Source: a virus
Direction: 5' to 3' (one strand)
DNA length: 56,710 nucleotides
Virus record (IMG/VR): IMGVR_UViG_3300019763_000011
Location: 1-56,710 of that record
Part shown: one piece after another, positions 1 through 56,710 of the stretch
Position numbering within the stretch: the stretch's first letter is position 1
Layout of the letters: every line of letters starts with the position of its first letter
Made by a program: the position numbers and the translations under genes
The notes under the pieces: model-generated
What the model was told of the DNA's origin: nothing
The model's input: the letters and a program-made list of their open reading frames with translations, nothing else
Database searches by the model: none

Positions 1-1266
1 ACTTAAAGTTTTGATTTGGATTCCTCCATTATCGGCTGATATTTCATTACCAGATAAATCATAAACTGTTTCTGTTACATTTCCTGTTACATTTCCTGTT
101 ACATTTCCTGTTACATTTCCTGTTACATTTCCTGTTACATCACCAGTTACATCACCAGTTACATCACCAGTGAATACAGCATCACTACCATCAGTACCGT
201 TATCAAGAATTGTCACTAAACCATCTTGGGATAATACGTCTCCGGTTACATTACCAGTAAGATCACCAGTAAATACTGCATCCGTTCCATCTATACCATT
301 ATCAAGAATTGTTACTAAACCATCTTGAGATAATACATCACCAGTTACGTCTCCTGTAAGATTACCAGTTACGTCTCCTGTAAGATTACCAGTTACGTCT
401 CCTGTAAGATTACCAGTTACGTCTCCTGTAAGATTACCAGTTACGTCTCCTGTAAGATTACCAGTAACACCAACAAATTCAACACTGTCAGTTGTATTCA
501 AAGTTTGGTCGAATATATTACCAACAACCGTTGTTGTAAATGCCAAATTACTAGAACCGTCCCATCCAGTTGATATTCCCGTAACACCACCAATCAACTC
601 TATAGTTCTTGGTGTTTCCCATGATGAAGCGGTATCAGCATTACCTGTTACGTCTCCTGTTACGTCTCCTGTAAGGTTGGTGTTAACTGATACGAATGTA
701 GGTGAATCGGTTGTGGCAACACCTTGGTTCATACCACCAACATATGACCATTGATCGTTTGAGACAGTAACATCATCAATGTTATTCAATTGTAGAAGTT
801 CTGCCGCAGTTAAACCACCGATCGTACCAGAAGTAGTTGAGATATTTCCAGTTGAAACTACACTACCAAATGTTACATTATCGGTTGTCATGATACTTTG
901 GTCCATATCACCAACATATACCCACTGACCATTTGTGATAGTAACATCATCAATGTTATTCAATTGTAGAAGTTCTGCCGCAGTTAAACCACCGATTGTA
1001 CCAGAAGTTGTTGAAATGTTACCAGTTGAAACTACACCACCAAATGTTACATTATCGGTTGTCATGATACTTTGGTCCATATCACCAACATATACCCACT
1101 GACCATTTGAGACAGTAACATCATCAATATTACTTATTTGTGTTACCTCATTTGTTGATATACCAGAAATATCAACTCCACCAAAACTAACCTCATTTTC
1201 ATTGGCAATAAACACACCACTACCAATATTAATACCTTTCTTTATTTTAAAATCTTGTATTGCCAT
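1..1266 (-). CDS. Repeat-rich tail-fibre-like protein, C-terminus beyond the window
   Basis: The gene begins at 1266 behind a strong ribosome site (GGAGG, 10 nt upstream) and stays open to the window edge, giving the first 422 codons. After the start MAIQDFKIKKGINIGSG come about three copies of a unit of 55-60 residues containing NGQWVYVGDMDQS, TTDNVTF and GGLTAAELLQLNNIDD. TGDVTGNLTG hexapeptide-type repeats follow, with two copies of a SQDGLVT...DGTDAVFTGD cassette. The same units occur in the fibre gene at 2847-8408, so the two exchange or share modules. Repeats of this kind suggest a long trimeric fibre shaft; the tip is not visible. It lies last in the minus-strand fibre cluster. Structural role is likely; the exact fibre subunit is unknown. 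Confidence 0.75.
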   Translation of the reverse strand, partial: MAIQDFKIKKGINIGSGVFIANENEVSFGGVDISGISTNEVTQISNIDDVTVSNGQWVYVGDMDQSIMTTDNVTFGGVVSTGNISTTSGTIGGLTAAELLQLNNIDDVTITNGQWVYVGDMDQSIMTTDNVTFGSVVSTGNISTTSGTIGGLTAAELLQLNNIDDVTVSNDQWSYVGGMNQGVATTDSPTFVSVNTNLTGDVTGDVTGNADTASSWETPRTIELIGGVTGISTGWDGSSNLAFTTTVVGNIFDQTLNTTDSVEFVGVTGNLTGDVTGNLTGDVTGNLTGDVTGNLTGDVTGNLTGDVTGDVLSQDGLVTILDNGIDGTDAVFTGDLTGNVTGDVLSQDGLVTILDNGTDGSDAVFTGDVTGDVTGDVTGNVTGNVTGNVTGNVTGNVTETVYDLSGNEISADNGGIQIKTLS

Positions 1267-1306
1267 AGCTTCCAAACCTCCACTATTATTTTATTTTTAC
1301 TTTACT

Positions 1307-2836
1307 TTATGTACTAAGTCCGAAAATGAATGCAATTCCAGTATCCGGTGTTGTTTCTCCATCACCGTCATAATACGTAGTTGATGTGATACAATATGAA
1401 TCTGACATCGAAACTATGGAACCAAACCCATCAGATGATGATAACGGATCTTCAATAGTATCTAACAACTCCCCTGTAGTATTACTAAATATAAATGATC
1501 TATTCCATGAGTTAACATAAGAGAATGAGTCGTTTATATCAACATAATATCCCATCCCATCCCATTCAAAAGGTGTTGGATTGGTTAATGTGTGTAACAA
1601 ATCACCTGTTACAGTGTTAAAGATGTATGCTGCTCCAACATCATCGGCGGTTGCACTATCTTCTCCACCAGCACCAACTATACAGTAACTATCTGTTATT
1701 GCAACTGAAACTCCAAATAAGTCAGCTCCAACCGTACCGTACACTGTTGGGTTTTCTAATGTATGTAATAGATCACCTGTTACGGTATTAAAGATATATG
1801 CTATACCCGAAGTAATACCTTCTAATCTTTCTGATTGGGCACCGACCACACAATATGTATCTGTCAGATCAACAGAAATACCGAAAAGATCACCGCCAAA
1901 ACCATCCAAGTTCGGATCATCCAATGTATGTAATAATGCACCTGTTACAGTATTATAAATATAGGCTTTACCCGAATTTGATCCACTATCATCATCTTCA
2001 TTATGAGCACCAACTATACAGTAACTATCTGTTATTGCAACTGATTTACCAAAATTATCACCTGCCGATGTACCATATGCATTTGGATTATCTAATGTAT
2101 GTAGTAATTCACCTGTTGCATTAGTGAAAATATACACTTTCCCTGAACTTAATCCACCAGCATCATCTTCTGTTGATGCACTAACAGCACAATATGTATC
2201 TGATATCGAAACAGCAGATCCAAATGTATCACTAGCTGATGTATCATATGCATTTGGGTTATCAAGAGTCCATAACAACTCACCAGTAACAGTATTGTAA
2301 ATATATGATTTACCTGAATCAAGTCCACCTGCATCATCTTCATTCGGGGCACCAACTATTGAATATGTATCCGATATTGATACTGATCTACCAAATGAGT
2401 CATTGTCAGCAGTGTCATACGCATTTGGATTATCTAATGTATGTAGTAAACCAATGTTAAGTGTCGGTGCAACATATACATAACTACTCTTTTTAATGAA
2501 CAACTGTCTTTCAAATGAATATGATCCACTGAAACCAACTGGAAGTGTCATGTTCAAATTCATTGTTGATGGGAAATCCAAATAACCATCTGTATCAAAA
2601 CTAACAACCAGATTACCCACATTATCAAACTCCGTTACAATAATACCTGTTGAATCATCTACCATTGATAGGGATGTTGTATACATTTCCCCTGTGATAT
2701 CATCTTCCACAACTATATTATAAACTGCCTTTCTATAAACATCTGTCAATAGAGAGTCTAGGGTGGTTGTTCCCGCAACCACCCCACTCACCACAGATTT
2801 TGATACTCCTCTAAAATCACTCAAATATGTAGTCAT
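1307..2836 (-). CDS. Seven-bladed FG-GAP-like beta-propeller protein in the tail-fibre cluster
   Basis: This 509-residue protein has an N-terminal region of about 125 residues, then seven repeats of 45-57 residues. Each repeat has the pattern FG-x-SV-x-I-(S/T)-D-(T/S)-Y-x-x-V-G-A, a Gly/Asp-rich loop with EDD, a Y-I-(Y/F)-N-T-V-T-G-(E/D)-LL strand and a linker HTLDNPNAY. Seven such repeats are what a closed integrin-type (FG-GAP) beta-propeller needs; the acidic loops suggest metal binding. The sixth repeat is shortened. It lies between two giant fibre genes, 10 nt from the upstream one, so it is probably co-transcribed and may be a receptor-binding head or a chaperone of the fibre. No signal peptide is seen. 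The fold call is fairly secure; the role is inferred from position. Confidence 0.75.
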   Translation of the reverse strand: MTTYLSDFRGVSKSVVSGVVAGTTTLDSLLTDVYRKAVYNIVVEDDITGEMYTTSLSMVDDSTGIIVTEFDNVGNLVVSFDTDGYLDFPSTMNLNMTLPVGFSGSYSFERQLFIKKSSYVYVAPTLNIGLLHTLDNPNAYDTADNDSFGRSVSISDTYSIVGAPNEDDAGGLDSGKSYIYNTVTGELLWTLDNPNAYDTSASDTFGSAVSISDTYCAVSASTEDDAGGLSSGKVYIFTNATGELLHTLDNPNAYGTSAGDNFGKSVAITDSYCIVGAHNEDDDSGSNSGKAYIYNTVTGALLHTLDDPNLDGFGGDLFGISVDLTDTYCVVGAQSERLEGITSGIAYIFNTVTGDLLHTLENPTVYGTVGADLFGVSVAITDSYCIVGAGGEDSATADDVGAAYIFNTVTGDLLHTLTNPTPFEWDGMGYYVDINDSFSYVNSWNRSFIFSNTTGELLDTIEDPLSSSDGFGSIVSMSDSYCITSTTYYDGDGETTPDTGIAFIFGLST

Positions 2837-2846
2837 ACTAATCTCC

Positions 2847-5800
2847 TTATACTATTTTCCATCCTTTGGATGTTGTAAATACTAATTCAACGGTTGCATT
2901 ATCTGTATTAAGAACTAAATCATCGGCAACACCCATGATATTGTTACCATTTCTATCAATAAAAACGGGAGAGTTAAACCAATCACCCATTTCATCGTGA
3001 ATAATAATAGTGTGTCCTTGAACTGGTGATATCGGTAATACCAAAGATGAAATACTTCCATCAGCCAAATACTTTCTACCACTTACCAAGGTTTGTGCGT
3101 CAGTTGCAGATTCCCAATTAATTGTGATAAACTTACTTGTTGTATCATCCCAAATAGCAGTTCCCAATGATTTTGGTGTGTCTTCTCTTGTTGCTACTGC
3201 TTGTAGAGAATCAACTTTACCAACTCTAAATAAGTCATCAGACTCATCAAAGATGAACTGGAAGTTTGCTTCAGAACCTCTATCAACTTCGATGCCAGCG
3301 GTACCTATTGTAACACCAGCACCAATTTCACCAGCGTTTACTACCATTATATTATCTTCAACACGTACTGTTGTTGAGTTTATAGTGGTTGTTGTTCCGT
3401 TAACGGTGAGATCACCACTAACTGTTACATTACCAATAAAACCAGTATTACCACCTACATTTAGGTTTTCTTCGATACCAACTCCACCCTCAACCACTAA
3501 TGCACCTGTGTCTTTATTTGTAGATGTTGTCGTGTCATTAACTTTAACAGCATTAAATGTAACATTGTCAGTAGTTGTAACACTTTGGTTCATATCACCA
3601 ACATATACCCACTGACCGTTTGTGATAGTAACAGAATCAATGTTATTCAATTGTGTGAGTTCTACCGCAGTTAAACCACCGATTGTACCAGAAGTTGTTG
3701 AAATGTTACCGACCACATTAACATAACCACCTACATTTACATTTTCTTCTACACCAAGACCACCCTGTGTGATAACCACGGCACCAGTATCTTTGTCAGT
3801 AGAAGAAATGGAACCTTGTACTTCACCAAACTGGAATACGAAATCGGGTGCTTCAAAAGTGGTACCGATTGTTACTGATCCACCAACGTGAAGGTTTTCT
3901 TCGATACCAACTCCACCATCAACCACCAATGCACCTGAGTCTTTACCAGTTGAACCAGTAGTATCAGTTATTGTAACAATTCCAGCAAGTTCGGATGTAC
4001 TACCAACATAAAGTGAAATGTTGGATGTAATGACATCAGCTTCAACTGTCTCACCAACCAACGAACCTTGAACATCACCTTGAACATCACCAAGAACATT
4101 ACCGGTGATATCACCAATGAATCCACTTAAAGCGTTAACCTGACCACCGACAAACAATTCTCTTCCAATACCCATTCCACCAGCAGTAACAATTGACCCT
4201 GTAATAACATCAATTGATTGTGTGTCATTAGTAACAAGTAATGTACCAGTTAATGTAGTATTTCCACCAACACCAAGATCATTTACGATTGTAGTATTTG
4301 ATCCTACATAAAGATTTTCACCTACACCAATACCACCAGCAGTAACAATGTCACCAGTTGTTGTATTAGTTGTTGTGTTTCCACCCTCAGCAATGAATCT
4401 GTTGAAGTATGCTTCATTAAACATATCACCAGTTGATCCTAATGATTGTGTGTTGTCAAATGAATATAATGTTGTTCCTATTTTTGAATTAATGTTCACC
4501 GTATCTGTGTTATCAGATCCAATATTCAGATCATCGTTTACATTAAGTGTACCATTAATTGTGTTAGTGTCACTTGTTATAACAAATGATGTTGTGTCTA
4601 CTACAAGATCAGTAGTATCAAGGTTTACAGTAGAAATACCATGAATATCAACAACATCACCTTCTACCGTCAAGGTTTGGTTAGTTGTAATATCAACATT
4701 ACCAGTTGTCACATCAACTGAGAAATTACCAGTTGTTATAACGACATCAAAATCACCATCTGTCATATCGACATCAACAGCGTTATTAATATCAACAATA
4801 CCGTTGATTTGTGTGTTATCATCAAGTGTTGTAAGACCAGATACATTTAAATCGGTTACAATACCAACTGAACCACCAACATTTATATCTTGTTCTACAC
4901 CAATACCACCTTGTGTTATAACCAAAGCACCAGTATCTTTGTTGACCGATTGAACATTACCAGAAATCACACCATTCAAGAATATGAAGTTAGGAGCATC
5001 AAACACCGCACCAATTGTCATATTTCCAAGAGTATGAATATCACCTTGAACGTTTAGGTTTCCAGCGATACCTTGACCACCATCAAGAATCAACGATCCA
5101 GTATCCCATGATGTTGAATCTGTTGTGGATGTTACGTGGGTTGTTACAGGAGATACAATGTTTCCTGTGAGATCACCCTGAATGTTTCCTGTTACATCAC
5201 CAAGGAATGTAGCATCTGTACCGTCTGTTCCATTATCAAGAACTGTTACCAGACCATCTTGAGACAATACATCACCAACCACATTACTTGTAACTACACT
5301 AAATGTGATCTGACCACCAGTAATTTCACCTGTTACATCCAAGTCACCAACAACATTAAAGTTATTTGATGAAGTTGTTGGTAAACCAAGATTACCCATA
5401 AACGATCCAGTGAAAGTTCCACCAACAAATGAACTACCAGTAATGGTTGTTCCATAAATCTCATTCCATCTGTTAAGTTGGTTACCTAGTGTAAAACTAC
5501 CAAGAGGAATCAAATTTGATTCTACAACATTAAGAACATTTAATGAGTTGACAGTTGCTTCACCTGATGTGATGATATTACCACCACTTAATTCAGTGAA
5601 CGATGACGAAGCTGATACAATGTTTCCGTTCAGGTTACCATCTAGTTGACCTGTGAATACTGCATCACTTCCGTCTGTTCCATTCTCAACGACTACCACA
5701 ACACCATCTTGTGACTTAATGTTACCAGTAAGGTCTGTCATAACACTAGGTAATGTCAAACTTGATGCTGATAATGAACCAGTTACATGTAAATCTTGTC

Positions 5801-8408
5801 CTATGTTTAAAGTTCTACCAACATTAAGGTTCTTATCAACAGTCATACCACCACGAATCTCTAAAGAATCATTTAGGTCACCATCTTCAAATTTATCCCA
5901 TGCTGATGTTACTTGTGAAGTGTCACCAATCAAATTGCCATCAACGTTACCGTCAATATTTCCTGTGACATTTCCTACTACATTACCATCAAGGTCACCT
6001 GTAAAACTTCCTGTAAACTCAGAACCATTGATAGTTGTTACATTAAGTGTTCCTATTGTTGCTATATCAGACTCAATGTTTGTCGAACCTAATATGTTAT
6101 TTACGTATAATGAACCCCATTTACTACCAACACTACCAATATTTCTGGTTGTATCGGGAATCAAATCAGATCCAACAGTAGTCAATACTAATGTGTTTAC
6201 TGTAAGATTAACTATATCCGCTGTTTCAGAATCTACATTAACAGAATATATGTTAGCCCATTGATTAGTTGTTGAACCAATGTCTCTTGTATTAGTAACG
6301 TCTGATATAACGTTTGATTGTACGTTTGTCCAAGGGACCGTTGCAATAAAACTACCTGTGATATCACCAGTAACATTCAAATCACCACCAATGAATACTT
6401 TCTCATCAACAGTTAAACTCTTACCAACATGAACACCACCAACAACATCTAATGCATCAGCAGTTCCGACATCAGAAACTAGATCCCAACCAGAAGTTAC
6501 CTGAGTTGTTGAACCAATCAATGATCCAGTAAGATCACCAATCACATTCCCTGTCAAATCACCGTTGAAATCACCGACAAAAGAACTACTGTTAATTGTC
6601 GTTACATTAAGTGTTCCTATAGTTGCAACATCTGATTCTATATTAGCAGCACCAAGTAACTGAACAGTGTATAAAGAAGACCATTTGTTTAACTCAGTTC
6701 CGATACCATACCCATCTTCTGGGATAAGACTAGAACCAACAGTACCAACAACTAACGAACCTATGTCACCGTTATCTGCAATCACATCAGTAACATTAAC
6801 TTCGGAACCCACAACATCACCTGTAAGACCACCTGTCACATTACCTGTAAGATCACCTGTTACATTACCAGTTACGTCACCAGTAAGATCACCAGTTACG
6901 TCACCAGTAAATACTGCGTCAGTACCATCAGATCCATTGTTTAATATTGTCACTAAACCATCTTGAGACAATACGGCACCTGTTACGTTTCCTGTGACAT
7001 CACCATCAACACTACCGATAAGATCACCGGTTACAGTTCCGGTCATATCACCAGTAAGATCGCCAGTCACATTTCCTGTTACATCTCCTGTAACATTACC
7101 TGTAACATTACCTGTAACATTACCTGTAAGATCACCAGTTACATCACCAGTAAGACCACCTGTCACATTTCCTGTGACATTACCAGTAAGATCTCCAGTT
7201 ACATTACCTGTTACGTCACCTGTTACGTCACCTGTAAGACCACCTGTTACGTCACCAGTTACATTACCTGTAAGATCACCTGTTACATTACCTGTTACGT
7301 CACCAGTAAGACCACCTGTCACGTTTCCTGTCACGTTTCCTGTGACATCACCAGTAAGACCACCTGTCACATTTCCAGTAAGATCGCCAGTTACATTACC
7401 TGTTACGTCACCTGTGACATTACCTATAAGATCGCCAGTTACATCACCTGTGACATCACCTGTAAATACTGCATCACTTCCATCAGTACCGTTATCAAGA
7501 ACTGTTACCAAACCATCTTGTGATAATACATCACCTGTTACATTTCCTGTCACGTCACCAGTAAGACCACCTGTCACATTACCTGTAAGATCACCAGTTA
7601 CATCACCAGTAAGACCACCTGTGACATTACCAGTTACATTACCAGTTACATCACCAGTAAGACCACCTGTGACATTACCTGTAAGATCACCTGTTACATT
7701 ACCAGTAAGACCACCTGTGACATTACCTGTAAGATCACCTGTTACATTTCCTGTCACGTCACCTGTAAGAGATCCTGTCACGTTACCAGTTACATTACCA
7801 GTAAGGTCACCAACAATAATGGATGCCATTACATTGGTTGCATATAAATTAGCCCAACGACGAATCGCACCACCAAGATTATATGAATCATCTACATCTG
7901 GTGATAATGCCGAATTAACGGAAGTTGTAACTGTCAATGTATCACCTGACATAGATCCAGTTAATGTAATATTAACAAAATCTGTAATATCACCCAAACC
8001 AGAACCAGTAATTGTAACAACACCTGATATGTCTTGGTCTAGTAGAAGATCTCCACCAGTAATGGTTGTATCATCACCAAGAATTGTTGTACCTGTAACG
8101 CCTAGTCCACCAGCATTAACATTTTTTGCAATCGACATACCACCTCTTGTAGAAATGGATGCAATCTCATCTGTCGGACCTGTTGAGTCAACTAAATCAA
8201 TTACGTGTAAAGGTTCTCCGAGATATCCCGGACCTCCACCACCAACCTCAAGAATAGCTGTTCGTAGTTCGTATAAAACATCGTCTAATCTGTCACCTAG
8301 AAAAATATTACTAGGATCTACCATAACAATGTTGGTTTCGGTTAACACGTTTACCCAACCATCGTTAGTGGAATTTCTTAAATTTACCTTGTATTCGGTT
8401 TCAGCCAT
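2847..8408 (-). CDS. Giant tail-fibre protein (1853 aa) with hexapeptide-type repeats
   Basis: The start is the ATG at 8408 (MAETEYKVNL), chosen because GGAG lies 10 nt upstream; an in-frame ATG at 8447 has no ribosome site. Residues about 1-190 form an N-terminal domain like those of T4-type long-fibre shafts. About 330 residues of repeats of the type VTGDLTGNVTGGLTG follow. Four copies of a SQDG...NGTDG(S/T)DA cassette and repeated NxWxxxY and DTGALVV-GG-x-GI-EENLNVGG units lie further on. The C-terminal 200 residues are non-repetitive (TTTINSTTVRVEDNIMVVN onward). It resembles the proximal fibre subunits of marine T4-like phages. A TATAAATA late motif sits 39-46 nt upstream, fitting late expression. 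The repeat block is a likely site of slippage and recombination. Confidence 0.85.
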   Translation of the reverse strand: MAETEYKVNLRNSTNDGWVNVLTETNIVMVDPSNIFLGDRLDDVLYELRTAILEVGGGGPGYLGEPLHVIDLVDSTGPTDEIASISTRGGMSIAKNVNAGGLGVTGTTILGDDTTITGGDLLLDQDISGVVTITGSGLGDITDFVNITLTGSMSGDTLTVTTSVNSALSPDVDDSYNLGGAIRRWANLYATNVMASIIVGDLTGNVTGNVTGSLTGDVTGNVTGDLTGNVTGGLTGNVTGDLTGNVTGGLTGDVTGNVTGNVTGGLTGDVTGDLTGNVTGGLTGDVTGNVTGDVLSQDGLVTVLDNGTDGSDAVFTGDVTGDVTGDLIGNVTGDVTGNVTGDLTGNVTGGLTGDVTGNVTGNVTGGLTGDVTGNVTGDLTGNVTGDVTGGLTGDVTGDVTGNVTGDLTGNVTGNVTGGLTGDVTGDLTGNVTGNVTGNVTGDVTGNVTGDLTGDMTGTVTGDLIGSVDGDVTGNVTGAVLSQDGLVTILNNGSDGTDAVFTGDVTGDLTGDVTGNVTGDLTGNVTGGLTGDVVGSEVNVTDVIADNGDIGSLVVGTVGSSLIPEDGYGIGTELNKWSSLYTVQLLGAANIESDVATIGTLNVTTINSSSFVGDFNGDLTGNVIGDLTGSLIGSTTQVTSGWDLVSDVGTADALDVVGGVHVGKSLTVDEKVFIGGDLNVTGDITGSFIATVPWTNVQSNVISDVTNTRDIGSTTNQWANIYSVNVDSETADIVNLTVNTLVLTTVGSDLIPDTTRNIGSVGSKWGSLYVNNILGSTNIESDIATIGTLNVTTINGSEFTGSFTGDLDGNVVGNVTGNIDGNVDGNLIGDTSQVTSAWDKFEDGDLNDSLEIRGGMTVDKNLNVGRTLNIGQDLHVTGSLSASSLTLPSVMTDLTGNIKSQDGVVVVVENGTDGSDAVFTGQLDGNLNGNIVSASSSFTELSGGNIITSGEATVNSLNVLNVVESNLIPLGSFTLGNQLNRWNEIYGTTITGSSFVGGTFTGSFMGNLGLPTTSSNNFNVVGDLDVTGEITGGQITFSVVTSNVVGDVLSQDGLVTVLDNGTDGTDATFLGDVTGNIQGDLTGNIVSPVTTHVTSTTDSTSWDTGSLILDGGQGIAGNLNVQGDIHTLGNMTIGAVFDAPNFIFLNGVISGNVQSVNKDTGALVITQGGIGVEQDINVGGSVGIVTDLNVSGLTTLDDNTQINGIVDINNAVDVDMTDGDFDVVITTGNFSVDVTTGNVDITTNQTLTVEGDVVDIHGISTVNLDTTDLVVDTTSFVITSDTNTINGTLNVNDDLNIGSDNTDTVNINSKIGTTLYSFDNTQSLGSTGDMFNEAYFNRFIAEGGNTTTNTTTGDIVTAGGIGVGENLYVGSNTTIVNDLGVGGNTTLTGTLLVTNDTQSIDVITGSIVTAGGMGIGRELFVGGQVNALSGFIGDITGNVLGDVQGDVQGSLVGETVEADVITSNISLYVGSTSELAGIVTITDTTGSTGKDSGALVVDGGVGIEENLHVGGSVTIGTTFEAPDFVFQFGEVQGSISSTDKDTGAVVITQGGLGVEENVNVGGYVNVVGNISTTSGTIGGLTAVELTQLNNIDSVTITNGQWVYVGDMNQSVTTTDNVTFNAVKVNDTTTSTNKDTGALVVEGGVGIEENLNVGGNTGFIGNVTVSGDLTVNGTTTTINSTTVRVEDNIMVVNAGEIGAGVTIGTAGIEVDRGSEANFQFIFDESDDLFRVGKVDSLQAVATREDTPKSLGTAIWDDTTSKFITINWESATDAQTLVSGRKYLADGSISSLVLPISPVQGHTIIIHDEMGDWFNSPVFIDRNGNNIMGVADDLVLNTDNATVELVFTTSKGWKIV
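6820..7815 (-). repeat. Degenerate 18-24 nt repeats coding the fibre hexapeptide array
   Basis: About 1 kb of imperfect direct repeats such as CACCTGTTACATTACCAGT and ACCAGTAAGACCACC, coding the V/L-TG-D/N/G repeats of the fibre gene. Two shorter blocks of the same repeat lie at 72-170 and 340-470 in the neighbouring fibre gene. The period is a multiple of three, so copy-number change keeps the reading frame. Confidence 0.85.
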
Positions 8409-8446
8409 ATTAAATATCTCCAAAAATATGATTTTATATATACTCA

Positions 8447-8454
8447 TATTTATA
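8447..8454 (-). promoter_or_regulatory. Putative T4-type late promoter TATAAATA
   Basis: An exact TATAAATA octamer on the minus strand, 39 nt upstream of the fibre start at 8408. T4 late promoters consist essentially of this -10 element read by gp55. The octamer alone is weak evidence in AT-rich DNA; the position before a virion gene supports it. Confidence 0.5.
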
Positions 8455-8493
8455 TAATTTTTCTCATTGCCACCCTCTCATCCATAAAATACA

Positions 8494-8529
8494 CAAAAAA
8501 AGGGATACCCAAAAAATGAGTATCCCTTT
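8494..8529 (-). terminator. Rho-independent terminator after the gene at 8554-8910
   Basis: A perfect 10-bp stem (AAAGGGATAC / GTATCCCTTT) around an 11-nt loop, followed on the minus strand by an unbroken run of T. It ends the transcript from the sensor region before the fibre gene starts its own. Confidence 0.85.
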
Positions 8530-8553
8530 ATACATCTAATTATTTGTTAATTT

Positions 8554-8910
8554 CTATACAAATAAACGATCTAATGCCAACATATCCTTGGCACTAATTG
8601 TTGCGTCTTCACCCAACACCCCGATATCCATAGGATCAAATGAGATTTCAACCTCTTGTGATAAGAGTTCATTGAATTCTTCAACAAATGTCTCCATGTT
8701 ATCGTCTTCGACTTTGATTGTTCCATCATCATCGACAGTACCAACACGTTTGATAAGACTGACCCGAAACTCTTCAATCTCGGCTAACTCCTTATCAAAC
8801 CCAGACACCAATTTTTTTAGATTCCATGCCGCCTTAACGGGAATAGGTTTTTCCAACAGACCAATCAATGGGTCTTTCATGTTACGGATCTCTCCGAGTG
8901 CAAATTTCAT
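8554..8910 (-). CDS. Conserved small phage protein, 118 aa, function unknown
   Basis: The protein begins MKFALGEIRNMKDPL and continues with a Lys/Leu-rich helical segment, an acidic middle part and the tail SAKDMLALDRLFV. Proteins of this pattern (short MK-LGEI start, a PIPVKAAW-type helix, a VEI strand and a closing AxDxLAL helix) are widespread in tailed-phage genomes without known function. It has its own terminator immediately downstream and an AGGTAA-type ribosome site. The final LDRLFV vaguely recalls the LF tails of the early proteins elsewhere in the window but lacks the acidic pair, so it is not counted with them. Confidence 0.7.
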   Translation of the reverse strand: MKFALGEIRNMKDPLIGLLEKPIPVKAAWNLKKLVSGFDKELAEIEEFRVSLIKRVGTVDDDGTIKVEDDNMETFVEEFNELLSQEVEISFDPMDIGVLGEDATISAKDMLALDRLFV

Positions 8911-8957
8911 TACAAATTACCTCCATACAGTTTTGTTTTTATTTGTGTTACATCTTA

Positions 8958-10040
8958 CTATGTGTTATAATCTTTGTCAACTTCATCGTAATATTTTTTC
9001 CGATGATGTATCACACCACCGATAATATCTGCCGCTATTTTTAGTATAACTTCATCACGATCTTTAAATTTTTTGTGTCCATTGTAATAGTCAAAACCTA
9101 TGAATCCCCACCACTTACTATCAGAGAATATCGGTACACCCAAAACTATTACGTCTTCTGAACAAATACAATGTTCTCTTTCAGGGCATATACCACAACG
9201 AGGTAGTGTTGTTTGCACTGATTCTCCTGTCATCATTGATTCTTTTAACTCAGGACATAAGTCATAATTAATACAATCATTTATATCACTGGCAACATCA
9301 CAGATCCTTGACATTGGGTTTAACCAAACTGACACTATGTTGGAACATACCCTCTCTTTTTTTTCCTCATTTTCGAATATATATACTCTGTGTGCCCCTA
9401 CAGCACCACCCAACTCAGAAAGTATTTCTTTTAACGCATCTCTCCAATCACTGTGGTTAGTTAGAATCTTACTCATATTTGATATCGCCGCAAACAAAGA
9501 AGTTCTTCTATTCAACACTTTCTTTTGAAATTCTACTTCGGTTACGTCTCTGGATACTCTCACACACCCCACAAAATCACCTGATTCATCAAAAATTGGG
9601 GTTGTTTGTACATCGTATGATCGGTTGTGGTGTTCTATCATGGATTTCTGTGGTTCGTGTGTATCTATACATTTAGTTACAATACACTTGTCATCAGGAA
9701 ATCCCAAAACTTCCTTATAAAAATCCACCCAATTCATTTCTATTAATTCTTCATATGATATACCTTCTGGTTCTACACATTTCATAAATGCATCGTTACA
9801 CCTGTTGATATTATAATCAACGTCTACAATAACTATAGAATCACTTATCGAATCAAATGTTCTATCCCATTCAACACTTTTACGAGTAATTTCAACGTTT
9901 TTTGTTTCGATCTCTTGTTTTAGTCGTTTTAATTCTGATATATCTTTAGATATACCTTCAATCGGCTCATAATTACATATGTGCTTTGTTGGAACCAAGA
10001 AGTTTGTTAATGTATCAGACCATCTATCCACGAATTTCAT
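8958..10040 (-). CDS. PAS-GAF sensor protein without an output domain
   Basis: A 360-residue soluble protein. Residues about 30-60 form a coiled coil (ISELKRLKQEIETKNVEI). Residues 60-170 form a PAS domain: SISDSIVIVDVDYNINRCN, then a C-terminal TPIFDESGDFVGCVRVSRD that matches the PAS/PAC end. Residues 175-350 form a GAF domain with AHRVYIFENEE and IFSDSKWWGFIGFD. The GAF part carries a Cys cluster (CSN, RIC, DLC, CGICPEREHCIC) that could bind metal or a cofactor. There is no histidine kinase, cyclase or DNA-binding domain after it. The start overlaps the stop of the upstream membrane-protein gene (ATGA), so the two are translationally coupled and may form one receptor. PAS-GAF proteins are common in bacterial signalling but unusual in phages. 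Confidence 0.8.
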   Translation of the reverse strand: MKFVDRWSDTLTNFLVPTKHICNYEPIEGISKDISELKRLKQEIETKNVEITRKSVEWDRTFDSISDSIVIVDVDYNINRCNDAFMKCVEPEGISYEELIEMNWVDFYKEVLGFPDDKCIVTKCIDTHEPQKSMIEHHNRSYDVQTTPIFDESGDFVGCVRVSRDVTEVEFQKKVLNRRTSLFAAISNMSKILTNHSDWRDALKEILSELGGAVGAHRVYIFENEEKKERVCSNIVSVWLNPMSRICDVASDINDCINYDLCPELKESMMTGESVQTTLPRCGICPEREHCICSEDVIVLGVPIFSDSKWWGFIGFDYYNGHKKFKDRDEVILKIAADIIGGVIHHRKKYYDEVDKDYNT

Positions 10041-10411
10041 GAAATGTTCTCCTCATCAAAATCAACCCCATACTTAAACCCCTTCAAATAATCGTTATTA
10101 TCTCTTGGAAGGAGCATGTATATACCACTACTGTTATTTATAGGTAATTTATTATTTCTTGTCGATGATGATCCCATTGTTAATTGGTATACCAAAACCC
10201 CAACAAATATAGATACTACTGTTGATATCATAAACCCAGCAACCAACCCCCATACAGCAGCTTTCGATTTTATGGAAACAATCTCAACTTGGGTTGTTAG
10301 GTTAGTATCGTTTATTCTCTGGTCAACTACATCAACCTTTTTTTCCAGCTTCTCTAGGGTCATCAGAACGTGATTTGACCACGATTCCCACCCTTGATTA
10401 CTATCTCCCAT
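10037..10411 (-). CDS. Membrane-anchored coiled-coil protein coupled to the PAS-GAF gene
   Basis: A 124-residue protein with an N-terminal helix of coiled-coil character (LMTLEKLEKKVDVVDQRIND), one strongly hydrophobic segment at about residues 52-77 (VWGLVAGFMISTVVSIFVGV) and a polar C-terminal half of about 45 residues. The layout, amphipathic helix then a single membrane span, resembles XhlA-type membrane proteins and some holin partners. The coupling to the PAS-GAF gene (4-nt overlap) suggests instead a membrane anchor for that sensor. Either reading is possible. Confidence 0.65.
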   Translation of the reverse strand: MGDSNQGWESWSNHVLMTLEKLEKKVDVVDQRINDTNLTTQVEIVSIKSKAAVWGLVAGFMISTVVSIFVGVLVYQLTMGSSSTRNNKLPINNSSGIYMLLPRDNNDYLKGFKYGVDFDEENIS

Positions 10412-10499
10412 TGTATAATACCATCCTATGATTACCTGTTTAATTCCAAATGGTTACATAGACATTTTTAGATTACTCACTTTTTCATTCGGATATATG

Positions 10500-10507
10500 T
10501 ATTTATG
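10500..10507 (-). promoter_or_regulatory. Possible late promoter CATAAATA
   Basis: One mismatch from TATAAATA, in the 98-nt gap upstream of the membrane protein that starts at 10411, at a distance of about 90 nt. Weak: no other support. Confidence 0.25.
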
Positions 10508-10509
10508 TA

Positions 10510-11027
10510 TCATCTATTAAATATTCCTGTTTTGTTTCCTTTTTTAACATTTGACTTGGCTTTTCGGAACTTCTGTACCAAATTAGTTCTCAACTTCTTA
10601 CTGAAGTCCTTTGACCATGTACTAACGACAACATCTTCTATGTCTTCCATCGGAACTTCCATAGGGTTTGATATATAATATGATGGGTTATAAAAGTATC
10701 TTCTTACAGCATTTTTAAGAAATGGGAACTCAGATAAAAGTCTTTCCCATGTCAACCTAAAGTTTCCGTTTGTGTGTTCCCATTCTCTCATCCAAGATTG
10801 AACAAAATGTCTACGGTGAGTTCTTGGGATATAAGTGAAATTAATTCCTTGGAAGAAATGCCATTCGTGTCCAGTGTTTGGATGTCTACCAGAATACGCA
10901 TACATCAAAAGTATCGTAGGATTAGGATCATTATGCCACGCAATCAAGTATAGCGGAATTTGTAAAAATGACCCGATTTCCAAAGAACATTCTGGAATCT
11001 CTTAGTATATTGTATCCTAAGTGCCAT
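10510..11027 (-). pseudogene. Structural-type gene with a 5-nt frameshifting insertion, downstream copy
   Basis: The ATG at 11027 opens MALRIQYTKRFQNVLWKSGH and continues to FYKFRYT, then meets TGA at 10946-10944. The conserved remainder (AWHNDPNPTILLMYAYSGRH through the C-terminus KGNKTGIFNR) continues in another frame to 10510. Removing five bases (TGATT, about 10942-10946) would restore ...KFRYTAWHNDPNP. A TTG at 10983 could start the downstream 157 codons but has no ribosome site. A second, diverged copy of the first 31 codons lies at 11757-11850, beyond the homing endonuclease; it is intact up to AWHN. The gene follows a gp4-like gene, so a virion or assembly role is likely; I do not recognise the family with certainty. 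It is either broken, rescued at RNA or translation level, or carries an assembly error. Confidence 0.7.
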
Positions 11028-11730
11028 AACAAATATCCGCTATATATACGTCCTCACTATTAAAGATTTTGTTCATTAATTGCTCCTTTGTAATATCACA
11101 CCTATCTCGTTTTATTATATTTTGTTTCCTATCCAACATTCGTAGGTTATTTATGTTTGATATTATATACGGTGGTATGTTTTGTCTAAAACCTTCCTGT
11201 ACTGAATATATATGATCTAAATTATACTTACTCCTTGGCAAACCATCAGGGTTTATTTCACCAATGTGTTTTCTATACACTTTTTCTGTCATATTATATA
11301 CTGTTCTTCTGTATATCTTCCATTCACCCCAAAGTTCTTCTTTAGTAAAACCTCTGATAGAATCCCAATATTTAACATGTTTTTTCCCATTCTCTTTTCT
11401 GGCATCTTTACATTTCTTTGAGTTTTTTATAGAAACACTCATATTACTTCTGTAATCATCTGTTGTTCTTATGTCACACAACCTATCATAATCTATTTTC
11501 CACCTACTTTTCTGTGAACACGAATTACAAATGTGATCAGGAAATTTGTTTATAAATTGATATGAATTACTGTCAAACACCTCACCACAATCAGGGCATA
11601 TAATTTTAATTTTTAGTGTGGATTTTTTAGGGAAATGTTCATCAAGTGATCTACCATCATACCTTTCGATAACACATAATTTCATTTCGTCAGTTAGTAA
11701 CCTAATTCTCGACCCTATATTATAACTCAT
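11017..11730 (-). CDS. HNH-type homing endonuclease inserted in a structural-type gene
   Basis: The 237-residue protein has a zinc-ribbon-like segment (CPDCGEVF ... HICNSC, residues 48-71) and a C-terminal HNH-type core: YNLDHIYSVQEGF followed by ISNINNLRMLDRKQNI and KRDRCD. This order is typical of phage homing endonucleases. The start at 11730 has an ideal AGGAGGT ribosome site, and a TATAAATA late motif lies 17-24 nt upstream, so the gene brings its own expression signals. Its last 11 nt overlap the start of the downstream copy of the gene it splits. It probably cuts the uninterrupted allele of that gene in related phages; the target is inferred from position. Confidence 0.8.
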   Translation of the reverse strand: MSYNIGSRIRLLTDEMKLCVIERYDGRSLDEHFPKKSTLKIKIICPDCGEVFDSNSYQFINKFPDHICNSCSQKSRWKIDYDRLCDIRTTDDYRSNMSVSIKNSKKCKDARKENGKKHVKYWDSIRGFTKEELWGEWKIYRRTVYNMTEKVYRKHIGEINPDGLPRSKYNLDHIYSVQEGFRQNIPPYIISNINNLRMLDRKQNIIKRDRCDITKEQLMNKIFNSEDVYIADICYGT

Positions 11731-11739
11731 AAATACCTC

Positions 11740-11850
11740 CTATTGGTATTTATAAAAATTATGCCACGCCTGATACTTAAACTTGTAAAAGTGCCCTGAT
11801 TTCCAGTGAACATTTTTAAATCTCTTGTTGTACTGTATTCTCAATGCCAT
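11740..11850 (-). pseudogene. Truncated, diverged 5' copy of the gene at 10510-11027
   Basis: Thirty-six codons starting at 11850, overlapping the stop of the gp4-like gene (TAATG). The product begins MALRIQYNKRFKNVHWKSGH and reads on to YKFKYQAWHN, matching the downstream copy at 23 of the first 26 residues. The codons differ mostly at third positions, so the copies have diverged under coding constraint and are not a fresh duplication. Homology ends in a shared 12-nt sequence, GCGTGGCATAAT; five foreign codons (FYKYQ) and TAG follow and run into the endonuclease ribosome site. Joining this copy to the downstream gene at the 12-nt repeat would give one intact reading frame. Confidence 0.75.
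11747..11754 (-). promoter_or_regulatory. Putative late promoter of the HNH endonuclease gene
   Basis: An exact TATAAATA on the minus strand, 17 nt before the start at 11730 and directly at the border where homology to the host gene ends. It appears to belong to the inserted element. Confidence 0.45.
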
Positions 11851-12317
11851 TATTTTTTCCCAAATAATTCTTTTTCTGTTATTATTTTAAATATCCAACC
11901 TTTTCTAAGACAATATGCCCTAGCTGATCTCCACTTAGCTTGATTTGTTTTATATGCTCTGTCTTCGGTTAACATAGTTTTTCTGCTTTTGTTAGAAGAT
12001 CTTGTTGGTGGTATTGTCTGTTTGTATGGTTTTACTTCAATAAGATATGTATCACCATTCTTTGTTTCTATAACAAAATCAGGGTAATATCGTCTAAACC
12101 TAGGCTTGTTATTTCTTATTGGTTCTAAAGGATCTTGGTATTTTATAACAATCTCCTCACTTGACCAACCAATGACACCGGAAGAGTAGTCTGCCCAACG
12201 ACAGAATGCCTCTTCCCATGACGATCTACATATAATAGGAGGTCTTCCTTTATATTTCTCAGGATAAACTGGTACATACTTAGTATCACCCTTATTAATA
12301 TGTGTTTTTATTGACAA
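11850..12317 (-). CDS. 4: T4 gp4-like head completion protein (TnsA-like nuclease fold)
   Basis: A 155-residue protein whose layout matches T4 gp4 (gp50). The N-terminal part has YKGRPPIICRSSWEEAFCRW, then a nuclease core with YYPDFVIETKNGDTYLIEVK, the D...E-x-K signature of TnsA-type endonucleases, and a basic C-terminus (RRAYCLRKGWIFKIITEKEL type). In T4 this protein completes filled heads before tail joining. It follows groES directly (stop and start adjacent) and overlaps the truncated gene copy at 11850. Length is close to the T4 family (about 150). Confidence 0.85.
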   Translation of the reverse strand: MSIKTHINKGDTKYVPVYPEKYKGRPPIICRSSWEEAFCRWADYSSGVIGWSSEEIVIKYQDPLEPIRNNKPRFRRYYPDFVIETKNGDTYLIEVKPYKQTIPPTRSSNKSRKTMLTEDRAYKTNQAKWRSARAYCLRKGWIFKIITEKELFGKK

Positions 12318-12623
12318 TTAAACTCCCTCTTCTTCCTCAACGACCCCTAGAATATCATCTTCTCTCATCATCAAGTAGTCTTTGCCACCAACTTTGATAT
12401 CATTTCCAGCATACTTACCGAACATAACAAAATCACCTACTTTAACATCAAGAGGTAAAACTTTCCCTTCTGGTGTTACCATTCCTTTTCCAGCAGCAAT
12501 GACAATCCCTTGTTGGGGTTTCTCTTTGTTGCCAGTGTCAGGCATAATAATACCACCCGCTGTTACATTGTCTTCTACAATACACTGAATAATCAATCTG
12601 TCTTTCATTGGTCTGATATGCAT
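12318..12623 (-). CDS. groES: GroES-type co-chaperonin
   Basis: At 101 residues this is the normal length of GroES. It starts MHIRPMKDRLIIQCI, carries the mobile loop with TAGGIIMPD at about residues 20-30 that docks GroEL, then KPQQGIVIAAGKG, DVKVGDFVMFGKYAG and a closing DYLMMREDDILGVV. It is a true GroES homologue rather than the diverged T4 gp31. It would cap the host GroEL during capsid-protein folding; its place next to the gp4-like gene fits a head-assembly role. The ribosome site is AAGGAG, 10 nt before the start. Confidence 0.92.
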   Translation of the reverse strand: MHIRPMKDRLIIQCIVEDNVTAGGIIMPDTGNKEKPQQGIVIAAGKGMVTPEGKVLPLDVKVGDFVMFGKYAGNDIKVGGKDYLMMREDDILGVVEEEEGV

Positions 12624-12664
12624 AGTTCTCGTTCTCCTTTTTGTTCACAAATTAGTTTATCTTC

Positions 12665-12850
12665 TTACTCTTTTTCGCCTTTCCATTCTTTATCTACCAT
12701 GTTAAAAAAATCTTTCTTCTCTTGGTCTGACATATCGGCAACAGAATCAAATCCTGCCTTCTGTAATTTACCTTTGAAGAATTTCTGGTAACCAGACTCT
12801 TCATTGACCTCACCACCTACATAAATATCAATCTTTTCTAATAAATCCAT
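12665..12850 (-). CDS. Small phage protein, 61 aa, function unknown
   Basis: Begins MDLLEKIDIYVGGEVNEES, then YQKFFKGKLQKAGFDS and an acidic-basic C-terminal helix (SDQEKKDFFNMVDKEWKG). Small proteins of this pattern recur in large marine phage genomes. AGGAGA ribosome site 7 nt upstream; 11 nt downstream of the preceding gene, in the same transcript as groES. No function can be assigned. Confidence 0.7.
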   Translation of the reverse strand: MDLLEKIDIYVGGEVNEESGYQKFFKGKLQKAGFDSVADMSDQEKKDFFNMVDKEWKGEKE

Positions 12851-12861
12851 TATATTATCTC

Positions 12862-13122
12862 CTATTTTTCTGAAATACCTCTACGGCCTAATTCTTGTTT
12901 AACAATTTTATTCTGAAGCATTTTTCTACCAGTACCAAAACCACTTTCTTCACTCCAAGATTTCAAAACTTCATCACTTAGACCACGAATTTGATCTCTA
13001 ATTTCAATAGGTGTTCTGCCGTCTGCATCCAAAAACCAATCAAACTTTTTAACTGCGGCGGCAATCTTTTTCATAGCACCTTCACTTACAAGATATTTTT
13101 CTACAATCATATCAATTTTCAT
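12862..13122 (-). CDS. Leader-bearing small protein (86 aa), candidate packaged protein
   Basis: The N-terminus MKIDMIVEKYLVSEGAM contains a variant of the leader shared by many genes here, with a possible head-protease site after VSE. The remainder is a helical basic domain ending LGRRGISEK. The start overlaps the stop of the next gene upstream by 1 nt. A packaged internal protein is inferred from the leader only; no family is recognised. Confidence 0.6.
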   Translation of the reverse strand: MKIDMIVEKYLVSEGAMKKIAAAVKKFDWFLDADGRTPIEIRDQIRGLSDEVLKSWSEESGFGTGRKMLQNKIVKQELGRRGISEK

Positions 13123-13631
13123 TATACTAATCCCCCTTTACCATTTGATTTTTCCATGTTATACTCATCTGGATTTTGTTTCTTCCACATCATCCAACCT
13201 TTCACATACTTACCACTAACCAATAATACCCAAAACAATGAATATACAATAGTCTTTTTCATATCCATATCTTGGTCCTTGAATAGTTTATCAATTTCTA
13301 ACCAGACTGACAACGCAGGATAAAAAGCAAGTGTGGGAAATGCTTCTGATTTAACAACATCCCACCAATGACCAATATCCTCATTCAGAGATTCATCTGA
13401 TTCTCTAATCTTTTGTTTCTGGATCTCTTTCATCGTTCTATACTTTGTACCAAACCCTTTGTTGATCAGAGTAAGAACTTCATCTTCCAGACCAAGTGTA
13501 ATAACTTGATCAACAAATCCACTAAATTCTTGTTGTAGATATGATTTAGTTTTTCGTATATCCATTCTCTTTAAGAGTAACTTGGCACTGTCAACCATGT
13601 TCTCATTAAGAAGATAATTATCAAATTTCAT
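13122..13631 (-). CDS. Leader-bearing membrane protein (169 aa), candidate packaged protein
   Basis: The start at 13631 is preferred to the in-frame ATG at 13655 because AAGGAG precedes it at the right distance. The product opens MKFDNYLLNENMVDSAKLLL, matching the leader pattern with a possible cut after LNE. A helical middle part follows, then one or two hydrophobic segments (EAFPTLAFYPALSVWL; KKTIVYSLFWVLLVSGKYV). A TATAAATA motif lies 29-36 nt upstream, fitting late expression. The combination suggests an internal head protein that enters the host membrane after injection, which is inference. Confidence 0.6.
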   Translation of the reverse strand: MKFDNYLLNENMVDSAKLLLKRMDIRKTKSYLQQEFSGFVDQVITLGLEDEVLTLINKGFGTKYRTMKEIQKQKIRESDESLNEDIGHWWDVVKSEAFPTLAFYPALSVWLEIDKLFKDQDMDMKKTIVYSLFWVLLVSGKYVKGWMMWKKQNPDEYNMEKSNGKGGLV

Positions 13632-13659
13632 TATATTCTCCTTTGTACCATTCAATTAG

Positions 13660-13667
13660 TATTTATA
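13660..13667 (-). promoter_or_regulatory. Putative late promoter, leftward
   Basis: Exact TATAAATA on the minus strand, 29 nt before the start at 13631. Together with the rightward motif at 13672 it makes a divergent late promoter pair in a 90-nt gap. Confidence 0.5.
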
Positions 13668-13671
13668 AAAA

Positions 13672-13679
13672 CATAAATA
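13672..13679 (+). promoter_or_regulatory. Putative late promoter, rightward (CATAAATA)
   Basis: One mismatch to TATAAATA, 42 nt upstream of the virion-type gene at 13722. It faces away from the leftward motif at 13660. Confidence 0.35.
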
Positions 13680-13721
13680 CATTATATACAGTAATACTAA
13701 CAAAAGGAGAATTTTTATAAT

Positions 13722-14189
13722 ATGGCAACTTTAGAGAAAAATGGATACTCATATACAGGTTACACAGAACCTTTCTTTACACCTGATACCATCACATCTG
13801 GTGATGTTTTGGCAAAGATAGGTGGTTATGATACTATGTCCATCACTGGTGCAGTAGATATCAGTTTAACAGAGTTTAGAAATGCTGGTTTGTTCGTGAG
13901 ATTTGATACATCATTAACAGGAACAACACATACATCTGGGGATATCAACTTTGACACTAATAAAGGTGGTGACATCTGGGTTATTGAAGTTGACGGTACA
14001 CAAGTAACTGTATCTGATGTTCAATATGATAATGTGAATGGTGTATACAATGTTGAATTGAGTGGATCGGTTACTGTTGTTGCAACCAAACCTTATATGG
14101 TTGTTGGTCGTGTAGTTGATGTTGGTGATATTACTGCATCAAGAGATTATGCTATCGGTGAAAAAGTGTTAGAACAATACCCAGCTTAA
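13722..14189 (+). CDS. Probable virion protein, 155 aa, beta-rich
   Basis: Not a family I recognise. The protein is low in Lys and Arg and rich in Thr, Val, Gly and Asp, with beta-strand patterns throughout (LFVRFDTSLTG, GGDIWVIEVDGTQVTVSD, VVATKPYMVVGRVVDVGD). This is typical of capsid decoration or fibre-associated proteins. It follows a candidate late promoter and a strong AAAAGGAG ribosome site. It is 15 nt ahead of the leader-bearing HAD gene. Structural role is inferred from composition and context. Confidence 0.6.
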   Translation: MATLEKNGYSYTGYTEPFFTPDTITSGDVLAKIGGYDTMSITGAVDISLTEFRNAGLFVRFDTSLTGTTHTSGDINFDTNKGGDIWVIEVDGTQVTVSDVQYDNVNGVYNVELSGSVTVVATKPYMVVGRVVDVGDITASRDYAIGEKVLEQYPA

Positions 14190-14204
14190 CAAGGAATTAA
14201 ACTT

Positions 14205-14888
14205 ATGAGATTTGAAAAATACATAACAGAAATGGCAGATAAACAGTATGGTGCTGGTATAACTTTTATAGATATCGACGAAACCGTGTTTAGAACATTC
14301 GCCAAAATCTTAGTTGTAAAGAATGGTAAGACTGTTAGAGAATTAGACAATCAAGAATTCAATTCTTATGTCCTTAAAGATGGGGAAGATTACAACTTTG
14401 ATCAATTCAGAGATGCAGAACTGTTCAACAAATCATCTATACCTATCCCTCAAACTGTGGGTAGGATTACTAAGATGTTGGCTCAAATAAAAGCCAATGA
14501 ACGGAATAGTAAGATTGTGTTCCTTACAGCAAGAGGATCTTTTGATGACAAGAAAACCTTTCTATCTACTTTTGAAAAGTATGGTATACGAATGGATAGA
14601 CCAGACGTATATGTTGAAAGAGTTGGTGATATAAAATTAGGGACAGTAGACGCAAAAAAGAAAAAGGTTATGCTGGATTATATTTCAACTGGTAAATATC
14701 GTCGTGTTCGTTTGTTGGATGATCACCTACCAAATCTTAAAGCACTAAAAGATATTGAAAACAAACTACCAAAAAATATTGAAAAGAAGGTTGTTGATAC
14801 ATACGATTTAGATGGTGGTGGCAAACTTCCAGTTATAAGTTTCTATGCATTACATGTACAACCTGATGGTTCACTGAAAAGAGTATAA
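14205..14888 (+). CDS. HAD-family phosphatase with a capsid-targeting-like leader
   Basis: After the leader MRFEKYITE the 227-residue protein has a HAD core. Motif I is FIDIDETVF (residues 21-29; D23 and D25 would be nucleophile and acid). Motif II is VFLTARGSF with its Thr. A Lys-rich stretch VDAKKKKV is in the motif III position, and motif IV is VRLLDDHLPNL. These are the residues of a working phosphatase; the substrate is unknown. The leader suggests the enzyme is packed in the head, cut after YITE and injected. The gene is followed after 10 nt by another candidate virion protein. Confidence 0.75.
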   Translation: MRFEKYITEMADKQYGAGITFIDIDETVFRTFAKILVVKNGKTVRELDNQEFNSYVLKDGEDYNFDQFRDAELFNKSSIPIPQTVGRITKMLAQIKANERNSKIVFLTARGSFDDKKTFLSTFEKYGIRMDRPDVYVERVGDIKLGTVDAKKKKVMLDYISTGKYRRVRLLDDHLPNLKALKDIENKLPKNIEKKVVDTYDLDGGGKLPVISFYALHVQPDGSLKRV

Positions 14889-14898
14889 GGAGAGATCA

Positions 14899-15507
14899 AT
14901 GGATATATTAGATAAAATTAATGGTAAATTATATAGTTATGATGAACTCAGGGACATGGAAATAGTTCTTGAAATGTCAATGTTGATTCAAGAAGATGAC
15001 CTTATGAATGAAGCGTTTGACTTGTCACTACTAAAAACTGGTGGTAAGGCATTAATGAAAGGATTAGGTCTACATGCAAGTAAATCGGGTGATGGTCTGA
15101 TACAAATGGCTTTAAAGTCTGGTAAATTGATGGCAGAATTCGTATGGCATATACTAAAAGCTGCGGCTGGAAATAAAGATTCTAAAATCAGAGTAAAAGA
15201 AATTGCTAACACACAGATATCAAAAGAAGATTTTATGAACTTCTTATTGAAACTTGATATGGCTACTCTTCATATGGTTACAGGTCCGTTACATATGCTT
15301 GACGCTATCACTGGATGGCACATTGGTGTTCATATCAAATCAAAAGTTGGTGATATTATGATCAAGGCAAAAGAAGCCATCAATAACTTGGTTGATGCGG
15401 CAAAAGGAACTGATACTTCTATAAGAAAGAAATTGAAATCTCTGATGCATGGCATAGCTAGATTGTTTGGGTTAGATGACGAACAATCCACAATAAAGAG
15501 TCTATAA
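14899..15507 (+). CDS. Helical protein (202 aa) with a possible head-protease pro-region
   Basis: Begins MDILDKINGKLYSYDELRD; the acidic N-terminal 40 residues end near LMNEAF, a plausible (L/I)-x-E cleavage site. The rest is helical with Lys/Gly-rich and amphipathic parts (TGGKALMKGLGLHASKSG; KAKEAINNLVDAAKG). This layout of acidic pro-peptide followed by basic helical body is like T4 internal head proteins, but no homology is claimed. A good GGAGAG ribosome site precedes it, and its stop overlaps the next start. Confidence 0.6.
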   Translation: MDILDKINGKLYSYDELRDMEIVLEMSMLIQEDDLMNEAFDLSLLKTGGKALMKGLGLHASKSGDGLIQMALKSGKLMAEFVWHILKAAAGNKDSKIRVKEIANTQISKEDFMNFLLKLDMATLHMVTGPLHMLDAITGWHIGVHIKSKVGDIMIKAKEAINNLVDAAKGTDTSIRKKLKSLMHGIARLFGLDDEQSTIKSL

Positions 15508-15659
15508 TGGAACTTATTGATATTATAGACCTTATGTTAAATGAAGAGGGAGAAGGTGCCGTTGGAACCACCACTGGTGATGTCGCCCAAGTAGAAATCG
15601 GAACCAAATCTTCCTGTAAAAAGAAAAAACGCAAAAAACTCAAAGACATATTGAAATAG
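15507..15659 (+). CDS. Small protein with strongly basic C-terminus (50 aa)
   Basis: The start overlaps the previous stop (TAATG). The product begins MELIDIIDLMLNEEGEG and ends in a Lys/Arg-rich stretch (CKKKKRKKLKDILK). The acidic start with LNE, then a polybasic tail, would suit a DNA-binding internal head peptide released by the head protease; this is inference. No family is recognised. Confidence 0.5.
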   Translation: MELIDIIDLMLNEEGEGAVGTTTGDVAQVEIGTKSSCKKKKRKKLKDILK

Positions 15660-15661
15660 TG

Positions 15662-15690
15662 TTTACATAATTAGAACATCTTGGTATAGT
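15662..15690 (+). promoter_or_regulatory. Host-type (sigma70) promoter
   Basis: TTTACA, 17-nt spacer, TATAGT, placed 35 nt before the start at 15725. Confidence 0.6.
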
Positions 15691-15724
15691 AGATATATTG
15701 TTATTTACTCAAACGAGGTGTTTT

Positions 15725-15994
15725 ATGTCGATGAAAAAATTAAAAAAAGTAATTAGAAAAGAATGGAACATCACCTACTATCAAATTGATAGGGATGTTC
15801 CATTAATTGCGCTTGCCGAGAAGATTGCATGTGACACAGAAAAATGTACTATTGAAGAAGCATATAATATGTACATAGACAATCCAAACCTTCATTTACC
15901 GGGATTAATATCTCTTTGTATAATTGACGGTCTTGGTATCGACACCAATAAAGTCAATTGTAACATGACTTTACGTACGATTTTTGAACTATGA
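15725..15994 (+). CDS. Small protein of unknown function, 89 aa
   Basis: The start at 15725 (MSMKKLKKVIRKEW) follows GAGGTG; an upstream in-frame ATG overlaps the promoter. A basic N-terminus is followed by helices (VPLIALAEKIACDT) and three Cys residues in the C-terminal half. It is a single gene behind its own sigma70-type promoter, so it is probably expressed early in the middle of late genes. No function is assigned. Confidence 0.6.
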   Translation: MSMKKLKKVIRKEWNITYYQIDRDVPLIALAEKIACDTEKCTIEEAYNMYIDNPNLHLPGLISLCIIDGLGIDTNKVNCNMTLRTIFEL

Positions 15995-16018
15995 GAAAGA
16001 AAAAATTATTTCTTCTTG

Positions 16019-16026
16019 TATAAATA
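16019..16026 (+). promoter_or_regulatory. Putative late promoter TATAAATA
   Basis: Exact octamer 50 nt before the virion-type gene at 16077, in a short gap after the small gene that ends at 15994. Confidence 0.5.
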
Positions 16027-16076
16027 ATAACAGAACCCATTTGGGTTAATTAAAAAAATAAGGAGAATTAAAAATT

Positions 16077-17423
16077 ATGGCTATTGATTATTTACAAGGT
16101 AGACCTGTAACGCCTGTTGCGTTTACAGTCACAACTCTAACAGGCATCGTTGATGCTGTTGAAACACTTGATATTGGAACCGCAGTTGGTTTGGTTGACG
16201 GTACTTATACTGGTGTTGCTACTGGTGGTGCGACCGCTGGTAATGATGACCTTACCGTTTCGGTTGTTGTTTCTGGTACAGGAACAATTGTTACATTTGA
16301 CACAGTTAGTATTGTTGACGGTGGTACTGGTTACGATGAGACACAAGATGCAGGAATTACTATTGACGCAACACTTCTTGGTGGGTCTGCTGGTAGTTTG
16401 ACATTTGATGTAGCATCTACTGTTGGTGCTGTTGCAACAACAACTGTTACAGATGGTGGAACAGGTTGGATTACTGGTGACGCTATTACTGCTGACGAAA
16501 CAATTTCTGATGGTTCTGGTTCTGGTGTTAGTGTTACAGTAACAGCCTCGGCTCTTGTTAATGACACACCTGAAACTGGTGGTGTTGTATCTGCACTAAC
16601 AATCGTTGAAGGTGGTGAAGATTATGTTGGTGGTGATCTTGAAACAGTTACTTATAACGGTGATGGTGAAGTTGGTGTTCCATCCGAAGACTACGTTGAT
16701 CATGATGAGTATGAACTTGGTGGTGTTGTTGTAGAATACGCAAAACCTTATAACGCAACTGCTCCACAGTCTGATTGGCAAGGTACTATGACAGGTGGTT
16801 ATAATCCTGCTGACACACCTTCATTGGAACCTGATGATAACAATCCAGAAATTGGAACAGTTCTTTTGGCTGATATGCCTCAATTGGCTGTTCAAAAGAA
16901 ATACATTGATGATGGATCTGTTGTTGTTTATGCAGAACCTACTATTGTAAACGGTTCAGGTGAAGTAGTTGGTAACACAGTTCGTGCCGAGGATATTGGT
17001 GATGAAGCTCGTTGTACAGCTCTTGGTTTTACTTGGACAACTGAATCAACAGGTGACGGAAACACTGGTTCTTATGGTTACTGTTACGAACCAGCATCTG
17101 CATTTGACTCAGGTCTTGTTGAAGAAGAATGTGTTCGTTCTGGTTTCTATTTTGACGCAGACCTTGATGTGTGTGTTGACACATCAACCCCAGCAAATAT
17201 GACTACTTATGGTCAAGTTGCATGTAAGGAAGCTGGTTGGTTCTTTGATGGAACTGATTGTGTTGATTGGGATACTATTGACTTTGGTGTTGATTACACA
17301 ACTCAACTTACTTGTGATGCCGCTGGCGGTGTTTGGATTGCTGGTACTTGTTTCTCACCAGAATCATTCGGTAACGGTCAATCTGGTAACTTCTCAGAAA
17401 CAGTTGGTTCACATAACGACTAA
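16077..17423 (+). CDS. Virion-type protein with a repeated Cys-pair module at the C-terminus (448 aa)
   Basis: The first 260 residues are low-complexity and beta-rich (Gly, Thr, Val, Asp; GGTGYDETQDAGITID; VTDGGTGWITGDAIT), with few Lys or Arg. Residues about 315-435 hold four units of about 30-35 residues, each with C-x3-G-(F/W) and a second Cys: CTALGFTW...YCYE, CVRSGFYFD...VCVD, CKEAGWFFDGTDCVD, CDAAGGVWIAGTCF. Such paired cysteines suggest disulfide-stabilised surface modules, notable in a protein made in the cytoplasm. Its own late motif and the terminator behind it make it a single-gene late transcript. I expect a fibre or capsid decoration; no family is recognised. Confidence 0.65.
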   Translation: MAIDYLQGRPVTPVAFTVTTLTGIVDAVETLDIGTAVGLVDGTYTGVATGGATAGNDDLTVSVVVSGTGTIVTFDTVSIVDGGTGYDETQDAGITIDATLLGGSAGSLTFDVASTVGAVATTTVTDGGTGWITGDAITADETISDGSGSGVSVTVTASALVNDTPETGGVVSALTIVEGGEDYVGGDLETVTYNGDGEVGVPSEDYVDHDEYELGGVVVEYAKPYNATAPQSDWQGTMTGGYNPADTPSLEPDDNNPEIGTVLLADMPQLAVQKKYIDDGSVVVYAEPTIVNGSGEVVGNTVRAEDIGDEARCTALGFTWTTESTGDGNTGSYGYCYEPASAFDSGLVEEECVRSGFYFDADLDVCVDTSTPANMTTYGQVACKEAGWFFDGTDCVDWDTIDFGVDYTTQLTCDAAGGVWIAGTCFSPESFGNGQSGNFSETVGSHND

Positions 17424-17449
17424 TCAGTTAATCTAATTAATTGAATTCA

Positions 17450-17481
17450 GGGTGATATCTTTCGGGGTATCACCCTTTTTT
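17450..17481 (+). terminator. Rho-independent terminator
   Basis: GGGTGATA / TATCACCC stem with a 10-nt loop followed by six T, 26 nt after the virion-type gene. Confidence 0.85.
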
Positions 17482-17482
17482 A

Positions 17483-17511
17483 TTGACTATTATTCAGGAT
17501 AATAGTATTAT
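17483..17511 (+). promoter_or_regulatory. Sigma70-type promoter for cca
   Basis: TTGACT, 17-nt spacer, TATTAT, starting directly at the end of the preceding terminator and 27 nt before the cca start. Confidence 0.65.
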
Positions 17512-17537
17512 GTATATATCGGAAGGGAAGGGAAAAT

Positions 17538-18896
17538 ATGACAGAATTTGAAGCTGGAAAAAAATTGATATTAACAATAGAACGTCTCGGATGTACGGCA
17601 TATCTTGTAGGTGGTTGTGTTCGTGATATATTATTAGGTCTTGTTCCCCATGACATAGACTTAGTTACCAGTTGTTCTATGGATGAACTTGAAGAATACT
17701 TCACTTGTCACGACATAGGTCAATCAAAATCATTCGGTATAGTGTGTGTGGAGTTTGAAGGATTTACTTTTGAAGTCGCTCAAATGAGAGTTGATGGTGA
17801 GTCTTCTGATTCCCGACACCCTGATGAAGTTATGTTTACTGATGATATAGAACTTGATCTATCACGACGAGACTTCACGATAAATGCAATGGCAATGGAG
17901 TTTGACGGAACCATAATAGATCCTTTTGGTGGTCAACAAGACCTGTTAGACGGTGTTGTTCGTTGTGTCGGTGATCCTGTTGACCGTTTCCAAGAAGATA
18001 CTCTTAGAATGATAAGGGCTGTTCGTTTCGCATCTCGTTTCAACTTTATATTAGAACGTTCCACTTTTGCCGCCATACGTTCTCTCAGTAGAACAATAGA
18101 CAAAGTTTCACCAGAACGTATAAAAGGTGAACTGTTTAAAATGGCAAGTGGTTCTGGTAATCAATTTGCCGAGTCTATAAAACTTCTTGATCGGTGCAAA
18201 CTTCTTGAGTTTATATTACCAGAAGTAAAGGCGTTACAAAATGTTCAGGAAGAACCTCGTTTCCACCCCGAAGCATACATGTTTGGTGACGGAACACCTT
18301 TTGATCATACTATGGAAGCAATAAAGAGGAATGTTCATACAGATCCAATGATAAACGTTGCTGTTCTGTTACACGATCTTGGTAAATCCGTTACACACGA
18401 ACTTGATAAAGGTCGGTATGATGAGTATCGTCATCGGTTTCACGGTCATGGTCACGCTGGAGTGAGGTTGGTTAACCAAGTCGCAGATCGTCTCAAATTC
18501 TCAAATGATGAACGAGACGCATTCGTATTTACTGCACAACACCATATGGATCTGTTACACACAAGTAAAATGAGGAAATCAAAAGCATCTGTATTGGCAA
18601 ACCACGAATTATTCCGACTACTTACAGAGGTTATGTACTGTGATGATAGTTGTCGTGGTGACCTTTTTGATTCAAATGAATTCTTTTCTAAGATAGAAGA
18701 AATAGTAAAGGTTGGTCGTGACTACAATAAGGTCTGTAAAAACAAACAACTCTTAGATGGTAAAGTTGTTATGGAACTAACAGGTCTTCCACAAGGTAAG
18801 GAACTTGGACAGTTAATGAAAGATGTTACTGAGAAATTCCTTGATGGTGATGACTTTGTATGTATAAAGAAACTCATATTAGATTCCGTTAAGTAG
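17538..18896 (+). CDS. cca: CCA-adding tRNA nucleotidyltransferase with HD domain
   Basis: At 452 residues it has the class II polymerase-beta-type head: YLVGGCVRDILLG at 22-34, then the catalytic D39-x-D41 (PHDIDLVTS), and the RRDFTINAMA motif near residue 115 with DPFGGQQDLLDG after it. The RNA-binding neck follows (EDTLRMIRAVRFASRF). An HD phosphohydrolase domain is in the C-terminal half (VAVLLHDLGK near 280, then HRFHGHGHAG). It would add or repair the CCA end of tRNAs, keeping translation running during infection. No tRNA gene is seen in this window. It stands alone behind a promoter and before a terminator. Confidence 0.93.
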   Translation: MTEFEAGKKLILTIERLGCTAYLVGGCVRDILLGLVPHDIDLVTSCSMDELEEYFTCHDIGQSKSFGIVCVEFEGFTFEVAQMRVDGESSDSRHPDEVMFTDDIELDLSRRDFTINAMAMEFDGTIIDPFGGQQDLLDGVVRCVGDPVDRFQEDTLRMIRAVRFASRFNFILERSTFAAIRSLSRTIDKVSPERIKGELFKMASGSGNQFAESIKLLDRCKLLEFILPEVKALQNVQEEPRFHPEAYMFGDGTPFDHTMEAIKRNVHTDPMINVAVLLHDLGKSVTHELDKGRYDEYRHRFHGHGHAGVRLVNQVADRLKFSNDERDAFVFTAQHHMDLLHTSKMRKSKASVLANHELFRLLTEVMYCDDSCRGDLFDSNEFFSKIEEIVKVGRDYNKVCKNKQLLDGKVVMELTGLPQGKELGQLMKDVTEKFLDGDDFVCIKKLILDSVK

Positions 18897-18900
18897 TAAT

Positions 18901-18936
18901 AACCCTTCTGTTTTTTATAAATAAGACAGAAGGGTT
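18901..18936 (+). terminator. Hairpin terminator of cca with a late-promoter motif in its loop
   Basis: A perfect 11-bp stem (AACCCTTCTGT / ACAGAAGGGTT) directly after the cca stop. The T-run after it is interrupted (ATTATTTA). The 14-nt loop contains TATAAATA. Confidence 0.65.
18916..18923 (+). promoter_or_regulatory. Putative late promoter inside the terminator loop
   Basis: Exact TATAAATA, 35 nt before the leader-bearing gene at 18958. It would restart late transcription for the three-gene operon that follows. Confidence 0.5.
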
Positions 18937-18957
18937 ATTATTTAGGGGGAGTGTTTA

Positions 18958-19518
18958 ATGAGATTCGAACAATACTTAAATGAGGAATCAACCAATGTTC
19001 TTGGTTATGTTTTTCTTTCAAATGAATTAAATGAAGTGGTGAGTGATAGTTTTTTATTTAAATTACAAGCTCTTGGTCAAAAGATGGGTTTGAAAGTGAG
19101 AAAGTCACGAACATTTCAACAACAACTATCTAATGCTGGTAGTGGTGTACTTGACCTTATGAAAATCGTATTTGAATATTCTGTTCACGCAGATATATTT
19201 GATACTTCTGCTCGTAAAAAATTAGAACAAGAAATAAAAGATAAGTATTCAAAGGTCAGAAAGGAAGATGTAATTTCCTTCATCGTTAATATAGACAAAA
19301 CCTTTCTCGGTATCACATCAATACCAAGACATATTCTACAGAATATCCTCGGTATCACAATTACATCATATGACAATTGGCAAACAAACAATGATTATGT
19401 ATCTCTAAATATGGAGAAAATAATAATGGTACTGGATGACATGAAAGACGAAGAAAATGCGATATTGGCAAGAAAAATTTACACTAATGTTACTGGTAAA
19501 ACATATAAGAGGTCATAA
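18958..19518 (+). CDS. Leader-bearing protein, 186 aa, candidate packaged protein
   Basis: Opens MRFEQYLNEESTNVLG, a close match to the leader with a possible cut after YLNE. The remaining 175 residues are mostly helical and basic (LEQEIKDKYSKVRKEDV) and contain no motif I recognise. First gene of a three-gene operon with the kinase and the ADP-ribosyltransferase-like gene; its stop overlaps the next start (ATAATG). It follows the late motif at 18916. Ribosome site GGGGGAG. Confidence 0.65.
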   Translation: MRFEQYLNEESTNVLGYVFLSNELNEVVSDSFLFKLQALGQKMGLKVRKSRTFQQQLSNAGSGVLDLMKIVFEYSVHADIFDTSARKKLEQEIKDKYSKVRKEDVISFIVNIDKTFLGITSIPRHILQNILGITITSYDNWQTNNDYVSLNMEKIIMVLDDMKDEENAILARKIYTNVTGKTYKRS

Positions 19519-20438
19519 TGAAATTACAACAATACTTAACAGAAAAACAAATAATTGTAGGAAAGGGTCAGAAATACGGACAGATTGTATTTCTAGCTGG
19601 TGGTGCCGCATCTGGTAAAGGATTCGCATCAACAAATTTTATGGAAACCGACAAATTCAAAATTCGTGACGTTGACGAAATGAAAAAAGCCATGATTAAA
19701 TTACAGAAAGTTAAGGGAGATAATCCAGAAATCGCCAATGCTGATATGGGGAAACCAGAAGATGTTCGTATGGTACACGAATTCTGTAAAAAACATAAAA
19801 TCAAAGACAAAACACTTGATCTAGTATTAAATGGTGCGATAAAAGGAACTTTACCAAACATATTATTTGATGTTACTCTTAAAGATATTGGTGATATAAA
19901 TGAAGTAGTACCTAAATTATTTGAAGCTGGTTACAAACCTATTGATATTCATTTGGTTTGGATATTAACTGACTATACCATTGCAATAAAACAAAACACT
20001 GAACGTGAACGTGTAGTACCACCTGATATTATGTTAGCAACTCATACTGGTGCAGCTCTCACTGTCACTGATATCCTAAGACACAAAACAGGAAGTATTG
20101 GTACGACTATCGACGGATCTATCAATATTATCCTGAATAACAAAGAAAATACTGTGTATCTTACGGCTAATGACACCAAAGAAACTATGACAGGTAAAAA
20201 TAAATTAATACAACAACCCGGAAAACCACTCCAAAGTGTCAGTAAATATGGTGGTAATAAATCATTAATAATTAAAAGTTTCAAATATATTAATGTAAAG
20301 GAAGAAGGTAAACCTATGAAACGAAGTGTGGATTTTGAGAAAGAATTGAATTCATGGGATGACCTAAGAAAATGGGTTAAATCTAATATACCAAAAACCA
20401 AGAAAACTGAAAATATAAGAAGAAGAAAACGGATATAA
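19518..20438 (+). CDS. Zeta-toxin-like P-loop kinase with a capsid-targeting-like leader
   Basis: After MKLQQYLTE the 306-residue protein has a Walker A motif in QIVFLAGGAASGKGFAS (residues about 23-39) and then KFKIRDVDEMKKAM, the layout of zeta-toxin-type small-molecule kinases. A later segment IHLVWILTDYTIAIKQN is consistent with a second P-loop-kinase strand, with Arg residues nearby (ERERVV) as a possible lid. Zeta toxins phosphorylate UDP-N-acetylglucosamine; many phage proteins with this fold have unknown substrates, so no substrate is claimed. The leader predicts packaging and injection. It sits between two other leader-bearing genes. Confidence 0.7.
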   Translation: MKLQQYLTEKQIIVGKGQKYGQIVFLAGGAASGKGFASTNFMETDKFKIRDVDEMKKAMIKLQKVKGDNPEIANADMGKPEDVRMVHEFCKKHKIKDKTLDLVLNGAIKGTLPNILFDVTLKDIGDINEVVPKLFEAGYKPIDIHLVWILTDYTIAIKQNTERERVVPPDIMLATHTGAALTVTDILRHKTGSIGTTIDGSINIILNNKENTVYLTANDTKETMTGKNKLIQQPGKPLQSVSKYGGNKSLIIKSFKYINVKEEGKPMKRSVDFEKELNSWDDLRKWVKSNIPKTKKTENIRRRKRI

Positions 20439-20439
20439 T

Positions 20440-21450
20440 ATGAGCAAATTATCTAAATTCGTCAGTGAACGTGTTCAAATTGGTGATACATCATATAAAG
20501 AAAAACACGTCGATGATTTATTGTCTGTTTGGCCTGATGTAGAAAGACAATGCAAACAGTTCATTAAGGAATTGAGGAAAGGTAAATACACAAATCTATT
20601 ATATCGTGGATCAAATCGTTCTACTCATATAGGAACTAAAAGTGTCAGACAAGATAGAGTGCCAAAAGATATGCCAGAAGACTCACATGAAGCATTTGAT
20701 GAGGCATTTGATGAGGTGTATGGATGGAAAGCTAGATCTACTGGATTGTTCTGTACAGGAAATAGTAATAATGCTGGTTCATATGGAACTGTTCAAATTA
20801 TTTTCCCTATCGGTAAATATGAATACTTATGGTCATCCAATATAACGGATTTATATTCTGATTCTGGTGATGGAAAAGATATATCAGAAACGGAACCTGA
20901 TAGTTCTTTGTTACGGGAATGGGAAATAGAATGGGATGACCAGTATGGTGAAGGTCAAGATGGTGAATACCTATACCAAGTAAGTTCTGGTTACTATGGT
21001 AGAGAAGAAGAAGATGCAGTGGATAAAATACAAAACGATGAAATAAGTAATATTGAATATGAAATTGGATATGAGGAACGCAAAGAGGAACCTGACCAAG
21101 ATGAAATTGATGATTTGAATGTCAAACTTAATTATGCAAACAGTGATTCTTTCAGAAATGATGTTCGTGATGATCTTGAATGGTCACCATCAATGGATTT
21201 GAGTGATTATATTGAATCTCAAAAGGAATATTGGGAAGGTGAACCTGATGTGGATGCCGCAATGAATTTTATTAGAGGTGAATACTCAAACAGAGATCTT
21301 GACAAAGCTCTGAATTCTGGTGCTGAGATTATGTTTAAGTGTAAGAAGTATTATTTCTTTAATGGTGTGTATATTGATCTGATTAAAAAGTTATTACAGG
21401 ATGATTCTTACGATCCTAACCAAATGGATTTTGATTTCGGTAAAAAATAA
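20440..21450 (+). CDS. ADP-ribosyltransferase-like protein, clade A (336 aa)
   Basis: The leader is a variant, MSKLSKFVSE. The arginine motif of R-S-E ADP-ribosyltransferases is LLYRGSNRS (R56). The serine-type motif region is GLFCTGNSNNAGSYG with VQIIFPIGKYEYLWSS behind it. The C-terminal glutamate motif is AEIMFKCKKYYFF. A long acidic insertion (about residues 140-250) separates the last two. The same three blocks are shared with the genes at 49990, 50973 and 54734. T4 Alt, a packaged enzyme of this superfamily, modifies host RNA polymerase; the target here is unknown. Last gene of its operon, followed by a terminator. Confidence 0.7.
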   Translation: MSKLSKFVSERVQIGDTSYKEKHVDDLLSVWPDVERQCKQFIKELRKGKYTNLLYRGSNRSTHIGTKSVRQDRVPKDMPEDSHEAFDEAFDEVYGWKARSTGLFCTGNSNNAGSYGTVQIIFPIGKYEYLWSSNITDLYSDSGDGKDISETEPDSSLLREWEIEWDDQYGEGQDGEYLYQVSSGYYGREEEDAVDKIQNDEISNIEYEIGYEERKEEPDQDEIDDLNVKLNYANSDSFRNDVRDDLEWSPSMDLSDYIESQKEYWEGEPDVDAAMNFIRGEYSNRDLDKALNSGAEIMFKCKKYYFFNGVYIDLIKKLLQDDSYDPNQMDFDFGKK

Positions 21451-21452
21451 AG

Positions 21453-21487
21453 AAAAGGGGAATGACTAATAATCATTCCCCTTTTTT
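21453..21487. terminator. Bidirectional rho-independent terminator
   Basis: A 13-bp stem AAAAGGGGAATGA / TCATTCCCCTTTT with a 7-nt loop and T-runs on both strands. It separates the rightward operon ending at 21450 from the leftward genes ending at 21489. Confidence 0.85.
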
Positions 21488-21488
21488 A

Positions 21489-21668
21489 TTAAAGTGTAAT
21501 CAATGCTACAAGTAAACAAAGAACCATCGAAACAAACAAAGATGATTTACGTACAGGAACTAATTGTTCATCAAGGTACGTCATCGTCTTCTCATATACA
21601 TCCTTTGTATTTTTCCATAACATTTCCATACTCTGTTTTAATTTAACCCATTTCGTTTCTTCCATCAT
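21489..21668 (-). CDS. Small tail-anchored membrane protein, 59 aa
   Basis: Starts at the first of two adjacent ATG codons, 4 nt after AGGAG. A charged helical part (MMEETKWVKLKQSMEML) is followed by a C-terminal hydrophobic segment (SSLFVSMVLCLLVALITL) at residues 42-59. A tail-anchored early protein of unknown role, last in the leftward block that begins at the promoter at 22162-22190. Confidence 0.6.
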   Translation of the reverse strand: MMEETKWVKLKQSMEMLWKNTKDVYEKTMTYLDEQLVPVRKSSLFVSMVLCLLVALITL

Positions 21669-21691
21669 TACACTCCTTTTGTCTCTTTTTT

Positions 21692-21778
21692 TTAAATCAT
21701 TTGTTTAAGTTCTTTCATGTCCAATAATAATTGAAGTTCTTCTATACACTTATCTACATCTTCATTTGATCTTGTCAC
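21692..21778 (-). CDS. Very small protein with GTG start, 28 aa
   Basis: GTG at 21778 overlaps the TAG of the upstream gene and has GAGGA 4 nt ahead. The product is acidic-helical (SNEDVDKCIEELQLLLDM). Coupling and ribosome site support translation; the length leaves doubt. Confidence 0.4.
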   Translation of the reverse strand: MTRSNEDVDKCIEELQLLLDMKELKQMI

Positions 21779-22065
21779 TACATCCTCTCATTACACACAA
21801 TTCTATTTGTATATTGGATGCCATCACGATATACAGTTTCTAACTCTTCCACCAAATCTTGTAAATTTTCATCAAGAGAAAAGGTAACATCTATTTCAAT
21901 ATAACCAGATTCAAGGAAACCAACATTACAGTATCCACCAAATACAATACGATCTTCTGTTTGATATAATTCAAAAGTGTGATATTCACTATCATCACTT
22001 TGAAACTCAATTGTACCAATGTATTCTGAATCTTCATCTATCTTTGATGGTGTCCATACATCCAT
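21778..22065 (-). CDS. Small acidic protein, 95 aa, function unknown
   Basis: Begins MDVWTPSKIDEDSEYIG and is rich in Asp and Glu with alternating beta patterns (TFELYQTEDRIVFGGYCN; SGYIEIDVTFSLDENL). No motif is recognised. Ribosome site TAGGAGAG, first gene of the short block downstream of the promoter at 22162-22190. Confidence 0.6.
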   Translation of the reverse strand: MDVWTPSKIDEDSEYIGTIEFQSDDSEYHTFELYQTEDRIVFGGYCNVGFLESGYIEIDVTFSLDENLQDLVEELETVYRDGIQYTNRIVCNERM

Positions 22066-22161
22066 AATAATCTCTCCTATGAAATAAAAGTTTAATAGAA
22101 AGTTAAAGTTGGTACACTATATGATATATAATACATATCACCCTCGGCGTTTAATAACCTT

Positions 22162-22190
22162 AGTCTACAGGAAACTTAAAGGTATGTCAA
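22162..22190 (-). promoter_or_regulatory. Sigma70-type promoter, leftward
   Basis: TTGACA, 17-nt spacer, TAGACT, upstream of 22065. An imperfect palindrome (TGATATATAATACATATCA, near 22123-22141) lies just downstream and could be an operator. Confidence 0.5.
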
Positions 22191-22213
22191 CCAAGATTGA
22201 AAATATTTATAAA

Positions 22214-22771
22214 TTAATATTCATCCTCATCAGTAGGTCGTTCAATGATACCCATACGAAACAATTCATTATCGTCAGTATCCCATACACCATCTGGATC
22301 ACGATCAAAGTCATCACTGTGATTAAAGAATGATTCAACACGATCACTACTACCATTCATTACAGATTCAATCTTTTCTACTGACTTCTTTGCATAACTC
22401 CAACAAACAAAGACACTACAAATATTGAACGCCACCATGAAAGCAAATCCAATCCAACCAAAATAAATCAATGATCCCATAACCACACAATCTATTACCA
22501 ATGATGTATATCGTCGGGTCATTGAAATCGATTGAATGTTTTCAGCATACTCACCCATTTTTTCTACAAAAGTATCGTCTTTGTAAATAATTACATAGAT
22601 ACATATGGTGACCATCAGACTGAGGATGGCAACACCAAAATTAAATACCAAAATTAATACCAATAAATTTGATACCCACTCAACACCCAAGTACAAACCA
22701 CCGTAAACGGATAAACCAAGGATAATATTACTCACAATAAAATAAATCCAACTCTTTGTCTTTGTAGTCAT
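22214..22771 (-). CDS. Multi-pass membrane protein with an acidic L-x-R-M-G tail (185 aa)
   Basis: The start at 22771 (MTTKTKSWIYFIV) has GGAG 8 nt ahead; earlier in-frame ATGs do not. Four or five membrane spans occupy residues 8-135 (SNIILGLSVYGGLYLG, LLVLILVFNFGVAIL, SLVIDCVVMGSLIYFG). The C-terminal 45 residues are acidic and contain DTDDNELFRMGIIERP, related to the L-x-R-L-G tails at 22792, 26687 and 27043. Early expression is likely from the promoter at 23200-23227. Function unknown. Confidence 0.65.
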   Translation of the reverse strand: MTTKTKSWIYFIVSNIILGLSVYGGLYLGVEWVSNLLVLILVFNFGVAILSLMVTICIYVIIYKDDTFVEKMGEYAENIQSISMTRRYTSLVIDCVVMGSLIYFGWIGFAFMVAFNICSVFVCWSYAKKSVEKIESVMNGSSDRVESFFNHSDDFDRDPDGVWDTDDNELFRMGIIERPTDEDEY

Positions 22772-22791
22772 TTTTTTCTCCATTAATAAAA

Positions 22792-23163
22792 TTAGTTTGT
22801 TACGCCCAAACGTGAAAGCCATTCACCGTGTTCATCATCATCACCATCAAAGGTATCAAACTCATCAAACACAGTGTGAATATGCGCTGTGTTTGATTCA
22901 ACCTCTGTATATGTTGTGTTTGATGGATCAGTAACAGGGGTAGAAGGGTCGATAGGTGTCGAAGTCAAGTACATGTCTCTCGGCATCAACATAAGACGTT
23001 CTAACCGTTTACGACAGTGTAGACACATTCTAAACCAAGGTTGAATATTTCCATCATGTAAATCACTAACGTTATATATTACTGATTTTTCTGTTATTAA
23101 TCTTTTGCAGTAAGTAAGACCAGAGTCATCCAGTGATCTTACATGATAAATTCGTTGTCTCAT
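22792..23163 (-). CDS. Small Cys-containing protein with an acidic L-x-R-L-G tail (123 aa)
   Basis: Start at 23163 (MRQRIYHVRSLDD) with AAAGGA ahead. The middle part has C-x2-C (MCLHCRKRL) and an earlier TYCKR, a possible zinc site. A Pro/Ser/Thr-rich linker follows, then the acidic end FDGDDDEHGEWLSRLGVTN. The tail motif is shared with three membrane proteins in this window. First gene after the promoter at 23200-23227. Confidence 0.6.
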   Translation of the reverse strand: MRQRIYHVRSLDDSGLTYCKRLITEKSVIYNVSDLHDGNIQPWFRMCLHCRKRLERLMLMPRDMYLTSTPIDPSTPVTDPSNTTYTEVESNTAHIHTVFDEFDTFDGDDDEHGEWLSRLGVTN

Positions 23164-23199
23164 TTGTATTCCTTTCAAGTAGTGTTGTTTGACTCAGGG

Positions 23200-23227
23200 A
23201 TAATAACATTATGGTAATTATTGTCAA
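23200..23227 (-). promoter_or_regulatory. Sigma70-type promoter, leftward
   Basis: TTGACA, 16-nt spacer, TATTAT, 37 nt upstream of 23163. Confidence 0.65.
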
Positions 23228-23260
23228 TCATTTTTATTTTGATTTATTTTTAAAAATGTC

Positions 23261-23290
23261 TTTACTTGGTATGGATATTGTATGTATAGT
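23261..23290 (+). promoter_or_regulatory. Sigma70-type promoter, rightward
   Basis: TTTACT, 18-nt spacer, TATAGT, in the divergent gap 23164-23403. It would drive the two small membrane proteins at 23404 and 23529. Confidence 0.5.
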
Positions 23291-23403
23291 AGGTAACAGA
23301 CAAAAACAAACCTATTTAAAGGGTTTGGGGACAAAATAGTATAGACGAAACGTACGAAAGAACAAAGTAAATATACAATAACCCAAACCGAAGGAGAAAT
23401 ATC

Positions 23404-23532
23404 ATGGGATTTTTAGAGTTCGCATTCATAGGATTCGTAATAGTAGTAGCAACTTCACAACTCATTCCTGCTGCAATGGTGTATACAGGAATGGTGAAAG
23501 CATTATTCACTCAAAAAGGAGAAACAAAATGA
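23404..23532 (+). CDS. Small membrane protein, 42 aa
   Basis: Start after AAGGAG. One hydrophobic segment (GFVIVVATSQLIPAAMVYTG) and a short basic-polar end. It is a likely paralogue of the next gene, which has IVAQVIPAVMVTLGIVKA in the same place. Its stop overlaps that start (ATGA), and its codons GGAGAAAC supply the ribosome site. Confidence 0.6.
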   Translation: MGFLEFAFIGFVIVVATSQLIPAAMVYTGMVKALFTQKGETK

Positions 23533-23744
23533 AAAACATTCTATTCACAATCATCACGTTCTTGTTAATGACAGTTCCCGCTTGGGCATCAACAGCAAGA
23601 GTAGACAACTCAGGTTTCCTCGTATGGTCATTTCTTGGATTCTGTGCTATGATCATCGTAGCCCAAGTAATACCAGCAGTAATGGTAACACTAGGTATCG
23701 TTAAAGCGGTTAAAAGTGAACCTGATACAGTAACATCCAAATAA
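23529..23744 (+). CDS. Small membrane protein with signal-peptide-like N-terminus (71 aa)
   Basis: The N-terminus MKNILFTIITFLLMTVPAWA looks like a cleavable signal with an AWA site. It is followed by a short polar part and a second hydrophobic segment (SFLGFCAMIIVAQVIPAVMV). If cut, the mature protein is an inner-membrane peptide with its N-terminus outside. Translationally coupled to its paralogue at 23404. Function unknown. Confidence 0.6.
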   Translation: MKNILFTIITFLLMTVPAWASTARVDNSGFLVWSFLGFCAMIIVAQVIPAVMVTLGIVKAVKSEPDTVTSK

Positions 23745-23748
23745 CATC

Positions 23749-23776
23749 TTGACTCAAAGTGAGATAGGTATATAAT
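23749..23776 (+). promoter_or_regulatory. Sigma70-type promoter
   Basis: TTGACT, 16-nt spacer, TATAAT, 37 nt before the gene at 23813. A GAGATAGGTA...TACCTATCTC inverted repeat spans the -10 and may be an operator. Confidence 0.75.
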
Positions 23777-23812
23777 GTACCTATCTCACGAACCCTTTCA
23801 GAAAGTCTCACA

Positions 23813-24082
23813 ATGACAACCTTACAACAAATAAGAAACCTATCTCTTGAAGAAGCAAAAGAATTAATGTGGGGTACATATGGTATCGATGGCAATGATC
23901 CTTTAAAATTCGTTACATTAAACGAATGTGAAACTTCACACCTACACAACATCCACAAAAACATTCTATGTCGTGATACATTAACACCACAAAATATGAA
24001 ATATATTAATGCTGTTGAATTGATCATAGATTCCAGACAACCAAAAGTATTATTGGATGAAGACCTATTTGTTGTCGATTAG
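23813..24082 (+). CDS. LF-tail protein, 89 aa
   Basis: A helical N-terminal half (QQIRNLSLEEAKELMWG) and a His/Asn-rich middle, ending LLDEDLFVVD. This is the first protein in the window with the acidic-acidic-x-LF tail; two extra residues follow. No gene is coupled to it downstream, so the tail is not needed for a ribosome site. It stands alone between two promoters. Function unknown. Confidence 0.65.
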   Translation: MTTLQQIRNLSLEEAKELMWGTYGIDGNDPLKFVTLNECETSHLHNIHKNILCRDTLTPQNMKYINAVELIIDSRQPKVLLDEDLFVVD

Positions 24083-24084
24083 TC

Positions 24085-24113
24085 TTGATCATTCCGAAAT
24101 ATGATGTTACTAT
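24085..24113 (+). promoter_or_regulatory. Sigma70-type promoter
   Basis: TTGATC, 17-nt spacer, TACTAT, 43 nt before the gene at 24157. Confidence 0.5.
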
Positions 24114-24156
24114 GTATTTGTGATTGACACTAACCCCTCTTTTCAGGAGACACAAA

Positions 24157-24582
24157 ATGAAAATTCAAAATATCGATAAGGCAACCGCAGTTATGTTAGG
24201 AGAAGAACTTTTCCAAGCGGCTCAATTGATTGCTCAAAAATATGGGGTTGCTGTTACACGTGGGTCAGGGAAATACAGTGACCTTGAGTATAAAGTAAAC
24301 AGTGTCACTTTCAGTGTCACCGACGAAAACTCTGACTCCAATGATAGTTTCAGTGTGGCTCAGATTCAAAAGATGAAAGACGATTTCACTTTCAAAAAAA
24401 GTCTGGTTGCATTAGATGGGATCGAAGTTGGGGATATCTACTATGATTCCAAACAAGATTCTGACATGAAAGTTCTTGGGTGGGATCGTAAGAAACGTAA
24501 GTATCCTATCTTGGTTGAATGTGTTAACACAAAAACCATCTACAAAATGACTCCTGAATCTCTAAAAATTAAGTTCCTATAG
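24157..24582 (+). CDS. Early protein, 141 aa, function unknown
   Basis: The start at 24157 (MKIQNIDKATAVML) has AGGAGA ahead. The N-terminal third is helical (EELFQAAQLIAQKYGVAV), followed by a beta-rich part (YKVNSVTFSVTDEN) and a C-terminal region with GIEVGDIYYDSKQD that may be a small SH3-like barrel. It does not carry the LF tail (it ends SLKIKFL). First of a run of small early genes. Confidence 0.6.
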   Translation: MKIQNIDKATAVMLGEELFQAAQLIAQKYGVAVTRGSGKYSDLEYKVNSVTFSVTDENSDSNDSFSVAQIQKMKDDFTFKKSLVALDGIEVGDIYYDSKQDSDMKVLGWDRKKRKYPILVECVNTKTIYKMTPESLKIKFL

Positions 24583-24597
24583 AAAGGGATTGACACT

Positions 24598-24813
24598 ATG
24601 ACCGAATTATTACAGTTATTTCAAGTGTTTGAACCATACAGTGTTGTGTTCCTTTCTTATGTGATCATTTATGGAGGTGTTTTTGGTGTCCGAAACACCT
24701 ATTTGAGAATCGTGTCTATTCTAAAACAACGTAAATTAAAACAATCTGATTTCGGTAAACTGCTTGACGGTATCTGGTATTTCTGTTTCCTCGTTCTATA
24801 TGTGATTGGGTGA
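24598..24813 (+). CDS. Small two-span membrane protein, 71 aa
   Basis: Two hydrophobic segments (YSVVFLSYVIIYGGVFGV and GIWYFCFLVLYVIG) flank a basic loop (LKQRKLKQSDFGK). Ribosome site AAAGGGA. Likely inner-membrane; function unknown. Confidence 0.55.
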   Translation: MTELLQLFQVFEPYSVVFLSYVIIYGGVFGVRNTYLRIVSILKQRKLKQSDFGKLLDGIWYFCFLVLYVIG

Positions 24814-24818
24814 ATATT

Positions 24819-25010
24819 ATGAAACAAAATTCAATGAGAGAATTGTATTGGGTGGAAACTAGTCTGGCATTATCACTTAACATTCCAATCTTAGAAAGTG
24901 GTAAGGTTGGAACGGTTGCCGTTAATTACTCACGGATTGACCCCAAATACCGAGAACTGGTTGAACAAAAGGTTTATAGTGGTACACGAAGATCAGCACA
25001 AATGCGTTGA
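24819..25010 (+). CDS. Small protein, 63 aa, function unknown
   Basis: Begins MKQNSMRELYWVETSLALS. A GTG three codons earlier (24810) would overlap the preceding stop and is an alternative start. The C-terminus is basic (KVYSGTRRSAQMR). The next promoter overlaps its end. Confidence 0.5.
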   Translation: MKQNSMRELYWVETSLALSLNIPILESGKVGTVAVNYSRIDPKYRELVEQKVYSGTRRSAQMR

Positions 25011-25035
25011 CTCCTGATTTCTGATGTGAGATAAT
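25007..25035 (+). promoter_or_regulatory. Sigma70-type promoter
   Basis: TTGACT, 17-nt spacer, GATAAT, overlapping the end of the preceding gene and 47 nt before the start at 25082. Confidence 0.6.
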
Positions 25036-25081
25036 GTTTCTGTGGTTAGGGAGAAACAAACAACTCTTGAAAGGATATGAT

Positions 25082-25378
25082 ATGACCGACAAATTACAAG
25101 ACGCTTTAAACGGATTTTTGTTAGCCGCTCAAGATGTCTATAATGATTACATCAAAGTGAACGGTTTCACTATGACAGATAAATTATCTTATACTGTTGG
25201 TCGTAAATACATCAAAGTAATCCAAGGTAGTTCTGTTCATACCTTCATCAATATGGAGAATGGTGATATCCTCAAACCTGCTAGTTTCAAGTCTCCAGCA
25301 AAACACGCGAGAGGTAATGTATACACTAAAGACTTTGGTAAATCTTGTCTAACACCTCACGGTCCAAAATACCTATAA
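25082..25378 (+). CDS. Small protein, 98 aa, function unknown
   Basis: The start at 25082 (MTDKLQDALNGFLL) follows AAAGGATA; an earlier in-frame ATG lies within the promoter. A helical start is followed by a beta-rich middle (YTVGRKYIKVIQGSSVHTF) and a basic end. No motif is recognised. Confidence 0.55.
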   Translation: MTDKLQDALNGFLLAAQDVYNDYIKVNGFTMTDKLSYTVGRKYIKVIQGSSVHTFINMENGDILKPASFKSPAKHARGNVYTKDFGKSCLTPHGPKYL

Positions 25379-25388
25379 GGAGTTTTAA

Positions 25389-25619
25389 ATGAGTAGTAAC
25401 AGTAGTAACAGTAGTGGTCCATTAATTGCTGTATTGTTCACAATGTTTCTTGGGTTTTTGAAGTTATGTGGTGTCAATATCCCTTGGATGTGGGTATTTT
25501 TCCCGATCTGGTTCCCTACAGCAGTTGTATGTTGTTTGGTGTGTTGTCTGTTTATTCTGGTAGTTTTCTCTTTAATTTTCACTGCATTTTCATATCTGAT
25601 TAGTGGGTATAAGGATTAG
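25389..25619 (+). CDS. Small membrane protein, 76 aa
   Basis: A Ser/Asn-rich start (MSSNSSNSSG) and two or three hydrophobic segments (PLIAVLFTMFLGFLKL; TAVVCCLVCCLFILVVFSL), with Cys pairs inside the membrane part. Ribosome site AAGGAG. Likely inner-membrane; function unknown. Confidence 0.55.
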   Translation: MSSNSSNSSGPLIAVLFTMFLGFLKLCGVNIPWMWVFFPIWFPTAVVCCLVCCLFILVVFSLIFTAFSYLISGYKD

Positions 25620-25621
25620 TA

Positions 25622-25768
25622 ATGTTAAAAACAATATGGTATAATATGTTTTGTTATGGTAAATTCTGGAAAGGAACTCACGATTGGGTTGTATCAGAAA
25701 AAAGCCCGTATGGTGAATTTATGAATGAGTATCGATGTAAAAAATGTAAACGAAAAAGGTTGTGGTAA
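25622..25768 (+). CDS. Small basic Cys-pair protein, 48 aa
   Basis: Starts 2 nt after the preceding stop and ends in an overlap with the next start (TAATG). The product is aromatic-rich (IWYNMFCYGKFWKG) and ends RCKKCKRKRLW, half a zinc ribbon. Coupling on both sides supports it. Confidence 0.5.
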   Translation: MLKTIWYNMFCYGKFWKGTHDWVVSEKSPYGEFMNEYRCKKCKRKRLW

Positions 25769-25971
25769 TGAAAGATTTATTCGTATCTTATGCATTATCA
25801 TTTAAAAATAAACATCCTGATATGGGTAATATCATAATCAGGACTGAATTGGATTCTGTTGAAGAGATCCGATCAACAGAAATGTATATTCAAAAAGAAC
25901 TATATAAACTTGATCCTTATATGTACCCAGAAGATACAGAAGTTATAATCATTAATTGGAAGGTGTTATGA
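25768..25971 (+). CDS. Small protein, 67 aa, function unknown
   Basis: Begins MKDLFVSYALSFKNKHPD and has one alpha/beta-like pattern (NIIIRTELDSVEEIRS). Overlaps both neighbours by a few nucleotides. No family recognised. Confidence 0.5.
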   Translation: MKDLFVSYALSFKNKHPDMGNIIIRTELDSVEEIRSTEMYIQKELYKLDPYMYPEDTEVIIINWKVL

Positions 25972-26255
25972 AAAGACAACAACAGACTACAAGAAAACTG
26001 ACACTGACTACGATGAAAAAAGAATGTCCTGAATGTTACAGTGTTCAATTCTGTTTCTTTGGTGATCAAAAATCATTTAATGAATGGACATGTCCAGTGT
26101 GTAATGGGAGAATTGACGCAGATGAAGATTTTATTTCCGATGAAAGAAAAAGTGAAATTAGGAACAGAAAGGACAGTGACGAAGTTCCTTTGGTTACCGA
26201 AGACAGCGTATCTGAGCAAGACGAACCACCAACTACAGATGAGAGTTCTCTGTAA
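25968..26255 (+). CDS. Zinc-ribbon protein with an acidic C-terminus, 95 aa
   Basis: The start at 25968 follows GGAAGG. Residues about 20-50 have CPEC ... CPVCNG, a four-Cys zinc ribbon. The C-terminal half is Asp/Glu/Ser-rich and probably disordered (EDSVSEQDEPPTTDESS). Possible nucleic-acid or RNA-polymerase binder; unproven. Confidence 0.55.
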   Translation: MKRQQQTTRKLTLTTMKKECPECYSVQFCFFGDQKSFNEWTCPVCNGRIDADEDFISDERKSEIRNRKDSDEVPLVTEDSVSEQDEPPTTDESSL

Positions 26256-26385
26256 ATCAACGTGGGTTGAACGATATGACTCTTGGTTGTCTATGCCTCC
26301 TGACGGACCATATACTTGTGGGTATTCACCAAGTCAACTGAAACATGATACTTGTGGTTGGCGTATCAAATATTGGAAGGATTAG
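26239..26385 (+). CDS. Possible small Cys-containing protein, 48 aa
   Basis: Overlaps the end of the preceding gene in another frame. The part beyond that overlap reads WVERYDSWLSMPPDG, then YTCGYSPSQLKHDTCGWRI, which looks like a real conserved protein rather than noise. The start (26239) lacks a clear ribosome site, so coupling to the preceding gene or a different start is possible. Confidence 0.4.
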   Translation: MRVLCKSTWVERYDSWLSMPPDGPYTCGYSPSQLKHDTCGWRIKYWKD

Positions 26386-26705
26386 AAATGAAAAATCTTG
26401 TATTGTTAGTTGTTGTATTGGTGATGTTAACTGGTTGTTCTGAGAGTGTTGTAGTTTACCCACAAGATAATGAATTTGCTGTTAACATATGTTCGGTTAA
26501 TGGTGGAGTAAACAATTTTGAAGTTGTTGTTAACTCAGGTATGTATAACGATATGATTATTACCTGTAATGATGGTGCTGTGTATCACGCGGATATCGTC
26601 AGAATTATGACCAAACAACACAACCAGAATGGTAATATAAGTGAGGTTTGGAGGGGATACGAAGATCACACTTGGAAGGTTAAGAAATGAAAAATCTTGT
26701 ATTAA
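26371..26705 (+). repeat. Direct repeat at two successive gene starts
   Basis: The segments at about 26373-26401 and 26673-26701 are nearly identical: TTGGAAGG, then A/G/T-variable bases, then GAAATGAAAAATCTTGTATT. The repeat covers ribosome site, start codon and the first six codons (MKNLVL) of the lipoprotein and of the membrane protein behind it. Confidence 0.65.
26388..26690 (+). CDS. Predicted lipoprotein, 100 aa
   Basis: The start at 26388 follows GGAAGGA. The N-terminus MKNLVLLVVVLVMLTGC is a lipoprotein signal with lipobox LTGC (C17); SES follows, so no Asp at +2 and outer-membrane sorting is possible. The mature part is short and beta-rich. Phage lipoproteins of this size often act in superinfection exclusion or lysis (Rz1 type); the early context favours the former. 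That is inference. Confidence 0.65.
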   Translation: MKNLVLLVVVLVMLTGCSESVVVYPQDNEFAVNICSVNGGVNNFEVVVNSGMYNDMIITCNDGAVYHADIVRIMTKQHNQNGNISEVWRGYEDHTWKVKK

Positions 26706-27046
26706 GAAAACCAAAAACTACAATTCTTATTATGATTTTTGGTCTGTTGGGTATTGGATCTGTTGGTGCTTTAATTGCCTTGATTGGATCAGGTTTAACA
26801 ATAACAATGATACCTTTTTTGGGGTTTTTAACTATCGTATCAATGTTTTGTATTTTTGTTCCTGTGGTACATCTCAGAGAATCAATGGATAACCACGAAC
26901 GTAATAGTGAATATTACAGATCGATGGTTGGTGTTATTGACAGTAATCAATCCAGTCATTGGAATAAAGAGTTAGATATATCGGATGATCTTGATGAAGA
27001 TGGTAATGGGAATGATTCTCTGAGACGATTGGGGTTATTCATATGA
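26687..27046 (+). CDS. Two-span membrane protein with acidic L-x-R-L-G tail (119 aa)
   Basis: Start overlaps the lipoprotein stop (ATGA). Two spans at about 12-58 (TILIMIFGLLGIGSVGALI; MIPFLGFLTIVSMFCIFVP), a polar region and an acidic C-terminus with DDLDEDGNGNDSLRRLGLFI. The tail motif recurs at 27043, 22214 and 22792. Function unknown. Confidence 0.6.
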   Translation: MKNLVLRKPKTTILIMIFGLLGIGSVGALIALIGSGLTITMIPFLGFLTIVSMFCIFVPVVHLRESMDNHERNSEYYRSMVGVIDSNQSSHWNKELDISDDLDEDGNGNDSLRRLGLFI

Positions 27047-27357
27047 TGATTATATTATGTATACTATTATATTTTCTTGTTGGTCTGTTTATATCAATAC
27101 AATATATGAAATATGAAACGAATGAATCCGTAGAGGAATTTGATCATGATTATTGGGTGGCTACATTTTTGTTAAGTTCTGCATGGTTTATTCCGTTATT
27201 TTTATTGTTTCTTTGTTTTATTAAAAAAATATTTAAACAACCATCAATCCATTATATGTTGACAAGAAAACGAACACTGAAAAGATCAAGTAATGACGAT
27301 GACCCAACTGATGAAGATGTAGATAATTCTTTGTCACGATTAGGTATTGACCAATAA
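27043..27357 (+). CDS. Two-span membrane protein with acidic L-x-R-L-G tail (104 aa)
   Basis: Start overlaps the preceding stop. Spans at about 2-20 (ILCILLYFLVGLFISI) and 42-64 (LLSSAWFIPLFLLFLCFI), a basic stretch (TRKRTLKRSS), then the acidic tail DDDPTDEDVDNSLSRLGIDQ. Organised like its upstream neighbour but not clearly homologous outside the tail. Confidence 0.6.
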   Translation: MMIILCILLYFLVGLFISIQYMKYETNESVEEFDHDYWVATFLLSSAWFIPLFLLFLCFIKKIFKQPSIHYMLTRKRTLKRSSNDDDPTDEDVDNSLSRLGIDQ

Positions 27358-27412
27358 CCAATTAACTGATAGACTGTTTCTATCTTATAACACAAACCGA
27401 AAGGAACAAAAA

Positions 27413-27850
27413 ATGCAACTTGATATGAAATTCAATCTGATGAAACAACAAAAGACACTTTGTCCTAAATGTGGGTTTGCTCCTACATTCCAGAAACAGT
27501 GGTCAATGGATTATGTAGAAGAATGTTCACCTGACTCAGACTGTGTATGGGAAGATGAAGATGTGAAAGAACATATGCATATGAATTGCCCTGATTGTGG
27601 ATTTGAATTGGTGGTTCCTTGTCTGGATTATGATGATAAAATCGTAGAACAATTCAATAACTCTGTGGTTCAAACTCCAATTATTACACCAAAGACGTTT
27701 AATCCACCAGCACGACCATTGAGTACACCAGTGTCTTTGAGTAACCCTACCAATCACACACCACCTGTATACAAAGCACCTGTTGATCCGTGGTCAGTTG
27801 AGTGTACTGGATGCCCTTGTTCAACAGAAAAGAAAGAAGTGTCACAATAA
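27413..27850 (+). CDS. Zinc-ribbon protein with Pro-rich C-terminal half, 145 aa
   Basis: Start at 27413 with AAAGGA ahead. CPKCGF (about residue 17) and CPDCGF (about 60) form a zinc ribbon with an acidic insertion. The second half is Pro/Thr-rich and ends with CTGCPCSTEKK. No enzyme motif. Role unknown. Confidence 0.55.
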   Translation: MQLDMKFNLMKQQKTLCPKCGFAPTFQKQWSMDYVEECSPDSDCVWEDEDVKEHMHMNCPDCGFELVVPCLDYDDKIVEQFNNSVVQTPIITPKTFNPPARPLSTPVSLSNPTNHTPPVYKAPVDPWSVECTGCPCSTEKKEVSQ

Positions 27851-27859
27851 GAGGATATT

Positions 27860-28129
27860 ATGATAACCAAAGACAAAATAAATAATCTAACACAAATTAC
27901 AAACCGTATTATTGGGAATTCTGATGACGAGAAGGTGCGTAAGTGTGGAGAAATATTCAATATATTGATAACGAATATTGATTGTTTGTTGGATGAAGTC
28001 GAATGGTTGAAAGAGGAAAACGAGTCTCTGCGTTTTGAGGTTTCCGATAAGAAATTTGAAGAATCCCCTCAACGCAGAACTCGTAATACTCGTAATCAAA
28101 CTCTTGATTTTGGTGGTCACCCGTTTTAA
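27860..28129 (+). CDS. Small coiled-coil protein, 89 aa
   Basis: A helical protein with a heptad-like segment (CLLDEVEWLKEENESLRFEV) and a basic, Arg/Asn-rich tail (RRTRNTRNQT). It may be a dimer; the tail could contact nucleic acid. Ribosome site GAGGA. Function unknown. Confidence 0.55.
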   Translation: MITKDKINNLTQITNRIIGNSDDEKVRKCGEIFNILITNIDCLLDEVEWLKEENESLRFEVSDKKFEESPQRRTRNTRNQTLDFGGHPF

Positions 28130-28139
28130 AGGTGTTTGT

Positions 28140-28499
28140 ATGAAACAATATAAAAGAGATAGACAACTGTTATCAGAAAAGTTTTCTCGTATACCAAAAC
28201 CGATTAAAAATCAAATGTGGTTACGGGCTACAAGAAGAGTTGCACTGGATGTCTACAATTATCATAAAAGAATTGATGACTTCTATTTGTCATGGGATTT
28301 CTTCCTTCGAAATATAACAAACGAACTTGGTGGGGATGAATATAAGGTATACGATACAGTAAAATGTGATGCCTTGGAACTCACTCCATATTATGATATC
28401 TACTTGAAATGTATGTCGAAGTTAAAAATTCTTAAAGAAAAATCTGAGTATCTGAATAAGAATTATATTCCATTAGAAGACGATTTATTTGAGGTGTGA
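28140..28499 (+). CDS. LF-tail helical protein, 119 aa
   Basis: Start at 28140 (MKQYKRDRQLLSEK) after AAAGGTG. The body is basic and helical (NQMWLRATRRVALDVYNYH); the end is IPLEDDLFEV. The last codons GAG GTG are the ribosome site of the next gene, which starts 5 nt further at a GTG. Its body is unrelated to the SH3-like LF-tail proteins, so the tail is a separate module. Confidence 0.65.
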   Translation: MKQYKRDRQLLSEKFSRIPKPIKNQMWLRATRRVALDVYNYHKRIDDFYLSWDFFLRNITNELGGDEYKVYDTVKCDALELTPYYDIYLKCMSKLKILKEKSEYLNKNYIPLEDDLFEV

Positions 28500-28501
28500 T
28501 T

Positions 28502-28753
28502 GTGAAATTTAAAGTTGGTGAAAAAGTTGGTTTCTCTGAAAACTGTATTACCTGTGTATCAAATGGGGAATGGTCGAATGAACCATCAAGATTAGTAAAT
28601 AGAGGATGGGCTATTGTCGTGAGCGGTAAAATGTCAAATTCTAATGAATATTTTGTATATAAATTAGAAGGAGCCCCTCATGGTTGGGCTGAATACGAAC
28701 TTGAGAAATTAAAACCGAAATACAAATTACCTTCTGATTTATTTGAAATTTAA
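28502..28753 (+). CDS. LF-tail small SH3-like protein, 83 aa
   Basis: GTG start at 28502. The opening (M)KFKVGEKVGFSEN recurs in many genes here, as does the pattern VGE-K-V ... W-A-x-V-V-x-G, a small beta-barrel layout. It ends YKLPSDLFEI. The next gene has its own TGGAG ribosome site outside this gene, yet the tail is kept. Confidence 0.65.
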   Translation: MKFKVGEKVGFSENCITCVSNGEWSNEPSRLVNRGWAIVVSGKMSNSNEYFVYKLEGAPHGWAEYELEKLKPKYKLPSDLFEI

Positions 28754-28763
28754 TGGAGTATAA

Positions 28764-29333
28764 ATGAGTACTAAAATATATAACGCATATAAAGTAGAAT
28801 CTTGTTATTGTATTGACGATGTTATAAAGTCACTGATTAAAACAAGGGAATTATACCATAAACATATAGTTGATTATTTGGCTGGCGACTATGATAATAT
28901 CAAGAACCGTAATGGGATAACCAATGTATACGGTCTATCTCAAATACTTAAAGACGATATTGTTGATCAAGGTATTTTTGATTATACCGCTTCAGTTGTG
29001 TTGTATGTAAACAAAGGGTGTGTCTATATACAATTCTTTGGTTTTGATAACAAAACATTTGATGAGGTCGTAAAACCTGTCTTTGGTAGAATGATGGTTG
29101 ATTATCATTACCAGAACCAATCAGATCCTTGGTATGAATATGAAGAAAATTTAACACCAGATAAAAGACTGTTGTATGATAAAGAATATGAAGAACGCAG
29201 GATAGTTTGGGAAGAAATTTTTGGTGATGATTATGTTCCATCGTCTCGCGGTCTGTCATATGACTTCTATACCAAAAGTGATGTGATCCATATTGTTTAT
29301 GACGTTAAAGATGAATTGGATAGTGGTGAGTAA
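28764..29333 (+). CDS. Early protein, 189 aa, function unknown
   Basis: Starts MSTKIYNAYKVESCYC, with ribosome site TGGAG. It is alpha/beta-like with many Tyr and Asp residues; segments such as DYTASVVLYVNKGCVYIQFF and VIHIVYDVKDELD are strands. No motif is recognised. It ends DELDSGE, without the LF tail. Confidence 0.6.
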   Translation: MSTKIYNAYKVESCYCIDDVIKSLIKTRELYHKHIVDYLAGDYDNIKNRNGITNVYGLSQILKDDIVDQGIFDYTASVVLYVNKGCVYIQFFGFDNKTFDEVVKPVFGRMMVDYHYQNQSDPWYEYEENLTPDKRLLYDKEYEERRIVWEEIFGDDYVPSSRGLSYDFYTKSDVIHIVYDVKDELDSGE

Positions 29334-29338
29334 TTTCC

Positions 29339-29367
29339 TTGACTCTGAGTAGGGACAGGTCTATACT
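29339..29367 (+). promoter_or_regulatory. Sigma70-type promoter
   Basis: TTGACT, 17-nt spacer, TATACT, 30 nt before 29397. It would drive the gene run that includes lpxC. Confidence 0.7.
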
Positions 29368-29396
29368 GTTCTTACCTCAGACGAAAGGAATTAAAG

Positions 29397-29588
29397 ATGA
29401 CCGTTTCTTATACCGATATCTACAATAAAATCAACCTTTCAAATAACGGCAAGATGATGTTGAAGAATTTCACCAAAGAGGAAAAACTTGTTATTGGTGA
29501 AATGAAGACTAAAAATCTTGTTGCTCCAGCACAATTCATGACTCTTGCTGACTCTGTTAAAATCCACCCTATGAACACGGAGGTTTAA
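29397..29588 (+). CDS. Small protein, 63 aa, function unknown
   Basis: First gene behind the promoter at 29339; GAAAGGA ribosome site. Product begins MTVSYTDIYNKINLSN and is helical and Lys/Met-rich. Its last codons (GAG GTT) and the next start are 2 nt apart. Confidence 0.55.
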   Translation: MTVSYTDIYNKINLSNNGKMMLKNFTKEEKLVIGEMKTKNLVAPAQFMTLADSVKIHPMNTEV

Positions 29589-29589
29589 G

Positions 29590-29934
29590 ATGTCAGAAAT
29601 TCAACGGTCTTACACAATTATAGCAGAAGACGATACACTGAAAAATTTGATCAGTGACTATCTGGAATATTCTCATTATGATAAACCTATAAAAAAACTA
29701 TTTGAATCCAGTTCTGACTATGATAATCGGGTAGATGAATTTAAAAAATCAGATGGTGTATTGGGTCGATATCATAAAATGAAAGAACAGATTAAATTAC
29801 TTTATCCTGAATTCCGAACAGACCATCATTGGATAGGGGCTATTAATATTAAGAATGGTCTAAAAATGTTTGAAATCAAAACTGTTATTAATGTTCAACC
29901 AGCAAAAGTGATTGAGGAGGAAGTTGTATGTTAA
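29590..29934 (+). CDS. Small protein, 114 aa, function unknown
   Basis: Begins MSEIQRSYTIIAEDDTLK; charged and mainly helical, with a beta end (KMFEIKTVINVQPAKVIEE). Codons for EEEVVC supply GAGGAGG as the next ribosome site, with a 7-nt overlap. No family recognised. Confidence 0.55.
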   Translation: MSEIQRSYTIIAEDDTLKNLISDYLEYSHYDKPIKKLFESSSDYDNRVDEFKKSDGVLGRYHKMKEQIKLLYPEFRTDHHWIGAINIKNGLKMFEIKTVINVQPAKVIEEEVVC

Positions 29935-30194
29935 GTAAATTTAAAAAATGGTTCTTACGGTCTTTTATCGGTGCCGTTCTCTTTAACAAAAATATCACCA
30001 GAGGTCAAATATACATATTAAGGGGTGGAAGTAACAAAGGTAATCCATTCAGTGATGATAAGAACCATACTGTTGAGATCATTGATGTCAAAGATGGGTT
30101 TGTGAACTATAAGTTTGTGGGTTCTACTATTTTCATTAACGAGTCTATGAAGACAAGTGTATTCAATGGTGTATATCGGTTAACTGATGATTAA
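29928..30194 (+). CDS. Small beta-rich protein, 88 aa
   Basis: A basic N-terminal helix (MLSKFKKWFLRSFIGAVLF) precedes a beta-barrel-like domain (ITRGQIYILRGGSNKG; VEIIDVKDGFVNYKFVG) that resembles the other SH3-like proteins but has no LF tail (it ends YRLTDD). Possible membrane-associated form of the same fold. Confidence 0.5.
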   Translation: MLSKFKKWFLRSFIGAVLFNKNITRGQIYILRGGSNKGNPFSDDKNHTVEIIDVKDGFVNYKFVGSTIFINESMKTSVFNGVYRLTDD

Positions 30195-30462
30195 AGTCGG
30201 TGATAGAATCAGAATCAAACCATATGATGAGGTCAAGGAATATATTATAGAAGATGATTGTGGTGGTATGCATATGACATATGACTTATATGAGGATCTT
30301 CGGCATATGATAGAATACTGTGATCAAATTCTAACTGTATCAGAAATAAAACTTCACCCATTTGTAGATCTTAATGTATATACTACAATTATAGATAGTA
30401 AACGGTTATCATGGTTACCTATGTGGTTTAATCTATACAATGGAGATAGTGATGAAAATTAG
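30187..30462 (+). CDS. SH3-like small protein lacking the LF tail, 91 aa
   Basis: Starts MIKVGDRIRIKPYDEVKEYI in an overlap with the preceding stop. It is a likely paralogue of the protein at 37836 (MYKVGDKIKIKSYKE), which ends EDLFIL; here the end is instead LYNGDSDEN and overlaps the next gene. The tail was probably lost here. Confidence 0.55.
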   Translation: MIKVGDRIRIKPYDEVKEYIIEDDCGGMHMTYDLYEDLRHMIEYCDQILTVSEIKLHPFVDLNVYTTIIDSKRLSWLPMWFNLYNGDSDEN

Positions 30463-30691
30463 ACAAAATAAATTCAATAAAGGTGATAGAGTCGTATGTG
30501 TTGAAGATTACCTCCCATACAGTGGATGTTTTCTTGAAGAAGGATCAGTGTATGTAGTTGATATCGTTGATGAATTTGGTTTTGTTGGATTAAAAGGTGT
30601 AGATGAAGAAGGTGTTACTTGTTGGTCAGATAGTAGATTTGACTTATATTTACCGCCAAATAATTTTAATGAGGATTTATTTATTATATGA
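30452..30691 (+). CDS. LF-tail SH3-like protein, 79 aa
   Basis: Start at 30452 after TGGAGATAG. The body reads KFNKGDRVVCVEDYLPYSG and GSVYVVDIVDEFGFVGLKG, a small beta-barrel pattern. It ends NFNEDLFII. The tail codons supply GAGGA 12 nt before the lpxC start, which overlaps the stop (ATGA). Confidence 0.65.
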   Translation: MKIRQNKFNKGDRVVCVEDYLPYSGCFLEEGSVYVVDIVDEFGFVGLKGVDEEGVTCWSDSRFDLYLPPNNFNEDLFII

Positions 30692-31491
30692 ATCAAAAAA
30701 CTTTAAATAGACGGTGTTGGCGACAAGGGATTGGTCTTCATTCAGGAAGAGAAGTCTCTGTTGAATTAATCCCTCGTCGAATTAATGAAGGAATTAACTT
30801 TTTGGTTAATGGTGAAATTATACCCTTTAATGCTGACAATATAACAAACACAGAATTATCTACTACAGTTGGTGGTCAAGTGTCAACCGTAGAACATTTA
30901 ATGTCCGCTCTTTATATATGTGGTGTCACTAATCTTATTATCAAGGTTGATGGTGATGAAATTCCTGTGCTTGATGGTAGTGCAATTGAATGGGCGAATC
31001 TCATTCGTTCTGTTGGAGTGGTTAGTCAGAATGATGTGGTGGACCAAATCCGTGTAGCAAGAACTCTTGAGGTTACTGATGGTGACTCTTATATAAGAAT
31101 CGTTCCTAATAACAAATTAGTGATTAACTTTTCTGTTGATTTCAAACAACCTATCGGTATCCAACAACACACTCTTTTAAATGAAGAAGATTTCTTTACT
31201 GATATTGCCCCCGCCAGAACATTCGGTTTCCTTGAAGATTTCTCATACCTAAAAGAAAGAGGTTTGGGTTTGGGTGTGTCGTTAAACAATGTTGTTGGAT
31301 TCACCAAATATCAAGTGATGAATAAAGAAGGTCTTAGATTTGACAATGAACCTGTTCGACACAAGATCTTGGACCTCATTGGGGATTTCAGTGCATTAGG
31401 TCGTCCGTTGATAGGATATGTTGAGGCTTATAAATCTGGTCACAAATTAAACCATTTGATGGTGAAAGAGATATTAGACAATGAAATTTAA
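30688..31491 (+). CDS. lpxC: LpxC, UDP-3-O-acyl-N-acetylglucosamine deacetylase, without degradation tail
   Basis: At 267 residues it is shorter than E. coli LpxC (305) but keeps all family motifs. GIGLHSG is at 15-21, STVEHLMSAL near 70 (catalytic Glu and first zinc His), IPVLDGSA follows, then ARTFGFLED (active-site Thr), FDNEPVRHKILDLIGDF (second zinc His and zinc Asp) and YKSGHKLNH (catalytic His). LpxC commits precursors to lipid A. The protein stops about 18 residues after the last motif, so the C-terminal tail by which FtsH degrades the E. coli enzyme is absent. It lies inside an early operon of LF-tail genes and is translationally coupled to both neighbours. This suggests the phage raises or sustains LPS synthesis. 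Confidence 0.93.
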   Translation: MNQKTLNRRCWRQGIGLHSGREVSVELIPRRINEGINFLVNGEIIPFNADNITNTELSTTVGGQVSTVEHLMSALYICGVTNLIIKVDGDEIPVLDGSAIEWANLIRSVGVVSQNDVVDQIRVARTLEVTDGDSYIRIVPNNKLVINFSVDFKQPIGIQQHTLLNEEDFFTDIAPARTFGFLEDFSYLKERGLGLGVSLNNVVGFTKYQVMNKEGLRFDNEPVRHKILDLIGDFSALGRPLIGYVEAYKSGHKLNHLMVKEILDNEI

Positions 31492-31702
31492 AAAAGGTGA
31501 TATCATTGTATGTATCGACAGTGGAAAATTCTCTGATCGGATCACCAACAACAAAGAATATGTTGTATCAAAGTATATGGAACGTATGGATCTTGTTATC
31601 GTTGAAATGGATGATATTGGTAATAAAGAAGTAGGTTGGTTTGATAAAAGGTTTCGACACAAACTACCACAAATACTTGATGAGAGTTTGTTTACATTAT
31701 GA
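31481..31702 (+). CDS. LF-tail SH3-like protein, 73 aa
   Basis: Overlaps the lpxC end. Begins MKFKKGDIIVCIDSGKF; the middle has NKEYVVSKYMERMDLVIVEM and DIGNKEVGWFDKRF, a pattern shared with the next two genes. Ends ILDESLFTL, a variant of the tail. The start of the next gene overlaps the stop. Confidence 0.65.
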   Translation: MKFKKGDIIVCIDSGKFSDRITNNKEYVVSKYMERMDLVIVEMDDIGNKEVGWFDKRFRHKLPQILDESLFTL

Positions 31703-31938
31703 AATTTAAAAAAGGTGATATCATTATATGTACAGAACCACACAGTAACTTTTTGACAGTCGGTGACCTGTATACAATAATTAGGGTGGAAATAACTGAT
31801 TATTGGGGTGATGGTGACGATGTTGAAAGACATGTCATAGTGTTAGACGATAATGGAAATGAATCTGGTTGGTATTTTGATCGATTTGAACTCTATGTCA
31901 AACCATATAATTTAGATGAGGATTTATTTGTGATATGA
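31699..31938 (+). CDS. LF-tail SH3-like protein, 79 aa
   Basis: Paralogue of its neighbours: KFKKGDIIICTEPHSN, GDLYTIIRVEITDYWG, then DDNGNESGWYFDRFELYVKP. Ends YNLDEDLFVI. The tail codons contain GAGGA, 12 nt before the overlapping next start. Confidence 0.65.
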   Translation: MKFKKGDIIICTEPHSNFLTVGDLYTIIRVEITDYWGDGDDVERHVIVLDDNGNESGWYFDRFELYVKPYNLDEDLFVI

Positions 31939-32183
31939 AATTTAAAGAGGGTGATATTGTTATCTGTCTCAATGAATTCAGTATCAATGGAATCAGTAAC
32001 ATTGTGACAAAAGGAAACTTGTATACAGTACTTCGGGTTGAATTGACCGTATATCAAAACGGTGTTAATGAATACTCTATTTTTGTGATAGATGATCGTG
32101 GTAATGAAACTGGTTGGATGTTTGATCGATTTGAACTCTATGTAAAACCAAACAACTTTGACGATGATTTGTTTGTATTATGA
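31935..32183 (+). CDS. LF-tail SH3-like protein, 82 aa, last of its operon
   Basis: Paralogue of the two preceding genes (KFKEGDIVICLNEFS; GNLYTVLRVELT; DRGNETGWMFDRFELYVKP). Ends NFDDDLFVL. No gene follows, and the codons GACGATGAT no longer form a ribosome site although the amino-acid tail is intact. Confidence 0.65.
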   Translation: MKFKEGDIVICLNEFSINGISNIVTKGNLYTVLRVELTVYQNGVNEYSIFVIDDRGNETGWMFDRFELYVKPNNFDDDLFVL

Positions 32184-32240
32184 CCAGTATACGAATCATT
32201 GTCACCCTTTATCCACAGAATGACCAGTATACGAATCATT
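32180..32240 (+). repeat. 21-nt direct repeat with a DnaA-box-like site between the copies
   Basis: ATGACCAGTATACGAATCATT occurs as two 20-nt-plus copies exactly 40 bp apart (32180-32200 and 32220-32240; position 1 of the first copy overlaps the stop of the preceding gene). The spacer holds TTATCCACA (32209-32217), the consensus DnaA box. Further on, near 32258-32274, lies a small inverted repeat (GTTAGA cca TCTAAC). Confidence 0.7.
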
Positions 32241-32293
32241 ATTGACCGTCTCGTTGAGCGTTAGACCATCTAACGACCATTATATTGCATATT

Positions 32294-32333
32294 AAAACCC
32301 CCATACAATAATTAAATTGTATGGGGGTTTTTT
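32294..32333. terminator. Bidirectional rho-independent terminator
   Basis: AACCCCCATACAAT / ATTGTATGGGGGTT stem with a 6-nt loop, A-run on the left and T-run on the right. It separates the rightward lpxC operon from the leftward RNA ligase gene. Confidence 0.9.
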
Positions 32334-32334
32334 G

Positions 32335-33396
32335 TTACATGTTATTTAATTGTTCTTTGAACCAAATAACTGATACTCGGCTCACTAGAGGAAAGATCTG
32401 TTTGGGAACTAACCCTTGATTTCTCATTTCATCTGATTCTTCTTTGATGATATCACTGTTAACTTTCTTTAAGAACTTCCCTACATCTTCAATGTCTAAT
32501 AGTTCTTGGTTCTTTTCTTCCTGAACTTCTTTATACATCTGTTCTAGTCGCCACGCTCTGCAGCAATACTCTGTCACAAAATCCTGTTTCTTCTGTTCTA
32601 ATACATCATCAACAGGTTTTAGTGTTTTGACCTTACTTGAACTATGTTTTCCCCCTTTCACTTTAAACTTGTATACTTCACCATTAAATTCAAATGTGTA
32701 TACATATCCTTCTAATGTATTATTCTCCACACCAAATGTATTACCAACAGGTGAATCGGATTCATTTTTTTCTAAGTTATTCAACATCTTATTGATACTT
32801 CTTTTTGGTTCATTAAAGTTAATCAATGTACTGACACTTGGAAAATTGGTGATGTTCCACATCTGATTTTCTTGACTGTCAATCCATGTACTGTTGTACT
32901 TTGTTTCTACCCATGTATTCACACTGTCTTCGGTGGGTTCAATGTCATAAATCTTACAGTGACGGAAAATCATTAACTTTTTTCCTAATCCACTTACCGC
33001 AGATTTCTTTTGGATACTACCACCACACCACTCACCATAGATAATGATACCTTTGGACTCTAAATCTACACTGTACTGGACACTAAGTGATTTAATCATA
33101 TCAATCATCACTTCTTGAATTCCTTCACAGTAGAACGCAAATCCATAGTGATCTTCTTCAACAGATAAAATACGTTTTTTACTCTGACACCAAAACCCAT
33201 CCTTTTCATTAAAACTAAATCCTACATTAGTGCCGTGGATCTTCTCTGTTCCGATGCAACTGATAATAGGTAATGGGTCGGTTGAGTATTTGACTTTCCC
33301 TTTCTCATCAAGACCTGTGTATCTTGCCTTATGAGTTACATCTTTTACAATTTGTTGGAAACTTTTAATACTTCCATAATTGATTAATCGTTTCAT
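32335..33396 (-). CDS. Rnl2-family RNA ligase
   Basis: A 353-residue protein. Nucleotidyltransferase motif I is TEKIHGTNVGF with K52 as the AMP-accepting lysine. Motif III-type sequence is KGIIIYGEWCGG, and motifs IV and V appear as LEGYVYTFEFNGEVYKFKVKGG. The KxHGTN form is that of T4 Rnl2 and the editing ligases, which seal nicked double-stranded RNA. The C-terminal third is helical. Such enzymes repair tRNAs or other RNAs broken by host defence nucleases. Ribosome site AAGGAG; last gene of a leftward early block. Confidence 0.88.
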   Translation of the reverse strand: MKRLINYGSIKSFQQIVKDVTHKARYTGLDEKGKVKYSTDPLPIISCIGTEKIHGTNVGFSFNEKDGFWCQSKKRILSVEEDHYGFAFYCEGIQEVMIDMIKSLSVQYSVDLESKGIIIYGEWCGGSIQKKSAVSGLGKKLMIFRHCKIYDIEPTEDSVNTWVETKYNSTWIDSQENQMWNITNFPSVSTLINFNEPKRSINKMLNNLEKNESDSPVGNTFGVENNTLEGYVYTFEFNGEVYKFKVKGGKHSSSKVKTLKPVDDVLEQKKQDFVTEYCCRAWRLEQMYKEVQEEKNQELLDIEDVGKFLKKVNSDIIKEESDEMRNQGLVPKQIFPLVSRVSVIWFKEQLNNM

Positions 33397-33409
33397 TTAT
33401 ATCTCCTTA

Positions 33410-33586
33410 TTAAAGTGTGTCACCAATCCGAGTTTTCTTGATTTTACCACAAATTTCACACTTCTGAACAAAAATTATTGATTCTGGTGTATTCTTGTAT
33501 TCACTTACAACCTTAATTCTTTCGATGATTTCATATTTACACAAATGAGTGTCACCAAATATTAACCATTTAAGTAATCTTATCAT
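33410..33586 (-). CDS. Small Cys-pair protein, 58 aa
   Basis: Start overlaps the upstream stop (TAATG) with GAGGT just ahead. The product begins MIRLLKWLIFGDTHLCKYEI and ends with KCEICGKIKKTRIGD, a half zinc ribbon. Function unknown. Confidence 0.6.
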   Translation of the reverse strand: MIRLLKWLIFGDTHLCKYEIIERIKVVSEYKNTPESIIFVQKCEICGKIKKTRIGDTL

Positions 33587-33966
33587 TAGTACCTCTTATT
33601 CCACATTTTAGTTGTATATTCTTTTGCACGTTCCACGAATTCCTCACCGTAACGATAATCAATAAAATCATCCGATATTCGTTCTTCAATAGTCATAATA
33701 TCACTGATTTGAACACATGACTGTGCCATTCCACACTGTTCACACACAATTTCATACTGTGTGCCGTCACCAGATGGGTATTCTGGAACGGTATTACAAA
33801 ATGGACATCCCAATAACCCTGTTTTGTCTTCATTCTCGTACCCATGAGAATGTTTCATTGATAAATCGTAGATTGTTCTGATATTAATGAAATGGTCACC
33901 TTCATCCATCATTAATAACCGACAAGTATTCTTAATCATTGACATATCTTTTCTGATTTCAGACAT
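33586..33966 (-). CDS. Lar-like zinc protein, 126 aa
   Basis: The second half has LLGCPFCNTVPEYPSGDG, then YEIVCEQCGMAQSC, and the protein ends MWNKRY. CPFC...C-x2-CG with a terminal W-N-x-R matches the Lar restriction-alleviation family, where Rac Lar moderates type I restriction. The N-terminal half (about 50 residues) is an addition. The assignment rests on the Cys pattern and the WNKR end, so it is moderate. Overlaps both neighbours. Confidence 0.5.
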   Translation of the reverse strand: MSEIRKDMSMIKNTCRLLMMDEGDHFINIRTIYDLSMKHSHGYENEDKTGLLGCPFCNTVPEYPSGDGTQYEIVCEQCGMAQSCVQISDIMTIEERISDDFIDYRYGEEFVERAKEYTTKMWNKRY

Positions 33967-34172
33967 TATAATGCCACCTCTTTCTTTAATACTTCGGTTT
34001 CTACCAATTTATATGTCTTCTCATACATAACACAGGTAGTACCATCATTTGAATACAATTTCATTGACTCAAAGTAATCTTCAACCTCATTTTTATCTGG
34101 TGATTTGATAAAATTTGTATACAAACCATCACTTTTCAAAACACCAGCCTCATATATTACAATTGTTTCCAT
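33966..34172 (-). CDS. Small protein, 68 aa, function unknown
   Basis: Begins METIVIYEAGVLKSDGL; alpha/beta pattern with VEDYFESMKLYSNDG and a basic-acidic end. Single-nucleotide overlaps on both sides place it in the same transcript as the Lar-like gene. Confidence 0.55.
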   Translation of the reverse strand: METIVIYEAGVLKSDGLYTNFIKSPDKNEVEDYFESMKLYSNDGTTCVMYEKTYKLVETEVLKKEVAL

Positions 34173-34423
34173 TATTTCCCCTTTAATTTGAATGTAACAT
34201 AACCCAAATTGTGATTGAAATATTTAATCACATCAGGGTGTAATGTTGCCGCAATACAACTACCAGCAACCCGACATCTATACTGTTTTCGTGGATCTTT
34301 GATAGATAAATTAAAAAAATCACATTGACGACACTCTTCTTTTACTTTTAACGACAATATGACTTCTTTGAACCTACCATTCTCAAATCTACATAATGTT
34401 TCTTTTAATGTTTCCGTCACCAT
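34172..34423 (-). CDS. Small Cys-rich protein, 83 aa
   Basis: Start at 34423 (MVTETLKETLCRF) overlaps the previous stop; a TTG two codons earlier is an alternative. It contains ECRQCDFFN, a YRCRVAGSC segment and a beta end (GYVTFKLKGK): four or more Cys that may bind metal. Function unknown. Confidence 0.5.
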   Translation of the reverse strand: MVTETLKETLCRFENGRFKEVILSLKVKEECRQCDFFNLSIKDPRKQYRCRVAGSCIAATLHPDVIKYFNHNLGYVTFKLKGK

Positions 34424-34596
34424 ATACAAACCAAACGAATTGTTACATAAATAACCGCACAGATGCCTACAATGATGGCTACTTCTTTCCTTGCATCATC
34501 AAGACCACGATAATATGACTCTCTCACTTCTTTCTCTTGAGGTGTTTTACATGTATGAATATCCAAATCTCTTAATATTCTCTCAAAACTAGGCAT
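34417..34596 (-). CDS. Small tail-anchored membrane protein, 59 aa
   Basis: Start at 34596 (MPSFERILRDLDIHT) after AAAGGA. A charged helical part precedes a C-terminal span (VAIIVGICAVIYVTIRLV). First gene after the promoter at 34633-34662. Confidence 0.6.
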   Translation of the reverse strand: MPSFERILRDLDIHTCKTPQEKEVRESYYRGLDDARKEVAIIVGICAVIYVTIRLVCIW

Positions 34597-34632
34597 TTTA
34601 TTCCTTTCGTTGTTTATTTTTCCAATATCAAG

Positions 34633-34662
34633 AGTATATTCCTTTTTCTTGTGTGTTGTCAA
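34633..34662 (-). promoter_or_regulatory. Sigma70-type promoter, leftward
   Basis: TTGACA, 18-nt spacer, TATACT, 37 nt before 34596. The -35 element abuts the T-run of the terminator of the block upstream. Confidence 0.7.
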
Positions 34663-34697
34663 CAAAAAGACCCCCAAACATACCTCATTTGGGGGTT
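34662..34697 (-). terminator. Rho-independent terminator
   Basis: CCCCCAAA / TTTGGGGG stem with a 10-nt loop followed on the minus strand by TCTTTTT. Ends the leftward block 36984-34724. Confidence 0.85.
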
Positions 34698-34723
34698 AAA
34701 AACCGATTCACTACTATTTTTGT

Positions 34724-35137
34724 TTATTTGGATTCTAATTCTTTTACTTTTCGTAGATTTGACAACACAGACTTGTATACTGCCGCATGTGCAAGTGTCC
34801 ATTCAAACATTTCATCCTCATCGTCACCACTTAATTGAAGATTTGCCTGCATTTTGGAGTATTCTCGACACTTAGACTCCAACCATGACTCAAAGCTATC
34901 CCTATCAACAACTTCTGCCTGTAACATAAATGGATTTTTGGTAAGACCATCCATCATTTGATCAACAGACATCATCCCAGCATCTTTCATTTGTTCATCA
35001 ATTGATTTCTTAGGGATTTGACAAGATTTACGAAGAACTTCCCACTCTTCTCTTGTAATACTGGAACGAGATACATCAATTGTGTTTCCAGAGGTGAACT
35101 TTAGTTCCATACTCTCTATAACATCATTTATTTCCAT
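34724..35137 (-). CDS. Early protein, 137 aa, function unknown
   Basis: Begins MEINDVIESMELKFTSG; acidic and helical, Met-rich in the centre (DAGMMSVDQMMDGLTKNPF). No motif recognised. Last gene of its block, 27 nt before the terminator. Overlaps the upstream gene by 14 nt. Confidence 0.55.
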   Translation of the reverse strand: MEINDVIESMELKFTSGNTIDVSRSSITREEWEVLRKSCQIPKKSIDEQMKDAGMMSVDQMMDGLTKNPFMLQAEVVDRDSFESWLESKCREYSKMQANLQLSGDDEDEMFEWTLAHAAVYKSVLSNLRKVKELESK

Positions 35138-35342
35138 TAGTTTTTGCCTTCTCTAATATAGATTTGACGATTAACATACATTTCTCACAAGTAACAGTGT
35201 CAGTTGTAGTTTCAATGTACAATAATTGGGTTTGTTCAGTGTAAAACTCTACACCACACAAACAATGAGACAATCTGTTCAATGGATGTTCATAATGTAC
35301 CACATTTTCGTGGGTTTTACTGTGCAATTTGACTTTTCTCAT
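35124..35342 (-). CDS. Small Cys-containing protein, 72 aa
   Basis: Start at 35342 overlaps the preceding stop (TGATG). SHCLCGVEF and VTCEKCML form a four-Cys zinc site. The basic N-terminus (MRKVKLHSKTHE) could contact nucleic acid. Function unknown. Confidence 0.55.
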   Translation of the reverse strand: MRKVKLHSKTHENVVHYEHPLNRLSHCLCGVEFYTEQTQLLYIETTTDTVTCEKCMLIVKSILEKAKTNGNK

Positions 35343-35548
35343 CAACAATTACCCCCAAATTTAACATTAACTGTTTTTACTTTCTTAAATCCATTCTTTT
35401 TCAGTTCTTTGATGTATTTCTCAACATCTTCTGTTTTATTGGTGTTTTCACATCTATCAAATGGAGGAATCGGACCTTCTCCACACCAAATAGAGTCAGT
35501 TTGTTGTATATCAAAGTCACCATACACCATAATCTCTACAAATACCAT
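35342..35548 (-). CDS. Small protein, 68 aa, function unknown
   Basis: Begins MVFVEIMVYGDFDIQQ; Cys-Gly and Pro-rich centre (IWCGEGPIPPFDRCEN) and a Lys-rich amphipathic end. Overlaps both neighbours by one nucleotide. No family recognised. Confidence 0.5.
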   Translation of the reverse strand: MVFVEIMVYGDFDIQQTDSIWCGEGPIPPFDRCENTNKTEDVEKYIKELKKNGFKKVKTVNVKFGGNC

Positions 35549-35739
35549 TATATAAGTTCCTTAATTACTATTCGCAAGACCTTTTTAAGATCTCTTAGTG
35601 TATCAACATCATCCAAATATGCCAATAAATCCTCTTTTGCGATTTGTCGTTGAGCATCTTTTAATGAACAGTGGTGTTTTTGTATGTATACCATTATCCG
35701 TTCTTGTTTTGATGGTAGTTTTGATTCAATTTTTGACAT
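35548..35739 (-). CDS. Small helical protein, 63 aa
   Basis: Begins MSKIESKLPSKQERIMVYI; helical throughout (LKDAQRQIAKEDLLAYLDD), ending in RIVIKELI. Single-nucleotide overlaps with its neighbours. Function unknown. Confidence 0.5.
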   Translation of the reverse strand: MSKIESKLPSKQERIMVYIQKHHCSLKDAQRQIAKEDLLAYLDDVDTLRDLKKVLRIVIKELI

Positions 35740-35915
35740 TAAACAGCCTCAAATTTCGTCTCAAACTCGGACATCTCTAGGATACCAAAAACAATATCTT
35801 CATCTTGACCAGCATCAACAAGACATGCCTCTTCGATTGTTGTACATCCCTCATAATGATCCAAATCTACATCATATTCAACTGTAATTGTCAATCTAAT
35901 TCTTCCGTCTGCCAT
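35739..35915 (-). CDS. Small acidic protein, 58 aa
   Basis: Start at 35915 (MADGRIRLTITVEYDVDLDH) after TAGGAGA. Two beta strands, then an acidic stretch (CLVDAGQDEDIVFGILEM). The beta start and an EEAC segment resemble small phage proteins of unknown role. No function assigned. Confidence 0.55.
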   Translation of the reverse strand: MADGRIRLTITVEYDVDLDHYEGCTTIEEACLVDAGQDEDIVFGILEMSEFETKFEAV

Positions 35916-35925
35916 TTTATTTCTC

Positions 35926-36162
35926 CTATTCAATACCCATTATTTTAAGTTGTTCTTCAACATAAGATTCCAACATTTTCAGGTTATCTTTGCCTGTTAC
36001 TTCATCATTAACATCTAATTTACCAAGAACGATTAAGATACCGTGAATAACCAATTCAGATCGTAACAGAACATCCAATTTATCATACTCTGAACTTTCT
36101 GTGTATCCACCACTCATCTTAGTTATGATTTGACTTATAATTTCTTTTGTGTTTTCTGACAT
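35926..36162 (-). CDS. Small helical protein, 78 aa
   Basis: Begins MSENTKEIISQIITKMSGG; helices with LLRSELVIHGILIVLGKLD. GAGGAT ribosome site lies in the end of the upstream gene. Function unknown. Confidence 0.55.
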   Translation of the reverse strand: MSENTKEIISQIITKMSGGYTESSEYDKLDVLLRSELVIHGILIVLGKLDVNDEVTGKDNLKMLESYVEEQLKIMGIE

Positions 36163-36163
36163 A

Positions 36164-36586
36164 TTATCCTCTCAATTCATTTACTAATTTTTCCAACCAA
36201 TTGACATAAGTCTCACCATCAACACGATTTTTAAGATACTCATCTGATAATGAATTACTCTCGACAAGTTCTAATCCAATATCGATATCATCGTGATCTA
36301 AATACAAAGATGAAATCTCTTCTGTCTCTGTATAAACCTCAAAATATTTTAATGTAGGGTTATGGTCTGAATCATACCAGTTCGGTAATGCAGTAGAATG
36401 GTTATGATCAATATATTTTGTACCATCTAATACAACCTCATAACACTCACCATCATCACGGGCAAATGATACCTCAACGATCATACCTTTGTCACCAAAA
36501 ATACCATCCTCATAGATACCTTTTTTCGTTTTACATAATATCTTGTTACCACCTTCTAATAAACTATGTAATTCATTTCCTGTCAT
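36164..36586 (-). CDS. Early acidic protein, 140 aa, possible SH3-like fold
   Basis: Opens MTGNELHSLLEGGNKILCKT; GIFGDKGMIVEVSFARDDG and CYEVVLDGTKYIDHNH look like barrel strands, related in style to the small SH3-like proteins. The C-terminal half is acidic and helical. No LF tail (ends LEKLVNELRG). Function unknown. Confidence 0.55.
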   Translation of the reverse strand: MTGNELHSLLEGGNKILCKTKKGIYEDGIFGDKGMIVEVSFARDDGECYEVVLDGTKYIDHNHSTALPNWYDSDHNPTLKYFEVYTETEEISSLYLDHDDIDIGLELVESNSLSDEYLKNRVDGETYVNWLEKLVNELRG

Positions 36587-36984
36587 TTGATTTCCTTTTC
36601 TTGTAGATAGTCAAAAACCACTTTTGCAAATCGTTCTGGATCTATAAGTTCTGAATTTAAAAAACTGTTAATAATCTTTCCTGTGTATGCCTCTCGGTAA
36701 TGATACCCATATTGTGATAAAAAATCTTGTTTGTATTTACTGGCAAATAATCGTTCCTTGAGTTTACCAAATCCTTTCCATGTATAAAAATCGTTGTGGA
36801 ACATAAAGTTCACTACATCCTCAGATGTTTCAAGCTCTAATTCTTCACCACAATCTTTACATTTCCACAGACTAACCTTTCTAGCCTTAAACTCACACCA
36901 TGTTTCACTGCCTTTAATTGGTTCAAATGTATGCCAACACTCACCAAGAACCTTTGTTAATCCTTTATTGATTACTTCTTGCAT
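36583..36984 (-). CDS. Zinc-containing early protein, 133 aa
   Basis: Begins MQEVINKGLTKVLGECWHTF. Residues 16-46 contain ECWH, TWCEF and WKCKDCGEELEL, a likely zinc site; the rest is helical and aromatic-rich. First gene of a leftward block; a TATAAT at 37036-37041 could be its -10, but no good -35 is seen. Function unknown. Confidence 0.55.
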   Translation of the reverse strand: MQEVINKGLTKVLGECWHTFEPIKGSETWCEFKARKVSLWKCKDCGEELELETSEDVVNFMFHNDFYTWKGFGKLKERLFASKYKQDFLSQYGYHYREAYTGKIINSFLNSELIDPERFAKVVFDYLQEKEIK

Positions 36985-37067
36985 ATCATTCTCTCCCTTG
37001 TTTTAAATGTAATTAAACAATACACCAATTATACCTCACTGTCACTAAAAAACGATCCACTTTCTTA

Positions 37068-37096
37068 TTGACTATCTATCCATAATATCGTATCCT
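37068..37096 (+). promoter_or_regulatory. Sigma70-type promoter
   Basis: TTGACT, 17-nt spacer, TATCCT, 42 nt before the start at 37138. Confidence 0.5.
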
Positions 37097-37137
37097 CTCC
37101 TTACATTACTATAACTCTATTGAAAGGATTACCATAT

Positions 37138-37338
37138 ATGTTATCAAATGAAACTGTTCGTGCTCTTGCTACTGCTCTCCGTTACTATGTACTATATGAA
37201 AGATCTAATCCAGAAGTCGGTATGGGTCCATCATTACCATGTCAAACCTCTGATATTCTTATTACTTCACAAATTGATGACACTAACGAAAATCGAACTC
37301 AAGTCATGACGGCTTATAATGAAAGATGGTCACGATGA
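37138..37338 (+). CDS. Small protein, 66 aa, function unknown
   Basis: ATG at 37138 after AAAGGAT. Helical start (MLSNETVRALATALRYYVLY) and a Thr/Asn-rich end. First gene of the five-gene operon that otherwise encodes LF-tail proteins; its stop overlaps the next start. It lacks the tail itself. Confidence 0.55.
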   Translation: MLSNETVRALATALRYYVLYERSNPEVGMGPSLPCQTSDILITSQIDDTNENRTQVMTAYNERWSR

Positions 37339-37592
37339 ACAAATTTAAAGTAGGGGATATCGTAAAAGTTAAACAGAATCTTACTGAGGTTGAGGGCAAA
37401 TTTGGTGTCATTGACCGTATGAGAGAAATGTCTGGAAATACATTTACTATATCTGAAGTGGTTGAACATTTTAACCCTCCAAGTAAATGCTCATATTCTT
37501 TAGATGGAGTGTCAAATCTTGGTTGGTACGATGAGTGGTTAGAACTATATGTTGAACCTGTCAAACTACCAGAGGATCTTTTTATATTATGA
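37335..37592 (+). CDS. LF-tail SH3-like protein, 85 aa
   Basis: Start at 37335 overlaps the preceding stop. MNKFKVGDIVKVKQNLTEVE, then KFGVIDRMREMSGNTFTIS and LGWYDEWLELYVEP, a beta-barrel pattern. Ends VKLPEDLFIL. GAGGA in the tail codons lies 12 nt before the next, overlapping start. Confidence 0.65.
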   Translation: MNKFKVGDIVKVKQNLTEVEGKFGVIDRMREMSGNTFTISEVVEHFNPPSKCSYSLDGVSNLGWYDEWLELYVEPVKLPEDLFIL

Positions 37593-37843
37593 ACAACTTT
37601 AAAGTAGGGGATAAAGTTTGTGTCAAGACAGATTATACAAATGAATATATGAATCCTAATAGTAGCCAATATAATAAAGAAAATAGTTTTCTGACTCATC
37701 ACGGTCAACACCCATTCTATACCATATCTAGTATATCTGATTGTGGTAATTTTATTAGATTCAATGACTATGATAATGGATGGTCTAAAATCGTTTTTGA
37801 GTTATATAAAGAAACTTTTGATGAGGAGCTTTTTCATGTATAA
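37589..37843 (+). CDS. LF-tail SH3-like protein, 84 aa
   Basis: MNNFKVGDKVCVKTDYTNEY, then HPFYTISSISDCGNFIRFND, the pattern shared with the protein at 38126. Ends ETFDEELFHV; the codons GAGGAG serve as ribosome site for the gene starting at 37836. Confidence 0.65.
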   Translation: MNNFKVGDKVCVKTDYTNEYMNPNSSQYNKENSFLTHHGQHPFYTISSISDCGNFIRFNDYDNGWSKIVFELYKETFDEELFHV

Positions 37844-38129
37844 AGTCGGTGATAAAATTAAAATTAAATCTTATAAAGAAATACATTCTCTATTGGAATT
37901 CGATAGTGACGGTGACGGTTTTACTAATACCATTCATTTTAATGAAGAAAGAATGAAGAATGCCTGTGGTAAGACATTAACAATCATTAAAATAAGACCT
38001 TCTCCTGATGACCCTAATATTATATTATATGTTGCTCCAGTAAATGGTGATGAGTGGTGTTGGATTAAAGAATGGATCGAACCTTTTATCGAACCTGTTA
38101 AACTACCAGAGGATTTATTCATATTATGA
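37836..38129 (+). CDS. LF-tail SH3-like protein, 97 aa
   Basis: Starts inside the previous tail codons. MYKVGDKIKIKSYKEIHSLL marks it as a paralogue of the gene at 30187; the end WIEPFIEPVKLPEDLFIL is nearly the same as that of the gene at 37335. GAGGA 12 nt before the next start. Confidence 0.65.
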   Translation: MYKVGDKIKIKSYKEIHSLLEFDSDGDGFTNTIHFNEERMKNACGKTLTIIKIRPSPDDPNIILYVAPVNGDEWCWIKEWIEPFIEPVKLPEDLFIL

Positions 38130-38350
38130 TATTCAAAAAAGGGGATGTAGTTGTGATTGACGAAAATACCAAATATGGTTTTTATAAAATGAAACTTAAT
38201 CATCTTGTGGGTAAACCTCCGTATACCATATACAGTATATCAGAGAATGACCGTATCAAATTCTCTAAATTCGGTGACTCTTATCCTAATGACATGTTTG
38301 TATCATGCACTCAACCGATTCAACTTGATGATGACCTTTTTCAAATTTGA
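38126..38350 (+). CDS. LF-tail SH3-like protein, 74 aa, last of its operon
   Basis: MIFKKGDVVVIDENTKYGFY, then PPYTIYSISENDRIKFSKFG. Ends IQLDDDLFQI with codons GATGATGAC, which do not form a ribosome site; no gene follows. A further case of the tail kept without the coupling function. Confidence 0.65.
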   Translation: MIFKKGDVVVIDENTKYGFYKMKLNHLVGKPPYTIYSISENDRIKFSKFGDSYPNDMFVSCTQPIQLDDDLFQI

Positions 38351-38395
38351 CCATTAATACCTCTAAGGTTTCAACGTTTCCGGATACATATAAAA

Positions 38396-38425
38396 ATACC
38401 CCTATAACTCATTCTATAGGGGTAT
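38396..38425. terminator. Hairpin terminator between convergent genes
   Basis: ATACCCCTATA / TATAGGGGTAT, an 11-bp stem with an 8-nt loop, 45 nt after the rightward operon and just after the leftward gene 38432-38815. T-rich sequence follows on the minus strand (TTTTTA). Confidence 0.7.
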
Positions 38426-38431
38426 CTCTCT

Positions 38432-38815
38432 CTATCTTTCTAATATCATCTGTTTCTCTACTTCCGATTCTCGTTCATAATACTTTATCATATATGTTAA
38501 TTCGGCATCTGTCTTTGAATAATCCCCTTCATCCAAATCCTTCTCTTTCTTTCTCAATATACTTATCTCTGAATCCAGTATAATGTCTCCTGCGCCCAGT
38601 TCTCTCAATCTATCAATCCGTTTCTTACGATTCTCTATATTTTCTTCACACTCTTGTTTTGTCGGTTTAGGAACTTCTGTAAATTCCTCTCCCATTAATT
38701 CTTTCCGACGTAACATTGCCTTCTCTCCTTGTTCTCTATACTCTTCCATATAGGCTTTCTCATCTTCATTAAACCGTTCAATGTCTTCTTGTAAATCTCG
38801 TGATGTAAATAACAT
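38432..38815 (-). CDS. Charged coiled-coil protein, 127 aa
   Basis: Almost entirely helical with very high Glu, Lys and Arg content (DLQEDIERFNEDEKAYMEEY; ENIENRKKRIDRLRELGAGD; SEISILRKKEKDLDEGD). Strong ribosome site AAAGGAGAG. Flanked on both sides by the TTTCCGGATA repeats. It may scaffold or bind nucleic acid; no family is recognised. Confidence 0.6.
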   Translation of the reverse strand: MLFTSRDLQEDIERFNEDEKAYMEEYREQGEKAMLRRKELMGEEFTEVPKPTKQECEENIENRKKRIDRLRELGAGDIILDSEISILRKKEKDLDEGDYSKTDAELTYMIKYYERESEVEKQMILER

Positions 38816-40123
38816 TTCTTCTCTCCTTTAGGGTTATATTCAATATCACTATCATACCACATATACCTCTAAGATTCCAACGTTTCCGGATATTCTCTCG
38901 TTTGACCATTTATACCCTAAAGGTTTCAACGTTTCCGGATATACCACATATGGTCTTTACGTCCCCGGATTATTAACATATTTCTATTTTTTTCTTCTTT
39001 CCTGTGTGTCGGTAAGATAACATACCTTTCTACCCTCCGTTACCCTTTATCTCCCTTTTCAACCCCCCATACCCTCTCTATTCCTCTATAACTCCTATTC
39101 CTCTATAAATCCTATACTCTTTTACCCTCTATTCCCCCTATATATCCTATACCTTATGTGGTATTCAAGGGATTTTGACCTTCATATCAATATACCTTCC
39201 GTTACTCAGTGTATAAGTTACTCAATTAGTTATATTTCACTCTTTTTACATCAATTCTGACAGGTTTTGTTCAAAAAAATTCTGTACACTAAAAATTCAG
39301 TCGGGTCTTTTTTTATCCCAAAAAGTTTTTCAAGTCAACTTTGTCAGGTTTGATTCTTAAAAATTACATAAGCAATGCACTATAGTTAAGGTATCCATTT
39401 AATTAAAAACTTTTTACACGGTTGACTTTTCACCTCACAGAATCCTAATGTATATACTCTAATGAACACACACTAACTAATCTTCTCTCTCTAATCTTCT
39501 AATGTTTCTTTATTAATGCAATTATAATACTAATAGGCCATAATAACATATTACTAATGAATACAATACTAATCATTAGAATTCCACAATTATTCGGGTA
39601 AACTCTGGTCTGCATAACTGAACAAAATATTCCCCATAATATACCAATAATAATATATACTACCATATCTGTTAATCTCCTTTTATATTTTCTAATTATA
39701 TTTATCTTGTAGTGAATATGACTATATGGTATAATGGACTTGACGACACAAAACTATATTCTAATGATAATATTTTTAATTATTAATTCTAATCTTAGTG
39801 TACAAATGACTCTCTACCATATGTGATGTCAAGTAAAAACTTATCAACATATATGAAATGAGATATGTCTATAGTTAATTACCACATAAGGGGTGATGTA
39901 AGTATCTGTATTGATTAGGCATTATAATGAGTTAATGTAGTCAAAGTTTACATAATATACATTATACGACTTAAAATTTTCTAATTGTGGATAAGTTTTT
40001 GCTTGACATTTGGAATAATACACATATGGTATAACAGTTTTATGTCGTCAATTCCATTATACCATATGACCCCATTATACACAAGATATAATTTAATACC
40101 ATATGTGGTTACTGTAATAACGG
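38816..40123. other. 1.3-kb non-coding region, candidate replication or regulatory region
   Basis: No plausible gene on either strand. Contents: TTTCCGGATA repeats (to 38970); a pyrimidine-rich stretch at 39030-39160 with repeats such as CCTCTATAACTCCTAT; a pair of related segments at 39257 and 39338 (CTGACAGGTTTTGTTC / TTGTCAGGTTTGATTC); several copies of a TACCATATGTGAT-type motif; a TGTGGATAA site (DnaA-box consensus, 39986-39994); and a promoter-like TTGACA at 40003. Long, repeat-rich, gene-free DNA is rare in a phage this compact. Confidence 0.7.
40003..40030 (+). promoter_or_regulatory. Promoter-like sequence in the non-coding region
   Basis: TTGACA, 16-nt spacer, TATGGT, pointing right into sequence without a rightward gene. 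It could make an antisense or primer RNA, or be fortuitous. Confidence 0.3.
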
Positions 40124-41032
40124 TTACCCACGAACACATTCAGTCATCCATTCCTTTATATAATCTTCATCTGTTTTGTAATCTGACACATCAAGGAATA
40201 TTGGATAACAATCACTTGGTGCATTATCATTTATACTATCTAATACTACCATATCAAGTATATTTCCTCTACACTCTAATGTGAATTGCCTACCGTCTAT
40301 TGATTTCTTTACTTTCATTACTTTATCCTTATGATACCCTACAAACATTCTTACATATTTCTTATATAACTCATTATCATATAAGGTAGTCATATTAGAT
40401 GTTTCCTGATCTACAACACTTATTACACTATTTTCATTAATTGGGGTAGTCACATTAGATGTTCCTTGATCTACAACACTTATTACACCATTTCTTAGTT
40501 TTTCACGATAACATACACCACATCTTGATCCTTTTCTCCAATTATTATACAAAGTTTCAAAGATATGACCATTTGGACATCTCAACTTTAACTTCGTTCG
40601 TGCATTCCTATACCCTTCTATCAGTTCATACCCTTCCACTCTTATTATGTCTGATATTTCTCTTGACTTCTCTTCATTAATAGGTTTAGTGGTGGGTTCT
40701 TTTCTCACATATGGTATTGAGTCTGATTGTTGTTTCACTACCACATAACCGCTCTTCCCACCTGTAGTCATATTATATCCATTGGGGTAGAGTGTACCTT
40801 TTAGTTCAATATAATATGATTCTAATACTTCCGCTTCTTCCTCTGTTATACCACTGACTAATATTTTCCATTCAAAATCATCCCAATTTTCACTTAGTGC
40901 TTGGGATATGGGTGTGGTAGTAGAGTTAATACTACTCCTATGGGAATTTTTTCTCTGTTCAAAGTTATTACACATTCCCACATAACCCTTACCATTAATG
41001 GTATTTGTTGCCTTGTATACTTGATATTTCAT
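40124..41032 (-). CDS. GIY-YIG homing endonuclease
   Basis: The 302-residue protein starts MKYQVYKATNTINGKGYVGM, the GIY-YIG strands (here VYKATN ... GYVG), followed by the conserved Arg region NFEQRKNSHRSS and the catalytic Glu helix (EEEAEVLESYYIELKGT). A Gly-Gly (TTGGKSGY) closes the domain at about 105. The second half has a DNA-binding-type segment with a four-Cys zinc ribbon (LRCPNGHIF ... SRCGVCYREK) and an internal duplication of SVVDQ-T/E-SN. This matches the free-standing Seg-type endonucleases of T4-like phages. It stands alone between two long non-coding stretches. Confidence 0.85.
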   Translation of the reverse strand: MKYQVYKATNTINGKGYVGMCNNFEQRKNSHRSSINSTTTPISQALSENWDDFEWKILVSGITEEEAEVLESYYIELKGTLYPNGYNMTTGGKSGYVVVKQQSDSIPYVRKEPTTKPINEEKSREISDIIRVEGYELIEGYRNARTKLKLRCPNGHIFETLYNNWRKGSRCGVCYREKLRNGVISVVDQGTSNVTTPINENSVISVVDQETSNMTTLYDNELYKKYVRMFVGYHKDKVMKVKKSIDGRQFTLECRGNILDMVVLDSINDNAPSDCYPIFLDVSDYKTDEDYIKEWMTECVRG

Positions 41033-41959
41033 ATTTATCCTCCTGTAATAAAGTGTTATACATTAGTATTTATACATTTATTACATTTATTACATTTATT
41101 ACACCTGATTATTATACTATATGTGATATGGTGTTGTAAATCAGTATTTATGTGATATGACTACCCTACCATATGTGATATACCCTTGTCAATCATTAGA
41201 ATTGTCTATATTAGTGACATTTTCCTTGATTTTAGGTGTAACTTGTGAGTTGGGTACTACATTCATCACATTTGTCATCGTAAATTAGAAGTTTTTTATT
41301 AATTAACCCTCTTTTTTCTCCTCAATTTTCATTTGTCAACTTTATCCGGAATTTTTCATTAAAAGGGTGCAAGTTGTCTAAGGTCATTATGCACATTAAG
41401 AAGATAGACACAAAAACCTATTGGTATCAAAGGGATTACAAATTTATCATTAAAATATCAATAAAAAAGGTATTGGTATCAAAGGAATAAAAGGTATCAG
41501 CAAAAATTTTCAAAAGGGTTAAAATAGAGAAATGAAGTGAATCCAATGAGTTATGTGGTATTACTACCTATGTAAAAGGTGTATATTTGTGTCAATTATT
41601 CCCTAAAATATCAATGATAAAAAGATCAATCATATCAATCAGTTAGAAGGGATCAAATAGTATAGGAGAAGTGAGAGGAATAGGAGATGAATAGGGTAAT
41701 GATACTAAGTAGTTATAGAGGTATACTCTTTTTGTGTGTTCTACCCCTATGATATCCACCTTACCTGTGTATAATCTAGTGTAATATGTGTGTTCCTACC
41801 CTATAATATATGTAAACTAATTAAATAACGTGTGATAATGATGATTTATTAATGAGAAATATGTTAGAGGTTGATATAGATTAAATGAAGAGAAAAGTTG
41901 TTTTATGTTAATTTTTGAGAACAGTTGATATGTATGTTGTTATATTGTTTAATCATTGT
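41033..41959. other. 0.93-kb non-coding region
   Basis: No plausible gene. Contents: a run of CATTTATTACATTTATTAC repeats at 41070-41101; two TACCATATGTGAT-type motifs; a repeated TATTGGTATCAAAGG at about 41420 and 41472; and a purine-rich stretch at 41500-41740 on the plus strand (AGGAATAGGAGATGAATAGGG). That composition mirrors the pyrimidine-rich stretch on the far side of the endonuclease gene. It lies downstream of the small-gene array and no terminator hairpin is obvious. Confidence 0.6.
41067..41074 (-). promoter_or_regulatory. Putative late promoter of the GIY-YIG gene
   Basis: Exact TATAAATA on the minus strand, 35 nt before 41032, as for the HNH endonuclease gene at 11730. Confidence 0.45.
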
Positions 41960-42262
41960 TTATACCTCAAAGAGATCATTGGGTAGATTGTTAATAGAAG
42001 GATCAATGAGAATGGTAGCATATTCATCGTAGTTGAGTGAGTGTTGTTGATGATCTTTGAAACGATTGTGATCAATGGATGTATGTTCAGTAGGATGTAC
42101 AACTTTCATATTAATTAAGTCATATTCATATTTAGCGTTAGATAATTGAATGATAGCATTGAAAGGGATTCTGTTGTTATCTTCGGAGTTATGAATAGTG
42201 ACGAGAGTTCCAATAGGGAGATATTGTAATAGTTTTTTATTATATTGTTGTTTCATGGTCAT
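41960..42262 (-). CDS. LF-tail array protein, family P, 100 aa (last of the array)
   Basis: Family P pattern: a basic Gln/Asn-rich start, LPIGTLVTIHNSEDNNRIPF, a strand, VVHPTEH, then DHNRFKDHQQHSL and an ending NNLPNDLFEV. It is the most distal gene of the leftward array; nothing follows, yet tail and even GAGGTATAA codons are unchanged. The conserved H-x-R-(Y/F)-x5-H element suggests a ligand or metal site. Function unknown. Confidence 0.65.
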   Translation of the reverse strand: MTMKQQYNKKLLQYLPIGTLVTIHNSEDNNRIPFNAIIQLSNAKYEYDLINMKVVHPTEHTSIDHNRFKDHQQHSLNYDEYATILIDPSINNLPNDLFEV

Positions 42263-42264
42263 GT

Positions 42265-42543
42265 TTATACCTCAAAGAGATCATTGGGTAGAGAAGAGTT
42301 AATGGTAGCATATTCGTTCTCATTAAGAGAGTGTTGGTTATGTTTTTTAAAACGACTGTGATTGATAGTTGTGGGTTCAGTAGGATGTACAACTTTCATA
42401 TTAGAGTGGTCGTAACTGAATTCAATGATAGCTAATTGAATGATAGCTTGGAATGGTTGATCATTGTTATCTTCGGAGTTATGAATAGTGACGTGTGTGC
42501 CAATAGGTAGATCTTGTAATTGTTGTTTATTATATCGTTTCAT
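42265..42543 (-). CDS. LF-tail array protein, family P, 92 aa
   Basis: Closest to the gene at 41960: LPIGTHVTIHNSEDNNDQPF, VVHPTEPTTINHSRFKKHNQ, ending SSLPNDLFEV. Starts a few nucleotides after the preceding stop, with GAGGT from the preceding E-V codons as ribosome site. Confidence 0.65.
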   Translation of the reverse strand: MKRYNKQQLQDLPIGTHVTIHNSEDNNDQPFQAIIQLAIIEFSYDHSNMKVVHPTEPTTINHSRFKKHNQHSLNENEYATINSSLPNDLFEV

Positions 42544-42545
42544 GA

Positions 42546-42830
42546 TTATACCTCAAAGAGATCATTGGGTAGATTGTTAATAGAAGGATCAATGAGAATA
42601 GTAGCGTATTCATTGGGTTCTAATAAGTGTTGATTATATTGAGTAAAGGTATGATGAGAAAGCATGATACCGACATCAGGGTTAATAGCCCGAGAATTGT
42701 TACCGTATACCAAAGAGTCTTGAGATATTTGAATGGTTCCATTGAAAGGAGTAGGGTAAAAGTCAGAGTTATGAACAGTGACGTGAGTTCCAATAGGGAG
42801 ATCATCAAGGTTATGGTATCGTTTATTCAT
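42546..42830 (-). CDS. LF-tail array protein, family P, 94 aa
   Basis: LPIGTHVTVHNSDFYPTPF, a strand with DSLVYGNNSRAINPD, then SHHTFTQYNQHLLEPNEYA, ending NNLPNDLFEV. The Arg of the H-x-R element is changed to Thr here. Junction identical in type to the rest of the array. Confidence 0.65.
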   Translation of the reverse strand: MNKRYHNLDDLPIGTHVTVHNSDFYPTPFNGTIQISQDSLVYGNNSRAINPDVGIMLSHHTFTQYNQHLLEPNEYATILIDPSINNLPNDLFEV

Positions 42831-42832
42831 AG

Positions 42833-43099
42833 TTATACCTCAAAGAGATTGTCATCAAATAGGTTCGTCATTTTTGTTATGCCAGTTTTTGTTATGCCAG
42901 TAATTCTACATTCAGGTGTCCAATGAGTTCCATAGAATGTGAATCTGCTGTGTCTTAGGTTATGGTTATTGTCAATAGGTTTAGTGCAATACCCAATAGC
43001 AGTGCTAGAGTTTTCAAATCCAACAATTCTTACATTGAATGAATGATTGTCATGTTGTATTGTAACTAAATCGTTCACCTTATATTTGTGGTTATTCAT
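42833..43099 (-). CDS. LF-tail array protein, family Q, 88 aa
   Basis: Different body from family P: YKVNDLVTIQHDNHSFNVRI, then VGFENSSTAIGYCTKPID and HSRFTFYGTHWTPEC, ending LFDDNLFEV. It retains the H-x-R-F-x5-H element. A 94-nt stretch is identical to the gene at 43366, so one was copied from the other recently. Contains a short duplicated GITKTGITK. Confidence 0.65.
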   Translation of the reverse strand: MNNHKYKVNDLVTIQHDNHSFNVRIVGFENSSTAIGYCTKPIDNNHNLRHSRFTFYGTHWTPECRITGITKTGITKMTNLFDDNLFEV

Positions 43100-43599
43100 A
43101 GTTATACCTCAAATAGATCATCATCAAATAGTGAGTCATCTAATATAGAGAAGGTTTCTTTGTTAACGACATAGTGTTGTTTATTTTTTTTGTACATTGA
43201 GTGGTCCAAAAAGATATCAGGGTTAATAACTTTAATATTAGAGTTAGGAACAAATTGGACCGAACCATTGAAAGGTTTATAATCGTTATACTCAGAGTTA
43301 TGAATAGTAACTCTAGTACCAATATGGATATTTTGTAGATGATTAGGTTGATGTTTAATCATTGGTTATACCTCAAATAGATCATTAGGTAAAAGGTTTT
43401 TAGGTAAAAGGTTTTTAGGTTTAACTAATGAGATAACACATTTTTCCGTAATCCAATGAGTTCCATTTAATTTATATCTGGGATGGTCAAGTTTATGGTT
43501 ATCATCAATAGGTTTAGTGCAATACCCAATAGCAGTGCTAGAGTTTTCAAATCCAACAATTCTTACATTGAATGAATGATTGTCATGTTGTATTGTAAC
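42973..43599 (-). repeat. 94-nt perfect repeat shared by two array genes
   Basis: Positions 42973-43066 and 43506-43599 are identical, 533 nt apart, covering the central part of the two family Q genes; flanking sequence is more diverged. A recent conversion or duplication event within the array. Confidence 0.85.
43102..43362 (-). CDS. LF-tail array protein, family P, 86 aa
   Basis: IHIGTRVTIHNSEYNDYKPF, VINPDIFLDHSMYKKNKQHY, ending SLFDDDLFEV. The Arg of H-x-R is Met here. Lies between the two family Q genes, so P and Q alternate in this part of the array. Confidence 0.65.
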   Translation of the reverse strand: MIKHQPNHLQNIHIGTRVTIHNSEYNDYKPFNGSVQFVPNSNIKVINPDIFLDHSMYKKNKQHYVVNKETFSILDDSLFDDDLFEV

Positions 43600-43632
43600 A
43601 ATATCATTCACCTTATATTTGTGAGTATTCAT
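43366..43632 (-). CDS. LF-tail array protein, family Q, 88 aa
   Basis: Near-identical to the 42833 protein over the first 45 residues (YKVNDIVTIQHDNHSFNVRI), then DHPRYKLNGTHWITEKC. The end has a duplicated KNLLP unit (LLPKNLLPNDLFEV), a small in-frame tandem duplication that lengthens the linker before the tail. Confidence 0.65.
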   Translation of the reverse strand: MNTHKYKVNDIVTIQHDNHSFNVRIVGFENSSTAIGYCTKPIDDNHKLDHPRYKLNGTHWITEKCVISLVKPKNLLPKNLLPNDLFEV

Positions 43633-43634
43633 AG

Positions 43635-43901
43635 TTATACCTCAAAGAGATCATTAGGTAAAGGGTTAATGATCGTAAAAGATTCATTATCACTAAGGAA
43701 ATGTTGTTTATTATTTTGGTAACGAGGATGATCTAATTGTACATCAGGTCTAACCAAGTTAATCTTATGTAGAGGATCTTTAGATAATTCAACAGTTCCA
43801 GAGAAAGGAATGCCATCATTATATTCAGTATTGGAAATATTGATACGAGTACCAATAGGAAGATTTTGAATTAGATCATTAGGTTTATGTTTATCAGACA
43901 T
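43635..43901 (-). CDS. LF-tail array protein, family P, 88 aa
   Basis: LPIGTRINISNTEYNDGIPF, VRPDVQLDHPRYQNNKQHFL, ending NPLPNDLFEV. Its middle (VQLDHPRY) also resembles family Q at 43366 (KLDHPRYKL), a sign of exchange between families. Junction ribosome site from the upstream E-V codons. Confidence 0.65.
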   Translation of the reverse strand: MSDKHKPNDLIQNLPIGTRINISNTEYNDGIPFSGTVELSKDPLHKINLVRPDVQLDHPRYQNNKQHFLSDNESFTIINPLPNDLFEV

Positions 43902-43904
43902 TGA

Positions 43905-44177
43905 TTATACCTCAAAGAGATCATTAGGTAAATGGTTAATGATCGTAGCATATTCATCTTCACATATTTGGTGTTGTTTGTTTGATCTGTATCTGCCGTG
44001 GTCAATGAATACATCAGGGTTAATGACTTTGGTTTTCGATTCAGATATTTTTGTAGAGAATTGAACAGTGCCCGTGAAGGGTTGATTGTTATTATATGTA
44101 GTGTCATGGATAGTAACACGTGTACCAATAGGAAGATTTTCAATAGATTGTTGATTATAATGTTTATTCATGTTCAT
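43905..44177 (-). CDS. LF-tail array protein, family P, 90 aa
   Basis: LPIGTRVTIHDTTYNNNQPF, then VINPDVFIDHGRYRSNKQHQ, ending NHLPNDLFEV. A typical family P member with all conserved elements. Confidence 0.65.
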   Translation of the reverse strand: MNMNKHYNQQSIENLPIGTRVTIHDTTYNNNQPFTGTVQFSTKISESKTKVINPDVFIDHGRYRSNKQHQICEDEYATIINHLPNDLFEV

Positions 44178-44179
44178 AG

Positions 44180-44458
44180 TTATACCTCAAAGAGATCATC
44201 AGGTAAGTTGTTACATTCGTAATTGATTATAGAGAAATATTCACCATGGCACATAAAGTGTTGTTCGTGTATTCTATAGCGATCGTGTGATATTATAACG
44301 TGTTCATCAGGTTTAATAACTTTTTGGTTACGTTCATTACGGTCTAAGGATAGTTCTACCGTGGCATTAAAAGGTTTTCTATTATTGTATACCGAGTTAT
44401 GAATAGTAACACGAGTACCAACATTTATAGATTGTAATTCTTCAGGGAGAAGTTTCAT
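44180..44458 (-). CDS. LF-tail array protein, family P, 92 aa (first of the array)
   Basis: INVGTRVTIHNSVYNNRKPF, VIKPDEHVIISHDRYRIHEQ, then CNNLPDDLFEV. Its start overlaps the stop of the LPD29-type gene by one nucleotide, so the array of nine is expressed from the promoter at 44915-44942. Confidence 0.65.
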   Translation of the reverse strand: MKLLPEELQSINVGTRVTIHNSVYNNRKPFNATVELSLDRNERNQKVIKPDEHVIISHDRYRIHEQHFMCHGEYFSIINYECNNLPDDLFEV

Positions 44459-44871
44459 TATTTAACCAAACGGTAAGGTTTATTCCAAGTACCGATATTA
44501 ATATCAATGTATCGTGAACGGTGGAAGTAGTCAGTCATAGAGTCATCGTTATTGAAGTAACCTTCCCCCTTCATAGCTTCGTGAAGTTCGTTAAGAACTT
44601 TGGCAAATTTGGGAGAGAAAGTGGAGTCAATATGATAGACATTAACATTGATATTGTCAGTAGTAGTGTAAGGAGTTTCCCCGCGACGAACAGCGTTATA
44701 AGCCGATACTTCATTATAGTCAGTGAGGAAGTCCATGTAACCAGCGGCAATTTTGAGAACAAGAGTAGATCCGTTATGAACAGAGAGAGTACCCTTTAGT
44801 CCATTTTTGGAAAGAATGGCTTTGACTATAGGAGCGACAGCTTTTTTATCATCTTGAGATACATAAGCCAT
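44458..44871 (-). CDS. LPD29-type phage protein, 137 aa
   Basis: Begins MAYVSQDDKKAVAPIVKAIL, then GLKGTLSVHNGSTLVLKIAAG, INVNVYHIDSTFS, and the signature end MTDYFHRSRYIDINIGTWNK. This matches the family described as large polyvalent protein-associated domain 29, widespread as single proteins in phages and plasmids; its role is unknown. It heads the nine-gene array behind its own promoter. No LF tail (ends PYRLVK). Ribosome site GAAAGGA. Confidence 0.75.
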   Translation of the reverse strand: MAYVSQDDKKAVAPIVKAILSKNGLKGTLSVHNGSTLVLKIAAGYMDFLTDYNEVSAYNAVRRGETPYTTTDNINVNVYHIDSTFSPKFAKVLNELHEAMKGEGYFNNDDSMTDYFHRSRYIDINIGTWNKPYRLVK

Positions 44872-44914
44872 AATTGTGATCCTTTCAAAAAGAGTTAGTC
44901 TTGGTTACAGATCT

Positions 44915-44942
44915 ATAGTAACACACTGGCATAATGAGTCAA
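44915..44942 (-). promoter_or_regulatory. Sigma70-type promoter for the array
   Basis: TTGACT, 16-nt spacer, TACTAT, 44 nt before 44871. The flanking CTCTTGACTCAT is identical to that of the promoter at 47388-47416. Confidence 0.65.
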
Positions 44943-44945
44943 GAG

Positions 44946-45197
44946 TTAAATAGTGAATAAGTCATTGTCAAGAATATGTATAGGTTTAGTGATATTGTCT
45001 AATGCAAGGTGATCTTCACAGTAAGAGTTGGATGATCCGGTATCCCATTGTACCTTATAATTAAGTCTACCAGAATTATCGTCTTCAATAATAGTGCCAA
45101 CAACCTTACCATATTTACCTCCATACTGAGGGTTGTTGATGTGGTCAGAATACTCATCTGTAATCAGTCTTACTCTATCATATATTTTAAATTTCAT
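44946..45197 (-). CDS. LF-tail KOW/SH3-like protein, family S, 83 aa
   Basis: MKFKIYDRVRLITDEYSDHI, then YGGKYGKVVGTIIEDDNSGR and YKVQWDTGSSNSYCEDHLAL: the G-x-V-x-G ... Y-x-V-x-W pattern of KOW/SH3-like barrels. Paralogue of the gene at 46203. Ends ILDNDLFTI; last gene of its sub-operon, with tail codons that form no ribosome site. Confidence 0.65.
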   Translation of the reverse strand: MKFKIYDRVRLITDEYSDHINNPQYGGKYGKVVGTIIEDDNSGRLNYKVQWDTGSSNSYCEDHLALDNITKPIHILDNDLFTI

Positions 45198-45200
45198 AAG

Positions 45201-45593
45201 TTATACCTCAAAGAGATTATCGTCAAAGGATGATTTCAAGTAAGTATCAACTTTATTACATACATCAACAGGAGCGTTACGTCGAGTATTGGTTATGTAA
45301 TCAATGAAGTCATATTTATTTTCGGATGAATTTAAGTTTCTAACGAATACCCCTCTCATGATATAGGCAACAGGTTTGATAAATTCCATTTCAAAGTGAT
45401 GGAATGGGTCACCAAATTCATAAATATCGTATCCATGACCAAAACTATCATGTCCAAGTCGAATGAATCTGTTATCAGGTGACAGAGAAGTGATCATATA
45501 AGGAGGTTCACCATATCGGTCAAGGTGTTCTTTGGCATTTTGTGTTCTACCTGTCAATACTTGAACATAGTCACCTACTTTAAATGGATTCAT
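45201..45593 (-). CDS. LF-tail SH3-like protein, 130 aa
   Basis: MNPFKVGDYVQVLTGRTQNA, PPYMITSLSPDNRFIRLGHD (compare PPYTIYSISEN in the 38126 protein), then an added C-terminal half with YDFIDYITNTRRNAPVDVCN. Ends SSFDDNLFEV. So the rightward and leftward LF-tail genes share body families as well. Confidence 0.65.
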   Translation of the reverse strand: MNPFKVGDYVQVLTGRTQNAKEHLDRYGEPPYMITSLSPDNRFIRLGHDSFGHGYDIYEFGDPFHHFEMEFIKPVAYIMRGVFVRNLNSSENKYDFIDYITNTRRNAPVDVCNKVDTYLKSSFDDNLFEV

Positions 45594-45595
45594 AG

Positions 45596-45922
45596 TTATA
45601 CCTCAAACAGATCATTGTCAAGAAATTGTGGTTTAGTGATTACAATGAAGCCATAGTCAACTTTCTGTTTATATTTCTGACAGTACATCATTAGTATTTC
45701 CATATCATTATCTAGTTTAATGGCGTATACAGTATCACGACTGAATTCATGTTGACTACTGTTAATAATAACACCAGTTAGTCCAACCAAATTTTCAGAG
45801 TCACTATACCCACTAACATAGTTTTTCAATTGAAGTTTGTTAGCCATGTCTTGGTATGTTGAGTAGCATTTACCAGTATCAACAATTTCAACATGGTCAC
45901 CAATTTGTGGATCTTTATTCAT
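45596..45922 (-). CDS. LF-tail protein, family R, 108 aa
   Basis: Family R pattern: DPQIGDHVEIVDTGKCYSTY, QDMANKLQLKNY, GLTGVIINSSQHEFS, then DYGFIVITKPQ and the end FLDNDLFEV. Shared with 46451 and 46801. Beta-rich with one helix; function unknown. Confidence 0.65.
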   Translation of the reverse strand: MNKDPQIGDHVEIVDTGKCYSTYQDMANKLQLKNYVSGYSDSENLVGLTGVIINSSQHEFSRDTVYAIKLDNDMEILMMYCQKYKQKVDYGFIVITKPQFLDNDLFEV

Positions 45923-45924
45923 AG

Positions 45925-46200
45925 TTACACCTCAAATAATTTATCATCGGTGAAGTCATTGATATTATATCGTTGACCTTTCCAAGTGTTATAGTTTTCG
46001 TTACGGCATTCAATAGGTACGTAATTTTCGATATACTGAATATGGTCATTCCAAAATGGTTTGATCATAGGATGTGCGTGTAACAGTGCTTCATCATATC
46101 GACCACGTAATAATAATTCAGTACAAGAACCAGCAGGGATACCGTGTTCTATCCACATATCAATAGCACTAACAATATTATCATCAACACATAGATTCAT
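45925..46200 (-). CDS. LF tail added to a widespread small phage protein type, 91 aa
   Basis: The body (IDMWIEHGIPAGSCTELLLR, GRYDEALLHAHPMIKPFW, IQYIENYVPIECR) looks like the common small phage protein with a (Y/F)-x-x-x-GI-P-x-G-(S/G)-C/F core and an A-x-x-x-A-H/D segment. That family normally ends soon after this region; here NINDFTDDKLFEV is added. A natural case of the tail fused to an otherwise ordinary protein. Confidence 0.6.
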   Translation of the reverse strand: MNLCVDDNIVSAIDMWIEHGIPAGSCTELLLRGRYDEALLHAHPMIKPFWNDHIQYIENYVPIECRNENYNTWKGQRYNINDFTDDKLFEV

Positions 46201-46202
46201 AG

Positions 46203-46445
46203 TTATACCTCAAATAAGTCATCATCAAAAAGAGGAGGTTGGATATCCAATACCAGATCTTTATCACAATAATTGTTGTACCTGTCATCCGTCCACTTAA
46301 CATTATATACGAATTGGCTATCTCCATCATTAATTGACGTAATCTCACCAACAACATTTCCGTGTTTGCCGCCATATAATGGATTATTTGAAAGGTCACC
46401 ATACTTACCACTAACATATCTTACTTTGTCACCTAATTTAAACAT
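46203..46445 (-). CDS. LF-tail KOW/SH3-like protein, family S, 80 aa
   Basis: Start at 46445 (MFKLGDKVRYVSGKYGD), 9 nt after GAGG of the upstream E-V codons; an ATG at 46454 overlaps the stop but is too close to that site. YGGKHGNVVGEITSINDG and YNVKWTDDRYNNYCDKDLVL match the gene at 44946. Ends PLFDDDLFEV. Confidence 0.65.
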   Translation of the reverse strand: MFKLGDKVRYVSGKYGDLSNNPLYGGKHGNVVGEITSINDGDSQFVYNVKWTDDRYNNYCDKDLVLDIQPPLFDDDLFEV

Positions 46446-46450
46446 AATTA

Positions 46451-46798
46451 TCATACCTCAAAGAGATTATCATCAAAAAGATTGGGAGTTGAAGTGACAA
46501 TGAAACCACGATTTTGTTCCCCATAAGTATACTCGTATCCGATAATAATATCAATAGGATTATTATCATCAAGTATGAGTCTGACACCATATACCATTCT
46601 ATTTTCTTCTTGTAGGTGTTTGCCTTTTGCGACGATCACTCCTACCATACCTTCTTTGATTATATCACTACCAACAACTTTCATAAAATTAAAATATTCC
46701 AATTTAAGATTGATAGCCATTTCAAAGTAGCTGGGATATATCTCACCAGAATTGGTAATTTTTACATTATCGCCAATTTGTGGTTCTCTGTCAGTCAT
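46451..46798 (-). CDS. LF-tail protein, family R, 115 aa
   Basis: EPQIGDNVKITNSGEIYPSY, FEMAINLKLEYFNF, GMVGVIVAKGKHL, then NRGFIVTSTPNLFDDNLFEV. Middle-diverged paralogue of 46801, with an identical GFIVTSTPN before the tail. Confidence 0.65.
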   Translation of the reverse strand: MTDREPQIGDNVKITNSGEIYPSYFEMAINLKLEYFNFMKVVGSDIIKEGMVGVIVAKGKHLQEENRMVYGVRLILDDNNPIDIIIGYEYTYGEQNRGFIVTSTPNLFDDNLFEV

Positions 46799-46800
46799 AA

Positions 46801-47100
46801 TTATACCTCAAATAGTGAGTCATCTAATATATTGGGAGTTGAAGTGACAATGAAACCACGATCTGATTCATCTGCACTGTAACCCATTAAAATATCAGTA
46901 CCATTTTGTAATCGTATACCGTAAATTAACTTTCCTGTATCAGATCCAGAAATAACACCAATTTCTCCGTTCTTGGTGGTTAAATTAGATATGTAATTGG
47001 TAAGATTCAGTTTATCAGCCATTAATTGGTAAGTGGTATATTGTCTGCCATTGTTGGTGATTTTGACACTATCACCAATTTGTGGGAAATTTGTATTCAT
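46801..47100 (-). CDS. LF-tail protein, family R, 99 aa
   Basis: FPQIGDSVKITNNGRQYTTY, QLMADKLNLTNY, GEIGVISGSDTGKL, DRGFIVTSTPNILDDSLFEV. First LF-tail gene of this sub-operon, behind the zinc-protein gene and the promoter at 47388. Confidence 0.65.
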   Translation of the reverse strand: MNTNFPQIGDSVKITNNGRQYTTYQLMADKLNLTNYISNLTTKNGEIGVISGSDTGKLIYGIRLQNGTDILMGYSADESDRGFIVTSTPNILDDSLFEV

Positions 47101-47102
47101 AA

Positions 47103-47357
47103 TTATACCTTACCCTTTGCCATAGATTTGAAACCTTCACTAATTAATTTCATCCGTGATGGTGTGTAATTACTGCAACCGAAGTCGTGATTAATACTTG
47201 ATGGGTGTGTTTCAACTCTATCCATCAATGTAATTTTTTCACCTTCTACTGGGCAATGAGTGATTTTGGTTTGTTGGTGATTACATTTAACAAGTTTACT
47301 GTCAAACATATTCCGACTTAACCATTTACAATCTTTACAAAATATTTTTGGTTCCAT
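47103..47357 (-). CDS. Small Cys/His-rich protein, 84 aa
   Basis: IFCKDCKWLSRN, LVKCNHQQTKITHCPVEG and HDFGCSNYTPS give about seven Cys and several His, a pattern seen in small phage zinc proteins. First gene of the leftward operon. Ends in a basic helix (SEGFKSMAKGKV), without LF tail. Confidence 0.6.
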   Translation of the reverse strand: MEPKIFCKDCKWLSRNMFDSKLVKCNHQQTKITHCPVEGEKITLMDRVETHPSSINHDFGCSNYTPSRMKLISEGFKSMAKGKV

Positions 47358-47387
47358 AGATGTGCCTTTCTATTTGGTTATGGATAG

Positions 47388-47416
47388 ATATTACAGTAGG
47401 TGGTATGATGAGTCAA
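47388..47416 (-). promoter_or_regulatory. Sigma70-type promoter for the family R/S operon
   Basis: TTGACT, 17-nt spacer, TAATAT, 31 nt before 47357; its -35 overlaps the last codons of the HNH gene. Confidence 0.65.
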
Positions 47417-47667
47417 GAGTTAAATGTATATGTATCAGGTAGTTGATCAGTGATGGGTTGGTCATCTTTGTAATGCCATAGTAATTGGAATCCTTCTGAG
47501 GTTAGAAAAATCCCCTCCAAGACGATAATACCAGCATGTGTTAATTTATGGCAATTTGGACATAGGAGGCAGATATTCGATTTAGAATTATCGCCCCCTT
47601 TTGACCTACTCTGTATGTGGTGTTTGTCCAATAGTGCTGGAGTGTTGCATATTTGACAAGGTTTCAT
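47413..47667 (-). CDS. Small HNH endonuclease, 84 aa
   Basis: CQICNTPALLDKHHIQSRSK is the first zinc pair and the catalytic DKHH; GGDNSKSNICLLCPNCHKLTH supplies the Asn and the second pair (shown here as GGDNSKSN then ICLLCPNCHKLTH). This is a complete HNH fold. Small free-standing HNH proteins in phages serve as homing or packaging-associated nucleases; the target is unknown. A consensus promoter ends only 6 nt before the start, so the mRNA would be leaderless. Confidence 0.8.
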   Translation of the reverse strand: MKPCQICNTPALLDKHHIQSRSKGGDNSKSNICLLCPNCHKLTHAGIIVLEGIFLTSEGFQLLWHYKDDQPITDQLPDTYTFNS

Positions 47668-47673
47668 TAAGAT

Positions 47674-47702
47674 ATTATAGTATGTGTGTCACTTAATGTC
47701 AA
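47674..47702 (-). promoter_or_regulatory. Consensus sigma70 promoter of the HNH gene
   Basis: TTGACA, 17-nt spacer, TATAAT: full match to the consensus. Expected transcription start at about 47667, the A of the ATG. Confidence 0.75.
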
Positions 47703-48512
47703 TTACTCGTTAATCATTTCGTCTAATAGTTTTGTTTTAACCACACTGGTATAGATATCATATCCAACAAGTATAGAGTTACCATCTGTCCAACATTCTC
47801 TATCATCATTCTTTGGTAATGCACCACCAGCAACGATTAGCTTGAATTTATAAGGTTTGAGTATTTCGTTCAACATTTCGGAACATGATTTATCGTGATC
47901 AACCATATATGTCAACAATTGATTTGATGTTTTATTAAAGAATTCTATTCTGGCATCACTATTCATATTTGCCCACATTTCATCGATACGCATAACAGAA
48001 TCTCTAAGAGTATTCCAATCTTTGGCAATGTATTTCTTTTCACCTATGAGTCTATTATATAGTTCAGACAGTTCATAGTTAACATCAGCAATAGTGGTAT
48101 AATATCCTTTGAAACTATCCCAGAAATCACTAGCAGGGCATAATCCAATAGAAGAATTATCATAAGGTAGTACAAGGTATCGTTCATCCATAGTGCCATA
48201 TGCCCCATCAAGACTACTTGAGCATATAAGTGATTGACTTCTTTTAGGAAATTTAGACCATTGTTTTGAGTTATCTATCCATAGAGTATAATGATTATCA
48301 GTATTTGCTGATTTTCTATTGAATTTGGATGGTTCAACATAACCGAAGTCACTACGAATAGACACATGACCTCTAAATAGACCTTGTTTATCTTCTGTGA
48401 ATCGTCTCCATGCTTTACGACAGTTTTTCTTGATGATTTGTGCTGCTTCATCCATGTTAACGACTTTGGTTCTACCTTCTTTTGATTCTGATATAAACGA
48501 TTGTAATCTCAT
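47703..48512 (-). CDS. ADP-ribosyltransferase-like protein, clade B, with leader (269 aa)
   Basis: The leader is MRLQSFISE. Clade B blocks follow: GLFRGHVS (Arg motif, near residue 45), SANTDNHYTLWIDNSKQW, then QSLICSSSLDGAYG with YLVLPYDNSSIGLCP (Ser motif), and near the C-terminus RECWTDGNSILVGYDIY, the likely Glu motif. The same order occurs at 52966, 53890 and 56049. A late TATAAATA motif lies 31-38 nt upstream. Packaged enzyme is predicted; target unknown. It is the only member of this group on the minus strand. Confidence 0.65.
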   Translation of the reverse strand: MRLQSFISESKEGRTKVVNMDEAAQIIKKNCRKAWRRFTEDKQGLFRGHVSIRSDFGYVEPSKFNRKSANTDNHYTLWIDNSKQWSKFPKRSQSLICSSSLDGAYGTMDERYLVLPYDNSSIGLCPASDFWDSFKGYYTTIADVNYELSELYNRLIGEKKYIAKDWNTLRDSVMRIDEMWANMNSDARIEFFNKTSNQLLTYMVDHDKSCSEMLNEILKPYKFKLIVAGGALPKNDDRECWTDGNSILVGYDIYTSVVKTKLLDEMINE

Positions 48513-48542
48513 TGAATAATATTCTCCTGTGTGGTATACTAT

Positions 48543-48550
48543 TATTTATA
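48543..48550 (-). promoter_or_regulatory. Putative late promoter TATAAATA, leftward
   Basis: Exact octamer 31 nt before 48512. It directly abuts the -35 of the rightward early promoter at 48551. Confidence 0.5.
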
Positions 48551-48579
48551 TTTACAGTGATAATTTATGGTGTTATATT
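48551..48579 (+). promoter_or_regulatory. Sigma70-type promoter, rightward
   Basis: TTTACA, 17-nt spacer, TATATT, 20 nt before 48599. Confidence 0.55.
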
Positions 48580-48598
48580 ATAGGAAAAGGGGGTATAT

Positions 48599-48877
48599 AT
48601 GTCGTTCAAAGAGGGTGATAGTGTTAGGTTACTTCTGTGTAAAGATATGAATGTATCTTTACGTACTGAGTGGGCTGAGTGGTGGAAGAAAAACAAAAAT
48701 ACAGTATTCACTTTATCGGAATATCGGACAAATGGTAATTGGTTTATGAAATATCCTAATGGTGATACTGTGTATAATCTACGTGGTGGTGGTGATGACC
48801 CAATAACATTTAATCATACAGAGATATATGTATGTAATCCACCTATTAAATGGGAAGAGGATTTATTTGAGATATGA
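48599..48877 (+). CDS. LF-tail SH3-like protein, 92 aa
   Basis: MSFKEGDSVRLLLCKDMNVS, then NTVFTLSEYRTNGNWFMKYP. Trp-rich centre (EWAEWWKKN). Ends IKWEEDLFEI; GAGGA in the tail codons is the ribosome site of the next, overlapping gene. Confidence 0.65.
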   Translation: MSFKEGDSVRLLLCKDMNVSLRTEWAEWWKKNKNTVFTLSEYRTNGNWFMKYPNGDTVYNLRGGGDDPITFNHTEIYVCNPPIKWEEDLFEI

Positions 48878-49230
48878 TTAAATATTATGCACTAAATGAT
48901 GATAATATAGCAGTTGAGTGTAATATGGAGTATGCACTACTTTGTGGTACAGAGGATCTTGTTAGTAATATCATTCAACAAACAGATGTTAGTGATGGTT
49001 TGATGGTATCAACAATATTCTTGGGAATGGATCATTGTTTTGGTGGTAGTGAATCAACACCTTTGTTGTTTGAGACAATGTTGATGGGTAACACAGAAGA
49101 GGAAGAAGTATGTGTTAGATATGAAACATATGTTCAAGCAGTGGAAGGTCATTGGAATATGGTCAAAAGATATGGTGGTTCAAAACCAGTGTCGTTACCA
49201 TTGTTAGATGATAATCTGTTTATCTTATAG
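48874..49230 (+). CDS. LF tail added to a widespread phage protein type, 118 aa
   Basis: The body MVSTIFLGMDHCFGGSES, LLFETMLMGN, EEVCVRYETYVQAVEGHWNM belongs to the common phage family with a T-x-F-L-G-x-D-H-x-F-G core, an ETM segment and a closing A-x-x-G-H helix. Here the helix is followed by an extra KPVSLPLLDDNLFIL. No gene is coupled downstream and the tail codons are not a ribosome site. It ends in a 6-nt convergent overlap with the next gene. Confidence 0.7.
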   Translation: MIKYYALNDDNIAVECNMEYALLCGTEDLVSNIIQQTDVSDGLMVSTIFLGMDHCFGGSESTPLLFETMLMGNTEEEEVCVRYETYVQAVEGHWNMVKRYGGSKPVSLPLLDDNLFIL

Positions 49231-49485
49231 GGTGAACAGATCATCTTTGAAATGATTTGGTTGGTATTCACATAGATCAGTACAGTCATCTTTATCTAAG
49301 AATTGGTTTACCACATCCCATGTCATTTTATGTGTAATATTATCATCTAATGAGACAAACTCAATATGTTGTCGTATACAATCATTCATTACGCACACCC
49401 ATATAATGGGATCGTTAACTTCTGCCGAGTCAATCTCAATATATTGTTGTCCTCTAATAAAGTCTTTTGCCTTAGTCATTTTCAT
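49225..49485 (-). CDS. LF-tail protein, 86 aa
   Basis: MKMTKAKDFIRGQQYIEIDS, then PIIWVCVMNDCIRQHIEFVS, ending NHFKDDLFTL. Barrel-like strands again, with three Cys. Last gene of its two-gene unit, convergent with 48874; tail codons form no ribosome site. Start overlaps the upstream stop. Confidence 0.65.
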   Translation of the reverse strand: MKMTKAKDFIRGQQYIEIDSAEVNDPIIWVCVMNDCIRQHIEFVSLDDNITHKMTWDVVNQFLDKDDCTDLCEYQPNHFKDDLFTL

Positions 49486-49886
49486 GATGGATTCGTAATC
49501 ATTGAATATAGAGTTAGTTTCTTGGTTAGTTTTATTCCCATCTTATTAAGAAGAATAGACCATATAATAGAAGAAATTGAAATTACATTACTTGACCATA
49601 CATATACAACAGGAAGACCAATGCCATAAATTGATACTGACAAAATGAGTAATATGATTAATATAGCAACAACCATAACATTGAGATACCAAGTAGCAGA
49701 GAAGTTCAATACTTTCACTAAGTCACGATGAACAGTAAGTTCTTGTTCTCGTTCATATATCAGTTGTCTAGGCACATCTTGTCTTATCTTTGACAACACT
49801 CGTGCGGCATCAGTATAATCATTATCCATACCATGTAGAAATATTTTTTCACATTCTTTCATCATTTTTCTTTCGGATCTTGTCAT
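49482..49886 (-). CDS. Two-span membrane protein, 134 aa
   Basis: A charged N-terminal half with a helix rich in Arg, Asp and Glu (ERKMMKECEKIFLHGMD), two spans at about 66-90 (TWYLNVMVVAILIILLILSV) and 93-115 (LPVVYVWSSNVISISSIIWS), and a short basic end. Behind a sigma70-type promoter. Function unknown. Confidence 0.6.
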   Translation of the reverse strand: MTRSERKMMKECEKIFLHGMDNDYTDAARVLSKIRQDVPRQLIYEREQELTVHRDLVKVLNFSATWYLNVMVVAILIILLILSVSIYGIGLPVVYVWSSNVISISSIIWSILLNKMGIKLTKKLTLYSMITNPS

Positions 49887-49919
49887 TCGTATATCCCTTT
49901 CCAGATTTTAGTTAAGATG

Positions 49920-49948
49920 ATAGTATCATAGGTGTAAGTGAGTGTCAA
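49920..49948 (-). promoter_or_regulatory. Sigma70-type promoter, leftward
   Basis: TTGACA, 17-nt spacer, TACTAT, 34 nt before 49886. Confidence 0.65.
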
Positions 49949-49962
49949 ATATTATAAATATA

Positions 49963-49970
49963 ACTGAAAC
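49963..49970 (+). promoter_or_regulatory. Putative late promoter TATAAATA, rightward
   Basis: Exact octamer 20 nt before the start at 49990, at the head of the long leader-bearing operon; an early leftward promoter is back to back with it. Confidence 0.5.
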
Positions 49971-49989
49971 CAAAATATATGGAGAATAT

Positions 49990-50973
49990 ATGAGATTTGA
50001 AGATTTACTATTGAATGAGAAGGCAATGACACCGAAACAGGCTATCAAGTTTGCTACTGATACTGATTATAATAATATATCAAGTGCGTCAGAGAAAGAG
50101 TTCATTGAGACATGGAAAATGATAACCAAGGAGTGTAAAGGTTTCATTCGTGAATTGAGGAAAGGTGATCAATTATTGTTTAGAGGTATGAAAAACATAG
50201 ACAATATGGGTAGCAGAGTACCGAGGAAGAATCGTAGACCTTTGGATACACCAACCGCAGTAAGTGACAAAGCCGATGAAATAATATTAGAGTTATTTGG
50301 ATGGAAACCGAGACAAGAGGGTTTATTCACAACAGGAAATACATTGTTTGCTGGTGGGTATGGTGATATTTGCATGGTCTTTCCGGTAGACAAGTATGAT
50401 ATACTATGGAGTTCAAAGACAACTGATGCATATTCCAAATTAAGAGATAGGTCAATTGGTGATTACATTAGGAAGAACTACACAAAAGAATTGAAGACAA
50501 TGTATGATAAAAAATTTGCTGAGGGACATGAGGGTGTGTATCGGATAAGAGATAAAGGATATAATGTACCACTCCAAAAGAAATATAGGATTAAAAAAGC
50601 TGCAATCAAGTATTATGTTGATTATATTAAACAAAGTAACTTGATTCAAGGGGATGTAGAAGAGTTCGTAAAAGATAATATATATTGGGACCCAGAGAGG
50701 TCATTTGATGGTTTCCTTAATTGGGTAAGACATGGGTATTTTCTTGATGAAGGTAGGAAGTCGTGGCCAGAAGGATTTGATAAATTATTCAGTGATGCTG
50801 TTGAGAAGATGGTAATTGATGAACTTGATTATAATGATAAAGATTTAAGAAAGGCGATACAATCAGGTAATGAGATTCAAGTAAAGTGTGACAAATACTA
50901 TTACATTGGACTGGAATGTATGCCATTAGTTGAATTATGTTTATGGGGTAAGACGATAAGGAGTGAAATTTAA
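49990..50973 (+). CDS. ADP-ribosyltransferase-like protein, clade A, with leader (327 aa)
   Basis: Start at 49990 (MRFEDLLLNEKAM) because GGAG precedes it at 5 nt; an in-frame ATG at 49942 lies before the late motif. Clade A blocks: LLFRGMKN (Arg motif), PRKNRRPLDTP, FGWKPRQEGLFTTGN with GGYGDICMVFPVDKYDILWS (Ser motif), a 140-residue insertion, and GNEIQVKCDKYYYIG (Glu motif) near the end. First gene of a nine-gene run of virion-type genes. Its stop overlaps the next start. Confidence 0.7.
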   Translation: MRFEDLLLNEKAMTPKQAIKFATDTDYNNISSASEKEFIETWKMITKECKGFIRELRKGDQLLFRGMKNIDNMGSRVPRKNRRPLDTPTAVSDKADEIILELFGWKPRQEGLFTTGNTLFAGGYGDICMVFPVDKYDILWSSKTTDAYSKLRDRSIGDYIRKNYTKELKTMYDKKFAEGHEGVYRIRDKGYNVPLQKKYRIKKAAIKYYVDYIKQSNLIQGDVEEFVKDNIYWDPERSFDGFLNWVRHGYFLDEGRKSWPEGFDKLFSDAVEKMVIDELDYNDKDLRKAIQSGNEIQVKCDKYYYIGLECMPLVELCLWGKTIRSEI

Positions 50974-51623
50974 TGAGATTACAACAATACATAACAGAAG
51001 GTGTTAGTGTAAAATATGATGACATATATGATATAATACCACTAATAAAACGTGATTGTAAGAAGTGGATTAATGAAAGTAACGGACAGTTTGCGTTTAG
51101 AGGTATGAAAAACAAACCATTATTTATTAAACATGACGTAAGGAAAAACAGAAAACCAAAAGATACATCAAAGTCCCAACATGAATTGATGGATAACGTG
51201 ATGAATGACAAATTTGGATGGCATCCTCGTTCTGAGGGTTTGTTTTGTTCGGGTGATATGATGTCAACAACTGATTATGGTGTTCCATACATGATATTTC
51301 CTATAGGTGATTATAGATATGTATGGAACCCAAAAGTTAAAGATAGTTTTCTTGATACTTCTAACTTTTCATCATGGTGGGTCCAATTACTGAGTATTGC
51401 TATCGAAGATAAATTCTTAAATAAATTTATTATGGAAAAATCAACTAAAAAAATGTTGAAGGGGTACATTGATACTGGATTAAGTAACGCATTAAGACGA
51501 GATAATGAGGTAATGGTCGAATGTAAAGAGTATTATGCTATACGAGCAGAATCCATACATAGTGTATATAATGATGACGCTCCATATGCATCATTCACAG
51601 ACTTTTTGGTGGATATATCATGA
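50973..51623 (+). CDS. ADP-ribosyltransferase-like protein, clade A, with leader (216 aa)
   Basis: Leader MRLQQYITE, identical to that of the next gene. Blocks: FAFRGMKNKPLF, KNRKPKDT, FGWHPRSEGLFCSGD with STTDYGVPYMIFPIGDYRYV, then DNEVMVECKEYYAI near the C-terminus. It is the short form without the long insertion seen at 49990 and 20440. Overlaps both neighbours. Confidence 0.7.
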   Translation: MRLQQYITEGVSVKYDDIYDIIPLIKRDCKKWINESNGQFAFRGMKNKPLFIKHDVRKNRKPKDTSKSQHELMDNVMNDKFGWHPRSEGLFCSGDMMSTTDYGVPYMIFPIGDYRYVWNPKVKDSFLDTSNFSSWWVQLLSIAIEDKFLNKFIMEKSTKKMLKGYIDTGLSNALRRDNEVMVECKEYYAIRAESIHSVYNDDAPYASFTDFLVDIS

Positions 51624-52216
51624 GATTACAACAATACATAACAGAGAAGGCATCAAAGAACACCATTGTATGTGATGTTCAACCAATGTATGAACAATAT
51701 CAGTCATTTGAGACATATGAGTTCACTGAATTCCTTAATACTCAAACTAAACAAGTTATGTATTATTTCAATGGACCTGATACTGTTGGTACTGATACAG
51801 AGAGTGATATCAAATACTGGTTGATTGAGAATGGATTGAATGAGGAAAAACTCAATGATATCACATTCTTTGATAAGGGGTATGCATATTTCCGATCATT
51901 TATGGATGAAGGTATATCCGAACATACAATAATCAAGATGATTAGATATATGTTCAAGACAAGACAATGGGATTCACGTGATATAGAAAATGAAGAGTGG
52001 GAGAAGGCATTGGGTAGTGACTATGATAGTGATGTTGAACATATGTTAGACAGTGGTGATATGATTTATCCACCTGATATTGATATTCGTCAACTAAGGC
52101 AACACGGTGGAGGGTATATCGTAGGTGGTGGTAAGAGAGAATGTTTGGCAGAACTTCAATTATTGATGTCTGCGTTTAATATAAAAGCAAGAGAAATTAA
52201 AAGATATGTATATTAG
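51620..52216 (+). CDS. Isochorismatase-like hydrolase with leader (198 aa)
   Basis: After MRLQQYITE comes TIVCDVQPMYEQYQ (residues about 15-28), a strand ending in D-x-Q as in the isochorismatase-like superfamily. A central part with VMYYFNGPD follows, then GYIVGGGKRECLAELQLLMS near the C-terminus, where the Cys sits in the position of the catalytic Cys after a glycine strand. The Asp-Cys arrangement is clear; the family Lys is not certain. Such enzymes hydrolyse amides or enol ethers, e.g. nicotinamide. That would be suggestive beside ADP-ribosyltransferases, which release nicotinamide, but no substrate can be read from sequence. Confidence 0.5.
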   Translation: MRLQQYITEKASKNTIVCDVQPMYEQYQSFETYEFTEFLNTQTKQVMYYFNGPDTVGTDTESDIKYWLIENGLNEEKLNDITFFDKGYAYFRSFMDEGISEHTIIKMIRYMFKTRQWDSRDIENEEWEKALGSDYDSDVEHMLDSGDMIYPPDIDIRQLRQHGGGYIVGGGKRECLAELQLLMSAFNIKAREIKRYVY

Positions 52217-52225
52217 GAGATTATA

Positions 52226-52942
52226 ATGGTAAATTTAAAAGGTGCTTATGTTACAAAAGATGTGAAATTGGATAGATTACCCGATTTCGATGAAAGAAGT
52301 AAAAACTTTCCTATCAGAGAGTTGTCTGGTTCAAAGAAACAACGGTCATACACTTGGCGTTGTAATGAACAATTAGATCAAGGACCAGATGGTGCATGTG
52401 TTGGGTTTGGTGTTGCACATGAGTTAATCGCAAGACCAGCAGAAGTTAAAGGTATCACTGACACTTATGCAAAACAGAATATCTATTGGGAAGCACAGAA
52501 GATTGATCCTTGGGATGGTGGTAGTTATCCCGGTGCATCACCATTTTATGAAGGAACAAGTGTTCTTGCTGGTGTTAAAGTAGTTCATAAAATGGGTTGG
52601 ATTGATTCATATCGTTGGGCATTTGGATTGGAAGACTTGATTCTTGGTGTTGGTCATAATGGTCCAGCCGTTATTGGTGTTGGATGGCACGGCAACATGT
52701 TTCAACCTGATTCAGATGGTTACATTCACGCATCAGGTGGTATCTATGGTGGTCACTGTGTATTAGTAAATGCAGTTAATGTTAAGAAACAACGATTTAC
52801 TATTCATAACTCATGGGGTAAATCATGGGGTATGAATGGTGAGTGTTATATTTCATTTGAAGATATGGGTAAACTATTGGCAGATCGGGGAGAAGCAGTA
52901 TTCTTCTTAAAACGTCATAACAAAAAACAACCACAAATATAA
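52226..52942 (+). CDS. Papain-like (C1) cysteine protease
   Basis: A 238-residue protein with the C1 triad in order: Gln52 and Cys58 in EQLDQGPDGACVGFG, His177 in GGIYGGHCVLVNA, and Asn195 in FTIHNSWGKSWG. The Cys motif has Ala before Cys and lacks the C-x-W of plant papains, as in bacterial members. There is no signal peptide and no leader of the packaged type. It lies within the leader-bearing operon, 10 nt after the hydrolase gene. It may act on virion precursors, on host proteins or on the cell envelope; no target is evident. C1 proteases are uncommon in phages outside a few large T4-like genomes. Confidence 0.85.
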   Translation: MVNLKGAYVTKDVKLDRLPDFDERSKNFPIRELSGSKKQRSYTWRCNEQLDQGPDGACVGFGVAHELIARPAEVKGITDTYAKQNIYWEAQKIDPWDGGSYPGASPFYEGTSVLAGVKVVHKMGWIDSYRWAFGLEDLILGVGHNGPAVIGVGWHGNMFQPDSDGYIHASGGIYGGHCVLVNAVNVKKQRFTIHNSWGKSWGMNGECYISFEDMGKLLADRGEAVFFLKRHNKKQPQI

Positions 52943-52965
52943 TTAAAGTATGGAGGAATAATAGT

Positions 52966-53862
52966 ATGAGATTGGATCATTTTTTGGTGGAAGGTAGATC
53001 AAAATCACTAAAATTACAACAATTCAGAGATGAACTTGGTAGTGGGAAATATTCCGATGTATTAAAGTATTATAAAAGTTTGGATGATCCCACATCAGGG
53101 TTTATATACAGAGGTAATCGGTCATCCGATACATTGGCTGTTGTAGACCCTAAGACATCAACTAGGACTAGTCAAAACACAGATAATTATTACACTCTTT
53201 TTATTGATAATGATCCATCGTGGTCTAAATTCCCTAAAAGGAGTAAGTCACTAATCTGTACAACTGATTACTCAAAATCAATATTATATGGTAATGGTTA
53301 TGTAATGTTCCCTGTTAACGGATCGGATATAGGAATTTGTCCAAAGGGAGATATATGGGGTAGTTTTAAGGGGTTAGAGTCTAGTGGGGGTAATGATGGG
53401 TTTTTGGCATTACTTTTTGAGTCATTTAACGATATGTTTACTGTTATTAACAAAAGCGGGGAGATAAAAGAATGTTTTAATGAAGATTTTTCTATAGAGT
53501 CTCTTGTGAATAGTATGCTTAGCAGATCTAAGCCAACTAAACATAAAACTTATGATGATGACATTGGAACATTTAAGAAACAACTGAAATATCTCGACCA
53601 ACACATCAAAAAGAACGGACCAGATATATATTTGGGGTATCTACCTCTGATTGATAAGTTGTTTAATACATTTTACAAAGGTGATATGTATAAGTGTATA
53701 TCTGATATACTTGATCCCAAAAGAAGTGGGTTTAAGTTACAAAAGGTTGGCAAAAAACTACCAACCAATGGACATGAAGTATGGACTGATGGTAAATGTT
53801 TAATGATGGATGTTCATCTTTTTGGTCAATTACATGATTCAGGTGAATTGTATGATTTGTAA
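52966..53862 (+). CDS. ADP-ribosyltransferase-like protein, clade B, with leader (298 aa)
   Basis: Leader MRLDHFLVEGRSKS. Blocks: GFIYRGNRS, SQNTDNYYTLFIDNDPSW, KSLICTTDYSKSILYG with VMFPVNGSDIGICP, a long charged middle, and HEVWTDGKCLMMDVHLFG. The second residue of the S-T-S type motif is conserved but the last Ser is Asp here, so activity should be tested, not assumed. Ribosome site TGGAGGA. Confidence 0.65.
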   Translation: MRLDHFLVEGRSKSLKLQQFRDELGSGKYSDVLKYYKSLDDPTSGFIYRGNRSSDTLAVVDPKTSTRTSQNTDNYYTLFIDNDPSWSKFPKRSKSLICTTDYSKSILYGNGYVMFPVNGSDIGICPKGDIWGSFKGLESSGGNDGFLALLFESFNDMFTVINKSGEIKECFNEDFSIESLVNSMLSRSKPTKHKTYDDDIGTFKKQLKYLDQHIKKNGPDIYLGYLPLIDKLFNTFYKGDMYKCISDILDPKRSGFKLQKVGKKLPTNGHEVWTDGKCLMMDVHLFGQLHDSGELYDL

Positions 53863-53889
53863 AGAAATCACTAAAGAGGGTGGAAGTAT

Positions 53890-54729
53890 ATGAAATTACA
53901 GAGATATTTAATAGAAGGTCGTACCCAGAGTCTACCAAAAGATGAATTCGAAAAACTGTTGAGAACTGACTATAGAGATTCTGTTATGTCAGTAATCAAT
54001 GGAAAAGGGATGTTGTTTCGTGGTAACAAAGATACTCCACAATATGGATATGTTGATACTTCAAAGGGGAAACTTAGACGATCTGCAAATACAAGTAATG
54101 AATATACACTGTGTATTGATAATTCGTCAAGGTGGAAGAATTACCCTCGACGTGGTAGATCATTAATATGTTCCACCAGTTTATTATATGCTATTAATTA
54201 TGGTCATCTTAATATTGTATTACCTATCAATGGATCATCTATAGGTATATGTTCTGATGACGATTTTTGGTATAGTTTCCCATATATAGAGAAAGTGTTG
54301 CATATTAGAGATATGGATTCATTCAATAGTGAATTCAGGGATCTATTACGTTGGGGTACAGGTAATAGAACCAATGATAAAAATTGGGCACAACTTAGAT
54401 CGGCAATGAAAGAATTTGATAAGAAATTTGAGAATTATAATTATGACTGGGACAATGTGTTTTCTGAAATATATTCGGGGATTAATTATACAAAATCTGC
54501 TTCTGCATGGGATGACGCATGGAAGGGTAGTTTACAAAAAACTATCAATGATATAATAGATCCTGTAAATAATGAATTCAAGTTAGTCAATATTGGTGAC
54601 CAGTTTGATGATGATTGTGAAGCATGGTTTAGTGGTAAATCACTTGTTATCAATACTAACTATTTTGGTGACAAAGGTGAATATGAAAAAACATTGAATT
54701 ATTTGATGTCAGTTATGGAGGGACATTAG
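53890..54729 (+). CDS. ADP-ribosyltransferase-like protein, clade B, with leader (279 aa)
   Basis: Leader MKLQRYLIEGRTQS. Blocks: MLFRGNKDT, SANTSNEYTLCIDNSSRW, RSLICSTSLLYAINYG (a clean S-T-S) with IVLPINGSSIGIC, then CEAWFSGKSLVINTNYFG. Closest relative in the window is the partial gene at 56049. Both have EELLRTDY/EKLLRTDY near residue 25. Confidence 0.7.
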   Translation: MKLQRYLIEGRTQSLPKDEFEKLLRTDYRDSVMSVINGKGMLFRGNKDTPQYGYVDTSKGKLRRSANTSNEYTLCIDNSSRWKNYPRRGRSLICSTSLLYAINYGHLNIVLPINGSSIGICSDDDFWYSFPYIEKVLHIRDMDSFNSEFRDLLRWGTGNRTNDKNWAQLRSAMKEFDKKFENYNYDWDNVFSEIYSGINYTKSASAWDDAWKGSLQKTINDIIDPVNNEFKLVNIGDQFDDDCEAWFSGKSLVINTNYFGDKGEYEKTLNYLMSVMEGH

Positions 54730-54733
54730 GTTT

Positions 54734-55315
54734 ATGAAATTACAGAGATATATAAATGAAATGGGGTTTGATGAGGAACAGGATTTATGGCAAAAAGAGA
54801 TCTTGCCCAAACTTGAAAAGGATTGTAAACCATTCCTCAAAGAAAAGACATTACTTTATAGAGGTTTTGGTAGAAGATTTGATTTCGAATTTATCATACC
54901 TCGTAAGGATAGAAGACCATTGGATAGCCCACAGTGGTTCCATGATGGTTTCGATAATGCATCTAAAAAAGTGTTTGGTTGGAAGTCGAGATCAGAGGGA
55001 GTCTTTGCATCATCTACATATTCAACAGCTAGTGCTTATGCTGGTAGTGGTACAGTGGCAATGGTATTCCCTAAAGGTAAATTCAAGTATATCTGGTCAT
55101 CAAAGATCAATGATTTATTTGATGAACTCAATGATGAAGATTTCTCAATATTTGATGATGAAACTGCGTGGGTTCAATTCGTAAAACAGAACTACCAAGA
55201 TAATAATTTAAGATCGGTTCGCAACGAAAACACAGAGATTATGTTGTATTGTCCTAATGGATATTACGCGGTGGATGTGGCGTTTGATGAGGCTGTAAAA
55301 AAGGTGTTATTATGA
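54734..55315 (+). CDS. ADP-ribosyltransferase-like protein, clade A, with leader (193 aa)
   Basis: Leader MKLQRYINE. Blocks: LLYRGFGRR, PRKDRRPLDSP, FGWKSRSEGVFASSTYSTAS (best S-T-S-like match of clade A) with VAMVFPKGKFKYIWSS, then NTEIMLYCPNGYYAV. A compact form of only 193 residues, about the minimal size of the fold. Its stop overlaps the next start (ATGA). Confidence 0.7.
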   Translation: MKLQRYINEMGFDEEQDLWQKEILPKLEKDCKPFLKEKTLLYRGFGRRFDFEFIIPRKDRRPLDSPQWFHDGFDNASKKVFGWKSRSEGVFASSTYSTASAYAGSGTVAMVFPKGKFKYIWSSKINDLFDELNDEDFSIFDDETAWVQFVKQNYQDNNLRSVRNENTEIMLYCPNGYYAVDVAFDEAVKKVLL

Positions 55316-56052
55316 GATTAGAATCGTATATAGATAGTAGTGATATAACATATGAACAGTATGTATCAGGTATTGACTCATATTTCTCAGTGGATGAGGG
55401 TTTCAAAGAGGTCAAGGATAAGTCGGTTGCATTTGTTAAGAGACAATTGAAGATGGCATCAGATGAATTTGATAAGATATCACATGAACTAGGGTTGTCA
55501 TTGATTCAGATATCACATGCATTAACGGAAAAGAATGTGTTCAAGTTACTGAAATCAATAGGGTTTTCTTTCGTGAAACTTTTATCATCATTAAATGGAT
55601 TATCAGGTATAGTTCGTCAAGGTCTGTTTGATGCATTTGAAGAATTATCCAAAACACAACTATGGATGAAGTTCAAGTCTGGTGTTGCTGCATGGGATGA
55701 TATACTTGACCGATATCCAGTGATGAAAAAAGTAACTGGTGTGTTAGTCGCAGGTCTTTTGTTTTTCATGTGGACACAAATGACATTCATTGGAAATCTT
55801 GACTATGATTTTGATTTCACCTCAATTGCGTTGGCATTGAAAGGGAAATACTCACTGGAACAAATATTTGGTGGTCCTGAAGGTGCAATGTTATTGACAC
55901 TGTTCGCTAGTGGATCATTAATTAGTGTTGCTTGGTTGGGTGAAACTGTATACAACCTGATCTTGGCATTGGTTTACACAGGTTCCAAGAAATTGTCAAC
56001 TGTTGACCATAAGGTGGTTAACATAATCAAATCAAAAATGGTATTCGAATGA
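55312..56052 (+). CDS. Leader-like membrane protein (246 aa), candidate packaged protein
   Basis: Begins MRLESYIDSSDITYEQYV, which fits the first half of the leader but lacks the x-E cut residue at position 9; a later VDEGF is possible. Amphipathic helices are followed by two hydrophobic segments (MKKVTGVLVAGLLFFMWTQM; LLTLFASGSLISVAWLGETV). It may be an injected membrane protein; no family is recognised. Overlaps both neighbours. Confidence 0.55.
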   Translation: MRLESYIDSSDITYEQYVSGIDSYFSVDEGFKEVKDKSVAFVKRQLKMASDEFDKISHELGLSLIQISHALTEKNVFKLLKSIGFSFVKLLSSLNGLSGIVRQGLFDAFEELSKTQLWMKFKSGVAAWDDILDRYPVMKKVTGVLVAGLLFFMWTQMTFIGNLDYDFDFTSIALALKGKYSLEQIFGGPEGAMLLTLFASGSLISVAWLGETVYNLILALVYTGSKKLSTVDHKVVNIIKSKMVFE

Positions 56053-56710
56053 GATTAGAACAGTATATTATCAACGAGAGTTCAAGATCAAAACCTTTGG
56101 ACAAAGAAACGTTCGAAGAATTGTTGAGAACTGATTATAGTGATGCTGCTAAGGCATTAGTCAAAAATGCCAGTAGTAGATTGTATCGTGGTAACTATGA
56201 TCTTGCAAGATATGCCTTAACCGACCCTACCAAGGGAAGGTTACGGAGATCATCTAACACATCAAATGAGTATACTCTGTTTATGGATAACAACAAGATA
56301 TGGAATGAGTATCCTAATCGTGGTCGTTCCATTATATGTTCAACCGATATGTTATCATCAGAACAGTATGGTGATAATGGGTTGGTTATCCCAATGAATG
56401 GCACACTACTTGGTCAATGTAATGAGTTTGATTTGTGGTCATCATTCAAAGTATTGGAGAAATCACTTGATGTCGAGGATATGGATGATTTTAATCACAC
56501 GTTACGTTTTCTAATTGGTGTAGGAAATGATACTAATTGGCGTACGTTACGTAAATCATTTACAACATTTGACAAGAAGCTAAAAGAGGGTGGTTGGGAA
56601 TCGATATACAATGATATCATTACCAAGACTAAATATCAAAAGGAATATGCTCGTGAACTGGTTAGTAGGTGGGAGAAAATATGGAAGGGTTCTATGATGA
56701 AGACAATGGA
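56049..56710 (+). CDS. ADP-ribosyltransferase-like protein, clade B, cut by the window end
   Basis: Starts at 56049 in an overlap with the preceding stop (ATGA) and stays open to the window edge (about 220 codons). Leader MRLEQYIINESSRSK; blocks SRLYRGNYD, SSNTSNEYTLFMDNNKIW, RSIICSTDMLSSEQYG and LVIPMNGTLLGQC. The Glu motif expected near the C-terminus lies beyond the window. Close paralogue of the gene at 53890. Confidence 0.65.
   Translation, partial: MRLEQYIINESSRSKPLDKETFEELLRTDYSDAAKALVKNASSRLYRGNYDLARYALTDPTKGRLRRSSNTSNEYTLFMDNNKIWNEYPNRGRSIICSTDMLSSEQYGDNGLVIPMNGTLLGQCNEFDLWSSFKVLEKSLDVEDMDDFNHTLRFLIGVGNDTNWRTLRKSFTTFDKKLKEGGWESIYNDIITKTKYQKEYARELVSRWEKIWKGSMMKTM

Follow-up and report, generated by a model that had tools for sequence, protein, structure and literature searches.

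The shared C-terminal tail and its distribution in the window

Thirty small proteins encoded in the window, a 56,710-nt stretch of viral DNA (IMG/VR record IMGVR_UViG_3300019763_000011), end in the same kind of acidic-hydrophobic peptide, which is probably a short linear docking motif, a modular address for one co-evolving hub (Table 1). Re-reading of the open reading frames showed that the stop positions listed in an earlier note on this DNA were correct in every case, 13 on the plus strand and 17 on the minus strand, and the C-terminal tail that it described is present in all 30 ORFs. The pattern stood and its length did not: an extra hydrophobic residue upstream makes the motif eight positions long rather than six, with the full form [L/F]-[D/P/N/E]-[D/E/N]-[D/N/E]-L-F-x-[V/I/L]-COOH. 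The LF dipeptide is invariant (30/30), and the residue four positions before its L is L in 19 tails, F in 9, W in 1 and T in 1. The tail LDEDLFVVD of the gene at 23813-24082 carries one additional terminal residue, the only such case among the 30, and that of the gene at 49225 has K where the first acid is expected. In four ORFs (28140, 30452, 37335 and 37836), the true start probably lies downstream of the first start codon. Early expression of the tailed genes is suggested by their size and clustering. Some small genes inside the same clusters, such as 30187-30462, 44458-44871 and 47103-47357, lack the tail; the first of these encodes an SH3-like paralog.

Table 1. Tailed genes of the window, with the C-terminal residues of their products
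Position	Strand	Body	C-terminal end	Remarks
23813..24082	+		LDEDLFVV-D	no tight gene downstream
28140..28499	+		LEDDLFEV	start corrected from TTG 28035; FEV codons GAGGTG overlap following gene
28496..28753	+	SH3-like	LPSDLFEI	SD positioned past stop
30452..30691	+	SH3-like	FNEDLFII	ED codons GAGGAT serve as SD of following gene
31481..31702	+	SH3-like	LDESLFTL	
31699..31938	+	SH3-like	LDEDLFVI	
31935..32183	+	SH3-like	FDDDLFVL	no co-directional gene downstream
37335..37592	+	SH3-like	LPEDLFIL	
37589..37843	+	SH3-like	FDEELFHV	
37836..38129	+	SH3-like	LPEDLFIL	
38126..38350	+	SH3-like	LDDDLFQI	no co-directional gene downstream
41960..42262	-	IGTxVTIHN family	LPNDLFEV	last gene of operon
42265..42543	-	IGTxVTIHN family	LPNDLFEV	
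42546..42830	-	IGTxVTIHN family	LPNDLFEV	
42833..43099	-		FDDNLFEV	
43102..43362	-	IGTxVTIHN family	FDDDLFEV	
43366..43632	-		LPNDLFEV	
43635..43901	-	IGTxVTIHN family	LPNDLFEV	
43905..44177	-	IGTxVTIHN family	LPNDLFEV	
44180..44458	-	IGTxVTIHN family	LPDDLFEV	
44946..45197	-	SH3-like	LDNDLFTI	tail without SD; next gene 74 nt off
45201..45593	-	SH3-like, with extension	FDDNLFEV	
45596..45922	-	GxxYSSYxxMA family	LDNDLFEV	
45925..46200	-	singleton	TDDKLFEV	
46203..46454	-	SH3-like	FDDDLFEV	SH3/KOW barrel body, low-confidence tail (AlphaFold)
46451..46798	-	GxxYSSYxxMA family	FDDNLFEV	
46801..47100	-	GxxYSSYxxMA family	LDDSLFEV	
48599..48877	+	singleton	WEEDLFEI	
48874..49230	+	widespread family	LDDNLFIL	convergent with 49225..49485; no gene downstream
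49225..49485	-	singleton	FKDDLFTL	convergent with 48874

Chance, paralogy and codon usage

Of the 114 window genes, 21 terminate in the 8-mer pattern, against none among the 9,514 ORFs of 80 control viral contigs; in 80 unrelated viral loci, the core tail pattern matched a single ORF among 14,877. When the last 7 residues were compared without any preset pattern, the best window tail had 20 near neighbours among the 114 genes, as against a maximum of 4 across 100 column-shuffled sets. Together, the control-ORF counts and the shuffled-set test exclude chance as the origin of the tail.

Body families were delimited by blastp/phmmer (E<0.01) after removal of the tail. The 30 bodies fell into about nine sequence families (12 SH3/KOW-like proteins, families of 9 and 3, and six singletons), or 11 in a later, slightly different clustering run. 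With paralogy removed, the tail survives in nine families of the window and in 35 across five phages, and it recurs in relatives, which counters the first refuting condition named in the earlier note; paralogy alone is excluded. Moreover, the tail is conserved at the protein level, because the window tails use all six Leu codons (TTA 9, CTC 9, CTA 4, CTT 3, CTG 3, TTG 2), both TTT and TTC for Phe, and both GAT and GAC for Asp. Gene duplication or 3'-end conversion could account for part of the likeness of tails within a phage, yet the codons vary and the bodies are unrelated.

AlphaFold models of two tailed proteins predict that the tail is outside the folded domain: in an SH3 body, pLDDT is about 90, compared with about 55 for the last 13 residues, and the body of the 48874 protein is confident up to about residue 100, with a pLDDT of 54 in its final block. 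Pfam and PHROGs searches of the tailed bodies assigned no function, Foldseek returned no convincing match for the 48874 body, and comparison of the tail sequence with solved structures retrieved only de novo TIM-barrel helices (E 0.1 or worse).

Phage-specific dialects of the tail in T4-like relatives

Relatives were taken from an IMG/VR clade of T4-like phages, all of them, like the window (G000), metagenomic fragments. The same kind of tail occurs on 69 proteins from 35 body families in five phages of this clade, and a sixth phage, G012, encodes 17 tailed proteins with a longer form. Approximately 17 tails were counted in G003 (235 kb), 14 in G008 (204 kb), 4 in G004, and 4 in G001 (70 kb), the last including a 48874 homolog and two YSSY-family members; G004, G005, G009 and G012 have few tails, or tails that deviate from the strict pattern. 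The common tail was not found in several large relatives (G006, G007, G010 and G011), and the system is therefore not essential to the lineage.

The tails are written in phage-specific dialects (DDDLFEV, PEDLFIL, PEELFKM, DVDELFKEIEI), and homologous bodies switch dialect according to the phage. One SH3 body family, tailed in 17 of the 17 members found, ends in DDDLFEV in G000, PEDLFIL in G003, PEDMFKM in G008 and DVDELFKEIEI in G012; G008 tails use LF as well as MF. When one representative was taken per phage and family, the tails of unrelated bodies scored 5.2 BLOSUM units higher in similarity within a phage than between phages, a value reached in none of 300 shuffles (null 0.04, sd 0.59). 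The fetched loci contain 82 homologs of the 48874 body, of which 81 lack the tail and one, in G001, bears it. DUF932-like proteins are tailed in G003 and G004, whereas their homologs in the tail-less G010 and G011 are not. No relatives of body family A1 were found in IMG/VR, and a search of that database with two exact DNA tail patterns turned up just one isolated gene family and no cluster of tails. The open-licence literature yielded nothing relevant on a shared C-terminal tail among phage proteins.

A putative docking motif and its proposed hub

The tails have the general hallmarks of short linear motifs, namely unrelated bodies (35 families), a disordered context (pLDDT ~55) and a conserved short core. 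In the mechanism that we propose, a phage's many unrelated small proteins would all bind the same groove of a single hub protein through their last eight residues, an acidic-hydrophobic peptide borne on a flexible linker, and this reader would co-evolve with the tails. We infer docking itself from the pattern alone. The putative reader is most likely phage-encoded and gained, lost or altered together with the tails, a host protein being less likely. If docking is granted, a dedicated or unassigned phage protein would have slightly below an even chance of being the reader; host machinery (RNA polymerase, beta clamp or a protease adaptor) would be a rather unlikely one, phage gp32 or its partners doubtful, and the phage clamp more doubtful again. 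A screen for receptor genes in tailed versus tail-less phages, run on fragment records, returned mainly head-region and tailed families, and no candidate stood out. We give even chances to the broader proposal that this T4-like lineage may possess a protein-addressing code, with one docking word per phage, a co-evolving phage-encoded hub, drift of dialects and loss of the whole system.

The small proteins of phages are for the most part of unassigned function and not recognisably related to one another; with one docking word on dozens of them, the finding of one partner may reveal their function. The dialects predict that the tails of each phage would bind its own hub and not those of other phages. 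A phage-encoded hub would represent a new viral way to assemble or dispatch many effectors via one site, while a host hub would be a heavily targeted weak point.

Alternative explanations for the tail

The tail might instead bind a sliding clamp, either phage gp45 or the host beta clamp, and bring the small proteins to it, which we consider unlikely. In T4, the C-termini of gp43, gp55 and gp33 are hydrophobic-acidic, bind gp45 and can replace one another; like the tails, they combine a short peptide, a flexible linker and a shared address (PMC2988020). The phage clamp looked promising as hub given the polymerase of Atu_ph07, which terminates in ISDDFADLFGF, with two DNA methylases of the same phage ending in GNDLFSF and PDGLFEF, but it was weakened by the clade's own polymerases. 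These end in ...QAFNFFFGG (G003), ...QAFNAFFG (G005), ...TMSLFFGE (G006) and ...CFDIFF (G008), unlike tails in DLFxV/I/L/M, and this type of terminus is constant, including in the tail-less G006 and in G008 with its divergent dialect, while the tails change or vanish. The phage clamp is disfavoured, and is an unlikely putative reader, because the C-terminal peptide of the clade polymerases (FNFFFG, for example) is not that of the tails. Furthermore, the T4 set comprises three replication and transcription proteins (gp43 and gp55 end in SLDFLFG and SLDFLYEAND), whereas the tail set comprises dozens of small proteins and the polymerases of the tailed clade retain a separate FF-type peptide. The clade gp55 homologs bear no such tail, and a family search of the clade's fragment records recognised a gp45 domain only in the tail-less G002.

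The host beta-clamp motif, Q-aliphatic-x-[L/M][F/L] (PMC11139829), has in common with the tails an [L/M]F dipeptide, both variants of which occur in G008, an often C-terminal location and a frequent D just before the dipeptide. As judged by sequence comparison alone, however, the tails lack the Q, have an acidic rather than aliphatic second position and add an x-[VILM] end. The position of the expected Gln holds D, P, E, N or K in 30 of 30 tails, and peptides in which Glu, Ala or Gly stands in for the Q bind much more weakly (PMC11139829). The earlier suggestion that the tail docks many effectors on one hub is partly supported, by the shared tail on unrelated bodies, and the clamp as its favoured hub is not supported: clade polymerase termini differ, and the host motif is matched only in its [L/M]F part.

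Somewhat less likely again, the tail could act as a signal for or against degradation that a protease adaptor of the host or the phage reads, and so set the lifetime of the small proteins. Its strictly C-terminal location and its use as a single address across unrelated bodies are compatible with such a signal, and a phage-specific adaptor might explain the dialects. Nevertheless, acidic C-terminal residues tend to block rather than promote ClpXP recognition, no adaptor gene was identified, and in G012 up to five further residues follow the LF core, so that the exact end is not fixed.

Mimicry of the acidic C-terminal tip of a single-stranded DNA-binding protein (gp32 or host SSB), by which the tail would dock on the partners of gp32 or on its cleft, is improbable. 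Such tips are partner-docking tails in which hydrophobics follow an acidic stretch at the C-terminal end, as in the tails here, and the clade gp32 homologs do end in acidic-hydrophobic tips, for example DDTDALLAELSDM, SEEDLLKELENL and DDDDILDELDKMLG, the second of which the long G012 dialect DVDELFKEIEI resembles. Nonetheless, a genome has a single SSB tip, borne by the SSB, and not dozens of proteins that carry it; the homologs end in DALLAELSDM, LLKELENL and the like, with no LF, and the invariant F of the tails is absent. The tips are also present in tail-less phages and change independently of the dialect (LLAELSDM versus PEDLFIL in G003). Reading of the clade gp32 homologs gave no dialect match, which counts against gp32-tip mimicry.

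It is very improbable that the tail has no binding role and is a spreading genetic cassette, with recombination copying a 3' coding segment that travels along on small genes. Near-identical tail DNA is repeated in the minus-strand operon (CTACCCAATGATCTCTTTGAGGTATAA), yet codons diverge across families while the residues stay the same, and the same residue classes are kept across phages with 20-45% divergence in their capsid proteins, which points to selection on the peptide.

The possibility that the motif merely reflects the Shine-Dalgarno (SD) site and start of the following gene is negligible: in tight operons the next gene's ribosome site is indeed written into the tail (F-E-V is encoded by TTTGAGGTA, containing the SD GAGG, in the minus-strand operon, E-D by GAGGAT at ATGA overlaps and K-E by AAGGAG in G012), but the SD falls at differing codons of the same peptide, the L and D codons vary, and tails are retained on convergent and terminal genes; a co-directional gene within 25 nt is lacking for 10 of the 12 tailed G003 genes, for 9 of the 14 in G008 and for the window tails ending at 32183, 38350, 41960, 44946, 49225 and 49230. 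A ribosome-site artefact, raised in the earlier note, is thus refuted as sole cause and accounts only for the E or K after F, or for the E-D before L.

The internal proteins of T4 carry an N-terminal capsid-targeting sequence. Like the tail, it gives many unrelated proteins of a single phage a common short address at one terminus, but it is N-terminal and head-directed, whereas the tails are C-terminal. The clade has its own N-terminal tag resembling this sequence, and no protein bears both tag and tail.

A C-terminal tail common to unrelated small proteins

Translation to the respective stops found a common C-terminal tail on all 30 ORFs of the window (30/30) for which it had been claimed. 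Alignment of these tails gave an eight-residue motif containing the shorter one first described (acidic-acidic-x-L-F-x-[V/I/L]): a hydrophobic residue (L or F in 28/30), D/P/N/E, D/E/N, D/N/E, L, F, any residue and a final V/I/L, with the L and F invariant in all 30 tails. The tail ending at 24082 extends one residue beyond the usual end, and that of the minus-strand gene 49225 has a K within the acidic stretch. Since the same gene clusters include tail-less small genes (30187-30462, 44458-44871 and 47103-47357), the tail is a trait of many small proteins and not of all. The gene at 30187-30462 serves as a natural control within this genome: its SH3-like product ends NGDSDEN, whereas its paralog, the 37836 protein, is tailed.

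A pattern-free neighbour test on the C-terminal seven residues of the 114 genes in the window, with column shuffling as the null, gave 20 close neighbours for the best tail versus at most 4 in 100 shuffled sets. Across 80 unrelated viral loci, the core pattern occurred in 1 of 14,877 ORFs and the eight-residue pattern in none of 9,514. Searches with blastp and phmmer, applied after cutting off the last ten residues, distributed the 30 proteins among nine families (12 SH3/KOW-like, 9 around an IGTxVTIHN family, 3 in a GxxYSSYxxMA family and six singletons). The tails use all six leucine codons, both D codons and both F codons.

The alternative that the motif is the ribosome site of the next gene holds for residue bias but not for the tail itself. 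The tail F-E-V is encoded by TTTGAGGTA in the minus-strand operon, E-D by GAGGAT at ATGA overlaps, and K-E by AAGGAG in one relative; thus, the site is embedded in the tail wherever the next gene is close, but at varying codons. Tails without a following gene are found at the convergent pair 49230/49225 and at the operon ends 32183, 38350 and 41960, and the neighbour of the tailed gene at 44946 is 74 nt distant (gaps tabulated at 43102 and 44180 are inflated because neighbours were left out of the non-overlapping gene set). In the related contigs G003 and G008, 10/12 and 9/14 tailed genes, respectively, lack a co-directional neighbour within 25 nt. The ribosome site shapes residue choice without creating the motif. 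At 49200-49252, the tails of two convergent genes form an imperfect DNA palindrome (GATGATAATCTGTT...AACAGATCATC), because these genes overlap at their stops.

Recurrence and dialects of the tail in related phages

The window, a fragment from the record of an uncultured virus, led through one of its proteins (67% identity over that protein, IMG/VR) to contig G001, whose T4-like major capsid protein is ~35% identical to cyanophage gp23. Of the four tails in G001, two belong to homologs of the YSSY family and one to a homolog of the 48874 protein. A scan with its major capsid protein retrieved a clade of contigs of up to 235 kb, twelve of which were read in overlapping pieces. Recurrence in relatives was borne out in G003 (~17 tails), G008 (14), G004 (4), G005 (1) and G012 (16-17), the last with a longer form ending DVDELFKEIEI beside one short-form DELFEL. 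The neighbour test revealed no common tail above the null in G006, G007, G010 and G011, in metagenomic LR756508 or in the portion of Agrobacterium phage Atu_ph07 read. The 69 tailed proteins of five phages comprise 35 body families. The degenerate endings in G009 are perhaps decaying or a third dialect. Contig L325, binned with Candidatus Izimaplasma HR2, contains a capsid gene with 88% identity to its G001 counterpart; the binning may reflect a host link or contamination.

IMG/VR contains 538 confirmed stretches of the widespread 48874 body, and only 1 of its 82 homologs in the fetched loci, that of G001, is tailed. A DUF932-like protein has a tail in G003 and G004 and none in the tail-less G010 and G011. 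One SH3-like family, tailed in 17/17 members found, ends DDDLFEV in the window phage, PEDLFIL in G003, PEDMFKM in G008 and DVDELFKEIEI in G012. A comparison restricted to a single representative for each phage and family put the tails of unrelated bodies 5.2 BLOSUM units closer to each other inside a phage than across phages (null 0.04 on average, sd 0.59; 0/300 shuffles). Therefore, each phage places one word on many bodies, and homologous bodies switch word on switching phage.

Candidate readers of the tail

AlphaFold models of two bodies place the tail outside the fold. The SH3/KOW-like barrel (body pLDDT near 90, tail about 55), a small and common fold, matches KOW domains of DSIF, kin17 and NusG (Z about 7-8) and also YorP of Bacillus; the 48874 body is confidently modelled to ~residue 100, with a pLDDT of 54 for the tail block. 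A docking motif carried on a linker characteristically looks like this. The observation of the earlier note is confirmed and strengthened, and docking on a common hub is the best reading of the tail, one that we consider likely.

A dedicated phage-encoded reader, altered and lost along with the tails, fits best; a presence/absence screen of tailed versus tail-less phages in fragment records found no such gene. RNA polymerase, a protease or a chaperone are further candidates. The phage sliding clamp, suggested earlier, is disfavoured. In T4, the gp45 clamp is bound by acidic-hydrophobic C-termini that gp43, gp55 and gp33 have in common and that can be interchanged (PMC2988020); the gp43 and gp55 termini were also read here. 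In Atu_ph07, a distant T4-like phage, the polymerase ends DLFGF and two methylases end DLFSF and GLFEF, by sequence likely clamp-type tails. However, in the tailed clade the polymerase C-termini are FNFFFGG, FNAFFG or CFDIFF, unlike the tails, and the same type recurs in tail-less G006 and in G008 despite its different dialect. Tails would be expected to track the polymerase peptide if they occupied the polymerase's pocket, and they do not, which argues against the clamp. The acidic tips of gp32 homologs do not track the dialect either, and of the host beta-clamp motif, Q-aliphatic-x-[L/M][F/L] (PMC11139829), the tails match only the [L/M]F part. A set of probable clamp tails occurs in the tail-less relative G002: on L032, gp43 and two other proteins end L[DE]xFF (SLDNFF, SLESFFGE, TLEIFFG).

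N-terminal tag and other elements of the window

By pattern, nine unrelated window proteins, and others in the clade, carry an N-terminal tag whose look recalls the T4 capsid-targeting sequence. Because tag and tail were never on the same protein among 17 genomes or fragments examined, the lineage may have two separate addresses, a function that we infer for both.

Features of the window and of related phages
Feature	Coordinates	Remarks
N-terminal tag M[RK][LF]xxY[IL]xE	14205, 18958, 19518, 47703(-), 50973, 51620, 52966, 53890, 54734, 55312	
Long dialect of G012, IIDVDELFKEIEI	L318 5610-9099, 17752-19995; L319 982-1848	16-17 proteins
Seven-member family of G009	L310 2598-4909 (-)	Degenerate endings such as ILKEFSII, ILKEFNVEL, DKELFTL
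Atu_ph07 split DNA polymerase and two DNA methylases	L149:4277-5530 (-), L147:7763-8545 (-), L153:11592-12350	Polymerase ends ISDDFADLFGF
Apparently paralogous proteins	20440-21450, 49942-50973, 50973-51623, 54734-55315, 52966-53862, 53890-54729, 47703-48512(-)	
LpxC, lipid A deacetylase	30688-31491	Within tailed gene cluster; Pfam E 1e-88
Phage GroES (Cpn10)	12318-12623 (-)	E 2.7e-29
PAS-GAF protein	8958-10040 (-)	Near structural genes; homologs in G003, G004
Mostly non-coding DNA, ~3 kb	38820-41960	One GIY-YIG endonuclease inside
1,866-residue protein	2847-8447 (-)	Long GDVTGNVTGDLTGNVTG repeats

The apparently paralogous proteins look, by eye, like ADP-ribosyltransferases; two match phrog_11975, there are 7 such places in jumbo phage Atu_ph07, and Pfam gave no match for four members. 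The phage-encoded LpxC suggests a Gram-negative host. The mostly non-coding stretch, a candidate origin or control region, contains long inverted repeats, a DnaA-box-like TTATCCACA (reverse strand) at about 39985 and, at its left edge, 41-nt repeats each ending TTTCAACGTTTCCGGATA. The 1,866-residue protein is probably a tail fibre.
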